This document shows positions 1 to 64,000 of a stretch of DNA of 64,000 nt, piece after piece. The translations under genes were made by a program, and so were the position numbers. Source of the DNA: Chamaelirium japonicum (Eukaryota > Streptophyta > Magnoliopsida > Liliales > Melanthiaceae); contig OX393551.1 of NCBI GenBank assembly GCA_947650365.1, positions 94,338,697 to 94,402,696 on the forward strand. Reading direction: 5' to 3'. How positions within the stretch are numbered: the first letter of the stretch is position 1; each line of letters opens with the position of its first letter. The notes beneath the pieces are model-generated. The model was not told the DNA's origin, ran no database searches, and saw nothing but the letters and a program-made list of their open reading frames with translations.

Positions 1-3000
1 CTCACAATACATTATCAGCACGAACATGTCGAGCCCAGCCGACCAGTCATAAGAAAACGGAGAGAGAAACGAAGACAAAAGAGAGAAGAAAATGGAGAGA
101 TAAATAAATAGAGAAAAGATAAGAAGTCATGCTCCAGTCCATTCGCCATGGGAATAAGTGTGAAGTAAGAAGGAATCTAAATTCCAAAACTCCACTTCTC
201 AATAGTATCATCTCAATGTTATTATGATTATCATATTAAATTTCAAAACTCTCTTTATTTTAATTAAATAATTAATTTAATTAAAAAAATTATAGTAACA
301 TTATCAGCACGAAAAGAGAAAAAGTCCTGCTCCAGTCCATTAGCTACGGGTATAGGTGTAAAGTAAGAAGGAATCTAAATTACAAAACTCTATTTCACAA
401 TATTTATATGACACCTTTAAGGTGGGGCACATTTGATGGATCTTTCTTTCTTCTACCTCACAACATGTTATCAGCATGAACATGTTGAGCACAGCCTACC
501 AGTCACAAGAAAACAAAGAGAGATGAAGACAGAAGAGAGAGAAAAAGAGAGAAGAGAAAATGGAGAGAGAAATGAAGACAGAAAAGAGAGAAAAAGAGAG
601 AAGAGAACGAAAAGATAAACGAAGAGAGAAGAAGTCCTGCTCCAGGCCATTGGCTACGGATATAGGTGTGAAGTAAGAAGGAATCTAAATTCCAATACTC
701 AACTTCTTAATATTTATACGACCCCTTTAGGGTAGAGCACATTTGACGTCTCTCTCTTTCTCCTATCTCACAATACATTATCAGCATGAACATGTCGAGC
801 CCAGCCGATCAGTCACAAGAAAACGGAGAGAGAAATAATGGCAGAGGAGAAAGAACATGAAAGAAGAGAACAAAAAAGAAAAGAACGGAGAGATAAACAA
901 AGACAGAAGAGAGAAGAAGTCCTGCTCTAGTCCATTAACCACGGGTCTAGGTGTGAAGTAAAAAGTAATCTAAATTCCAAAACTACACTTCTCAATAATA
1001 TAATTTACACTCGCTATTCTCTTCTCTCTTTTTCCATGGATTAGGGTTTCCCATAGATTGCTTAGGGCCTAAGTATGCTTACCCTATAAATAATAAATAA
1101 TTTATGACCCCTTTAGGGTGGGGCATGTTTGACGTTCTCTCTTTCTCTTATCTCACAACACGTTATCAGCACGAATATGTCGAGCCCAGCTGACCAGTCG
1201 TAAGAAAACAGAGAGAGAAACGAGGCCAGAAGTGAAGTTTTGGAATTTAGATTCCTTCTTACTTCACACCTATACCCATGGCCAAAGGATTGGAGTAGGA
1301 CTTCTTCTCTCTTCTCTCTTCATTTATCTCTTCATTCTTTTCTCTCTTCTTCTCTTTCTTCTATGGAGTTTTTGAATTTAGATTCCTTCTTACTTCACAC
1401 CTATACCCGTGGTCAATGGACTTGAGCAGGACTTCTTATTTATTGTCTCTTCATTTATCTCTTTGTCCTCTTCTCTCTTTTGTCTTTGTTTTTTTCTCTG
1501 TTTTATTATGACTGGTCGGCTGGGCATGATATGTTCGTGTTGATAATGTGTTGTATGATGGGAGAAATAGAGAGCCGGCACACGTGCCGCACCCTAAAGA
1601 GGTCGTATAAATATTGAGAAGTGGAGTTTTGGAATTTAGATTCCTTTTTACTTCACAGCTATACCCATGGCGAATGGACTGAAGCAGGACTTCTAATCTC
1701 TTATCTCTTCGTTTATCTCTCTGTTCTTTTCTCTATTTTTCTCTCTCTTCTATCTTTATTTCTCTCTTTATTTTCTTGTGACTAGTTGGTTGGGCTCGAT
1801 ATGTTCGTACTGATAATGTGTTATGAGAAGAGAGAAGAGAACCTAAATAAAATAATATAAATATCTCTAGTTTTAATAATTAAATAGAAGTCTGTTATTA
1901 TCTTCTTTCTCTTTTGTAGAGTTTTGGAATTTAGATTACTTATTACTTCACACTTATACCCGTGGCCAATGGATTGGAGCAGGACTTCTTATATCTTCTC
2001 TTTTTGTTTATTTTTACGTTCTCTTCTCTATTCTTCTCTCTTCTCTTCTCTCTTCTTCTCTCTCGTCTGTAGAGTTTTGGAATTTCGATTCCTTCTTACT
2101 CCATACATATACCCGTGGCCAATGGACTAGAGCAGGACTTCTTCTCCCCTTCTCTTTTTGTTTATCTCTCCGTTCTGTTCTCTCTTCTACCTAAATAATT
2201 TAATTAAATAATATAATTATTTAATTAAGAGAGAAACGAAGACAAAAGAGAGAAGAGAATAAAGAGATAAACGAAGAGAGAAGATAGTAGAAGTCTTACT
2301 CCAGTCTATTCGCCACTGGTATAGGTATAAAGTAAGAAGGAATCTAAATTCAAAAACTCTACTTCTTAATATTTATATGACCTCTTTAGGGTGTGGCACA
2401 TATGATGACCCTCTCTTTCTCCCATCTCACAACACGTTATCAATACGAACATGTCGTGCCCAGGCGAGACAAGAAAACGGAGATAGAAACGATGACAGAA
2501 GAGAGAAGAAGAGAGAAGAGGGCAGAGAGATAAATGAAGAGAAATAAGAGAAGAAGTCCTGATGCAGTCCATTGGCCATGGGTATATATGTGAATTAAGA
2601 AGGAATCTAAATTCTAAAACTCCACTTCTCAATAATATAATTAATCTCTCCATTCTCTTCTCTCTTCTCGCATGGATTAGAGTTTCCTATAGATTGCTTA
2701 GGCCCTAAGTAAGCTTACCCTATAAATAATATACGACCTATTTAGGGTGGGGTATATTTGACGACTCTCGCTTTCTCCCAGTTCTTAACACGTTATCTGC
2801 ACGAACATGTCAAGCCCAGCCGACCAGTCGTAAGAAAACGGAGAGAAAAACGAAGACAGAAGTGGAGTTTTGAAATATAGATTCCTTCTTACTTTACACC
2901 TATACCCATGGTCAATGGAATAGAGTAGGATATCTTATCTCTTCTCTCTTCATTTATCTCTATATTCTCTTATCTCTTCTTCTGTCTCTTCTGTCTTTGT

Positions 3001-3837
3001 TTCTTTCTTCGTTTTCTTGCGACTGGTTGGCTGGGCTCAACATATTCGTGCTGATAATATGTTATGAGATGAGAGAAAGAGAGAACCGTCAAACATGCCC
3101 CACCCTAAAGGGGTCGTATATTATTTATAGAATAGCTTAGTTAGTGCCTAATCGATCTATGTCAAACCCTAATCTATAGGAGAAGAGAGAGAAAAATGGA
3201 GAAATTTAATTATATTATTGAGAAGTGAAGTTTTGGAATTTAGATTCCTTCTTATGTCACACCTATACCCGTGGCCAATGGACTGGAGCAGGCCTTCTTC
3301 TTTTTTCTTTCTTCATTTATCTCTTTATTCTCTTCTCACTTCTTCTCTCTGTTCTGTCTTCGTTTCTCTCTCCGTTTTCTTGTGACTTGTCGGCTGGGCT
3401 CGATATGTTCGTGCTGATAACGTATTATGAAATGGGAGAAATAAAGAGCCGTCAAATATTCCCCACCCTAAAAGAGTCATATATTATTTAAAAGGTAAGC
3501 TTACTTTGGGCCTAAGCAATCTATGGGAAACCCTAATCTATAGTAGAAGAGAGAAGAGAACGGAGAGATTTAATTATATTATTGAAAAGTGGAGTTTTGA
3601 AATTTAGATTCCTTTTTACTTTATACCTATACCCGTGGCTAATGGACTGGAGCAGGACTTCTTGTCTCTTCGTTTAACTCTTATTTTTTTTCTCTCTTCT
3701 TCTCTCTTCTCTCTTCTCTCAACACGTTATAGCACGAACATGTCGAGCCCAGCCGACCAGTCAAAAGAAAATAGAGCGAGAAACGAACACAAGAGAGAGA
3801 GAAGAAGAGAGAAGAGAAAGAAGAAATAAATAAAGAG

Positions 3838-4025
3838 AGAAAAAAAGAAATAAAATATTTTTTATGCTCATAAATTTATATAAATTATTTAATAATTTTG
3901 CAATATTTTATAATTAAATATTTAAATAATAACGTTGAAATGATACTATTTAAATATTTAAAGAAATAATATACTTTATAATATTTAAAAAATATTAATT
4001 GAAATAAATAAAATTAATAAGTATT
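3838..4025 (+). repeat. AT-rich module shared with 16335-16510
   Basis: About 190 bp of AT-rich DNA between a purine-rich interior and CTCCCATCTCATAACACG. The same sequence occurs inverted at 16335-16510, in the same relation to its neighbouring repeat unit. The last 40 bp or so also recur near 14395-14430. It contains AACGTTGAAATGATACT, resembling the arm of the foldback element described at 14099-14227. It is therefore a reusable component of the array, not a unique spacer. Confidence 0.6.
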
Positions 4026-4195
4026 CTCCCATCTCATAACACGTAATCAGCATGAATATGTCGAGCCCAGCCAACCAGTCATAAGAAAACGGGGAGAGAA
4101 ACGAAGACAGAAGAGAGAGTAGAAGAGAGAAGATAATGGAGAGATAAACAAAGAGAGAAGAGAGAAGAAGTCATGTTCTAGTCCATTCACCAGGG

Positions 4196-4200
4196 GTTTA
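4196..4200. repeat. Target-site duplication GTTTA (left)
   Basis: GTTTA immediately precedes the LTR terminus TGTTGG and is repeated exactly at 6154-6158. Joining the flanks gives CAGGG-GTTTA-GGTATGAAGTAAG, which matches the intact repeat unit (CGGGTATAGGTGTGAAGTAAG), so this is a clean insertion. Confidence 0.85.
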
Positions 4201-6153
4201 TGTTGGAATTGGATCCGTTTATCAGAGTCGCAGCGGAAGCAAAAGATAGATCCGAAGATCATACGGTGTATGTTTCATTATAATTAATTCTATAAAATAA
4301 TCTACATGCAAATCTATGATCTTAGCATATGTGCGGACACCCTAGAGGCATACTACGATCTACGGAAGATATACATGCATCTAGTTAGGTGTTTAGAATC
4401 ATCATACCTTTTGGATCTATGATCCGAAGAGAACGAAATGATGATGAACCGTATGTGAATCGTAAGGGAAGCTGTCGGATAGCACCTTGTCCTTTGCGAA
4501 TTAAGGAATCCTCGAAATCCTGTCTCTGAGTGCAAGGATTACGAGCCGACGGAGGAATTCATTGCGAAGACGATGGCGAGCCACAAGATCTTCTCCTTTT
4601 CTTTCTCTCTTCTTCCTTCTCCTTCCTTCCTCCTTCTTCTTTCTTCTTCTTCCTCTTCCTTCCTTGGCCGAAACCACAAAGAGGAGGAGAGCGGGAGAGG
4701 TTCGGATTTTGGTGAGGAAAGGCACTAAAGGCCGGCCCCTCCCCCTCCTCTATACATATAAGGCCGGTCTCCTAGTGCCATGTGCAAGATAGGGCCGGCC
4801 CTAATTAGATTAGGATGAGGGGGGTCGGTTTTTAGGGATTCCAAGTGTCTATCGTGAAGCCTGAACAAAAACGCCCTTCACGAAAAGTGAAAAACTGAAA
4901 AAGAGATTGAGTGAGGTGCGCTACTCGGAATCGAGTTCCGTCAGTGCCTATAAGCTCCTGGAATTATTCTGCTCAATCTAAGATCCATATTCAATATGTT
5001 CTGAGCTATATTTCAGTATTTACCAAAATACCCCTATAGCCCATAACACATACGAATTAGGTTCTTAGGCTCCGGGCTTGCGCTCTATCGCACTACTTCA
5101 CATCCAACGTATCTAACCAGGTCGGGGAAACAATTCCTATACACAACGACAGGGTGGAACCTTCAGGGTTCGAGATCTCTACCTCTAACCGGATCCCTGA
5201 TTAACTGTTCTGGTGACACACCGAAAGTTCCGTTAATCAGCCCTAATCCGATTAACCCGTGTAGCTACCCAGAGTATGACGCAAGTTGAACTCTAGTGAT
5301 CCTAAACTTATGTTACTCCCTCATAACCCTGTTCTCTACTATACTTTGATAATCCTTAGTCCCTCCTATTACTGATGCCATGATACGACTCGGGCAGTGG
5401 GGAGTACCGTTAGATCCCGATCGATCATCTGACTAGGGTTTGATGACTTGTCATCTATAATACTACACACCTTCCGGTGCTATGCCTAGCATCCGAAACA
5501 TCGTTAGTCATACTGACAACCACCAGGCCTGGGTTAACTGTGTGGATAGATTGACTCATCAAAATGCACCCATCCATCACTGGACGTCGGATAACCTGTA
5601 GGGATTACATATCACTCAAGCGCCAGTCGGGTAACCCAACGTACCGTGGTATTGGACTATGGAAGGTCTGCACACATTGGCACATCAAAGCACCACACAA
5701 CTGGTTGGCCCAGTGTACATGGTCCCTCAGGGTTAAAGACATATTATCTACAGTAGTAAGACGGTTTATGCACCAGTATCTGAATCAGTAAACTATGCAC
5801 CGTCTTGGTTCCTGTTCAATATGATCATCGTGCCTGGTCAGGTGAATGGGAATCCCGTGCTCCCGTGGTGGAGACTTCACCATATCCTCTACCTACCAAC
5901 AGCTTGTTCTCGGTAAAGCGACCAGCATCACCTAAGCTGTGAACTAGTTCTAGGTCTACACATAACTGGTACACTGAGTCTCCCAAGTATGGATCTACCA
6001 TGCGCCTCAGTGGCCTACTGTGTTCCTTAAAATCCTTTTATTATATGTGTATAAATATATACTATAGTAGTATTCTAATTAAAGCAATAACCAAAGGCAT
6101 CTTTATTAATGTTAATACAGAAAATCCATGCTAAGGACACACGAGCTATAATA
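4201..6153 (-). mobile_element. Solo LTR of a Ty1-copia element related to the composite at 25185
   Basis: A 1953-bp LTR on the minus strand with no internal region. Its plus-strand left end TGTTGGAATTGGATCC matches the reversed U5 end of the 25185 family (TGTTGGAAGTTAATCC). Similarity continues through GCAGCGGAAGC, a pyrimidine-rich U5 near 4590-4660, a minus-strand TATA region near 4750-4760 (CTATACATATAAGG), and the block around 5860-5960. It is bounded by the 5-bp duplication GTTTA (4196-4200 and 6154-6158), so it inserted whole and later lost its interior by LTR-LTR recombination. The right terminus ends ATA rather than the expected ACA, a probable point change. The minus strand carries AAAAG/GTATGA (donor at 4406-4407), matching the splice-donor-like site of the composite LTRs. 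Short open frames inside are not credible genes. Confidence 0.85.
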
Positions 6154-6158
6154 GTTTA
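6154..6158. repeat. Target-site duplication GTTTA (right)
   Basis: Exact partner of 4196-4200. The head module of the host repeat resumes immediately afterwards (GGTATGAAGTAAGAAGG). Confidence 0.85.
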
Positions 6159-6617
6159 GGTATGAAGTAAGAAGGAATTTAAATTCCAAAACTCTACTTC
6201 TCAATAATATAATTAAATCTTTCCATTATCTTCTCTCTTCTCGTAAAGAATAGGGTTTCCTATAGATTGCTTAGGCCCTAAGTAAGCTTACCCTATAAAT
6301 AATATATGAACCCTTTAGCGTGGGGCACATTTGACTGCTCTCTTATTCTCCCGTCTCACAATATATTATCAGTATGAATATATCGAGCCTAGCTGACCAG
6401 TCATAAGAAAATGGAGAGAGAAACGAAGACAGAACAGAGAAGAAGAGATAAGAGAATGAAGAGATAAACAAAGAGAGAAGAGAGAAGAAGTCCTATTCTA
6501 ATCCATTGGCCACACGTATAAGTGTGAAGTAAGAAAGAATCTAAATTTCAAAACTCCATAGAAGAAAGAGAAGAAGAGAGAAGAGAATGGAGAGATAAAT
6601 GAAGAGAGAAGAAGTCA
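6159..6617 (+). repeat. Array block 2a, forward units
   Basis: Continuation of the unit split by the solo LTR: rest of the head, the long tail with CCCTATAAATAATA near 6290, junction near 6365 (variant TATTATCAGTATGAAT) and purine-rich interior. Near 6555 the head is joined directly to a purine-rich interior (AAAACTCCATAGAAGAAAG) instead of to a tail, one of the alternative junctions recurring in the array. Confidence 0.7.
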
Positions 6618-7634
6618 TGCTCCAGTCCATTGGCCACGGGTATAGGTGTGAAGTAAAAAAGAATCTAAATTTCAAAACTCCACTTATTAATAGTATCATC
6701 TCAACGTTATTATAATTATCATAGTAATGTTACTATAATTTTTTTAATTAAATTAATCATTTATTAAATTATTAAATAATTTAATAATTTAAATAATATA
6801 ATAATTAAGATTTTAATAAAATAATTAATTTATTTAATTATTTAATTATCTATTTATTTAATTAAATTTATTATTTTATTTATTTATTATTATTATATTA
6901 TAAAATAATTAAATTAGGTAACTATTAAATTATTTAAATTATTAAATAAAAAATAATTATTTAATTATATAATTACTTTATTAATTTATTTTATTAGAAA
7001 TTTCTTAAAATATTATTTTATTATGAAATAATTAAATAATTAGTTAATTATTTAAATATTTAAAAACTTATTTAGTAAAGAAATACATTAAATAGATTAT
7101 TTAATTAATCAAATAAATAATTTAATTATTAAATAATTTTATAATTAACTAAATAATAATTAAAATAAATTATTATATAATTATTTTAATATATAGATAA
7201 TAAAATATTTTTTAAAATAATTTAATATTATTTAAAATAATTAATTAAATATTTATTTATTTTAATATTAAAATAATAAATAAATTATTAAAATTATTTA
7301 GTTATTTAATTATATAGATAATTAAATATTTATTTATTTATTTAAAAATTTAATTTATTAAACTAATTAAATTAATTAAATAATAGAAAGTAAAGAAGAA
7401 AGATGAGGCATACCTGAATTTTTTTGCTTTAAAAATAATTTATATTTTTCTTTATAAAATTTAAAATATTACAACTGTTATGCGATCGGATGGATATCCA
7501 CCGTTGGATCTCTCCCATGGATCAGGGTTTCCTATAGATTGCTTAGGCCCTAAGTAAGCTTGCCATATAAATAATATACAACCCCTTTAGGGTGGGGCAC
7601 GTTTGATGGCTTTCTCTTTCTCCCATCTCATAAT
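6618..7634 (+). repeat. Long LTR-like form of the array repeat (about 1 kb)
   Basis: Starts at the usual head (TGCTCCAGTCCATTGGCC) and ends at the usual CCATCTCATAATA before the junction motif near 7636, but has about 800 bp of extra AT-rich DNA between head and tail. The extra part begins with a foldback arm (AGTATCATCTCAACG near 6691), runs through AT-rich sequence to about 7400, then continues TACAACTGTTATGCGATCGG, ATCCACCGTTGGATCTC and CCCATGGATCAGGGTTTCC. The same order appears inverted at 18110-19205. I read these as the least deleted LTRs of the family, with a purine-rich interior of only about 125 bp following (7658-7763). The exact LTR start is inferred from TG and the preceding polypurine tract. 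Confidence 0.55.
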
Positions 7635-9520
7635 ACATTACCAGCACAAACATGTCAAGCCCAGCCGACCAGTCACAAGAAAACAGAGAGAGAAATGAAG
7701 ACAGAAGAGAGAGAAAAGAATGGAGAGATAAACGAAGAAAAAAGAGAGAAGAAGTCATGCTCCAGTCCATTGGCTATAGGTATAGGTCTGAAGTAAGAAG
7801 GAATCTAAATTCCAAAACTCCACTTCTCAATAATATTAGTAAATCTCTCCATTCACTTTTTTTTGCCCATCTCACAATACGTTATCAGCACAAATATGTC
7901 GATCCCAGACTTCCAGTCATAAGAAAATTAAGAGTAAAACGAAGACAAAAGAGAGAGAAAAAGAAAGAAGAGAACAAAGAGATAAACGAAGAGAAAATTA
8001 AAAAGAAATCTTACGCCAGTCCATTGGCCACGGATATAAGTGTAAAGTAAGAAGGAATCTAAATTCCAAAACTCTATTTCTTAATAGTATCATCTCAACG
8101 TTATTATTTAATTATTAAAAAAGTGTAAAGTAAGAAGGAATCTAAATTCTAAAACTTCACTTCTTAATAGTTACACGACCCCTTTAGGGTAGGACAGGTT
8201 TGACGGCTCTGCCTTTCTTCCATCTCACAATACATTATCAGTACGAACATGTCGAGCCCAGCCGACTAGTCGAAAGAAAATGAAGAGAAAAACGAAGACA
8301 GAAAAGAGAGAAGAAGAGAGAAAAGAACAGAGAGATAAATGAAGATAGAAGAGATAAGAAGTCCTGCTCTAATTCATTGGCCACAGGTATAGGTGTGAAG
8401 TAAGAAGGAATCTAAATTCCAAAACTCCACAGAAAAGAGAAGAAGAGATAAGAGGAGAGATAAATGAAGAGAGAAGAGAGAAGAAGTCCTGCTCTAGTCC
8501 ATTGGCCATGGGTATAGGTGTAAAGTAAGAAGGAATCTAAATTCAAAAACTTACTTCTGTCTTCGTTTATTTCTCCATTCTCTTCTCTCTTCTTCTCTCT
8601 CTTCTGTGTAGTATTGGAATTTAGATTCTTTCTTACTTCACACCTTTACCCATTGCAATTAGACTAGAGCAGGACTTCTTCTGTCTTCTCTCTTTATTTA
8701 TCTTTCCTTTCTCTTCTCTCTTCTTCTCTCTCTTCTATTTTTGTTTCTCTCTCAATTAAATAGTTATATTATTTAAATAAATTATTTATGTAGAAGAGAG
8801 AAAAGAATGGAGAGAAAAATGAAGAGAGAAGGGGATAAGAAGTCTTGCTCTAGTCCATTGGCCACGAGTATAGGTATAAAGTAAAAAGGAATCTAAATTC
8901 CAAAACTCCAAAAAAGAGAGAGAAGAGAAAGAAGAAGAGAGAGAAGAAAAGAGAAGAGAATAGAAGAGAGAGAAGATAAGGACAGACTTCTATTTAATTA
9001 TTAAAACTAGATAGATTTAAATTATTTTAATTAGGTTCTCTTCTCTCTCCTCACAATACGTTATCGGCACAAACATGTCAAGCCCAACCGACCAGTCACT
9101 AGATAATGGAGAAAGAAACGAAGACAGAAAAGAGAGAAAAATAGAGAAAAAGAGAGAAGAGAATGGAGAGATAAACGAAGAGAGAAGAAGTCATGCTCTA
9201 GTTCATTGGCCACGGTATAGGTGTGAAGTAAGAAGGAATCTAAATTCCAAAACTTTACTTCTTAATATTTATACAAGCCCTTTAGGGTAGGGCACGTGTA
9301 ACGGCTCTCTCTTTCTCCCATCTCACAACACGTTATCAGCATGAATATGTCAAGCGCCGCTGACTAGTCAAAAAAAAATTGATAGATAAAAGAAGACAGA
9401 AGAAAAAGAAGAAGAAAGAAAAGAATGGAGAGATAAATGAAGAGAGAAGTAGTCCTGCTCCAGTCCTTTAACCACGGGTATAGGTCTGAAGTAAGAAGGA
9501 ATCTAAATTCCAAAACTCTA
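7635..9520 (+). repeat. Array block 2b, forward units
   Basis: Head-to-tail forward copies with junction motifs near 7636, 7880, 8230, 9058 and 9330. Some tails are the long form with CCCATGGAT and TATAAATA; others jump from the head straight to ACGACCCCTTTAGGG. Near 8425 the head is joined directly to a purine interior. Inverted fragments sit at about 8545-8770. 8940-9000 is a near-continuous purine tract. No protein domain was recognised in any frame. Confidence 0.7.
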
Positions 9521-10860
9521 CTTCTGTCTTCGTTTCTCTTTCCGTTTTCTTACGACTGGTCGGCTGAGCTCGACATGTTCGTGCTGATAACATATTGTGA
9601 GATAGGAGAAAGAAAGAGCTATCAAACGTGCCCTATCCTAAAGGGATCGTATATTATTTATTATTTATAGGGTAAGCTTACTTAGGGCCTAAGAAATCTA
9701 TGGGAAACCCTAATCCATAGGAGAAGAGATAAGAGAATGGAGAGAATTAATTATATTATTGAGAAGTGGAGTTTTGGAATTTAGATTCCTTCATACTTCA
9801 CACCTATACCCGTGGCCAATAGACTAGAGCAAGACTTCTTCTCTTTTCTCCTTTTGTTTATCTCTCTATTCTCTTCTTTCTTCTTCTCTCTCTTCTGTCT
9901 TCATTTCTCTCTTTATTTTCTAGTGATTGATCGGCTGGGCTTGACATGTTCATACTGATAACGTGTTGTGAGATAGGAGAAAGAGAGAGCCGTCAAATAT
10001 GCCCCACCCTGAAGGGGTTATATAAATATTAAGAAGTTGAGTTTTGGAATTTAGATTCCTTCTTAATTCACACCTATACCCGTGGCCAATAGACTGGAAC
10101 ATGACTTCTTCTCTCTTCTCTTTTCATTTATCTCTTCATTCTCTTCTCTCTCTTCTGTTTTTGTTTCTCTCTCCGTTTTATTTTCTCACTTTTTCTCTTT
10201 TTTCTGTCTTCGTTTCTCTCTCTATTTTCTTGTGACTAGTAGGTTGAGCTCGACATGTTTGCACTGATAATGTGTTGTGATATTGAAGAAAGAGAGTCGT
10301 TAAACGTGCCCCACCCTAAAGGGGTCGTATAAATATTAAGAAGTGGAGTTTTGAAATTTAGATTCCTTCTTACTTCATACCTATACCCGTGGCTAATGGA
10401 CTTAAGCAGGACTTCTTCTCTTTTCGGGTTGATAATGTTACTATAATTTTTTAAATTAAATTAATTGTTTAATTAAAACGAAGAGAGTTTTGGAATTTAC
10501 TATGATAATCATAATAACATTAAGATAATATTATTGAGAAGTAAAGTTTTAGAATTTAGATTCCTTCTTACTTCAAACCTATACCCATGACGAATAGACT
10601 GGAGCATGACTTCTTCTCTCTTCCCTCTTCGTTTATCTCTCCGTTCTCTTCTCTTTTCTTCTCTCTCTTCTGTCTTTGTTTCTCTCTCCGTTTTTTGTGA
10701 CTGGTTGACTGGGCTCGATATGTTCGTGCTGATAATGTATTATAAGATGGGAGAAAGAGAGAGTCGACAAACGTGCCCCACCCTAAAGGGGTCATATATT
10801 ATTTATAAGGTAAGCTTACTTAGGGCCTAAGTAATCTATGGGAAACCCAAATCTATAGGA
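9521..10860 (-). repeat. Array block 2c, inverted units
   Basis: Four consecutive inverted copies with GTTCGTGCTGATAA-type junctions near 9580, 9950, 10257 and 10724. The block starts at a head-to-inverted-interior junction (CTCTACTTCTGTCTTCG near 9515). 10434-10545 contains a degenerate foldback element (TTACTATAATTTTTT ... TACTATGATAATCATAATAA) instead of an LTR tail. Confidence 0.7.
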
Positions 10861-13324
10861 AAAGAGGAAAGAGAATAGAGAGAGAAGAGATAGAAGAAGA
10901 CCTACTCCAGCCTATTGGCCACGGGTATAGATGTGAAGTAAGAAGGAATCTAAATTTCAAAACTCAACTTCTTAATATTTATACGACCCTGTTAGGGTGG
11001 GGCACGTTTGACGCCTTTCTTTTTCTCCTATCTCACAACACGTTATCAGTACAAACATGTCAAACCCAACTGACCAGTTGCAAGAAAACAAAGAGAGAAA
11101 CGAAGACAGAAGTTGATTTTTAGAATTTAGATTCCTTCTTACTTCACTCCTATACCCGTGGCCAATGGACTGGAGCAAGACTTTTCTATCTTCTGTCTTT
11201 ATTTATCTCTGTATTCTCTTCTCTCTTCTTTTCTCTTTTCTATGGAGTTTTGGAATTTAGATTCCTTCTTACTTCACACCTATATTCGTAGCTAATGGAC
11301 TGTAGCAGGACTTCTTTTCTCTTCTATCTTTGTTTATCTCTCTATTCTCTTCTCAATTCTGTCTTTATTTATAATATAAAATATAAGTCTATTCTACTTA
11401 ATTATTTAATTATCATAAAAAATTATTTAATATACATTGAGATATTTAATTTGGTTTTTAAATTATTGAAGTCCTACTCCTATCCATTTTTATTAATTTA
11501 AATAACTATTTAATATATTTAGATATTGAGATTATACTATTTTAAAATTATTTTAGGTTTCACATTGATTGTTTAGTCCCTAAGTAAGCTTACCCTATAA
11601 ATAATTTACGACCCCTTTAGGGTGGGGCATGTCTGACAGCTCTCTCTTTCTCCCATCTTATAACACGATATCAGTACGATCATATCGAGCCCAACCGACC
11701 AGTCGCAAGAAAACGGAGAGATAAATGAAGACATAGAAGAGAGAATAAGAGAGAAGAGAACAGAGAGATAAATAAAGAGAGAAGTGAGAAGAAGTCCTGC
11801 TCTATTCTATTGGCTATGGGTATAGGTGTGAAGTAAGAAGGAATCTAAATTTCAAAACTCCACTTCTGTTTTTGTTTTTCTGTCCATTTTCTTGCAACTG
11901 GTCGGCTGGGCTTGACAAGTTCGTGCTGATAACGTGTTGTGAGATGGGAGAAAGAGAGAGTCGTCAAACATACCTCACCCTAAAGGGGTCCTATATTATT
12001 TATAGGGTAAGCTTACTTAGGGCCTAAGCAATCTATGAAAAACCCTAATCCATAGGAGAAAAGAGAAGAGAACGGAGAGATTTAATTATATTATTAAGCA
12101 GTGGAGTTTTGGAATTTAGATTCCTTTTTACTTTATACCAATACCCATGGCGAATGGACTGGAGTAGGACATCTTCTCTCTTCTCTCTTTGTTTATCTCT
12201 CCATTCTCTTCTCTCTTATTTTCTCTTCTCACAACACGTTATCAGCATGAACATGTCGAGCCCAACTGACCAGTCACAAGAAAACACAGAGAAAAACGAA
12301 GACAGAAAAGAGAGAAGAAAAGAGAAGAGAACGGAAAGATAAACGAAGAGATAAGAGATCAGAAGTCCTACTCCAGTCCATTAGTCACGGGTATAGATGT
12401 GAAGTAAGAACGAATCTAAATTCCAAAACTCTACTTCTCAATATTTATACGACCCCGTTAGGGTGGGGCACGTTTGACGGCTATATCTTTCTCCCATCAC
12501 ATAACACATTATCAGCACGACCATATTGAGCCTAGCCGACCAGTCATAAGAAAACGGAGAGAGACATAAAGACAGAAGTGGAGTTTTAGAATTTAGATTT
12601 CTTCTTACTTCACACCTATACCCGTGGTCAAAGGACTGGAGTATGACTACTTCTCTTTTCTCTCTTTATTTATCTCTCCGTCACAAGAAAATGGAGAGCG
12701 AAACGAAGACAGAAAAGAGAGAAGAGAATAGAGAGATAAACGAAGAGAGAAGAGCGAAGAAGCCCTGCTCCAGTCCATTAGCTACGAGTATAGGTATGAA
12801 GTAAGAAGGAATCTAAATTATAAAACTCCCATAAAGAGAAAGAAGAAGAGAGAAGAGAATGGAAAGATAAATAAAGAGGGAAGAGAGAAGAAGTCCTGCT
12901 TCAGTCCATTGGCCACGGGTATAGGTGTGAAGTAAGAAAATCTAAATTCCAAAATTCCAATTCTGTCTTCGTTTCTCTCTCCGTTTCCTTGCGACTGGTC
13001 GGCTGGGCACGACATGTTCGTGCTGATAATATATTGTGTGATGGGAGAAAGAGAAAGCCGTCAAACATGCCCCATCCTAAATGGGTCATATATTATTTAT
13101 AGGGTAAGTGTTAGGAGATGGAAAAAAGAGAGAGTTGTCAAATGTACCCTACCCTAAAGAGGTCGTATATTATTTATAGGGTAAATATACTTAGGGCCTA
13201 AGCAATATATGGAAAACCCTAATCCATGGAAGAAGATAGAACAGAGTGGAGAGATTTAATTACATTAATGAGAAGTAGAGTTTTGGAATTTAGATTCTTT
13301 CTTACTTCACACCTATACCCGTGA
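10861..13324. repeat. Array block 2d, rapidly alternating orientation
   Basis: Copies switch strand every 200-500 bp. Forward junction motifs lie near 11040, 11665, 12235 and 12507; inverted ones near 11922 and 13016. Switch points at about 11107, 11860, 12567 and 12957 all fall at GACAGAAG/TGGAG or its reverse complement, within a few bases of the same unit position. 11360-11545 is an AT-rich insert of unknown origin with no gene. Confidence 0.7.
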
Positions 13325-15450
13325 TAACTCTCTCTTTATCCCATCTCACAACACGTTATCAGCACGAACATGTCAAGCTCAGCCGACCAGTCACAATAAA
13401 ATGGAAAGAGAAACGAAGACAGAAGAAAGAGGAGAAGAGATAAAAGAACGGAGAAATAAATAATGAGAGAAGAGAAAAGAAGTCCTACTCTAGTCCATTA
13501 GCCACGGGTATAGACATGAAGTAAGAAGGAATCTAAATTCCAAAACTCTACTTCTCAATATTTATATGACCCCTTTAGTGTGAGGCACATTTGACATCTC
13601 TCTATTTCTTCCATCTCACAATACGTTATCAGTACGAACATGTCTATCCTAGCCGACTAGTCACAAGAAAACAGAAAGAGAAATAAAGATAGAAGAGAGA
13701 GAAGAAGAGAGAAGAGAACGGAGAGATAAACAAAAAGAGAAGAGAGAAGAAGTCCTGCTCTAGTCCATTGGCCACGAGTATAGGTGTGAAGTTAAAAGGA
13801 ATCTAAATTCCAAGACTTTACTTCTCAATATTTATACGACCCCTTTAGGGTGGGGCATATTTGACGGCTCTATCTTTCTCCCATCTCACAACACGTTATT
13901 AGTTCGAACATATCGAGCCCACTCGACCAGTCACAAGAAAATGGAGAGAGAAACGGAGACAGAAGAAAGAGAGAAAGAGATAAGAGAATAGAGAGATAAA
14001 AAAAAGAGAAAAGAGAAGAAGTCCTGCTCCAGTCCATTGGCCATGGGTATAGGTGTAAAGTAAGAATGAATCTAAATTCTAAAACTCCACTTCTCAATAG
14101 TATCATCTCAACGTTATTACGATTATCATAGTAAATTCCAAAACTCTCTTAATTTTAAACGATTAATTTAATTAATAAAATTATAGTAATATTACTATGA
14201 TAATCATAATAACGTCGAGATGATACTGTTAAGAAGTAGAGTTTTGGAATTTAAATTCCTTCTTACTTCACACCTATACCCGTGGCGATAATTAATTAAA
14301 TTAGTTAAATATTTATAGTGTAAGCTTACTTAGAGCCTAAGCAATCTATGGGAAACCCTAATCAATAAGAGAAATCCGACGATGGCAGCCATCCGATCGA
14401 AATAAATAAAATAAATAAGAAATCTCCTATCTCATAATACGTTATCAGCACGAACATATCGAGCCCAGTCGACTAGCCACAAGAAAACGAAGACAGAAAT
14501 GAAAACATAAGAAAGAAAAGAAGAACGAAGACAATGGAGAGATAAATGAAGAGAGAAGAAGTTCTGCTCCAATCCATTGGCCATGGGTATAGGTGTGAAG
14601 TAAGAAGGAATCTAAATTTCAAAACTCCACAGAAGAGAGAAGAAGAGAGAAGATAACGGAGAGATAAATAAAGAGAGAAGAGAGAAGAAGTCCTGCTCCA
14701 GTCCATTGGCCACGGGTATTTGTGTAATGAAAGAAGGAATCTAAATTCCAAAACTCCACTTCTTAATAATAAAATTAAACCACTTTGTTCTCTTCTGTCT
14801 CTGTTCTCTTCTCTCTTCTCTCATGGATTAGGGTTTCCCATATATTACTTAGGCCCTAAGTAAGTTTACCCTATAAATAATATACGACCCCTTTATGGTG
14901 GGAAAACTTTGACGACTCTTTTTTTCTCCTATATCAGAATAAGTTATCAGCACGAACATATTGAGCCCAACCAACCAGTCATAAGAAAATAGAGAGAGAA
15001 ACAAAGACAGAAGAGAGAATAGAAGAGAGAAGAGAACGGAGAGATAAATGAAGTGAGAAGAGAGGAGAAGTACTGCTCCAGTTCATTAGCCATAGGTATA
15101 GATGTGAAGTAAGAAAGAATCTAAATTCCAAAACTCTACTTCTCAATAATATAATTAAATCCCCCCATTCTTTTCTCTTTTCTCTCATAGATTAGGGTTT
15201 CTTATAGATTGTTTAGGCCCTAAGTAAGCTTACCCTATAAATAATAATAACCCCTTTAGGTTGGGGCATGTTTCATGGCTCTCTCTTTCTTCCATCTCAC
15301 AATACTTACCCTATAAATAATATATGACCCCTTTAGGATGGGGTACGTTTGACGGCTCTCTCTTTCTCCCATCTCATAACATATTATCAGTACGAACATG
15401 TCGAGCCCAGCCGACCAGTCGTAAGAAAATAGAGAGAGAAATGAAGACAG
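13325..15450 (+). repeat. Array block 2e, mainly forward units
   Basis: Forward junction motifs near 13340, 13622, 13893, 14439, 14942 and 15385. Short-tail and long-tail units alternate. The run is interrupted by the foldback element at 14099-14227 and the inverted head and tail fragments that follow it (14228-14390). 14375-14430 carries GATCCGACGATGGCAGCC followed by the right end of the AT module seen at 3838-4025. Confidence 0.7.
14099..14227. repeat. Foldback (MITE-like) element with 36-bp inverted arms
   Basis: Left arm 14099-14134 begins AGTATCATCTCAACG; right arm 14192-14227 ends CGAGATGATACT. The arms match at 34 of 36 positions as an inverted repeat around an AT-rich centre of about 57 bp. 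The flanks are also inverted copies of the array head (CCAAAACTCCACTTCTC on the left, AGTAGAGTTTTGG on the right), so the full palindrome is longer than the element. Related complete or half copies occur near 204, 6691, 8082, 10434, 17117, 19076, 22281, 23850 and 47290. No coding capacity and no clear target duplication, so its class is unknown. Confidence 0.7.
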
Positions 15451-16334
15451 AAGCGGAGTTTTGAAAATTAGATTCCTGATTACTTCACACTTATACCCGT
15501 GGCCAATAAACTAGAGCATGACTTCTTCTCTCTTCTCTCTTTATTTAACTCTCCATTCTCTTCTCTCTTCTTCTCTCTCTTCTGTAGAGTTTTGGAATTT
15601 AGATTCTATCTTACTTCACACCTATACCCGTGGCTAATGGTTGGAGCAGGACTTCTTCTCTCTTCTCTCTTCGTTTATCTTTTCGTTCTCTTCTCTCTAC
15701 TTCCCTCTCGTCTATCTTTTTTCTCTTTCTATTTTCTTGTGACTGATCGGATAGACTCGACATGTTCATGTTAATAACGTATTATAAGATGAGAGAAAGA
15801 AAGAGCCATCAAACATGCCCCACCCTAAAGGGGTCGTATAAATATTGAGCAGTGGAGTTTTGGAATTTAGATTCCTTCTTACTTTACACCTATACCCGTG
15901 GCCAATAGACTGAAATAAGACTTTTTCTCTTTTCTCACTTCATTTATCTCTCCGTTATCTTTTTTCTTCTTCTTTCTCTTTTGTCTTCGTTTCTCTCTCC
16001 GTTTTCTTATGACTAATCAACTGGGCTCGACATATTCGTGAAGATAACTGTTGTAAAATGGGAGAAACAATGAGCCATCAAACATGCCCCATCCTAAAGG
16101 GGTACTATTAATATTGAGAAGTGGAGTTTTGGAATTTAGATTCCTTGTTACTTCACACTTATACCCATAGCCAATAGACAGGAGCAAGACTTCTTCTCTC
16201 TTATCTCTTTTTTTAACTCTCCTTTCTCTTCTCTCTCCATCTCTCTCTTTTGTCTTCATTTCTTTCTCCATTTTTTTATGACTGGTCCATTGGGCTCGAT
16301 ATATTCGTGTTGATAACGTATTGTGAGATGGGAG
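15451..16334 (-). repeat. Array block 2f, inverted units
   Basis: Begins at a palindromic switch (GACAGAAGCGGAGTTTTG near 15445). Inverted junction motifs lie near 15764, 16033 (variant TTCGTGAAGATAAC) and 16300. Near 15580 an inverted interior runs directly into an inverted head (TTCTGTAGAGTTTTGG), the reverse counterpart of the direct head-interior joins elsewhere. Confidence 0.7.
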
Positions 16335-16510
16335 ATTGCTTATTTATTTTATTTATTTCAATTAATATTTCTTTAAATATTATAAAGTATATTATTTCTT
16401 TAAATATTTAAATAGTTATATCTTAATATTATTATATAAATATTTAATTATAAAATATTTCATATTTATTAAATAATTTATATAAATTTATGTGCATAAA
16501 AAATATTTTA
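16335..16510 (-). repeat. AT-rich module, inverted copy of 3838-4025
   Basis: Reverse complement matches 3838-4025 along nearly its whole length, including AGAAATAATATACTTTATAA and the junction into CTCCCATCTC. Both copies stand between the junction-proximal tail sequence and a purine-rich interior. Confidence 0.6.
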
Positions 16511-18109
16511 TTTTTCTTTTTCTCTCTTTATTTATCTCTCTATTCTCTTCTCTCTTCTTCTCTCTCTTCTGTCTTCGTTTCTTGTACCGTTATCTTGTGA
16601 CTGGTCGGCTAGGCTCGCCACGTTCGTGCTGATAACGTATTGTGAGAAGAGAGAAGAAGATAGAAGAGAACGGAGAGAACAATAAAGAGAGAAGAGAAAA
16701 AAGTCTTACTCCAGTCCATTCGCCACCGGTATAGGAGTGAATTAAGAAGGAATCTAAATTTCAAAACTCCACTTCTCAATAATATAATTAAATATCTTCG
16801 TTCTCTTCTCTATTCTCCCATGGATTAGGGTTTCCCATAGATTGCTTAGGCCTTAAGTAAGCCTACCCTATAAATAAATACGACCCCTTTAGGGTGTGGC
16901 ATGTTTGATGGATCTCTCTTTCTCCCATCTCATAATTCGTTATCAGTATGAACATGTCGAGCCCAGCTGACCAATCGCAAGAAAACGAAGACAGAAAAGA
17001 GAAGAGAACGAAGAGATAAATAAAAAGAGAAGAGAAAAGAAATACTGCTCTAGTCCATTCGCCATAGGTATAAGTGTGAAGTAAGAATAAATCTAAATTT
17101 CAAAACTCCACTTCTCAATAGCATCATCTCAAAGTTATTATAATTATCATAGTAAATTCCAAAACTCTCTTCGTTTTAATTAAATAATTAATTTAATTAA
17201 AAAAATTATAGTAATATTATCAGTACGAAAAGAGAAGAAGTCTTGCTCCAGTTCATTGGCCATGGGTATAGGTGTGAAGTAAGAAAGAATCTAAATTATA
17301 AATCTTCACTTCTTAATATTTATATGACCCCTATAGGGTTGGGCATATTTGACGGCTCTCTCTTTCTTCCACCTCACAACACGTTATCAGAATAAACATA
17401 TTGAGCCCAGCCTATCAGTCAAGTGAAAACGGAGAGAGAAACAAAGACAGAAGAGAGAGAAGAAGAGAGAAGAGAAAACGAATAAAGAAACAAAGATAGA
17501 AGAGAGAAAAAGAGAGAAGAGAATTAAGAAATAAATGAAGGGAGAAGAAGTCCTCCTCCAGTCCATTAGCCACGAGTATAGGTGTGAAGTAAGAAGGAAT
17601 CTAAATTCCAAAACTCAACTTCTCAATATTTATATGAACCCTTTAGGGTTGGGCATATTTGATGGCTCTCCCTTTCTCCCATCTCACAACACATTATCAG
17701 TACGAACATGTCGAGCCCAACCGACCAGTCATAAGAAAATGGAGAGAGAAATAAAGACAGAGGGAAGAGAACGGAGAGATAAACAAAGAGATAAGAGAGA
17801 AGAAGTCATGCTCTAGTTCATTGACCATGGGTATAAGTATGAACTAAGAAAGAATCTAAATTCTAAAACTCCACTTCTGTCTTCGTTTCTCTTACCTTTT
17901 TTTTTTGACTGGTCGGCTGGGCTCGATATGTTCGTGCTGATAACTTGTTATGAGATAGGAGAAAAAGAGAGTCATCAAACGTGCCCCACCCTTAAGGGGT
18001 CGTATATTATTTATAGGGTAAGCTTACTTAGAACCTAAGCAATCTATGGAAAACCCTAATCCATAGGAGAAGATAGAAGAGAACTGAGAGATATAATTAT
18101 ATTATTAAG
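16511..18109. repeat. Array block 2g, inverted then forward units
   Basis: Inverted junction motif near 16623, then forward ones near 16929, 17214 (truncated: the junction follows a foldback arm directly), 17380 and 17692, then inverted near 17930 after a switch at about 17870 (CCACTTCTGTCTTCG). Tails with CCCTATAAATAAATACGACC near 16868. No gene. Confidence 0.7.
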
Positions 18110-19205
18110 AAGTGGAGTAGAGACGTCAAACGTGCCCCACTCCAAAGGGGTTGTATATTATTTATAGGTTAAGCTTACTTAGGGCCTAAACAATATATGG
18201 GAAACCCTAATCCGTGGGAGAGATCCGACGATGGATAACCATCCGATCGAACGATCTCATAGCATTTATACTGTTTTAAATTTTTTTAAAGAAAAATATA
18301 AATTATTTCTAAAGCAAAAAATTCAGGTGTGCCTCATCTTCCTTCTTTACTTCCTATTATTTAATTAATTTAATTAGTTTAATAAATTAAATAGTTAAAT
18401 AATTAAATAAATAAATAAATATTTAATTATCTATATAATTAAATTATTTAAATAATTTATTTATTATTTAAATATTAAAATAAATAAATATTTATTTGAT
18501 TATTTAAAAAAATATTTAGTTATTTAGGAAAATATTTTATTAATTATATATTCAAATAATTAACTAATTATTTGAATAATAAGTAAATAATTATTAAATT
18601 ATTATTTTATTTTATTACTTAACTAAATAATTAATTTTTTTATTTTATTTATTATTTCATACTTTAATAAAATAATTTTTTTAATTATTTAATTATATAA
18701 TAATTAATTTAAAGTATTATTTATTTAACTATAAAATAATTTAATAATTAAATTATTTATTTCTTTAAGCAAATTATCTGTTTAATATATTTTTAACTAA
18801 ATAAGTTTTTAAATATTTAAATTATTGACTAATTATTTAATTATTTTAAAATAAAATAATAATTATAAAAATAACTAATAAAAGGAATTAATAAATTAAT
18901 TATATAATTAAATTATTATTTAATAATATACAAATAATAAATAAATAAAATAATTAATTTCATTAAATAACTAGATAATTAAGTAATTAAATAAATTAAT
19001 TAATCTACCAAAAATAAAATTATTAAATTATTTAAATTATTTAATAAGTAAATAAATAATTAATTTAATTAAAAAAATTATAATAACATTACTATGATAA
19101 TCATAATAACTTTGGGATGATACTATTGAGAAGTAGAGTTCTGGAATTTAGATTCTTTTTACTTCACACCTATACCTGTGGCGAATGGACTGGAGTAGGA
19201 CTTCT
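18110..19205 (-). repeat. Long LTR-like form of the array repeat, inverted
   Basis: Inverted counterpart of 6618-7634: tail (CCCCACTCCAAAGGGGTTG, TATTATTTATAGG, GGGAAACCCTAATCC), then GGGAGAGATCCGACGATGG and CCATCCGATCGAACG, about 730 bp of AT-rich DNA, a foldback arm (ACTATGATAATCATAATAAC near 19087) and the inverted head to about 19200. Conserved module order in two copies supports a real long LTR. No protein-coding potential is visible in the AT-rich core. Confidence 0.55.
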
Positions 19206-21180
19206 TCTCTCTTCTCTCAATCGATTGTCAATGAATTTTTTGTAATAAAATTAATTTATATTTTTCTTTGAAAAATTTTAAAACAATACAACTGTTATGA
19301 GATCGTTCGATCGGATGGCAATGAATTGGAGCAGGACTTCTTTTCTCTTCTATCTTCGTTTATATCTCTGTTCTCTTCTCTCTTTTTCTTTCTCTTTTGT
19401 CTTCGTTTCTCTCTCCATTTTCTTATGATTGATCGACTATGCTTGACATATTCGAGCTGATAAGTATTGTAAGATGGGAGAAAAAGAGAGTCGTCAAACA
19501 GGCCCCATCTAAAGGGGTCGTATATTATTTATAGGGTAAGCTTACTTAGGGCTTAAGCTATTTATAGAAAACCCTAATCCATGGGAGAAGAAAGAAGAGA
19601 ACGAAGAGACTTAATTATATTATTGAGAAGTAGAGTTTTGGAATTTAGATTCCTTCTTACTTCACACCTATACTCGTGGCCAATAGACTGGAGCAGGTCT
19701 TCTTCTCTCTTCTCTCATTATTTATCTCTCTGTTCTCTTCTCTCTTCTTCTCTCTCTTTTGTCTTCGTTTCTCTCTCCATTTTCTTATAACTGGTCAGCT
19801 GGGCTCGACATGTACATACTGAAAAAGTATTGTGTGATGGGAGAAAGAGAGAGCCGGCAAATATGCCCCATCCTAAAGGGGTCATATAAATATTGAAAAA
19901 TAGAGTTTTGGAATTTAGATTCTTTCTTACTTCATACCTATACCCGTGGCCAATGGCCTAGAGTAGGACTTCGTCTCTCTTCTCTCTTTATTTATTTCTT
20001 TGTTCTCTTCTCTTTTTTTCTCTCTCTTTTGTAGAGTTTTGGAATTTAGATTCCTTCTTACTTCACACCTGTACCCGTATAAGAAGAGACTATTTAAATA
20101 ATTAATTCTCAGTTTTCTTCTCTCTTTTCTGTCTTTGTTTCTTTCTTTGTTTTCTTATGACTGGTTGGCTGGGCTAGACATGTTTGTGCTGATAATGTTT
20201 TGTGAGATAGGAGAAAGAGAGACCCGTCAAACGTGCCCTACCCTAAAGGGGTCGTATTTTATTTATAGGGTATGCTTACTTAGGGCCTAAGCAATCTATG
20301 GTAAACCCTAATCCATGGGAGAAGAGATAAGAGAACGGAGAGATTTAATTATTTTATTGAGAAGTAGAGTTTTATAATTTAGATTCCTTTTTACTACACA
20401 TCTATACCCATGGCAAATAGACTAGAGTAGGACTTCTACTCTCTTCTTTATTCATTTATCTCTTTATTTTCTTCTCTCTTCTTCTCTCTCTTCTGTTTTC
20501 GTTTCTCTTTCTGTTTTCTAATAACTGGTCGGTTGGGCTTGACATATTTGTACAGATAACGTGTTGTAAGATGGGAGAAAGGGAGAGCCATCAAACATGC
20601 CCCATCCTAATTAGATTTATTCTTACTTTACACCTATACCCGTGGCCAGTAGGTTGTAGCAGGACTTCTTCTATCTTCTCTCTTCGTTTATCTTCCTGTT
20701 CTCTTCTCTTTTTTTTCTCTCTCCTATCTTCCTTTCTCTCTCTATTTTTTTATGACTGGTCGGTTGGGCTTGACATGTTCATGTTGATAACGTATTGTAT
20801 AATGGAGAAAAAGAGAGCCGTCAAATGTGCCCCACCCTAAAGGGGCCATATAAATATTGAGAAGTGGAGTTTTAGAATTTAGATTATTTCTTACTTTACA
20901 CTTATACCCGTGGTGAATGGACTGGAGCAGGACTTCTTCTCTCTTCTCTCTTCATTTATCTCTCCATTCTCTTCTTTCTTCTTCTCTCTCTTCTGTTTTT
21001 GTTTCTCTCTCCGTTTTTTTGTGACTGGTCGGCTGGGCTCGACATATTCATGCTAATAACATGTTATGAGATGGGAGAAAAAGAGAGCCATCGTGCTCCA
21101 CCCTAAAAGGGTCATATATTATTTATAGGGTAAGCTTACTTAGGGCCTAAGCAATCTATGGGAAACCCTAATCCATAGGA
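19206..21180 (-). repeat. Array block 2h, inverted units
   Basis: At least six successive inverted copies, junction motifs near 19451, 19808, 20185, 20548, 20780 and 21046. Starts with a short scrambled piece (19215-19320) repeating part of the long-LTR core (TACAACTGTTATGAGATCG). Short and long tails alternate. No gene. Confidence 0.7.
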
Positions 21181-21690
21181 GAGATCCAACGGTGGACAGC
21201 TATTCGATCGAACGATCTCATAACAGTTGTAATATTTTAAATTTTTTAAAGAAAAATATAAATTATTTTTAAAGCAAAAAATTCGGATGTGCCTCATCTT
21301 CCTTCTTTACTTCCTATTATTTAATTAATTTAATTAGTTTAATAAATTAAATAGTTAAATAACTAAATAAATTTTTAATTATCTATATAACTAAATATTT
21401 AAATTATTTATATAATTTATTTAATATTTAAATATTAAAATAAATAAATATTAATTTTATTATTTAAAAAAATTTAAGTTATTTAAAAATTTATTTTATT
21501 ATTTATATATTTAAAAAATTAACTTATTATTTAAATAATAAGTAAATAGTTATTGAATTATTATTTTATTTTATTACTTAATTAAATAATTAATTTTTTA
21601 TTTATTTCAATTAATATTTTATAATTTAATAAAAAAATTTAATTAATTAATTACATAATAAACTTATTAAAATTATTATTTTTTTAACTA
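21181..21690 (-). repeat. Third, truncated copy of the long-LTR AT-rich core
   Basis: Runs from GAGAGATCCAACGGTGGAC through CGATCGAACGATCTCATAAC and AATTCGGATGTGCCTCATC into AT-rich DNA. It parallels 18230-18740 closely, then breaks off near 21690 into a pyrimidine-rich interior (CTTCTTCTCTCTCTTCTG). The foldback arm and head are missing, so this is a deleted long form. Confidence 0.55.
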
Positions 21691-24600
21691 TATCTTCTTC
21701 TCTCTCTTCTGTATTCGTTTCTCTCTCCGTTTTCTTGTGACTGGTCGGTTGGGGTCGATATGTTTGTGTTATAATGTGTTGTGAGATGGAAGAAAGAGAG
21801 AGCCATCAAATATGCCCCACCCTAATTAGATTTTTTCTTACTTTACACCTATACCCGTGACCAATAGGTTGGAGTAGGACTTCTTCTATCTTCTATCTTC
21901 TCTCTTCGTTTATCTTCCTGTTCTCTTCTTTCTTTTTTTCTCTCCTATCTTCCTTTCTCTCTCTGTTTTCTTATAACTGCTCGGCTGGGCTTGACAAGTT
22001 CATGTTGATAACGTATTTTATTTATAGGGTAAGCTTACTTAGGGCCTAAACAATCTATGGGAAACCCTAATCCATGGGAGAGATTCGACGATGGACAGCC
22101 ATCCGATCGAACATGCCCCACCCTAAAGGGGTCATATTAATCATTTATTTAAATAATTATTAAATTAATTCTCTTAATTAGTAAGCTTACCTTATAAATA
22201 TTTAATTATATATAATTGATTATCACCATGGGTATAGGTATGAAGTAAGAAGGAATCTAAATTCCAAAACTCCACTTCTCAATAGTATCATCTCAACGAT
22301 ATTATGATTATCATAGTAATATTACTACAATTTTTTTAATTAAATTAATTATTTATTTAATTACTAAATAATTTAAATAATTTAATAATTTAAATAATTT
22401 AATAATTAAGTTTACTAATTAATGTGTTGTGAGATGGGAGAAAGAGAGAGCCGTCAAACTTGCTCCACCCTAAAGAGGTCGTATAATATAATTAAATCTC
22501 TCCGTTCTCTTCTCTCTTCTCCCATGGATTAGGGTTTCCCATAGATTGCTTAGGCCCTAAGTAAGCTTACCCTATAAATAATATACTACCCCTTTAGGGT
22601 GGGGGACATTTATGGCTCTCTCTTTCTCTCATCTAATAATATTTACCCTATAAATAATATTTGACCCCTTTAGGGTGGGGCACTTTTGACGGCTCTCTCT
22701 TTTTTCCATCTCACAACCCATTATCAGCACGAATATATCGAGCCCAGCCTACCAGTCGCAAGAAAATGGAGAGAGACGAAGATAGAAGAGAAGTTTTGGA
22801 ATTTAGATTCCTTCTTACTTCACACCTATTCTCATGGTCAATGGACTGGAGCAGGACTTCTTCTCTCTTCTCTCTTTATTTATCTCTCTGTTCTTTTCTT
22901 TCTTCTTCTCTCAAATTTCTCCGAAGAGAAAAGAGTAAAGAAGTCATTCTCCAATCCATTAGCCATGGGTACAGGTGTAAAGTAAGAAGGAATCTAAATT
23001 CCAAAACTTCATAGAAGTGACAGAAAAAGAGAGAAGAGAACGAAGAGATAAACAAAGACAGAAGAGAGAGATACGATTGGTCGGCTGGGCTCGATAGTAA
23101 GAAGTGGCACACCTGAATTGCTTAGGCCCTAAGTTCAAATATTAAGAGATACATTGTCGGATATCTCCTATAGATTAGGGTTTTCCATAGAATAGTTAGG
23201 CCCTAAGTAAGCTTACCCTATAAATAATATACGACCCCTTTAGGGTGGGGCATGTTTAATGGCTCTCTCTTTCTCCCATCTCACAACACGTTATCAGCAC
23301 GAACATGTCGAGCCCAGCGACTAGTCGTAAAAAAATGGAGAGAGAAACAAAGACAAAAGAGAGAAGAAGAAAGAAGAGAATGGAGAGATAAACAAAGATA
23401 GTAGAGAGAAGAAGTCATGTTCTAGTCCATTGGCCATGGGTATAGGTATGAAGTAAGAAGGAATCTAAATTCCAAAACTCCACTTCTCAATAATATAATT
23501 AAATCTCTCCATTCTCTTCTTTCTTCTCCCATGGATTAGGGTTTTCTATAGATTGCTTAGGCACTAAGTAAGCTTACCCTATAAATAATATACGACCCCT
23601 TTAGGGTGGGGCATGTTTGATGGCTCTCTTTTTCTCTCATCTCAAAACACATTATCAGCACGGACATGTCGAGCCCAGCTGACCAGTCACAAGAAAACGG
23701 AGAGAAATGAAGACAGAAGAGAGAGAAGATAAGAGGAGAATGGAGAGATAAACGAAAAGAGAAGATAGAAGAAGTCATACTCCAGTCCATACGCCATGGG
23801 TATAGATATAAAGTAAGAAGTAATCTAAATTTCAAAGCACCACTTCTCAATAGTATCTTCTCAACGTTATTATGATTATCATAGTAATGTTACTATAATT
23901 TTTTTAATTAAATTAATCGTTTGATTAAAACAAAGAGAGAATAGAATTTACTATAATAATCGTAATAACGTTGAGATGATATTATTGAGAAAACTCCACT
24001 TCTCAATAATATAATTAAATCTCTCCGTTCTCTTCTATCTTCTTCCATGGATTATGTTTTCCCATAGATTGTTTAGGCCCTAAGTAAGCTTACCTTATAA
24101 ATAATATAATTAAATCTCACAACACGTTATCAGCACGAACATGTCAAGCCCAGCCGACCCATTATAAGAAAATGGACAGAAAAATGGAGACAGAAGTAGA
24201 GTTTTATAATTTAGATTTCTTCTAACTTTACATCTATACCCATAGCCAATTGACTGGAGCAGGACTTCTTCTCTCTTCTCTCTTCATTTATCTCTCTATT
24301 TTCTTCTCTCTTCTTCTCTCTTTTCTATCTTCATTAAACTCCACTTCTTTTCTTAATAAATGAAGAGAGACATGAAGACAGAAGAGAGAGAAGAAGAGAG
24401 AAGAGAACGGAGAGATAAACGAAGAGAGAAGAGAAAAGAAAACCTGCTCCAGTCTATTCGCCATGGGTATAGGTGTGAAGTTCTCTCTTCTGTCATCATT
24501 TATCTCTCCGTTCTCTTCTCTCTTCTTTCGTCTTCGTTTGTCTCTCTGTTTTTCTTACGACTAGTCCACTGGGCTCGACATGTTCGTGCTGATAACGTAT

Positions 24601-25184
24601 TATGAGATGGGAGAATGAGAGAGACGTCAAATGTGCCCCACCCTAAAGGGGTCGTATATTATTTATAGGGTTACTTAGGGCCTAAGTAATCTATGAGAAA
24701 CCCTAATCCATAAGAGATGAGAGAAGAGAACGGAGAGATTTAATTATATTATTGAGAAGTAGAGTTTTAGATTTCTTCTTACTTAACACCTATACCCGAG
24801 GATAATGGACTGGAGCAAAACTTCTTCTTTCTTCTTTCTTCATTTATCTCTCCATTCTCTTATCTCTTCTTCTCTTTACTCGCAACACATTATCAGCATG
24901 AACATATCAAGCCCAGCCAACCACTATTTACAATTTAACTAAATTATTTAAATATATTATTTAAATTATTTTTCTTTCTATTCTCTTCTCTCTTCTTCCT
25001 TCTCTTCTATCTTCGTTTCTTTCTCTGGTTTCTTATGACTAGTCGACTGGGCTCGATATATTCATGCTGATAACGAGTTGTGAGAAAAAAAAGAAGAGAG
25101 AAGAGAAGGGAGAGATAAACGAAGAAAGAAGAGAGAAGAAATATTGCTCCAGTCCATTCGCCACGGGTATAGGTGTGAAGTAAG
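21691..25184. repeat. Array block 2i, mixed orientation up to the composite copia
   Basis: Inverted junction motifs near 21765, 22000, 24580 and 25062; forward near 22721, 23289, 23650, 24124 and 24890. 22140-22440 is an AT-rich patch with foldback-arm pieces. 23850-23993 is a second nearly complete foldback element (AGTATCTTCTCAACG ... AACGTTGAGATGATAT). Switch points occur near 22790 and 24190. The last unit is cut at GGTGTGAAGTAAG by the copia insertion and resumes at 43037. Confidence 0.7.
25180..25184. repeat. Target-site duplication GTAAG (left of composite copia)
   Basis: GTAAG precedes TGTTAGG, the LTR start. Its partner at 43037-43041 reads GTAAT. The intact host repeat reads GAAGTAAGAAGGAATC, so GTAAG is the original target. 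Confidence 0.8.
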
Positions 25185-26769
25185 TGTTAGGATTGATGTG
25201 TTCTAAGCTTGTAAAACTTTATGTTTTGGTCTAATAAAGATTGATAGTTATTATTATTTGAGATGCATATAGGTGCGTAACATTGTTACGTGTTCTTTTG
25301 AGAACAGAGAGCCATGGTTATATGGTAGTCCACTGAGTTGAAGACTGAGTGGATTGGTCCCATATAACCTAAATAAGTTCGCAGCTATGATCAGGTTGGT
25401 CGCCTCATCATGTTAAGCTGTTGGCGATGACAGTTCATGGGATGTCTTCACCATGGTCATCACCAGGCACAGTGTCTGTGGCTGAACGGAACTAACACGG
25501 TGTACAGATCAGTGAGCAGACACTGGTACACTAAGCCGTGTTTCTGCTTAGGGTAAAACGGTCCTAAACCCTGAGGAACCATGACTGATGGACTAACCAG
25601 TTGCGTGGTGCTTTGGCGCACCAATATGTGAGGGTCCATATGCAGTGATCCAAAACCACGGTGTACTGGGTTACCCGGCTGGCGTTGCATTAGCGTGTCA
25701 CTCCTGCAGGCCATCCACACCCCTGATGGGAGGTGCGTTCCTTGGTGTGACTTACACTGTACCAAACCCAGGCCTGGTGGTCATCAGTTTGACTGTTGAC
25801 CGGGTTCGATTACTCGACGGGGTAATCAGAGGTACGATGTATAGGTCAACCTGGAAGGAACCAAGTCATATGATCATTCGAATCTGACGGTAGTCTTCAC
25901 CGCTCGAAGTGAATCATGGCATCAAGTGGAGGGACAGCGGGTTTACCACTACTAAGCGGAGAGCAGGGGTATGATGGAGAACATAGTAAGTCTGGGTGAA
26001 TTGGAGTGCAGCCTGCGTCGCACTCTGGGTGGCTACGCAGGTTAACTCGAGCTCAGAGGATCGATGGTACACTCGGGTAGTGTGTCGATCGAGCTTGAGT
26101 TGGAAGCCATGAACCCCGGTCCCTGATGGTTCCACCTTATCAACATTATGTACGGTTCTTGAACCGTCTCCTCGGAACACCATAAGCAGGAGGAAGAAAG
26201 AAGTATACGCTCCGTGTGTGCTTGGCACTAGAGCACGGCAGATGCGTAACTACATACGAGTACTAAGGGTTGAGCCCGGGATTAGTACAGAGTCGTATGT
26301 AGTAATCCCTAGCCATAAGTGAACTTCGCTGCATAGGTGCGACGCACCGGGGTATGTTGCGAGTTGACTAGTTGACTTTGCTAGAGGCACCCTCCGGTGG
26401 CCTCAGTTAATAGTAAGTAACTAGTAGATATCACTTAAGTAATGGCCGCTAGGTATCGCACGCTAGAAATGGTCAAAATGAGGCGTCAGGGCGTTTTGGT
26501 AAAAACTTCACTCTTCCGGACCTCACTGTTGGCTGATCCTAGTGGTGGGACACCTCACCAGGGCCGACCCTATGATGTAGGGATAAGAATCCCTCATCTA
26601 TAGGGCCGGCCATATGGATAGGGATGGGGCGATAAAAACGGTTAAGATCGAGCCCTAAAAAGTGGGAAAACGGATAAATATGCGGAGAGATAAAAAGGAG
26701 ATAATGGAGAGATGAGATAAGGGGGTCATTATCCCCTTGGATCCTTATCCAAGGGGGGGTGTCCGGCCC

Positions 26770-26777
26770 TATAAAAG
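26770..26777 (+). promoter_or_regulatory. LTR 1 TATA box
   Basis: TATAAAAG in a GC-rich setting (CCGGCCC upstream), identical in all three LTRs. Transcription would be expected to start about 30 bp downstream, near 26800, defining the U3/R boundary. The start itself is inferred. Confidence 0.75.
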
Positions 26778-27086
26778 CACCTATGGGCACCGGCCCCATG
26801 TGCTACAGAAACCGAACCCCCCCTCCTCTCATCTCTCGAGTTCTCTCCCGTTTCATCTCCCGTTTCCCGCTTGCTACTTCGTCTTCCTCGCGTGGAGTTC
26901 TGAAGAAGGAGAAGGGTCGTTCTTCGGAGGCACTCAGAGATCCGAGAGCGACGTTCCGTGCATCGTGTGAGATCGGGTGAACAAGAAGGCAATATCTCCA
27001 TTCGTACCGTCGACATCTTCGCGAACGATCTTCCGTCTCCATCGACAAAGAAGACAATTCTCTGCGGTTAAAAGATCCGTACGAAA

Positions 27087-27088
27087 GG
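27087..27088 (+). other. Candidate 5' splice site in LTR 1
   Basis: CGAAAG/GTATGTG matches the plant donor consensus. The same G/GTATG sits at the equivalent place in LTR 2 (34951), LTR 3 (42808), the solo LTR (4406-4407, minus strand) and the diverged LTR (52178-52179, minus strand). Pairing with the acceptor before gag at 29066 would remove 1979 nt including the primer-binding site. Confidence 0.5.
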
Positions 27089-27318
27089 TATGTGTAATCT
27101 AACATGTAGATCTAGCGAGCATTATGATTTGCATCCATGCTAGTTAATCATTACGCTAGATTGCCGTTAGGGTTTTTTGATTCTCGTGCATACACATGCA
27201 CACATATGTAGAATAGTTTCTATAAAAATTTAAATCGCGTAACGTGCACCATGAACGGTCTTTCGACCGCCAAATCGCTTCCGCTGCGAGCCTCTGACCC
27301 GGATTAACTTCCAACAAT

Positions 27319-27330
27319 TGGTATCAGAGC
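27319..27330 (+). other. Primer-binding site, copy 1
   Basis: TGGTATCAGAGC, complementary to the 3' end of plant initiator Met-tRNA, two bases after the LTR terminus. This is the standard primer site of plant copia elements. Confidence 0.92.
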
Positions 27331-29066
27331 CGCATTAGTGGTGTACGTTTCACGTTTTTTCATGAAACGAACATGTGTGCGCATGATGAATGCGTGAGAT
27401 CATCGGGGTTCATACGCTTAGATCATGCATATGTATAGATTGTGCTTGTTCTATTAATTATTCTTGCAGGGCGCCGCTATAAAAATCTAGATCTATGCTT
27501 TGTGCTTGCTACCGGGGGTCGGACCCCGAGTTAGCAATTGTATGGATTTGCTTTCTGTGTGTGGATTTATAATTGAGCCGTAGATTGGGCGAGTGATGGG
27601 GGTTAACCATCCTCGGTTTCCCATGGCCTTTTTTCTAGGTGTGTTTTCTTTTCTTTCTAGGAAATTGTGTACGACCGAGCACTTGCTCGTAGCGTACTAG
27701 ACTTTTTCAGTTACAGATCGAGAAGAAAGATGTGCTAAAGAAATCCACCATCGGGAGCGGAAGCGGAACCCTGGAGGATGAAGACGATCCGGCAAAGTGT
27801 TCACGAGCGCGACGAAGAAGCCGGACCGAGGAACCTTGCGAAGAAAGCTAGAGGCCTGTGCTGTGCTAATTAGGTTCAGGGGTCGGACCCTGAACTTAAT
27901 TCAGTTTTAATGGTTGCTTTCTTTAATTAGTTCTTTATGCTTCATATCGAACCCCGATGAGATAATATGATTATCAGTTTTCAGAGGGATGCCTTTCCCC
28001 TCCGGTCCAAGCGACTGTTTGAGGTTAGGATCCCGCTAGATGACGCCTATTATCTATTTGACTTTTAATGTTAGTGGGATCCCATCACATATGGTTATGC
28101 CACCATTAGGAGAGCACCCGACTAGTCGGGTGTGCCTATTTGGCCAGCATCGAAATCAAAGATGAGATGGAGATCCATTGAACATCAATTGTCAAATCTA
28201 TAAGCAAGGCGCCATGACTAGTGGGAGTCCTTTCCAGTGAGTCTGACTCTAGGATTAGCTCCAGAGCATTAGCGTGATAACCAATTTTGCAAAGCATCGA
28301 TATTCTTGGAATATGTAATATGACCCTTGAATGGAGAAATCCACTTGAGGCAGGGACTATGATATTCCGAGAGTGATTAATGCTAGGCGAAGGGCTTGAA
28401 CGCTAGTGGGAGCATGGTGTGACCAGGGTCTATTATTTAGGAGGTCCCTACCTTTGCATTTGCATAAATTCATACTCGCAAAATAACCCTCAGAATAATA
28501 AGGGATGCAAGAGAGGACTTTTATAAGATCCTCTGGCCTCCACGGCCAGTCGTTTTGTGTTTGGGTGGGGATGCATAACTTCACACCCCCTAGGGTGGGA
28601 GCTGTGTGTTTCCATGCCAAATTACTTAATGACCTCCCTGTGGATATGGCGATTACGGGGCCAGGAGAGAAGGGCTTTTCATCCCACCCTAGTGGGGGCC
28701 GCATGAACTCCCGTGTCGTAATTGCTTAGGCTCGTGGGTAAGCATCCTAAGTACACGTGAGGTATTCGTTGCGAAGACAACGGTGATCACGTGGTACTGG
28801 CCGAAAGATAACCATGGTCCATCACAGCCCTTAGTTGGCAGATTTGGATAGGGTCAAGGAAAAAGGCCCGTGTAAGCGGATTGACGTTGTATGATGCCCC
28901 CTAGGGCAGGTACAGTCGATTCTGAGATCTTACATACATGGTTAATTAATCCATGGTAATGACTTCGCTTGAGGGTAGCGTTGACATATGGATTTAATTA
29001 GCTTGTTTTAAAAAACCATAAAATAAGTTTTTTAATGCATACTCATTATTCAATCTTTATTTTCAG
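27331..29066 (+). other. Untranslated leader, copy 1
   Basis: A long leader of about 1.74 kb before gag. Acceptor-like pyrimidine tracts end at 27469 (TTCTTGCAG), 27660 (TTTCTTTCTAG) and 29066 (TATTTTCAG, touching the ATG). Two hairpins share GGGGTCGGACCC: one centred on 27521 (perfect 6-bp arms of GGGGTC-G-GACCCC, extended by partial pairing to 27508-27535), one at 27874-27895 (8-bp stem GTTCAGGG/CCCTGAAC with loop GTCGGA). Short open frames are not conserved with copy 2 (a 68-codon frame there has no ATG and an early stop here). Probably regulatory or packaging RNA. Confidence 0.6.
29057..29066 (+). other. Candidate 3' splice site at gag start, copy 1
   Basis: TTATTTTCAG directly followed by the gag ATG at 29067. 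It would join the LTR exon ending at 27087 to the coding region with no intervening leader. Confidence 0.5.
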
Positions 29067-32000
29067 ATGACTAAGTTAGACCCCCTGTCCGCTATCCTAA
29101 ATGACCATAAACTTACCGGTCCCAACTATGAGGTTTGGAAGCGCAACCTGTACCTGGTCCTAAGGATTGGTAAACATATGTCAGCCCTGAATGACCCTGA
29201 GCCAGATATCCCGGGACCCAATGCCACAGAGGCACAGTTAAAGGCATTCACTGACTGCAAGGAATCTAATGAGATATGTAAATGCTATATTATAGCATCC
29301 TTGCAAATAACTCTGCAGAAGCAAGTCGAGGAGATGCCCGACGCTTCTGACATGATGTTGTATTTGAAGGAGATGTTTGAAGGTCACAATCGCGTTACGC
29401 GATACCTTACCATCAAGAAACTCGTCGGCACTAAGATGTCCAATGGGACGCTGGTTCGGGAACACATGATGAAAATGTTTGGGTTCCAGAACGAACTAGC
29501 TACCATGGACATTGTGCTAGAAGGCGAGGTGATGACAGACATCTTCCTCTCGTCACTGTCTGGAGCCTTTGAAGGCTTTGTCACCAACTTTAATTTGAAC
29601 AAGTTGGCTATGACAAATGCAGAGCTTCTGGGAGCTCTCCAGGCAGCTGAGGATGGCTTCAAGCAGAAGGGCGAAGCACTTCACGTGCAATGCAGATCCT
29701 TCAAGAAGCCTGGTATACCTCAGGGCAAGAAACATAAAAGGAAACCTAAGTCACTGCCTGTGCAGGACTCTGCTGGAGCCTCTGGGTCTGGAGAATCAAA
29801 GAAACCGGGCACGAAGTGCTTCCAGTGTGGCCAGAAGGGTCATTGGAAGAAGGACTGCAAGAAGCCTCAGAATGCTGGTGAAGGTAATCTACAACTCTTA
29901 GTTGTAGAATCATTTCTTTCAAGTAATAGTACTTTTGCTAATTGGATTGTGGATTCTGGATCCACTAACTATGCCTGTAACTCTCTTCAGGGGTTTCGGG
30001 AAAGCAGAAGATTGCTTGATGGAGATGTGACCTTGAGTATGGGAACTGAGGCCGTGGCTGCTGTTGAAGCTATTGGAGATGTTAATCTTAGTTTTTCGAA
30101 TAATAAGACTTTGACTCTTAGAGATGTCTTTTATGTACCGTCCTTGCGACGTAACTTAATTTCTGTTTCTTCTTTAGTTAATGAAGGTTATTCAGTTTAT
30201 TTTGATGCTTCTGGTGTGTCGTTTAAACTGAATAGAACTTTTATAATAAGAGGAATGGTTCAGAATCATCTCTATGTTGTAAGTCCTAAATTTGAAAAAG
30301 ATAACATAATAACTTCAGCATTTAATGTTAATTCATCTAAGTGTAAGAATCCTTCGGAAAATTTAACCCACCTGTGGCACTTACGACTTGGTCATATTGC
30401 CTTAGACAGGATCCATAGAATGGTGAAGGCCGGGCTTCTGGAAACAGATCCTGCGGAGATCCTTCCCACCTGTGAATCCTGCCTGGAAGGCAAGATGACC
30501 AAGAGGTCCTTTAAAGGCAAAGGAGTAAGAGCTACTGAGGTGTTAGAGTTAATCCATTCGGATGTGTGTGAACCCATGAACGTCAAGGCGATAGGAGGCC
30601 ATGAGTATTTCATCACAATTATTGATGATTACTCAATATATGGTTACATTTACCTGATGCATCGGAAGTCGGAATCCTTTGACATGTTCAAAGAGTTCAG
30701 GGCTGAAGTAGAAAAGCAGACAGGTAAATATATAAAAACCCTTTGATCTGATCGAGGAGGTGAATACCTATCTGACGAGTTCCTAGGGTATTTGGTGGAG
30801 CATGGGATAAAATCCCAGTTAACTGCTCCAGGTACCCCACAACAGAATGGAGTTTCCGAGAGAAGGAATCGAACCTTGTTGGACATGGTTCGTAGCATGA
30901 TGAGTTACGCCAGTTTACCAATGACCTTTTGGGGATATGCCCTACAAACAGCAGTTTATATTCTGAATCACGTTCCGTCTAAGTCAGTGCCTCAGACCCC
31001 TAGAGAACTGTGGTCAAAGCGAAAGCCATTGATACAGCATTTCAGAATATGGGGATGCCCTGCACATGTGCGAAGGGATAAGAGGGAAAAGATGGAATCT
31101 AAAACCAGAGTATGCTTATTTGTAGGGTATTCTAAGGAGACCAAAGGTGGTCTATTTTATGATCCTGAGGAAAAGAAGGTGATCGTTTCTACGAATGCCT
31201 ATTTCCTAGAACAGGATTATATTGTGGACCACAAACCTACTAGTAAGGTAGTTCTGGATGAACTGCTGGGTACTAGATCAGATAGCGCATCCGAAAGCAT
31301 AGTGGGAGCTGACATTACAGATAATAATATACCAGATACTGTAGAAGCCGTTAATCCTGTAACACCACCACCACCTCGTCGCAGTGGGAGAAACATCAGA
31401 GCTCCTGACAGATACTATGGAGAAACCTTATTGGTTGATCCAGAGGGTCAGGAGGATGACCCACTGAGCTACGATGAGGCAGTGGGAGCTTCTGACAGCT
31501 CTGACTGGCAAAAGGCTATGGAGGCAGAAATTGCATCAATGTCCCATAACGCTGTCTGGACTCTTGTTACACCATCATCCAATATTAAACCTATTGGGTG
31601 TAAGTGGGTGTATAAAAGGAAGAGAGGATCTGATGGATCTATAGAGACTTATAAAGCTAGAGTAGTTGCCAAGGGTTATACCCAGAGAGAAGGAATCGAC
31701 TTTGACGAAACCTTCTCGCCGGTAGCTATGATAAAGTCTATTCGGATCCTCCTATCCATTGCAGCCCATTATGACTGGGAGATCTGGCAAATGGATGTCA
31801 AGACAGCATTCCTTAACGGGAATTTGGAAGAAGACATTTATATGATGCAGCCACCAGGTTTTGAGTCAGAGGGTCAGGAACATCTAGTTTGCAAGTTGCA
31901 GAAGTCTATTTATGGACTAAAGCAAGCATCTAGAAGTTGGAACATCCGTTTTGATCAGGCAATCCAGTCATATGGATTTACTCAAAACGAGGATGAACCA

Positions 32001-33032
32001 TGTGTATACAAGAGGAGTGATAAGACTACAGTGATATATTTGATACTTTACGTAGACGATATTCTACTCATTGGGAATGATGTAGGAACATTGTCAACGG
32101 TAAAGGTCTGGTTGTCAACACAGTTCGATATGAAAGACCTGGGTGAAGCGAGTTATGTTTTGGGGATCAAGGTAACACGTGATCGCCAGAACAGGATTCT
32201 CTCGCTGTCACAGGCTGCGTATATAGATAAGGTTATGGCTAGATTTGACACGCAAAACTCAAAGAAGGGTTTTGTGCCATTTAGACATGGCATAAAACTG
32301 TCTAAGGATCAATGTCCTAAGACACCTGAAGAGAGAGCAGAAATGCAGAAGATACCTTATGCTTCGGCATTAGGTAGTCTAATGTATGTTATGCATTGTA
32401 CAAGGCCTGATATCTATTTTGCAGTAGGAATGATGGGTCGGTTTCAGTCGAATCCGGGTCCAGATCACTGGACAGCTGTGAAGTGTATACTCAAGTACCT
32501 TCGTAGAACAAGGGACTATGAGTTGGTTTACACTGGATAAGAACTGATGCCGATTGGATATACAGATTCTGACTTTATGTCAGATTTGAAATCCAGGAAG
32601 TCGACATCAGGTTTTGTGTTTATGTTAGGAGGAGCAGCGGTTAGTTGGCAGAGTGTGAAGCAGAAATGCATCGCAGACTCTACCACAGAGGCTGAGTATG
32701 TTGCAGCGTGCGAGGCAGCCAAAGAGGCGGTATGGCTCAAGAAATTCCTTACGGATTTGGGCTGTGTACCAGAGGCCCAGTTACCTATTGTGTTTTACTG
32801 CGACAATAGTGGGGCGGTAGCACAAGCTAAGGAGCCAAGACATCACCAAAATGGGAAGCACATCGAGCGCAAGTTCCACTTGATTCGGCAGTTTCAAAAG
32901 AAAGGGCGAGTAGCGGTGACACAGATTGCATCTAAAGATAATGTTGCTGATCCTTTCACAAAGGCAATACCTACCAAGGCATTCGAGCGACATGTGGACG
33001 CGATGGGAGTCAAAACCGTTTTGCTTCGCTAG
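29067..33032 (+). pseudogene. Ty1-copia gag-pol polyprotein, copy 1 (two nonsense codons)
   Basis: Encodes gag, protease, integrase, reverse transcriptase and RNase H in one frame of 1321 codons, broken by TGA at 30744-30746 (codon 560, just before the second catalytic Asp of integrase) and TAA at 32538-32540 (codon 1158, start of RNase H). The frame stays open between stops. Visible motifs: zinc knuckle [14 protein letters not shown] (residues 251-264), protease DSGS (296), zinc-binding GAG-pre-integrase (from 436), integrase D499, D562 and E598, RT YVDD (995-998), RNase H GYTDSD and YCDN. Copy 2 has CAA-type codons at both stops. No frameshift was seen; the native stop TAG at 33030-33032 is intact. 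Start chosen because ATG follows the acceptor-like CAG and opens the gag homology (TKLDPL...LTGPNYEVWKRNL). It cannot make full-length Pol without readthrough. Confidence 0.93.
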
Positions 33033-33035
33033 ACC

Positions 33036-33045
33036 AAGTGGGAGA
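33036..33045 (+). other. Polypurine tract, copy 1
   Basis: AAGTGGGAGA, one base before LTR 2 (TGTTAGG at 33047). It is the plus-strand primer site of the first internal region, only four bases after the native polyprotein stop. Confidence 0.8.
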
Positions 33046-34632
33046 TTGTTAGGATTGATGTGTTCTAAGCTTGTAAAACTTTATGTTTTGGTCTAATAAA
33101 GATTGATAGTTATTATTATTTGAGATGCATATAGGTGCGTAACACTGTTACGTGTTCTTTTGAGAACAGAGAGCCATGGTTATATGGTAGTCCACTGAGT
33201 TAAAGACTGAGTGGATTGGTCCCAGATAACATAAATAAGTTCGCAGCTATGATCAGGTTGGTCGCCTCATCATGTTAAGCTGTTGGCGATGACAGTTCAT
33301 GGGATGTCTTCACCATGGTCATCACCAGGCACAGTGTCTGTGGCTGAACGGAACTAACACGGTGTACAGATCAGTGAGCAGACACTGGTACACTAAGCCG
33401 TGTTTCTGCTTAGGGTAAAACGGTCCTAAACCCTGAGAAACCACGACTGATGGACTAACCAGTTGCGTGGTGCTTTAACGCACCAATGTGTGAGGGTCCA
33501 TATGCAGTGATGCAAAACCACGGTGTACTGGGTTACCCGGCTGGCGTTGCATTAGCTTGTCACTCCTGCAGGCCATCCACACCCCTGATGGGAGGTGCGT
33601 TCCTTGGTGTGACTTACACTGTACCAAACCCAGGCCTGGTGGTCATCAGTTTGACTGTTGACCGGGTTCGATTACTCGACGGGGTAATCAGAGGTACGAT
33701 GTATAGGTCAACCTGGAAGGAACCAAGTCATATGATCATTCGAGTCTGACGGTAGTCTTCACCGCTCGAAGTGAATCATGGCATCAAGTGGAGGGACAGC
33801 GGGTTTACCACTACTAAGCGGAGAGCAGGGGTATGATGGAGAACATAGTAAGTCTGGGTGAATTGGAGTGCAGCCTGCGTCGTACTCTGGGTGGCTACGC
33901 AGGTTAACTCGAGCTCAGAGGATCGATGGTACACTCGGGTAGTGTGTCGATCGAGCTTGAGTTGGAAGCCATAAACCCCGGTCCCTGATGGTTCCACCTT
34001 ATCAACATTATGTACGGTTCTTGAACCGTCTCCTCGGAACACCATAAGCAGGAGGAAGAAAGAAGTATACGCTCCGTGTGTGCTTGGCACTAGAGCACGG
34101 CAGATGCGTAACTATATACGAGTACTAAGGGTTGAGCCCGGGATTAGTACAGAGTCGTATGTAGTAATCCCTAGCCATAAGTGAACTTCGCTGCATAGGT
34201 GCGATGCACCGGGGGTATGTTGCGAGTTGACTAGTTGACTTTGCTAGAGGCACCCTCCGGTGGCCTCAGTTAATAGTAAGTAACTAGTAGATATCACTTA
34301 AGTAATGGCCGCTAGGTATCGCACGCTAGAAATGGTCAAAATGAGGCGTCGGGGCGTTTTGGTAAAAACCTCACTCTGCCGGACCTCACTGTTGGCCGAT
34401 CCTAGTGGTGGGACACCTCACCAGGGCCGACCCTATGATGTAGGGATAAGAATCCCTCATCTATAGGGCCGGCCATATGGATAGGGATGGGGCGATAAAA
34501 ACGGTTAAGATCGAGCCCTAAAAAGTGGGAAAACGGATAAATACACGGAGAGATAAAAAGGAGATAATGGAGAGATGAGATAAGGGGGTCATTATCCCCT
34601 TGGATCCTTATCCAAGGGGGGGTGGCCGGCCC

Positions 34633-34640
34633 TATAAAAG
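34633..34640 (+). promoter_or_regulatory. LTR 2 TATA box
   Basis: TATAAAAG, same context as LTR 1. This LTR would drive transcription of the copy with the long open frame. Confidence 0.75.
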
Positions 34641-34949
34641 CACCTATGGGCGCCGGCCCCATGTGCTACAGAAACCGAACCCCCCCTCCTCTCATCTCTC
34701 GAGTTCTCTCCCGTTTCATCTCCCGTTTCCCGCTTGCTACTTCGTCTTCCTTGCGTGGAGTTCTGAAGAAGGAGAAGGGTCGTTCTTCGGAGGCACTCAG
34801 AGATCCGAGAGTGACGTTCCGTGCATCGTGTGAGATCGGGTGAACAAGAAGGCAACATCTCCATTCGTACCGTTGGCATCTTCGCGAACGATCTTCCGTC
34901 TCCATCGACAAAGAAGACAATTCTCCGCGGTTAAAAGATCCGTACGAAA

Positions 34950-34951
34950 GG
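34950..34951 (+). other. Candidate 5' splice site in LTR 2
   Basis: CGAAAG/GTATGTG, the equivalent of 27087/27088. With the acceptor ending at 36929 it defines a 1979-nt candidate intron, the same length as in copy 1. Confidence 0.5.
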
Positions 34952-35181
34952 TATGTGTAATCTAACATGTAGATCTAGCGAGCATTATGATTTGCATCCA
35001 TGCTAGTTAATCATTACGCTAGATTGCCGTTAGGGTTTTTCGATTCTCGTGCATACACATGCACACATATGTAGAATAGTTTCTATGAAAATTTAAATCG
35101 CGTAACATGCACCATGAACGGTCTTTCGACCGCCAAATCGCTTCCGCTGCGAGCCTCTGACCCGGATTAACTTCCAACAAT

Positions 35182-35193
35182 TGGTATCAGAGC
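35182..35193 (+). other. Primer-binding site, copy 2
   Basis: TGGTATCAGAGC two bases after the LTR 2 terminus, complementary to initiator Met-tRNA. Confidence 0.92.
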
Positions 35194-36929
35194 CGCATTA
35201 GTGGTGTACGTTTCACGTTTTTTCATGAAACGAACATGTGTGCGCATGATGAATGCGTGAGATCATCGGGGTTCATACACTTAGATCATGCATATGTATA
35301 GATTGTGCTTGTTATATTAATCATTCTTGCAGGGCGCCGCTATAAAAATCTAGATCTATGCTTTGTGCTTGCTACCGGGGGTCGGACCCCGAGTTAGCAA
35401 TTGTATGGATTTGCTTTCTGTGTGTGGATTTGTAATTGAGCCATAGATTGGGCGAGTGATGGGGGTTGACCATCCTCGGTTTCCCATGGCCTTTTTTCTA
35501 GGTGTGTTTTCTTTTCTTTCTAGGAAATTATGTACGACCGAGCACTTGCTCGTAGCGTACTAGACTTTTTCGGTTACAGATCGAGAAGAAAGATGTGCCA
35601 AAGAAATCCACCATCGGGAGCGGAAGCGGAACCCTGGAGGATGAAGACGATCCGGCAAAGTGTTCGCGAGCGCGACGAAGAAGCCGGACCGAGGAACCTT
35701 GTGAAGAAAGCTAGAGGCCTGTGCTGTGCTAATTAGGTTCAGGGGTCGGACCCTGAACTTAATTCAGTTTTAATGGTTGCTTTCTTTAATTAGTTCTTTA
35801 TGCTTCATATCGAACCCCGATGAGATAATATGATTATCAGTTTTCAGAGGGATGCCTTTCCCCTCCGGTCCAAGCGACTGTTTGAGGTTAGGATCCCGCT
35901 AGATGACGCCTATTATCTATTTGACTTTTAATATTAGTGGGATCCCATCACATATGGTTATGGCACCATTAGGAGAGCACCCGACTAGTCGGGTGTGCCT
36001 ATTTGGCCAGCATCGAAATCAAAGATGAGATGGAGATCCATTGAACATCAATTGTCAAATCTATAAGCAAGGCGCCATGACTAGTGGGAGTCCTTTCCAG
36101 TGAGTCTGACTCTAGGATTAGCTCCAGAGCATTAGCGTGATAACCAATTTTGCAAAGCATCGATATTCTTGGAATATGTAATGTGACCCTTGAATGGAGA
36201 AATCCACTTGAGGCAGGGACTATGATATTCCGAGAGTGATTAATGCTAGGCGAAGGGCTTGAACGCTAGTGGGAGCATGGTGTGACCAGGGTCTAGTATT
36301 TAGGAGGTCGCTACCTTTGCATTTGCATAAATTCATACTCGCAAAATAACCCTCAGAATAATAAGGGATGCAAGAGAGGACTTTTATAAGATCCTCTGGC
36401 CTCCACGGCCAGTCGTTTTGTGTTTGGGTGGGGATGCATAACTTCACACCCCCTAGGGTGGGAGCTGTGTGTTTCCATGCCAAATTACTTAATGACCTCC
36501 CTGTGGATATGGCGATTACGGGGCCAGGAGAGAAGGGCTTTTCATCCCACCCTAGTGGAGGCCGCATGAACTCCCGTGTCGTAATTGCTTAGGCTCATGG
36601 GTAAGCATCCTAAGTACACGTGAGGTATTCGTTGCGAAAACAACGGTGATCACGTGGTACTGGCCGAAAGATAACCATGGTCCATCACAGCCCTTAGTTG
36701 ACAGATTTGGATAGGGTCAAGGAAAAAGGCCCGTGTAAGCGGATTGACGCTGTATGATGCCCCCTAGGGCAGATACAGTCGATTCCGAGATCTTACATAC
36801 ATGGTTAATTAATCCATGGTAATGACTTCGCTTGAGGGTAGCGTTGACATATGGATTTAATTAGCTTGTTTTAAAAAACCATAAAATAAGTTTTTTAATG
36901 CATACTCATTATTCAATCTTTATTTTCAG
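35194..36929 (+). other. Untranslated leader, copy 2
   Basis: Same length and layout as the copy 1 leader, with a few substitutions. The GGGGTCGGACCCC hairpin is at 35378-35390 and the second hairpin near 35737-35758. A 68-codon open frame (35530-35736) exists only in this copy. The leader ends TATTTTCAG against the gag ATG. Confidence 0.6.
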
Positions 36930-39900
36930 ATGACTAAGTTAGACCCCCTGTACGCTATCCTAAATGACCACAAACTTACCGGTCCCAACTTTGAGGACTG
37001 GAAGCGCAACCTGTACCTGGTCCTAAGGATTGGTAAACATATGTCAGCCCTGAATGACCCTGAGCCAGATATCCCAGGATCCAATGCCACAGAGGCACAG
37101 TTAAAGGCATTCACTGACTGCAAGGAATCTAATAAGATATGTAAATGCTATATTATAGCATCCTTGCAAACAACTCTGCAGAAGCAAGTCGAGGAGATGC
37201 CCGACGCTTCTGACATGATGTTGTATTTGAAGGAGATGTTTGAAGGTCACAATCGCGTTACGCGATACCTTACCATCAAGAAACTCATCGGCACTAAGAT
37301 ATCCAATGGGACGCTGGTTCGGGAACACATGATGAAAATGTTTGGGTTCCAGAACGAACTAGCTACCATGGACATTGTGCTAGAAGGCGAGGTGATGACA
37401 GACATCTTCCTCTCGTCACTGTCTGGAGCCTTTGAAGGCTTTGTCACCAACTTTAATTTGAACAAGTGGGCTATGACAAATACAGAGCTTCTGGGAGCTC
37501 TCCAGGCAGCTGAGGATGGCTTCAAGCAGAAGGGCGAAGCACTTCACTTGCAATGCAGATCCTTCAAGAAGCCTGGTAAACCTCAGGGCAAGAAACATAA
37601 AAGGAAACCTAAGTCACTGCCTGTGCAGGACTCTGCTGGAGCCTCTGGGTCTGGAAAATCAAAGAAACCGGGCACGAAGTGCTTCCGGTGTGGCCAGAAG
37701 GGTCATTGGAAGAAGGACTGCAAGAAGCCTCAGAATGCTGGTGAAGGTAATCTACAACTCTTAGTTGTAGAATCATTTCTTTCAAGTAATAGTACTTTTG
37801 CTAATTGGATTATGGATTCTGGATCCACTAACCATGCCTGTAACTCTCTTCAGGGGTTTCGGGAAAGCAGAAGATTGCTTGATGGAGAGGTGACCTTGAG
37901 TATGGGAACTGAGGCCGTGGCTGCTGCTGAAGCTATTGGAGATGTTAATCTTAGTTTTTCGAATAATAAGACTTTGACTCTTAGAGATGTCTTTTATGTA
38001 CCGTCCTTGCGACGTAACTTAATTTCTGTTTCTTCTTTAGTTAATGAAGGTTATTCAGTTTATTTTGATGCTTCTGGTGTGTCGTTTAAACTGAATAGAA
38101 CTTTTATAATAAGAGGAATGGTTCAGAATCATCTCTATGTTGTAAGTCCTAAATTTGAAAAAGATAACATAATAACTTCAGCATTTAATGTTAATTCATC
38201 TAAGCGTAAGAATCCTTCGGAAAATTTAACCCACCTGTGGCACTTACGACTTGGTCATATTGCCTTAGACAGGATCCATAGAATGGTGAAGACCGGGCTT
38301 CTGGAAACAGATCCTGCGGAGATCCTTCCCATCTGTGAATCCTGCCTGGAAGGCAAGATGACCAAGAGGTCCTTTAAAGGCAAAGGAGTAAGAGCTACTG
38401 AGGTGTTAGAGTTAATCCATTCGGATGTGTGTCAACCCATGAACGTCAAGGCGATAGGAGGCTATGAGTATTTCATCACATTTATTGATGATTACTCAAG
38501 ATATGGTTATATTTACCTGATGCATCGGAAGTCGGAATCCTTTGACATGTTCAAAGAGTTCAGGGCTGAAGTAGAAAAGCAGACAGGTAAATATATAAAA
38601 ACCCTTCAATCTGATCGAGGAGGTGAATACCTATCTGACGAGTTCCTAGGGTATTTGGTGGAGCATGGGATAAAATCCCAGTTAACTGCTCCAGGTACCC
38701 CACAAAAGAATGGACTTTCCGAGATAAGGAATCGAACCTTGTTGGACATGGTTCGTAGCATGATGAGTTACGCTAGTTTACCAATGACCTTTTGGGGATA
38801 TGCCCTACAAACAGCAGTTTATATTCTGAATCACGTTCCGTCTAAATCAGTGCCTCAGACCCCTAGAGAACTGTGGTCAAAGCGAAAGCCATTGATACAG
38901 CATTTCAGAATATGGGGATGCCCTGCACATGTGCGAAGGGATAAGAGGGAAAAGATGGAATCTAAAACCAGAGTATGCTTATTTGTAGGGTATTCTAAGG
39001 AGACCAAAGGTGGTCTATTTTATGATCCTGAGGAAAAGAAGGTGATCGTTTCTACGAACGCCTATTTCCTAGAACAGGATTATATTGTGGACCACAAACC
39101 TACTAGTAAGGTAGTTCTGGATGAACTGCTGGGTACTAGATCAGATAGCGCATCCGAAAGCATAGTGGGAGCTGACATTACAGATAATAATATACCAGAT
39201 ACTGTAGAAGCCGTTAATCCTGTAACACCACCACCACCTCGTCGCAGTGGGAGAAACATCAGAGCTCCTGACAGATACTATGGAGAAACCTTATTGGTTG
39301 ATCCAGAGGGTCAGGAGGATGACCCACTGAGCTACGATAAGGCAGTGGGAGCTTCTGACAGCTCTGACTGGCAAAAGGCTATGGAGGCAGAAATTGCATC
39401 AATGCCCCAAAACGCTGTCTGGACTCTTGTTACACCATCATCCAATATTAAACCTATTGGGTGTAAGTGGGTGTATAAAAGGAAGAGAGGATCTGATGGA
39501 TCTATAGAGACTTATAAAGCTAGAGTAGTTGCCAAGGGTTATACCCAGAGAGAAGGAATCGACTTTGACGAAACCTTCTCGCCGGTAGCGATGATAAAGT
39601 CTATTCGGATCCTCCTATCCATTGCAGCCCATTATGACTGGGAGATCTGGCAAATGGATGTCAAGACAGCATTCCTTAACGAGAATTTGGAAGAAGACAT
39701 TTATATGATGCAGCCACCAGGTTTTGAGTCAGAGGGTCAGGAACATCTAGTTTGCAAGTTGCAGAAGTCTATTTATGGATTAAAGCAAGCATCTAGAAGT
39801 TGGAACATCCGTTTTGATCAGGCAATCCAGTCATATGGATTTACTCAAAACGAGGATGAACCATGTGTATACAAGAGGAGTGATAAGACTACAGTGATAT

Positions 39901-40934
39901 ATTTGATACTTTACGTAGACGATATTCTACTCTTTGGGAATGATGTAGGAACATTGTCAACGGTAAAGGTCTGGCTGTCAACACAGTTCGATATGAAAGA
40001 CCTGGGTGAAGCGAGTTATGTTTTGGGGATCAAGGTAACACGTGATCGCCAGAACAGGATTCTCTCGCTGTCACAGGCTGCGTATATAGATAAGGTTATG
40101 GCTAGATTTGACATGCAAAACTCCAAGAAGGGTTTTGTGCCATTTAGACATGGCATAAAACTGTCTAAGGATCAATGTCCTAAGACACCTGAGGAGAGAG
40201 CAGAAATGCAGAAGATACCTTATGCTTCGGCATTAGGTAGTCTAATATATGCTATGCATTGTACAAGGCCTGATATCTATTTTGCAGTAGGAATGATGGA
40301 TCGGTTTCAGTCGAATCCGGGTCCAGATCACTGGACAGCTGTGAAGTGTATACTCAAGTACCTTCGTAGAACAAGGGACTATGAGTTGGTTTACACTGGA
40401 CAAGAACTGACGCCGATTGGATATACAGATTCTGACTTTATGTCAGATTTGGAATCCAGGAAGTCGACATCAGGTTTTGTGTTTATGTTAGGAGGAGCAG
40501 CGGTTAGTTGGCAGAGTGTGAAGCAGAAATGCATCGCAGACTCTACCACAGAGGCTGAGTACGTTGCAGCGTGCGAGGCAGCCAAAGAGGCGGTATGGCT
40601 CAAGAAATTCCTTACGGATTTGGGCTGTGTACCAGAGGCCCAGTTACCTATTGTGCTTTACTGCGACAATAGTGGGGCGGTATCACAAGCTAAGGAGCTA
40701 AGACATCACCAAAAGGGGAAGCACATCGAGCGCAAGTTCCACTTGATTCGGCAGTTTCAAAAGCAAGGGCGAGTAGCGGTGACACAGATTGCATCTAAAG
40801 ATAATATTGCTGATCCTTTCACAAAGGCAATACCTACCAAGGCATTCGAGCGACATGTGGACGCGATGGGAGTCAAAACCGTTTTGTTCGCTAGACCAAG
40901 TGGGAGATTGTTAGGATTTGTTCTAAGCTTGTAA
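36930..40934 (+). CDS. Ty1-copia gag-pol polyprotein, copy 2 (complete frame, altered C-terminus)
   Basis: One open frame of 1334 codons carrying all copia functions: gag (zinc knuckle [14 protein letters not shown], residues 251-264), protease DSGS (296), GAG-pre-integrase (from 436), integrase D499-D562-E598 with the expected 35 residues between the last two, reverse transcriptase (D910, YVDD 995-998) and RNase H (D1167, E1208, D1246). It would act in cytoplasmic particles for reverse transcription and in the nucleus for integration. Odd points: a 1-bp deletion near 40886 relative to copy 1 removes the native stop, so the last 15 or so residues come from the polypurine tract and LTR 3. Copy 2 also has Ile where copy 1 has Arg after the integrase Glu, and FLNENL where copy 1 and the usual copia motif have FLNG. 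All catalytic residues remain, so it is possibly but not certainly competent. Driven by LTR 2. Confidence 0.93.
40898..40907 (+). other. Polypurine tract, copy 2
   Basis: AAGTGGGAGA one base before LTR 3. Because of the upstream 1-bp deletion it is also translated as part of the extended polyprotein. Confidence 0.8.
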
Positions 40935-43036
40935 AACTTTATGTTTTGGTCTAATAAAGATTGATAGTTATTATTATTTGAGATGCATATAGGTGCGTAA
41001 CACTGTTACGTGTTCTTTTGAGAACAGAGAGCCATGGTTATATGGTAGTCCACTGAGTTGAAGACTGAGTGGATTGGTCCCAGATAACCTAAATAAGTTC
41101 GCAGCTATGATCAGGTTGGTCGCCTCATCATGTTAAGCTGTTGGCGATGACAGTTCATGGGATGTCTTCACCATGGTCATCACCAGGCACAGTGTCTGTG
41201 GCTGAACGGAACTAACACGGTGTACAGATCAGTGAGCAGAAACTGGTACACTAAGCCGTGTTTCTGCTTAGGGTAAAACGGTCCTAAACCCTGAGAAACC
41301 ACGACTGATGGACTAACCAGTTGCGTGGTGCTTTGGCGCACCAATGTGTGAGGGTCCATATGCAGTGATCCAAAACCACGGTGTACTGGGTTACCCGGCT
41401 GGCGTTGCATTAGCGTGTCACTCCTGCAGGCCATCCACACCCCTGATGGGAGGTGCGTTCCTTGGTGTGACTTACACTGTACCAAACCCAGGCCTGGTGG
41501 TCATCAGTTTGACTGTTGACCGGGTTCGATTACTCGACGGGGTAATCAGAGGTACGATGTATAGGTCAACCTGGAAGGAACCAAGTCATATGATCATTCG
41601 AGTCTGACGGTAGTCTTCACCGCTCGAAGTGAATCATGGCATCAAGTGGAGGGACAGCGGGTTTACCACTACTAAGCGGAGAGCAGGGGTATGATGGAGA
41701 ACATAGTAAGTCTGGGTGAATTGGAGTGCAGCCTGCGTCGCACTCTGGGTGGCTACGCAGGTTAACTCGAGCTCAGAGGATCGATGGTACACTCGGGTAG
41801 TGTGTCGATCGAGCTTGAGTTGGAAGCCATGAACCCCGGTCCCTGATGGTTCCACCTTATCAACATTATGTACGGTTCTTGAACCGTCTCCTCGGAACAC
41901 CATAAGCAGGAGGAAGAAAGAAGTATACGCTCCGTGTGTGCTTGGCACTAGAGCACGGCAGATGCGTAACTACATACGAGTACTAAGGGTTGAGCCCGGG
42001 ATTAGTACAGAGTCGTATGTAGTAATCCATAGCCATAAGTGAACTTCGCTGCATAGGTGCGACGCACCGGGGTATGTTGCGAGTTGACTAGTTGACTTTG
42101 CTAGAGGCACCCTCCGGTGGCCTCAGTTAATAGTAAGTAACTAGTAGATATCACTTAAGTAATGGCCGCTAGGTATCGCATGCTAGAAATGGTCAAAATG
42201 AGGCGTCAGGGCGTTTTGGTAAAAACTTCACTCTGCCGGACCTCACTGTTGGCCGATCCTAGTGGTGGGACACCTCACCAGGGCCGACCCTATAATGTAG
42301 GGATAAGAATCCCTCATCTATAGGGCCGGCCATATGGATAGGGATGGGGCGATAAAAACGGTTAAGATCGAGCCCGAAAAAGTGGGAAAACGGATAAATA
42401 CGCGGAGAGATAAAAAGGAGATAATGGAGAGATGAGATAAGGGGGTCATTATCCCCTTGGATCCTTATCCAAGGGGGGGTGGCCGGCCCTATAAAAGCAC
42501 CTATGGGCGCCAGCCCCATGTGCTACAGAAACCGAACCCCCCCTCCTTTCATCTCTCGAGTTCTCTCCCGTTTCATCTCCCGTTTCCCGCTTGCTACTTC
42601 GTCTTCCTCGCGTGGAGTTCTGAAGAAGGAGAAGGGTCGTTCTTCGGAGGCACTCAGAGATCCGAGAGCGACGTTCCGTGCATCGTGTGAGATCGGGTGA
42701 ACAAGAAGGCAATATCTCCATTCGTACCGTCGGCATCTTCGCGAACGATCTTCCGTCTCCATCGACAAAGAAGACAATTCTCCGCGGTTAAAAGATCCGT
42801 ACGAAAGGTATGTGTAATCTAACATGTAGATCTAGCGAGCATTATGATTTGCATCCATGCTAGTTAATCATTACGCTAGATTGCCGTTAGGGTTTTTCGA
42901 TTCTCGTGCATACACATGCACACATATGTAGAATAGTTTCTATGAAAATTTAAATCGCGTAACGTGCACCATGAACGGTCTTTCGACCGCCAAATCGCTT
43001 CCGCTGCGAGCCTCTGACCCGGATTAACTTCCAACA
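40909..43036 (+). repeat. Copia LTR 3 (outer 3' LTR)
   Basis: About 2128 bp. It begins TGTTAGGATTTGTTC where LTR 1 and 2 read TGTTAGGATTGATGTGTTC, a 4-bp loss ten bases inside the terminus. The rest is near-identical, with TATAAAAG at 42490-42497 and the donor-like site at 42807/42808. It ends CCAACA and then the array head resumes. Confidence 0.93.
42490..42497 (+). promoter_or_regulatory. LTR 3 TATA box
   Basis: TATAAAAG, identical to LTR 1 and 2. As the 3' LTR it could drive transcription outward into the array at 43037. Confidence 0.65.
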
Positions 43037-43041
43037 GTAAT
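43037..43041. repeat. Target-site duplication GTAAT (right of composite copia)
   Basis: Follows the LTR terminus TTCCAACA and is followed by AAGGAATCTAAATTC of the array head. One mismatch to GTAAG at 25180-25184. Confidence 0.8.
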
Positions 43042-46000
43042 AAGGAATCTAAATTCTAAAACTCCACTTCTAAATAATGTAATTAAATTTCTCTATTCTC
43101 TTCTCTCTTCTCCTATGGATTAGGGTTTCCCATAGATTGTTTAGGACCTAAGTAAGCTTACCCTATAAATAATTTATGACCCCTTTAGGGTGGGGCACAT
43201 TTGACGGCTCTTCCTTTCTCCCATCTCATAACAATTTATCAGCATGAACATATCAAGCCCAGCTAACCAGTCGCAAGAAAACAGAAAGAGAAACGACGAC
43301 AGAAATGGAGTTTTGAAATTTAAATTCCTTCTTACTTCACACCTATACCCGTGGCCAATAGACTAGAGCAGGACTTTTTCACTCTTCTCTCATTGTTTAT
43401 CTCTCCGTTCTCTTTTCTCTTCTTCTCTTACTTCTGTCTATGTTTCTTTATCCATTTATTAGGAGAAGAAGAGGAGTTTAACGAAAACAGAAGAGAGATA
43501 AGAAGCGAGAAGAGAATAGAGAGAATAATAAAGAGAAATTAGAGAACTTCACACCTATACCCGTGGCTAATGGACTGGAGCAGGACTTCGTCTCTCTTCG
43601 TTTATCTCTCTATTTTCTTCTCTCTTTTTCTTTCTCTTTTGTCTTCGTTTCTCTATCCGTTTATATAGAGAAGAAGTGGAGTTTAACGAAGACAGAAGAG
43701 AGATAAGAAGCAAGAAGCAAACAGAGAGATAAATGAAGAGAGAAGAGAGAAGATGTCCTGATCCAGTACATTGGCCATGTGTATAAGTGTGAAGTAAAAA
43801 GGAATATGAATACCAAAACTCCACTTCTGTCTTCATTTCTCTTACTATTTTCTTGCGACTGGTCGGTTAGGCTCGATATATTCGTACTGATAACATGCTA
43901 TGAGATAGGAGAAAGAGAGAGCCGTCAAACATGCCCCACCCTAAAGGGGTCGTATATTATTTATAGGAAAAGCTTACTTAGGGCCTAAGCAATCTATGGA
44001 AAACCCTAATCCATAGACAAAGAGAAAAAAGAACAAAGAGATTTAATTATATTATTGAGAAGTGGAGTTTTGGAATTTAGAATCTTTCTTAATTCACACC
44101 TATACCTGTGGCGAATGCACTGGAACAGGACTTCTTCTCTCTTCTCTCTTCGTTTGTCTCTCTGTTCTCTTCTCTCTTCTCACAACACATTATCAATATG
44201 AATATGTCGAACCTAACCGACCAGTCATAAGAAAACAGAGAGAGAAAAGATGATAGAAGAGAGAGAAGATAACAGAGAGATAAATGAAGAGAGAAGATAG
44301 AAGAAGTCCTGCTCCAGTCCATTGGCCACGCGTATAGCTGTAAAGTAAGAAGGAATCTAAATTCCAAAACTCGACCTAAGAGAGATAAGAAAAGAGAAGA
44401 GAATGGAGAGATAAATAAAGAGAGAAGAAGTCCTACTCTAATCCATTGGCCACGGGTATAAGTATGACGTAAGAAGGAATATAAATTCCTAAACTCCACT
44501 TCTGTCTTCGTTTCTCTCTCCACTTTCTTGTGACTGGTCGGCTGGGCTCGACATGTTCGTACTGATAATTTGTTATGAGGTGGGAGAAAGAGAGAGCTGT
44601 CAAATATGCTCCACCCTAAAAAGGTCATATATTATTTATAAGGTAAGATTACTTAGGGCCTAAGCAATCTATAGGAAATCCTAATCCATGGGAGAGATTC
44701 GACGGTGGCCCTAATTAAGCTTACCCTACAAATAATATACGACCCCTTTAGGGAGGGGCACGTTTGATGGCTCTCTCTATCTCCCATCTCATAATACGTT
44801 ATCAGTACGAAAATATCGAGCCCAACTGACCAGTTACAAGAAAATAGAGAGAGAAACGAAGATAGAAATGGAGTTTTGGAATTTAGATTCCTTCTTACTT
44901 CACACCTATACCCATGGCCAATGGACTAGAGTAGGACTTCTTTTCTCTTCTAACTTCATTTATCTCTCCGTTCTCTTCTCTCTTCTTCTCTTTCTTCTAT
45001 GGAGTTTCGGAATTTAGATTCATTCTTACTTCACACCTATACCCGTGCCCAATGGACAGGAGCAGAACTTCTTCTCTCTTCTCTCTTCGTTTATCTTTTT
45101 GTTCTCTTATCTCTTCTTCTCTCACTTCTGTCTTTGTTTCTCTCTCCGTTTTCTTATGACTGGTCGGCTGGGCTCGACATGTTCGTGCTGATAATATGTT
45201 ATGACAAGTGAGAAGAGAACGAAGAGATAAATAAAGAAAGAAGAGAGAAGAAGTCCTGCTTCAGTTCATTCGCCACGGGTATAGGTGTGAAGTAAAAAGA
45301 AATCTAAATTCCAAAACTCTACTTCTTAATAATATAATTAAATCTCTCCTTTCTCTTCTTTCTTCTCCCATGGATTAGGGTTTCTCATAGATTGCTTAGG
45401 CCCTAAGTAAGCTTACCCTATAAATAATATACGACCCCTTTAGGGTAGGGCAAGTTTGACGACTCTCTCTTTATCCTATCTCATAATACGTTATCAGCAC
45501 GAACATATCAAGCCCAACCGACTAGTCACAAGAAAACGGAGAGAGAAACGAAGACAGAAGAGAGAGAAGAAGAAAGAAAATAATGAAGAGGTAAACGAAG
45601 ATAGAAGAGAGAAGAAGTCCTGCTCTAGTCCATTGGCCACGGGTATAGATTTGAAGTAAGAATGAATCTAAATTCCAAAACACCACTTCTTAATATTTAT
45701 ATGACCCCTTTATGGTGGGGCACGTTTGACGGCTCTCTCTTTCTCCCATCTCATAATACGTTATCTACATGAATATATCGAGCCCAGCAGACTAGTCACA
45801 AGAAAACGGAGAGAGAAACGAAGATAGAAGAGAGAGAAGAAAAGAGAAGAGAATAGAGAGATAAATAAAGAGAGAAGAAGTTCTGCTCCAGTACATTAGC
45901 CATGGGTATAGGTTTGAAGTAAGAAGGAATCTGAATTCCAAAACTCCACTTCTCAATAACGGAGAGATAAACGAAGACAAAAAAGAGAGAAGAAGACAGA

Positions 46001-47050
46001 AGAGAACAGAGAGATAAACAAAGATAGAAGAGAGAAGAAGTCTTGCACCAGTCCATTCGCCACAGGTATAGGTATGAAGTTAGAAAGAGTCGTACATCGT
46101 CGGATCTTTTTGATGGATTAGGGTTTCCTATAGATTGCTTAGGCCCTAAGTAATCTTACCCTATAAATAATATATGACTCCTTTAGAGTGGGGCATGTTT
46201 GACAGCTCTTTCTTTCTCCCATCTCACAATACATTATCAGCACGAACATGTTGAGCCGAGTCGACCAATCAAACAAAAACAGGGAAAGAAACGAAGACAG
46301 AAGTAGAGTTTTGGAATTTATATTATTTCTTACTTCACACCTAAACCCATAGAGAATAGACTCGTACAGGACTTTTTCTCTCTTCTATCTTTGATTATCT
46401 CTCCGTTCTCTTCTCTCTTATTCTCTCTCTTCTATTTTTGTTTCTCTCTCTGTTTTCTTGTGACTGGTCGGCTGGGCTCGACATGTTCGTGCTGATAATG
46501 TATTATGAGAAGAGAGAAGAAGAGAGGAGAGAAGTAAGAAGGAATCTAAATTCCAAAACTCCACTCCTCAGTATTTATATGACCCCTTTATAGTGGCGCA
46601 CATTTGACGGCTCTCTCTTTCTCACATCTCACAACACGTTATCAGTACTAATATATCAAGCCTAGCCGACTAGTCACAAGAAAATAGAGAGAGAAACGAA
46701 GACAGAAGTGAAATTTCAGAATTTAAATTCCTTCTTACTTCACACCTATACTTCACACGGATATAGGTCCAAAACTCCACAGAAGAGAGAGAAGAAGAGA
46801 GAAGAGAGAACGGAAAGAGAAACGAAGACAGAAAAGAAAAAAGAAAAAAGAAGAGAACCGAGAGATAAACGAAGATAGAAGAGAGAAGAAGTCCTATTCT
46901 ATTCCATTGGCCACGGGTATAGGTATGAAGTAAAAAAAAATCTAAATTCCAAAAGTCCACTTCTGTTTACGTTTCTCTCTCTGTTTTCTTACGACTGGTC
47001 AGCTGGGCTCGACATATTCATGCTGTTAACGTATTGTGAGATGAAAGAAA
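43042..47050. repeat. Array block 3a, alternating units
   Basis: Resumption of the array after the copia. Forward junction motifs near 43230, 44190, 44800, 45488, 45760, 46235 and 46637; inverted near 43885, 44556, 45180, 46486 and 47013. Palindromic switch points near 43307, 43825, 44498, 44865, 46302, 46705 and 46957 repeat the junction seen in block 2. The long frame 44089-44628 (179 codons, minus) is a reading of pyrimidine tracts and LTR-like DNA with no domain and is not called as a gene. Confidence 0.7.
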
Positions 47051-47340
47051 AAAAGAAGAGAACGGAGACATAAATATGCCAAGCTTAAATTAAATAAAAT
47101 TTATTAAACACGTTATTAATAATTTTATTTAATAAAATAATATCAGAGATATTTAAATATTTTTAAATTTATTAAATAATTAAATAATATATGAGATAAT
47201 TAAATAATTAAATTAATTAATTATTTTACTAAAAACTTAATTATTAAATTATCTAATTATTAAATTATTTAATAATTTAATAAATAATTATAGTAATATT
47301 ACTATGATAATCATAATAATGTTGAGATGATACTATTGAG
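47051..47340. repeat. AT-rich patch ending in a foldback arm
   Basis: About 290 bp of AT-rich DNA after ATGCCAAGCTTAAATT, ending ACTATGATAATCATAATAATG and GATGATACTATTGAG, the right arm of the foldback family joined to an inverted array head. No gene. Confidence 0.55.
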
Positions 47341-50300
47341 AAATGGAGTTTTGGAATTTATATTCTTTCTTACTTCATACCTATAACCATGGCGAATGGA
47401 CTAGAGCAAGACTTCTTCTCTCTTCTCTCTTCGTTTATCTCTTCGTTCTCTTCTCTCTTCTTCTTTCTCTTCTATCTTTGTTTCTCTCTACGTTTTCTTC
47501 TCTCTTCTGTCTCGTTTCTCTTTCTCATAGATTGCTTAGGCCCTAAGTTAGTTTACATTATAAATAATATACAACCCCTTTAGGGTGGGGCATGTTTGAT
47601 GGCTCTTTCTTTCTCCCATCTCAAAATACATTATCAACATGAACATATCGAGCCCACTCGACCAGTCACAAGAAAACGGAAAGAGAAACGAAGATAGAAG
47701 AGAGAGAAGAAGAGAGAAGAGAACGAAGAGATAAACGAAGAGAGAAGACATAAGAAGATAGAAAAGAACAAAGAGATAAATAAAGAGAGAAAAGAGAAGA
47801 AGTCCTGCTCCAGTCAATTGGCCACGGGTATAGGTGTGAAATAAGAAGAAATCTAAATTCCAAAACTCTACTTCTCAATATTTATACGACCTCTTTAGGG
47901 TGGAGCTCGTTTGACGGTTCTCTCTTTCTCCCATCTCACAACACGTTATCAGCACGAACATATTGAGCCCAGCCGACCAGTCGCAAGAAAATGGAAAGAG
48001 AAACGAAGACAGAAGTGGAGTTTTGGAATTTAGATTTCTTCTTACTTCACACCTATACTCTTGGTCAATGGACTGGAGTAGGACTTCATCTCTCTTCTCT
48101 CTTCGTTTATCTCTCTATTCTCTTCTCTCTTCTGTCTTTGTTTCTATCTCTTTTTTCTTATGACTGGTCGGTTGGGCTCGACATATTCATACTGATAGCA
48201 TGTTGTGAGATAAGAGAAAAAAAGAGTCGTCTAACGTGCCCCACTCTAAAGGTGTCGTATATTATTTATATGATAAATATTGTGAGATGGGAGAATAACA
48301 AGGCCGTCAAACATGCCCCACCCTAAAGAGGTCGCATAAATATGTTCGTATTGATGTCGTGTTATGAGAAGAGAGAAGAGAATGAAGAGATAAACAAAGA
48401 GAGAAGAGAGAAGAAATCCTTCTCTATGTTATTTAACTAATATATGATTGTGATAAAAACAGAGAGAGAAACGAAGACAGAAGAAAGAGAAGAAGAGAGA
48501 AGATAACAAAGAGATAAACAAAAAGAGAAGAGAGAAGAAGAGAAAAGAGAATGAGGAGCTAAACGAAGAGAGAAGAGAGAAGAAGTCCTATTCCAGTCCA
48601 TTGGTCATGGGTATAGCTGTGAAGTAAGAAGGAATCTAAATTCCAAAACTCTACTTCCCAATATTTATACTACCCTTTTAGAGTAGGGCATATTTGACGG
48701 CTCTCTCTCTCTTCCATTTCACAACACGTTATCAGCACAAACATATCGATCCCAACCGACCAGTCACAAGAAAACAAAGTGAGAAACAAAGACAGAAAAG
48801 AGAAGAAGAGAGAAGAGAATAAAGAAATAAACGAAGATAGAAGGGAGAAGAATTCCTACTCAGTCCAAAACTGCATAGAAGAGAGAAAAAAAAAGAAAAG
48901 AGAACAGAGAGATAAACGAAGAGAGAAGAAGTCCTTCTCCAGTCCATTGGTCACGGGTATAGATGTAAAGTAAGAAGAAATCTAAATTCAAAAACTCCAC
49001 TTCTGTCTTCGTTTCTCTCTCTGTTTTCTTGGGACTGCTCGGATAGGCTCGACATGTTCGTGCGGATAATGTATTATGAGATAGGACAAAGAGAGACCCG
49101 TCAAACGTGCCCCACCATAAAGGAGTTATATAAATATTGAGAAGTAGAGTTTTAGAATTTAGATTCCTACTTACTTCACACCTATACTCGTAGCCAATGG
49201 ACTGGAGTAGGGCTTCTTCTCTCTTCTCTCTTCATTTATTTCTCCATTCTCTTCTCTTTTCTTCTCCCTCTTCTTCTCTCTTCTCTCTTTGTTTCTTTCT
49301 CCGTTTTCTTGCGACTGGTCGACTGGGCTCGATATGTTCGTGCTGATAACGTGTTATAAGAAGAGAGAAGAAGAGAGAAGAGAACGGAGAGATAAACAAA
49401 GAGAGAATAGAGAAGAAGTCATGCTCTAGTCTATTCGTCACGGGTATAGGTATAAAGTAAAAAGGAATCTAAATTTCAAAACTCTATTTCTCAATATTAT
49501 AATTAAATCTCCACGTTCTCTTCTTCCTTCTGCCATGGATTAGGATTTATCATAGATTGCTTAGGCCCTAAGTAAGCTTACCCTATAAATAATATACGAC
49601 CCCTTTAAGGTGGGGCATATTTGACGGCTCTCTCTTTCTTCTATCTCATAACACGTTATCAGCACGAATATGTCGAGCCCAGCCGACCAGTCGCAAGAAA
49701 ACGGAGAGAGAAACAAAGACAGAGGAGAGAGAAGAAGAGAGAAGAGAACGGAGATATAAACGAAGATAGAAGAGAGAAGAAGTCCTGCTCGAGTCCATTG
49801 ACCACGGGTATAGGTGTGAAATAAGAAGGAATCAAAATTCCAAAACTCCACTTCTCAATAATATAATTAAATCTTTCTATTCTTTTCTCTCTTCTCCCAT
49901 GGATTAGGGTTTCCCATAGATTGCTTAGGCCCTAAGCAAACGTACCTTATAAATAATATACGACTCCTTTAGGGTGGGGCACATTTGACGGCCCTCACTT
50001 TCTCCTATCTCATAATACGTTATCAGCACGAACATGTCGAGCCCAACCGACCAATTATAAGAAAACGGAAAGAGAAATGAAAACAAAAGAGAGAGAAGAA
50101 AAAAGAAGAGAACGAAGAGATAAACAAAGAGAGAAGAGAGAAGAAGTCCTACTCCAGTCCATTGGCCACAAGTATAGGTGTGAAGTAAGAAGGAATCTTA
50201 ATTCCAAAACTCCACAGAAGAGAGAGAATAAGAGAGAAGAGAATAGAGAGATAAATAAAGAGAGAAAAGAGAAGAAGTCCTACTCCAGTCCATTGGCCAC

Positions 50301-51704
50301 GGGTATAGGTGTGAAGTAAGAAAGAATCTAAATTTCAAAACTCCACTTCTATCTTCGTTTCTCTCTCCATTTTCTTACGACTGGTCGGATGGGCTCGACA
50401 TGTTCGTGCTGATAACGTTTTATGAGATGGGAGAAAAAGAAAGCTTCAAACATGCCCTACCCTAAAGGGGTCATATATTATTTATAGGGCAAGCTTACTT
50501 AGAGCCTAAGCAATCTATGAGAAATCCAAATCCATGAGAGAAGATATAAGAGAACGGAGAAATAAAGAAGACAGAAGAGAGAAGATGTCCTGCTCTAGTC
50601 CATTGGCCATGGGTATAGGTGTAAAGTTAGAAGGAATCTAAATTCCAAAACTCCACTTATGTCTTCATTTTCTCTCTATTTTTTTATGACTAGTCGGCTG
50701 GGCTTGACATGTTCGTGCTGATAATGTCTTGTAAGATGGGAGAAAGAGAGAGCCGTCAAACGTTCCCCATCCTAAGGGAGTCGTATATTATTTATAAGGT
50801 AAGATTACTTAGGGCCTAAGCAATCTATAGGAAACCCTAATCTATATGAGAGATAAAGAAGATAACGGAGAGATTTAATTATATTATTAAGAAATGAAAT
50901 TTTGGAATTTAGGTTCCTTCTTCTTCGTACCTATACCCGTGGTAAATGGACATAAGCATGACTTCTTCTCTCTTATCTCTTCGTTTATCTCTCTGTTTTC
51001 TTCTCTCTTTTTCTCTTTTCTCACAACACGTTATTAGCATGAATATATCGACCCTAACCGACCAGTCGTAAAAAAACGAAGAGATAAACGAAGACAGAAG
51101 AGAGAAAAGAACGGAGAGATAAATGAAGAGAGAAGAGAGAAAAAGACTTGCTCTGGTGCATTGGCCATGGGTATAGCCAGTGCATTGGCCACGGGTATAG
51201 GTATGATGTAAGAATGAATCTAAAATCCAAAACTTCACTTCTCAATATTATACGACCCCTTTAAGGTAGGGCATATTTGACGGCTCTCTCTTTGTCTCAT
51301 CTCACAACATGTTACCAGCATGAACATTTCGAGCTCAACCGACCAGTCACAAGAAAATGGAGAGATAAACAAAGACAGAAGAGATAGAAAAAGAGAGAAG
51401 AGACCAGAGAGATAAACAAAGAGAGAAGAGATAAAAAGTCCAACTCTATTCCATTGGCCACGGTATAGGTGTGAAGTAAGAAAGAATCTGATAACGTGTT
51501 ATAAAATGGGAGAAAGAGAGAGCCGTCAAACGTGCCCCATCCAAAAGGGGTCGTATATTTTTTATAGTGTAAGCTTACTTAGGGCCTAAGCAATCTATAG
51601 AAAACCCTAATACATGGAAGAAGAGAGAAGAACATGGAGAGATTATAATTATATTATTAAGAAGTAGAGTTTTAGAATTTAGATTCTTTCTTACTTCACA
51701 CCTA
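47341..51704. repeat. Array block 3b, alternating units to the array's end
   Basis: Forward junction motifs near 47630, 47945, 48727, 49657, 50018, 51028 and 51310; inverted near 48183, 48345, 49058, 49340, 50413 and 50713, with a truncated one at 51488. Long tails with CCATGGATTAGG and CCCTATAAATAATATACGACC at 49535-49605 and 49895-49965. Direct head-interior joins occur near 50206. The last unit is inverted and stops at CTTCACACCTA, where copia leader sequence begins. No gene. Confidence 0.7.
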
Positions 51705-54272
51705 CATACAGAATAAAAAACATCCAGACAATATTCGCTAACATGGGGTTCGACCCCCGGTAGCAAGCAATCACATATCCAGAATAATTTTAGAAGCGGT
51801 GCCCTGCAAGAATGATTCATAGAACACACAAAATATACTATGCATGATCTACTCGTAGAACCCCGATGGCGGCACATACTATTCATGCGCGCACATGACG
51901 GTTTCATGAAAAACATGAAACGCACACCACTAGCGTGCTCTAATATCAATTATTAGAAATAAATCCATGGTAGAGGCCTGCAACGAAAGCAAAGAGAAGG
52001 TCCAAAGACCATGAGCGGTGTGCGTTACATATCAAAAATTTTATCGAAACGATCTACACGTGCGTGTATGAATCTAGCATGGCAACTATGTGAACCCCTA
52101 ACATCGATCTAATGTGAAAAAACAATCTAGCATGCATTCATGTTCTATCTATGTTAGATCTACTTGTTAGAGATCATACCTGTGTGCGGATTCTTTTACC
52201 GCGACAAGTTTCTTCTTTGTCGATGGAGACGGGCTCGGATCTGCTCGATATAGATTTGGTACGAAGGCTATAACTTTCTGGTCTGAACTTGGATTAGACT
52301 GAAATTTGGAATGCAAGTAACCAACTTCGATACGCAACTTTTGCAACAAGTTTTATCTCATTTGGACTTCTGTAACTCCTGAAATCACAGAAACAACACT
52401 AATTTTCTGTGCAGATTCTGGACAGCAAAAGCTTGCGGGAGATTCCTTCTAGTTCACCCGATCTCACACGATATACGGCACCTCTTTGATGGATCTCTGA
52501 GTGCCTCTATCCGATAAGCCTTCTCCTTCTATGAAATACCACGTGAGGAAGACGAGTCGCCATCTAATGGCGCAAGCGAGGGAGAGAGAGACGAGAGAGG
52601 AGAAGAGAAGAGAGGAGAGGGGGCGGCTAGGGTTTCCCCATGGCATGGCTGGCCCCTAGGGCTTGCATCCATGGCTGACCCCCCTCTCCCCTTTCCCTTA
52701 TATACGGCTGCCCTATCCTTATGGATGAGGCTAGTACGGATAAGGTTCAACCAATTCAAACCTCTCCCTATATATCTCTTCTTTATCTCTATCTTTTCCT
52801 TGTTTTTGAAAACGGTCAAAATCAGCCCATTTTCTGTGCTTCATGACCGACCCTTTCATCAGAGGCAACAACCTCCTGAAACCAATGGGGCCAGCCTTGA
52901 CGAGTCTCTCAATACTTAGGGCCGGCCCCCCTAGTACATAGTGGCGCATGGTATGACTAAAATGCCCTTATGTCACTAGTTGGCCGTTCCTCGTGTACGA
53001 GACTTTGCAAGGCACACATAAGTGAAGTGCACCAGTGATTTCACTATTCTCTGAGGTTCCCGTAGGGTGCCCCTAGTGAAGTCAAATAGTCAACTCGCAA
53101 CATGTCCCGATGTATCGCACCCATTTGGCAAAGTCCACTTATGGTAAGGAATTGCTACATGCATGTCTGCACTAACCTAGGGTTTCCCCTTAGTGCACAT
53201 ACGTAGCTACGCATCTACCATGCACTAGTGCAAAGCACTCACAGAGTGTAGGCTTGGACTTTTTGCTTCCTCTAACTATGTTCTGTGTTTCAAGGAGATG
53301 GTATAAGAACCGTACATAATGTCTATAGGGTGGAACCTTCAGGGACCAGGGTTTATGGCTTTCAACTTAGACTCGATCGACACACTACCCGAGTGTACCA
53401 GCGATCCTCTGAGTCCGAATTAACCTGCATGGCCACCCAGAGTGCGACGCAGGCTGCACTCCAATTCCCCCGGACTTACTATGTTCTCCCTCATACTCCT
53501 GCTCTCCACTTAGTATGGTAAACTCGCTGTCCCTCTATCTGGTGCCATGATGCAACTCGAGCGGTGGAGAATACCATCAAACTCGAGTGCTCATATGACT
53601 CGGTTCCTTCCAGGTTGACCACATACATCGTACCTCCGATTACTCTTCCGAGTAACCGGATCCGTCACCAGTCCAACTGATGACCACCTCGCCAGGGTTT
53701 AATACGACATAGGTTAGACCAAGGAATACACCTCCCGTTAGGGGTGTAGATAGCCTGCAGGAGTGACACACTGATGCAACACCAGCCGGGTAACCTAATA
53801 CACCGTGGTTTTGGATCACTGCATCCGGATCCTCACACATTGGTGCGCCAAAGCACCACACAACTGGTTAGTCCACCAGATATGGCTCCTTAGGGTTTAG
53901 GACCGTTTTACCCTAAGCAGAAACACGGTTTATAGCATCGGTGTCTGCTTACCGATCTGTGTACCGTGTTGGTTTCGTTCGGCCACAGACACTGTGCCTG
54001 GTAATAACCGTGGTGGAGACACCCACGCTTTATCATCCCAACAGCTTATCCTGATAGGGCGACCAACCCTAATCAGAGTTGCGAACGTATTTAGGTTACA
54101 TGGGACCAGTCCCTTGAGTCTCCCACTCAAGTGGATTACCATATAGCCATGGCTCTCTGTTCTGTAATCAGAACACGTACTAAGGTACGTACCAATATGC
54201 AATCCTATACTATCAACCATACATAGCTAAACTATTGGTTTTTACGAGCTGTTGACCTCACCAATTCTAACA
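51705..54272 (-). mobile_element. Diverged copia LTR plus truncated leader, third subfamily
   Basis: On the minus strand this reads LTR (54272 to 51951, about 2322 bp, starting TGTTAGAATTGG) then leader to 51705. The primer site is decayed: GCTCTAATATCA at 51937-51948 against expected GCTCTGATACCA. Leader landmarks match the composite, including GAACCCCGATG, CCCTGCAAGAATGATT and the hairpin GGGGTTCGACCCC near 51733. The minus-strand donor-like site is at 52178-52179. Everything downstream of the leader is gone and the array abuts directly. The LTR shares an antisense frame (53285-53521 plus, VHNVYRVEPSGT) with the composite LTRs (VHNVDKVEPSGT) but is clearly older. No 5-bp duplication can be tested because one end is lost. 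Confidence 0.85.
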
Positions 54273-54530
54273 GAAGCGAGTTTAGATCTCATCAAGACCA
54301 AGATGATGAGTGCTCCAGTTTTGGCACTCTAAAACTTTGATAAGGTCTTTGAGATTGATTGTGATGCCTCTTACGTCGGGATAGGAGCAATCCATAGTCA
54401 AAAAGGACGTCCCGTTACATTTTTCAGCGAGAAGTTGAATGACATACGTTTGAATTACTCGATATACGACATTGAGTTTTACGCGGTTGTTCAAGCCCTC
54501 AAGCACAGTAGGCATTACTTGATCATTTAT
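54273..54530 (+). pseudogene. Ty3-gypsy reverse transcriptase/RNase H fragment
   Basis: Translated in one frame, this matches the RT-RNase H boundary of plant gypsy Pol: MSAPVLAL, a stop (TAA, 54330-54332) where Pro is usual, [50 protein letters not shown] and SRHYLIIY. The RNase H Asp of CDAS and the FSEKL motif are visible. Only about 86 codons remain; both ends are lost. It begins at the base after the minus-strand copia LTR, so the copia probably inserted into an already resident gypsy copy. Confidence 0.85.
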
Positions 54531-55280
54531 CAATCATTAATTAATCACCCTTCACATAATTAACAATTTTGAAGCCATTTTAAAAACCGATGGAGAGCCA
54601 AACTTGAACAAAAAATTAAGATCATTTTGAAGCATTTTTCAAGCTTGAAAATCATCAAAAATCTATTATTAAAACCAACCAAAATGGATCAACATAACCA
54701 TTCAAAGATGCACAAATATCTAAAATCAAATTCTATTAATAAAGAAAAATCAACTTCAAAGTAGTTTTTCAAATGCTTTTCAAAATATATTTTCAACCAG
54801 GTTCGAAACCAAAACCTCACACGCACTAAAACATATTCAATAAAACAATTCAAATCATTTAGATCACCAACTCTCAATTAAAATGGAATCAAAACACAAT
54901 CGTTAAAACTCAAAACACTTGAACACTTTAGATGCATTCTATATGATCAATCAATAATGGCTATCTAAGTTTCTAAGTCATCTTATCTATTCATATGAAA
55001 ACAAATCCATCATAGAACATGGTCACAAACATGGTGATCAAGCTTGAAGTTTATTTTTTTTGTAATTTTTTGTGCTTGATCTTTCAACTGTGTATTTGAG
55101 TAATATAAACTTGAATCTTCAACACATAGTACTTTGACATCTTAATTCTATTACAATTATTCACAAGTTATTGCCAGCTTTTGAATCATAATAGTTTTAT
55201 GGGATGACTATGCCCACAACCAGAGTCAACTCCTTCCTAGAAAGTGGTGACTTAGAACTCCTTCTTCTCCTTCCTGTATT
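54531..55280. other. AT-rich spacer, no gene recognised
   Basis: Low-complexity AT-rich DNA rich in TCAAG/CTTGA and AAAACC words after the gypsy fragment (CAATCATTAATTAATCACCC onward). It may be further decayed retroelement, but no domain, LTR terminus or inverted repeat could be placed. Confidence 0.5.
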
Positions 55281-55302
55281 GGGGGGGGGGGGGGGGGGGG
55301 GG
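55281..55302 (+). repeat. Poly(G) tract, 22 bases
   Basis: Uninterrupted G22 between CTGTATT and TGAGTAGAG. Homopolymer length in an assembly is unreliable. Confidence 0.8.
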
Positions 55303-56130
55303 TGAGTAGAGGGACGGGCCACGTATTGAGGGCTTCGACGCCATACGGAGCTTGGGCACTCGATAAATACCTTTTGGCTTTGATTTGAATCACAAAAAGA
55401 TATAAGGCCCCTAGGGTAGGTCACCTCAGATTGTTCTTTATTTTCTTGAGGAGAGATAGAGAACTAGAAAGAGAGAGAGAGAGTGAGAATCAGAAGAGTA
55501 TAAACTTAGTGACTATTTCACTAGAATGTCAATATGTACTTACCTAAAACTGTGCAAAGGATTACCCTTTTCCTTTGTGCTCTTAACTCGATCCTTTTTT
55601 ATAGTGGAAGTTGGAAGAGGAAAACCTTTCATTACATGAAATGTATCTCCCATGTGGTGTGCTCTTATTGCTCACAAGATTGGTCTATCATTCTTTGACA
55701 ATTATTGTTCGTAGATTGGCATTGGAGCTTGTGTAACGAATCCATCTATGTGTCGTCTCTTGAGTCCTTCAATGTATGCTTGTTCCCCCCTTGGATAAGT
55801 CTGCCACTCACTGCCTCCCCATTGTACTGTAGACACTTCTGTCAGGTCTCCTATGTGGAGCCCTCTGCTAGGCTAAATGTATGGTGTTGTCGATCAAGTC
55901 TTCACCTTCGAGCTGAACCATCCTTCTTATGGATCATAGGTTATTGGTGAGTCACGCGATTAGCTTTGGCTATTGTTGGGGCATCTCCCCTCCTTGTGCA
56001 TCTTTTTATCCATCATTGCAGCGACTCTCGGACGATCATGGTCAGGATTTAAGGTGTTGAGTTGCGTTGCCTCTCTCTTGCCTTTCCCCTCGGGGTGTCT
56101 TCTATTTTTAAAGTTTTGACTTAGTGCCGA
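55303..56130. other. Intergenic sequence, no gene recognised
   Basis: Mixed-composition DNA with a short GA-rich run near 55470-55485. GATATAAGGCCCC near 55399 is TATA-like. No frame above about 80 codons, no domain and no repeat boundary. Unexplained. Confidence 0.4.
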
Positions 56131-57600
56131 GCGAGGTTGGATATTTTATGCACCCACACAATTCATGCGCATGAATAATACAAACTGGAGTTGCACCATT
56201 TTGCATGTTTCATGTGCATGATTCCTGAGCATGAAAGACATGTTTCCAGGTTTCCATGTGCATGGACCATAGAGGAGATTTCACTCCCCTAGGGTTGGTT
56301 CCATGTGCACAGTCTTTGCACATGGACCATGCATACAAAATTATGCTTCATGCGCATGACTTAAGCTAGCTGGCAGCCAGTTGGACCCAAATCTATTTAT
56401 GATTAGTCTAGGCTATGCCCAAGTCAGCACATTCACATGACTTGACCAAGACATGCACATGAAGTGCTCCAAAATTGGAGAATTTTTTCCCAATTGAGGT
56501 CAATCTGGGAGGGGATCTAGGGTTTCTATTCTAAGATTTTCTCAAAGATTTTTTGGATATAAATAGCCTCACAAATAGACTTTCTTTTATCCCTCTCGAG
56601 CCAACAGGAGGAGATAGAGTTGCAAGGGGTTTTCTAGGTTCGGAGCTCATCTATTTCATCCCTCGCACGAAGATATGGTGGCTCTTTCATTTTCTTTCAA
56701 ATTTGAATCCATCTTCAATGGGAATGCAATCTTGCATCGATTCATCCATTTGATGATTTTCCTTTGAAGATGATAAAAATGTTCATCGCTGATAGCTTTG
56801 AGTTGTAGTCTTTTCTTTTTTCATCCCCTTCAAACTTTGTTTGTTTGGGGTTCTCTGCATCTGTGCCGCCAATTAGTGAGAATGTGTGCTCTCTTCATGA
56901 AAATGGGAGTTCTCAATGGTCAAGGAGATCGTTTTGAGATATTGGATCCTCTAGAGACGTCTACAATGAAGATTACATGAGGTGCAATCATCATCCACAG
57001 AGTGAAGGGAAGTGCCAAGAAATATGACGTAGTCGGAGGAGCCCGCCATCAAACCACCATGGATTCGGAGATTGCTTGAGTCTATACGTGTCAAGGGTAT
57101 GTTTATGCGCTTTGTATGATTCACTTTGTACTCTAATGGATTTGGACGACACCCCATGCTCGGCTCAGTGAGGTTTTTTTAGTTTGGGTTTCCTCATAAA
57201 AATTCTTTGCGTGCGTTACCGTTCATTGCTAATTATCGCTACGGTATTTGTATGCTTTTGCCGTGAAAAGCTGTCATGTAAGGATGGGTTGAGTTTACTA
57301 CGCTTTTACAAACACCGAGTGTTCGATCCATGTTTTTGTAAGAGGGAGAGAGATTGGCTTTAAGCCTCAAGTGCATTCTTTGCGTTTGATATTATATCGC
57401 TTTGAGGTTTTAGTTTTACCAAGAAAAGCATAGGTCATTTTCGCTATCAACCTTGTCGCTAACTATCGTTAGCGCCCCCGGTTGTTGTCTCGCATCATGA
57501 GGGGACTCTGGTTTGTGTTTTCAATGTTTTCTAGTTTCAATCGAAAAAACACCCCCCTCTTCTCGTTCCCCACTCAATACACATCCCTCTTATATGTATG
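56131..57600 (+). other. Unidentified sequence with LTR-like features
   Basis: GGATATAAATAGCC near 56546-56559 is a good TATA box, followed by pyrimidine-rich leader-like sequence and AT/GC-mixed DNA lacking long frames. Upstream, 56160-56480 has a cluster of CATGCGCATG/CATGTGCATG words. TATCGTTAGCGCCCCC near 57464 recalls the U5 ends of some gypsy LTRs, but no TG...CA termini, primer site or duplication was found. It could be a decayed LTR or a promoter region. Confidence 0.25.
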
Positions 57601-57822
57601 TAATTGATACTTGTCCGCAGTTTCATTTGCAGACTTATTCATTTGTCATTGTAGTTTAGTTTTGCTTTTATATTTTTATGGACAGAGGTTCGTATCCGAT
57701 CACTTTTCGTCCCCAAGCGGAGGAGAAGACGTTTGGTGGAGGGAGATAAAGGAATGGACAGAGGAGGGATGGGGGGAGATAGGAATAGAGGGAGGAGAGT
57801 GATGGAGGAATGGAGGGAGTTG

Positions 57823-57862
57823 GAAAGAGAGAGAGAGAGGGAGAGAGAGAGAGAGAGAGGAA
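57823..57862 (+). repeat. (GA)n microsatellite
   Basis: About 40 bp of GAGAGA with two interruptions, embedded in a wider G/A-rich stretch (57715-57870). Confidence 0.85.
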
Positions 57863-58039
57863 GGAATGCTCAAACACAAACACCTCTTACATGTGCTAAA
57901 GAAGCTGTTTGTTGTTTGGTACGGAACAACCAATCCCACCTCCAATCTTCGCCACCCATTTACTTAAATTTTTCACCAATAGTATCATAACACGTCGGCA
58001 ATTGTAAGAGAAAGGACGGAAGATAAAGAGACATTTCGT

Positions 58040-58344
58040 CCCAAATGAACGTTATAACTTATATTCAACCCCTCGTTTCATTTCGGACGCTCACGGCAAC
58101 CCACCTCTCTCAAATTTGTCCTTCCCCACCGTCTCATCACCGGACGGAACCCCCGGCCCTCATTGCCCCCCTCCCCATCCAAAATCCCCCTGATCTGATC
58201 CCCAGCGGTCGTAGAGAACCCAATCCGGATCTCATCAGGGGAAATCAAAACCCTAGAATCCCCAATTATTTCAATTCAAATTTTACCGAAATCCGTTGAT
58301 TCTACCTCTCAAAAACCCTAGATCCTTCCGGCGAAGTCTTCCGA
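58040..58344 (+). promoter_or_regulatory. Probable ancestral 5' region of the BPM fragment
   Basis: C-rich, with AAAACCCTAGAATCCCC and CAAAAACCCTAGATCC, typical of plant 5' untranslated regions. The presence of upstream sequence argues for a truncated genomic copy rather than a processed one. Confidence 0.4.
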
Positions 58345-58770
58345 ATGGGTGCGACTAGGGTTTGCCCGGTGCCGCCGCCAACAGACCGTCGTCCTCCTCC
58401 CCCCCTCAGCCCCCCTCCGAGATGTCCTCGACGTCGGTGACGGAGACGGTGAACGGGTCGCACCACTTAACATCACGGGGTACTCACTGTCGAAGGGCAT
58501 GGGGATTGGGCGCTACGTCGCGTCCGACACCTTCACGGTGGGCAGCTACGAGTGGGCCATCTACTTCTACCCGGACGGGAAGAGCACCGAGGACAACGCG
58601 ACGTAGGTGTCCCTGTTCATTGCCCTGGCGAGCGAGGGGACCGACCTGCGGGTGCTGTTCGAGCTGATGCTGATGGACCAGAGCGGGAAGGAGCAGCACA
58701 AGGTTCATAGCCACTTCGGGAGGAACCTCGAGGGAGGACCCTACACCCTCAAATACAGGGGGAGCATGTG
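58345..58770 (+). pseudogene. BTB/POZ-MATH (BPM) gene fragment: exon 1 (MATH domain), broken
   Basis: BPM proteins are Cullin-3 ubiquitin ligase adaptors: the MATH domain binds substrates and the BTB domain binds Cullin-3. Translation starts MGATRVC, like the conserved plant BPM start MGTTRVC, and continues in another frame with [10 protein letters not shown], then [63 protein letters not shown] and [12 protein letters not shown], ending at GTGAGC, the expected exon-1 donor. Three lesions: a frame change in the C-rich stretch about 58395-58420, a 1-base loss near 58467, and TAG at 58604-58606 where Tyr is usual. No BTB exon was found in the following 5 kb. The high GC of the exon is monocot-like. 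An intact paralogue elsewhere is likely. A sequencing artefact could explain one indel but not all. Confidence 0.88.
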
Positions 58771-60627
58771 GTGAGCCTGTGGGAGGGGGGAAGACATTTA
58801 ATTCTATTTCTTGGGTTCTTTTATTTTCATTTTGGCTGCATGGATTTGATAGGAAACATTGTTAGATCTTTGTTATTCTTATTGATGTGACTACTCTGTA
58901 GGATCTGTTTCTGTACGCTACTTTTCTATATTTGGTTTCAGGGGTTTTGGGATTTGACATTTTTTTTGATGCATAAACATGCTAACGTATGCTAGTTTAT
59001 TAATAAATAGCGCTTGAGTGGTTGGGGTTGATTTCTAATATGTGAAAGAAAGGCAGGTTTGATCTTGGCATCAAATGTTGACATATTTACTACGAAATCA
59101 CCAAAATATGTCCTCTTTTTGAGGATCCGAAATTTTTATAGTACCAAATTTTATTCAGAAAGAATGAATAGTCGGCCCAAATGACAAACATTTGACTGTA
59201 ATCCGACATTCTGTCTTTTTTGGACAATTCCACTAAAAAGGTCCATCTTTCTAAGAAATTTTATCTTTTTGAGTGATTTTTTAGAAATTCTCCATTCTGA
59301 TTTTTTTTTCATAATAGTCCGACATGTGACATAAATCAATCGAAATTTAACAAAAATCCAACAAATTTCCATCGCCTTTGATCATAATCTGACAAATTTT
59401 CTCTTTATGACCAACCAAATAAACATTTAAAACCTTGATGAGTTAATTAAATGTTTTATGTTTTTAGATAAAGCCTCAACTTACAAAAATTTTTTGTGGA
59501 TTTTAGCATTGCTGTAAAAAATACGGTGAATACGTAAATTGTTTCTTTTTTGTTAATGATAATTGATTGATGCCGATGGAAAACTTGAAGGTGAGGATTA
59601 GGGGTACTTGGCAATTCACAAGATGAGATTGGAACAATCGACACCTTGTTGAAAAGTTGTCTCACACTCCGATGATGATGTGTGATCCTCAGCATGCGAA
59701 TTATTCACCCATAGAAATGCTAATCTAGAAAGTTGATTGCCTCAACCTTCGGTAGAGATCATCCACATCAAATCTAACTCCTTTGAAACATCCGTAGGAA
59801 CAATACCATTGTCCCAAGTGTCATTGCAAGAAAACCCTACATTCTCTTTGATTATTCTTTACAAGAAGTTTGATTAATAACTATGATATAACATTGTGGT
59901 TCCTGATGCTTCGATACAAAAATTGATGTATAAAGAATCCGAGTGAGATAGGGTGTTTAGAATAACTTTAGTACCTTGAAGAGTTAAATTTAATAAATTC
60001 CCATGCTAGTTCACATAATTCACTCTCCAACCAGTGCGTTAACCGTTATAAATATCGTTATTACCAAGTGTCTTGGGGGAAAAATCGACGACTTATTGCT
60101 TATTTATCTCCATTATCACTACAAATTGGGAAAAATATGAAAATAGGTAAAAAAGGTGAAATAAAGGGTTTCATTTTTTAAAAAGATATATCCCTTTATA
60201 ATGTATATATATACACCATTATGACAAAAAACAATCATTTATTTAAGGGGACACTCAAATGAGTGTCTGACAAAATCTGTGAGTTGTCTGACACTTTCTG
60301 TGAACTGTCAGAGTAAAATACTTTCCAGCACAGTCTAAATTAAACAATTACAAATTTACAATAAGATAACAAACACTCTGAATTCTGAACATGATAAACA
60401 TCTAGATGAAAACCTATGAGAACCAATAATTACATGGAATTCCAATTATTTTCATGTTGATTACATGATTAACATTTTGAAACGCATCAAATTTGATGCA
60501 TAACATGTTTATCATTAAATTTTCTTGAAGATCCTAAAAGAAATGTTCTGAAAGGCTCAAAAGCGCACATGAGGCGCAAAGGTCTCCTAGAGCCTAGTCA
60601 CAACTCAAGGTACCTGATTGAAGTAAG

Positions 60628-60632
<5 letters not shown>
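58771..60632. other. Remnant intron then unrecognised AT-rich DNA
   Basis: Starts with donor-like GTGAGCCTGTGG and T-rich intron-like sequence. From about 59000 it is AT-rich with no domain. I found no acceptor followed by BPM exon 2 (expected opening GYKRFF). 60245-60310 has repeated GTCTGACA/GTCAGA words of no known meaning. Confidence 0.4.

Positions 60633-60693
<61 letters not shown>
60633..60693 (+). repeat. (AT)n tract 1
   Basis: About 61 bp of perfect TA repeat ending where the inverted-repeat element begins (GGGGAGGGATAC). Confidence 0.9.
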
Positions 60694-60695
<2 letters not shown>

Positions 60696-61424
60696 GGAGG
60701 GATACTCTTACTCATGAGTTCTTACAAGTAAACTCTTACTAATGATCCGGACTGTCCGTTCCGAAACGGATGGATCCGATTAAACCTCCCCCCTCTCTCC
60801 CCCTCTCTCTCTCTCTTTCACAAGTGCAGCACCCCCGGACCCCGACCCCCATCCCCACCGACCCTGACCCTGATCCTGACCCTAACCCCGACCCCTTCCC
60901 CTCCGGCTCTGGCAGCCCCCCGGCCCCCCGCCGGCAGCCCGATCCCCTCCGGCAGCCCGATCGCAGCTCGACAGGGCCGACACCGAACGAGGGGGGGGGG
61001 GGGGGGTTTGATTTCAGCGCCGGTAGGGGGTCGGGGGGCTGCGCCGGCGGCAGATCGGGGTCGGGGTGGTGCTGTGCCTGCGGGGGATCGGGGTCGGGGT
61101 GGTGCTGCGCCTACGGGGGATCGGGGTCGGGGTGCTGCGCCAGACGGTAAGGGGCCGGAGCTCAATGGGGTCGGGGCCGGAGCTCGACGGACGGGAGGGA
61201 GCCGGCGGGGGGGTCGGGGCCGAAGCTTGACGGACGGGAGGGAGCCGGAGGGGGGGTCGGGGGGGGGGGGGGGGGGGGGGGGTCGGGGTCTGTTCTCGCG
61301 GAAAGAGAGAGGCAGCGGGGTCTGAGATTGAGGATCAATCTCAGTCCTTTGCTTGTTTTGATCGGACGGTCACGCCTATTAGTAAGTGGCCATTAGTAAT
61401 CGCCCATGAGTAAAAGTATCCCTC

Positions 61425-61427
<3 letters not shown>
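60694..61427. mobile_element. 734-bp terminal-inverted-repeat element bracketed by (AT)n, GC-rich core
   Basis: Left end GGGGAGGGATACTCTTACTC; right end GAGTAAAAGTATCCCTCCCC. The two match as an inverted repeat at 22 of 23 positions, and looser similarity extends about 60 bp (ACTAATG...CGGAC). It is flanked on both sides by (AT)n, so any duplication is hidden in TA repeats, as with rice Micron-type MITEs. The core is extreme: C-rich from 60785 to 60985 (CCCGACCCC, CCCTGACCC), G-rich from 60990 to 61320, with G16 (60991-61006) and G24 (61259-61282). Open frames across it are repetitive translations without a domain. Confidence 0.75.
61054..61150 (+). repeat. 33-bp G-rich minisatellite, about three units
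   Basis: Units of GGATCGGGGTCGGGGTGGTG plus about 13 bp (CTGYGCCTRCGGG). Each has several GGGG runs, so G-quadruplex formation is plausible. A second pair of about 39-bp G-rich repeats (GACGGACGGGAGGGAGCCGG) lies at 61178-61260. Confidence 0.7.

Positions 61428-61517
<90 letters not shown>
61428..61517 (+). repeat. (AT)n tract 2
   Basis: 90 bp of TA repeat exactly filling the gap between the two inverted-repeat elements. Confidence 0.9.
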
Positions 61518-63475
<1,958 letters not shown>

Positions 63476-63815
63476 CAGTGTTCTAAAAAGTGGCCCAGGC
63501 GGCCGCCTAAGCGCTAGGCGACCCCCCACCTCCTCGCCTAGGCCCTAGGCTCTTCAGAAAAGCAGCCAAGCTCCCAAGCGGAGATAGGCGAGGCAAGGCG
63601 GCCGCCTAGGCGGGCTCAGGCGGGCTCAGGCGGGCCAAGCGGGATCAGGCTGACCAGGCGGGCTGAGGCTGGCTAGGCGGGCCAGGCGGACTGAGGCTGG
63701 CCAGGCGAACCATGTTTGCTTTTGTTCTTATTAATCACTCAATCTTGAATTATGGTATATACTTGTTATTTAAAATAATGGTTTGGGATAATCTTGAACT
63801 TATATTAATTTTTAA

Positions 63816-63847
<32 letters not shown>

Positions 63848-63971
63848 ATATCAAAATAATAATTAAAATAATTAATAAAAGGCAAAAATGCCTAGGCGCC
63901 TCTTAGGCTCCGCCTAGGCGCTAGGCGGCCCCCTGTCGCCCAATTAGCGCCTAACGCTTTTTAGAACCTTG
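63476..63971. mobile_element. hAT-type MITE, 496 bp
   Basis: Ends CAGTGTTCTAAAAAG (left) and CTTTTTAGAACCTTG (right) match as a 15-bp inverted repeat at 13 positions, flanked by exact 8-bp duplications CTTAAGAG. The interior has subterminal GCGCCTAGGC-type words on both sides, a tandem run at 63600-63705 built on AGGCGGGCTC and AGGCTGGCC, and an AT-rich centre with (AT)n at 63815-63840. No transposase, so it would depend on an autonomous hAT element. The open frame at 63712-63906 is not credible as a gene. Confidence 0.85.
63600..63705 (+). repeat. Tandem AGGCGGGCTC-type repeats inside the hAT MITE
   Basis: About ten degenerate copies of a 10-bp word (AGGCGGGCTC, AGGCGGGCCA, AGGCTGACC). Such subterminal repeats can act as transposase binding sites in hAT elements; here that is inference. 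Confidence 0.65.
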
Positions 63972-63979
63972 CTTAAGAG
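63972..63979. repeat. Target-site duplication CTTAAGAG (right)
   Basis: Exact partner of 63468-63475, directly after the element end ACCTTG. Confidence 0.88.
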
Positions 63980-64000
63980 ATCTAAAAGGGTTTAGGAGGT

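Follow-up and report, generated by a model that had tools for sequence, protein, structure and literature searches.

How does an array of tandem repeats come to join one fixed head, at nearly the same base, to several different partners? The usual picture of a satellite array is one of head-to-tail copies altered by unequal exchange. The array considered here lies in a stretch of 64,000 nucleotides (the window) and is satellite DNA that apparently arose from the leading part of a plant retrotransposon. Because full and derived units coexist in it with breakpoints placed to the base, it offers a view of the likely path by which a retroelement front end became a satellite and the satellite's units were then broken and inverted. 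Matches to the head (H-module) numbered 112 in the window, 65 on the + strand and 47 on the - strand; two of the 112 were chance matches within an inserted copia element. The layout is as follows.

1..4200, both orientations: satellite array, 92.4% identical over 4.2 kb to DNA at 117.5 Mb of C1 (locus L026)
4201..6153: insertion unrelated to the array, TSD GTTTA, with an empty site in locus L010
6154..25184, both orientations: satellite array
25185..43036, + strand: tandem copia element unrelated to the array (LTR-internal-LTR-internal-LTR), inserted into a head, TSD GTAAG/GTAAT (four of five bases equal)
43037..51704, both orientations: satellite array, stopping at about 51704

The full unit consists of the head, an AT-rich block, an LTR-like segment, and a leader.

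6620..7759, + strand: full unit, from H (6620) through the AT-rich C/W block (6689-7475), the LTR-like segment (7476-7635), and the PBS/leader P to the purine leader U
7476..7635, + strand: LTR-like segment of this unit, of the type TGTTATG...TATA box...CAACA
7636..7699, + strand: primer-binding-site (PBS) motif of the CGTTATCAGCACGA type, with leader P
18150..19195, - strand: second full unit, its AT-rich block judged by eye to be collinear with that of the first

In other words, an LTR end, a PBS, and a leader were found inside one monomer. The CGTTATCAGCACGA motif presumably resembles a half-tRNA-Ile primer site. The AT-rich part ranged from 398 to 1830 bp in 22 units. Tandem head-to-tail monomers in long arrays were found on C1, where full units form a nearly clean head-to-tail array at 116.28-116.31 Mb; in locus L023 of C1, 9/9 heads with a callable follower were of class C. 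Even this 'clean' array switches strand, in L007 as well as towards the end of L023. The exact 14-mer of the head occurred 30,118 times genome-wide, as compared with 15 for a reversed control. A search of the window and six loci against Rfam gave no match at gathering scores, and ARAGORN found no tRNA.

Does the unit descend from a retroelement? The original prediction had guessed so, and the guess gains support from the LTR-like ends and the primer-binding site, which the unit combines with a TATA box and a purine-rich leader. The PBS motif followed by a leader differing from that of the satellite had 237 matches in the genome (control 0). Eight dispersed PBS elements that were fetched have a common LTR-like sequence directly upstream, and dispersed PBS elements are likewise purine-rich after the PBS. 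The dispersed copia-type element L041 has 155-bp LTRs that are 99.4% identical, the TSD ATAAT, a copia gag domain, and the satellite's PBS immediately after its LTR. A profile of dispersed LTR ends that included the PBS scored 23 of 28 satellite segments, at up to 13.6 bits, and 15 of 280 shuffles, at a maximum of 7.4. The same profile without the PBS (nine sequences from eight elements) scored 0 of the 28 satellite LTR segments and 14 of the 280 shuffles, at up to 2.7 bits. As a result, the satellite and the dispersed elements have termini and PBS alone in common, a common LTR being unproven, and this LTR-only profile identified no parent element by homology to the 28 segments. In the copies examined, the sequence before TGTTATG, where the satellite LTR starts, is AT-rich and contains no polypurine tract. 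The purine segment U was rejected as a polypurine tract because it follows the PBS and precedes no LTR.

Five junction classes had been named in the original prediction, and all 15 example sites cited for them (15/15) fall on the named class within about 10 bp. A sixth, mirror junction (f) is additional to these.

23421..23600, + strand: class a, head joined at base 73 to the long tail A
12371..12460, + strand: class b, head joined at base 73 to the short tail R
14027..14135, + strand: class c, head running on into the AT-rich arm C
9458..9595, + strand: class d, head joined at base 68 to inverted P
14567..14695, + strand: class e, head joined at base 64 to the purine segment U
12166..12250, + strand: mirror junction f, inverted U joined to the start of P (...CTTCT joined to CACAACACG)

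With a 34-bp filter applied and the two inserted elements excluded, 105 heads in the window were classed. The follower was R (short tail) for 26, A (long tail) for 22, inverted P (p) for 22, U (purine) for 16, and C (AT-rich arm) for 10; 4 had others and 5 were unassigned. Classes A, R, and C have the head in common up to base 73 (CTTCTCAATA), the joint of the inverted P class is at head base 68 (CTTCT), and that of the U class is at base 64 (CTCCAC). The 'one boundary' of the original prediction is therefore three positions of the left breakpoint (64, 68, and 73, depending on class) spread over 10 bases.

Are these breakpoints used repeatedly? Joints were recounted in the window and 24 ten-kb stretches of C1 and C3, leaving out 34 heads with other neighbours. 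As predicted, exact breakpoints recur: 388 of 409 class-assigned joints were at the standard place (R 81/88, A 110/117, p 74/77, U 64/68, C 59/59), and 92/96 in the window alone. The exceptions in the window comprise two joints at head base 35, one each at 46 and 47, and two at 49, together with a single U joined at 73 and a head cut by the copia insertion. A fuzzy search of the window and sampled loci found 52-114 copies of each of the five junction strings, 0 copies of control joints (p at 60, p at 73, U at 73, U at 68), and 0 copies of the letter-reversed strings. The recurrent joints are not due to chance.

Class c simply shows how the full unit normally continues, and the other four classes are derivatives without the AT-rich part. 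The long and short tails are deletions (class R is without the TATA region and class A without the LTR start), the purine class is a larger deletion, and the inverted class carries a flipped leader segment. The five joints of the original prediction therefore do recur, but the partners do not amount to five modules, and class c is the normal course of the unit and no alternative partner. A reading of class c as a foldback or TIR transposon was ruled out because it runs into the homologous AT-rich block of the tandem unit, in both orientations.

All four derived junctions are missing the AT-rich block, and each has its left breakpoint at the edge of that block, among the final 10 head bases; d and e also have a common right breakpoint at the P/U border. 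The chance of four left breakpoints falling within 10 bases of the 390-bp conserved part is 5e-5 (0.0018 for three), assuming an independence that the common P/U site of d and e may violate and with a boundary picked from the data. Boundary hairpin energies were modest. An excised-circle junction (P/U border to head tail) was tried and rejected, with 0 copies in the fuzzy search of the window and sampled loci; seven short exact strings for it were absent from the window. Head position 13 was G in 83% of 70 p-class heads as compared with 48% of 52 C-class heads, a skew that weakly hints at a single founder of the p class. Among 79 heads, single heads differed by 14% on average, and divergence between classes exceeded that within classes by 0.004 (permutation p 0.033), so the pattern among heads is close to a star and gives no resolution of founders.

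The satellite probably goes back to the 5' part of an LTR retroelement of copia-like type, was rearranged at the AT-rich edge, and spread as blocks. Its source would be the LTR, primer-binding site, and purine-rich leader of a copia-like element plus an AT-rich stretch, and the full unit H-C-AT-rich-LTR-P-U, still present in tandem arrays, would be ancestral. DNA may have broken, or forks may have stalled, at the AT-rich edge, and repair by 2-5 bp microhomology or template switching would have produced the deletions A, R, and U and a flipped P. The flip, perhaps a single event, would have given junctions d and f together. Recombination of flipped with normal P would invert whole runs of units, as a result of which the array would keep changing direction, and rearranged pieces may then have been copied as large blocks between chromosomes. 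The array is a natural test of AT-rich edges and short microhomologies as drivers of satellite rearrangement, and also of how blocks move between chromosome regions.

Evidence for block copying comes from pieces of 3.3-4.9 kb whose modules follow one another in an identical or almost identical order on C1 and on C3; multi-kb pieces with junctions common to C1 and C3 are 92-95% identical. Two C1 loci (L024 and L025) match over 10 kb at 98.6%, and a C3 locus (L015) matches them over 4.9 kb at 93.7-95.2%. The 31.9 kb of array in the window was compared with 24 sampled loci, blocks being defined as at least 700 bp at 88% identity or more. Such blocks took in 14.9 kb of it and 41 of the 105 heads, as compared with the mean difference of 14% between single heads. 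On C2, where the exact d string is also present, the e joint lies 4624-4627 bp before the d joint four times. The d junction occurs at 717 places in the genome and the e junction at 893, and the 100 matches listed for each all lie within a few blocks. Blocks on C2 and C3 are also found within 0.07-1.55 Mb of the contig start, and a centromere-only satellite was dropped from consideration because junctions lie near these contig starts too. The same-order pieces and fixed d-e distances support amplification of already rearranged DNA, which the original prediction had proposed.

Could all of this reflect duplication of one rearranged block that carried every junction type, making the junctions uninformative on recurrent breakage? 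The long common pieces with one order of modules, some of them on different chromosomes, and the fixed spacing of joints would suit this. Such an origin is unlikely, however, as the junctions occur in many different orders, a full-unit array exists almost without derived junctions, and more than half of the window array has no block partner in the (small) sample. Alternatively, template switching during reverse transcription could have made the variants, which then inserted singly, as mobile TRIM-like elements, into the growing array. The LTR-like ends, PBS, and TATA box of the unit would suit this, and Cassandra TRIMs form tandem arrays for which template switching is proposed in the available text of the source (PMC7215508). 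Yet it is quite improbable: R is without the TATA region and A without the LTR start, many-unit pieces are common to different loci, and no d or e lies outside blocks among the matches listed. Moreover, the first + strand head match on C1, among matches listed apparently by position, is at 116.28 Mb. No dispersed copies appeared among the matches listed for the 14-mer head, d (100 of 717), or e (100 of 893); template switching in reverse transcription, the first option of the original prediction, is not supported as the way in which the forms spread.

Orientation switching among the units is unusually frequent. Junction d made up 77 of 120 plus-to-minus switches and f 49 of 99 minus-to-plus switches, so other joints also switch orientation. 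Junction f read ...CTTCT joined to CACAAC in 41/45 copies and kept the ordinary R tail in 4/45. Complete P copies were normal on both sides in 175 cases, R-P-h in 59, u-P-U in 35, and changed at both ends in 4, a count that leaves out 162 partial copies, 5 at sequence edges, and 40 with an uncalled end. The recombination model expects R-P-h and u-P-U to be about equal; 59 and 35 were observed. An uncalled upstream end was found in 38 P copies, 33 of which continue into U. The simplest carrier of flipped P, H-p-U, occurred seven times among inverted runs. A second repeat in these regions, a 23-bp satellite, likewise changes strand.

It is conceivable, if doubtful, that flipped P made the array self-inverting: P copies would recombine in either orientation and reverse runs, while the AT-rich edge would serve as a recurrent break site making new unit types. 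In that case, switching of orientation would be a general way in which satellites turn over in this genome, at which the 23-bp satellite also hints. Satellite arrays are hard to assemble and one assembly was used, so the switches might instead be artefacts of a long repeat. This is very improbable given that the same joints occur at the same bases on C1 and C3, and the exact d string on C2 as well. The strand switching of the 23-bp satellite is neutral here because it could have the same assembly fault.

How does the array compare with known systems? No published description of it was found in open-licence literature searched with limited terms in titles and abstract beginnings; there, the 17-mer PBS string had no match and its 11-mer core matched only papers with unrelated titles. 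The following rests on the available parts of the cited sources. Tandem LTR-retrotransposons of rice and other plants have the same LTR-internal-LTR-internal-LTR form as the copia insert at 25185-43036, but they are full elements with common LTRs and no satellite (PMC11899658). The Sobo satellite of wild potato likewise joins LTR-related sequence to other genomic DNA, but it is gypsy-related, with a 4.7-kb monomer and about 360 kb at one pericentromere (PMC3648361). In Cassandra TRIM arrays, an LTR and a short internal domain alternate in tandem, and recombination or template switching is proposed (PMC7215508). These arrays have about 12 units, and single elements occur too (PMC7215508), whereas the present satellite forms megabase blocks with no Rfam match and no dispersed copies among the matches listed.

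The array is striking, yet not a wholly new kind, and its closest known counterparts are CRM1TR and CRM4TR, maize tandem repeats from centromeric retrotransposons (PMC3648361). The suggestion that there is no described family overlooks such LTR-plus-UTR satellites, as the available text describes them (PMC3648361). Their monomer likewise consists of a partial LTR and the untranslated leader of an LTR retrotransposon, and its 3' ends fall at a single UTR site close to a polypurine-rich region; CRM1TR monomers vary in length, as here, and growth by recombination or gene conversion is proposed (PMC3648361). They differ in having a Ty3/gypsy CRM source and three centromeric or pericentromeric loci, and frequent orientation switching is not among the features given in the available text (PMC3648361). 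In contrast, units of the present satellite flip often, carry a copia-type PBS, and lie in blocks on several chromosomes, also near contig starts.

The repeat was divided into modules, and both strands of the window, taken from a 1.52-Gb assembly (contig C3:94338697-94402696) that contains copia elements and is probably a plant genome, were mapped. The modules are a head (H; 68 bases, continued by CAATA up to base 73), the first part of an AT-rich block (C), a long tail (A), a short tail (R), a primer-binding site (PBS) with leader (P), and a purine leader (U); lower case denotes inversion. Neighbour counts and junction reads bore out the original prediction that one head is joined to five partners. 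The 105 heads examined in the window are followed by R (26), A (22), inverted P (22), U (16), C (10), or others (4), with 5 unassigned. Twenty-four additional 10-kb stretches from C1 and C3, 5 of which were without any module, display the same classes (A 89, R 57, p 52, U 49, C 48).

The head was also predicted to meet its partners at one boundary. The breakpoints are indeed exact and reused, but they occupy three sites within 10 bases: base 73 (A, R, and C), base 68 (inverted P), and base 64 (U). In a recount of the window and the 24 stretches, 388 of 409 class-assigned joints lay at the standard place (R 81/88, A 110/117, p 74/77, U 64/68, C 59/59), as did 92 of 96 in the window alone; 34 heads with other neighbours come on top of these. 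In three of the A joints, A comes after a p joint. Control joints (p at 60, p at 73, U at 73, U at 68) were found in 0 copies each. Because of the 388 standard joints and the empty controls, a spread of breakpoints over tens of bases, which would have argued against repeated use of a breakpoint, is not seen.

Two full-length units, one per strand, are present in the window and appear collinear in the order H-C-AT-rich-LTR-P-U. The same form builds a tandem array at C1:116.28-116.31 Mb with head-to-head steps of ~0.6-1.3 kb, and all 9 callable heads of stretch L023 belong to class C. Therefore, C is the normal continuation of the full unit. The C1 array is imperfect: it changes strand in stretch L007 and close to where L023 ends. 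The AT-rich block is absent from classes A and R, and in class U everything as far as the P/U border is missing. Class A also holds ~25 bases that look by eye like inverted U. The C1 satellite block has a sharp left edge at position 9401 of stretch L029 (C1:116281401), where it begins inside a head directly after unrelated sequence.

The junction of head to inverted P is paired with a mate junction, in which inverted U is joined to the start of P. The mate reads CTTCT followed by CACAAC in 41 of 45 copies, and the ordinary R tail is retained in 4. Five bases (CTTCT/AGAAG) are common to both sides of the head-to-inverted-P junction, and the P/U border is used by both the mate and the U-class junction. 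The head-to-inverted-P junction lies at 77 of 120 plus-to-minus strand changes and its mate at 49 of 99 minus-to-plus changes. In the simplest carrier, H-p-U (7 cases), P alone is flipped. The composite H-prahu-P (8 cases) would be the expected product of an inversion between the flipped and the normal P in H-p-U-H-A-R-P, and we infer such a recombination step. Across the window and loci, P ends were normal in 175 copies, changed at one end in 59 and 35, and changed at both in 4; these counts exclude 162 incomplete copies, 5 at sequence edges, and 40 with an uncertain end. The inversion model predicts approximately equal one-sided classes, and 59 versus 35 is not clearly equal.

A 14-mer of the head has 14,978 matches on the plus and 15,140 on the minus strand genome-wide (reversed control, 15). 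In the window, 27 exact copies correspond to 105 heads, and extrapolation from this ratio suggests >100,000 heads in the genome. Exact strings of the head-to-inverted-P and head-to-U joints occur 717 and 893 times (controls, 0). Among the matches listed (100 of each), both are confined to C1:116.36-118.10 Mb and C2:0.07-1.55 and 108.8-111.5 Mb, and those of the inverted-P joint extend to C3:0.11-1.12 and 92.5-93.7 Mb. Among these matches, distances between inverted-P joints recur in the C2 blocks at the contig start and further inside (2714-2716 bp four times, ~42.3 kb three times) and in both C1 and C2 (3557 bp, 2072-2073 bp). The U joint precedes the inverted-P joint by 4624-4627 bp at least four times on C2 (719253, 863041, 1047237, 109867885). 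Two 10-kb pieces located 36.5 kb apart in C1:116.47-116.52 Mb are 98.6% identical, a duplication of at least 10 kb. The listed 14-mer matches suggest further repeats at ~19 and ~32.6 kb spacing. A 4.9-kb piece is 93.7-95.2% alike between C1 and C3, and 4.2 kb of the window is 92.4% like a C1 piece; one 4.8-kb C1/C3 pair is merely 83% alike. Individual heads differ from one another by an average of 14%. Given the fixed spacings and the similar multi-kb pieces, the joints travel in blocks. This supports amplification of already recombined units, one of the two origins first proposed, and speaks against the other, template switching during reverse transcription.

The window also holds other elements:
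4201-6153: 1.95-kb insertion, target site duplication GTTTA, empty site in related block L010
25185-43036: tandem copia (LTR-internal-LTR-internal-LTR), a single insertion, outer LTRs 98.9% identical
60732-61369, both strands: G+C-rich stretch beyond the array with overlapping open frames (197 and 183 aa)

The empty site makes it possible to place the 1.95-kb insertion and the block duplication in relative order. The second copia copy has a single 1349-aa open frame, and that of the first is broken into three. Another satellite, whose unit is 23 bp long (TCGTACGAATGAATTAGAATGGA), occupies much of stretches L018 (C3:98.0 Mb) and L021 (C3:92.0 Mb), and similar sequence is present in L019, L022, and L029. 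It switches strand at ~945, 2316, 5153, and 8760 in L021 and at ~9419 in L018.

The R/P border reads CACAACA followed by CGTTATCAGCACGA. The motif ACACGTTATCAGCACGA with a non-satellite-like leader has 237 genome matches (control, 0), scattered across C1-C5 among the 100 listed. Eight retrieved copies have similar LTR-like sequence immediately upstream. One of the eight, L036 (contained in L041), represents an LTR element with 155-bp LTRs (99.4% identical, TGTTATG...CAACA), ATAAT on both flanks, and ACACGTTATCAGCACGA directly after the 5' LTR. It also contains a copia gag domain, matched by Pfam Retrotran_gag_2 at E 1.4e-7; no match came from two further frames. In the full satellite unit, TGTTATGAG lies about as far away (160-168 bases), and a TATA box is present. 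Counting against a link to such elements, an LTR-only profile scored on 0 of 28 satellite segments. A profile including the PBS reached 13.6 bits at best on the satellite (shuffles, at most 7.4), mostly due to the PBS. The copies examined likewise show no purine tract before the satellite LTR. The satellite thus carries an LTR-like segment together with a PBS and leader of the general kind seen in L041, with no LTR-level match to a parent element.

Thus, the observation behind the original prediction is confirmed and its interpretation is supported in part. Published work describes related cases: the maize repeats CRM1TR and CRM4TR are tandem LTR and UTR repeats with their ends at a single UTR position (PMC3648361), tandem arrays are known from Cassandra TRIMs (PMC7215508), and repair through microhomology has been proposed for centromeric satellites of maize and human (PMC8997354). 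The present array is of the same kind as CRM1TR, an LTR and UTR-type tandem repeat, with very frequent strand switching as its distinguishing trait.
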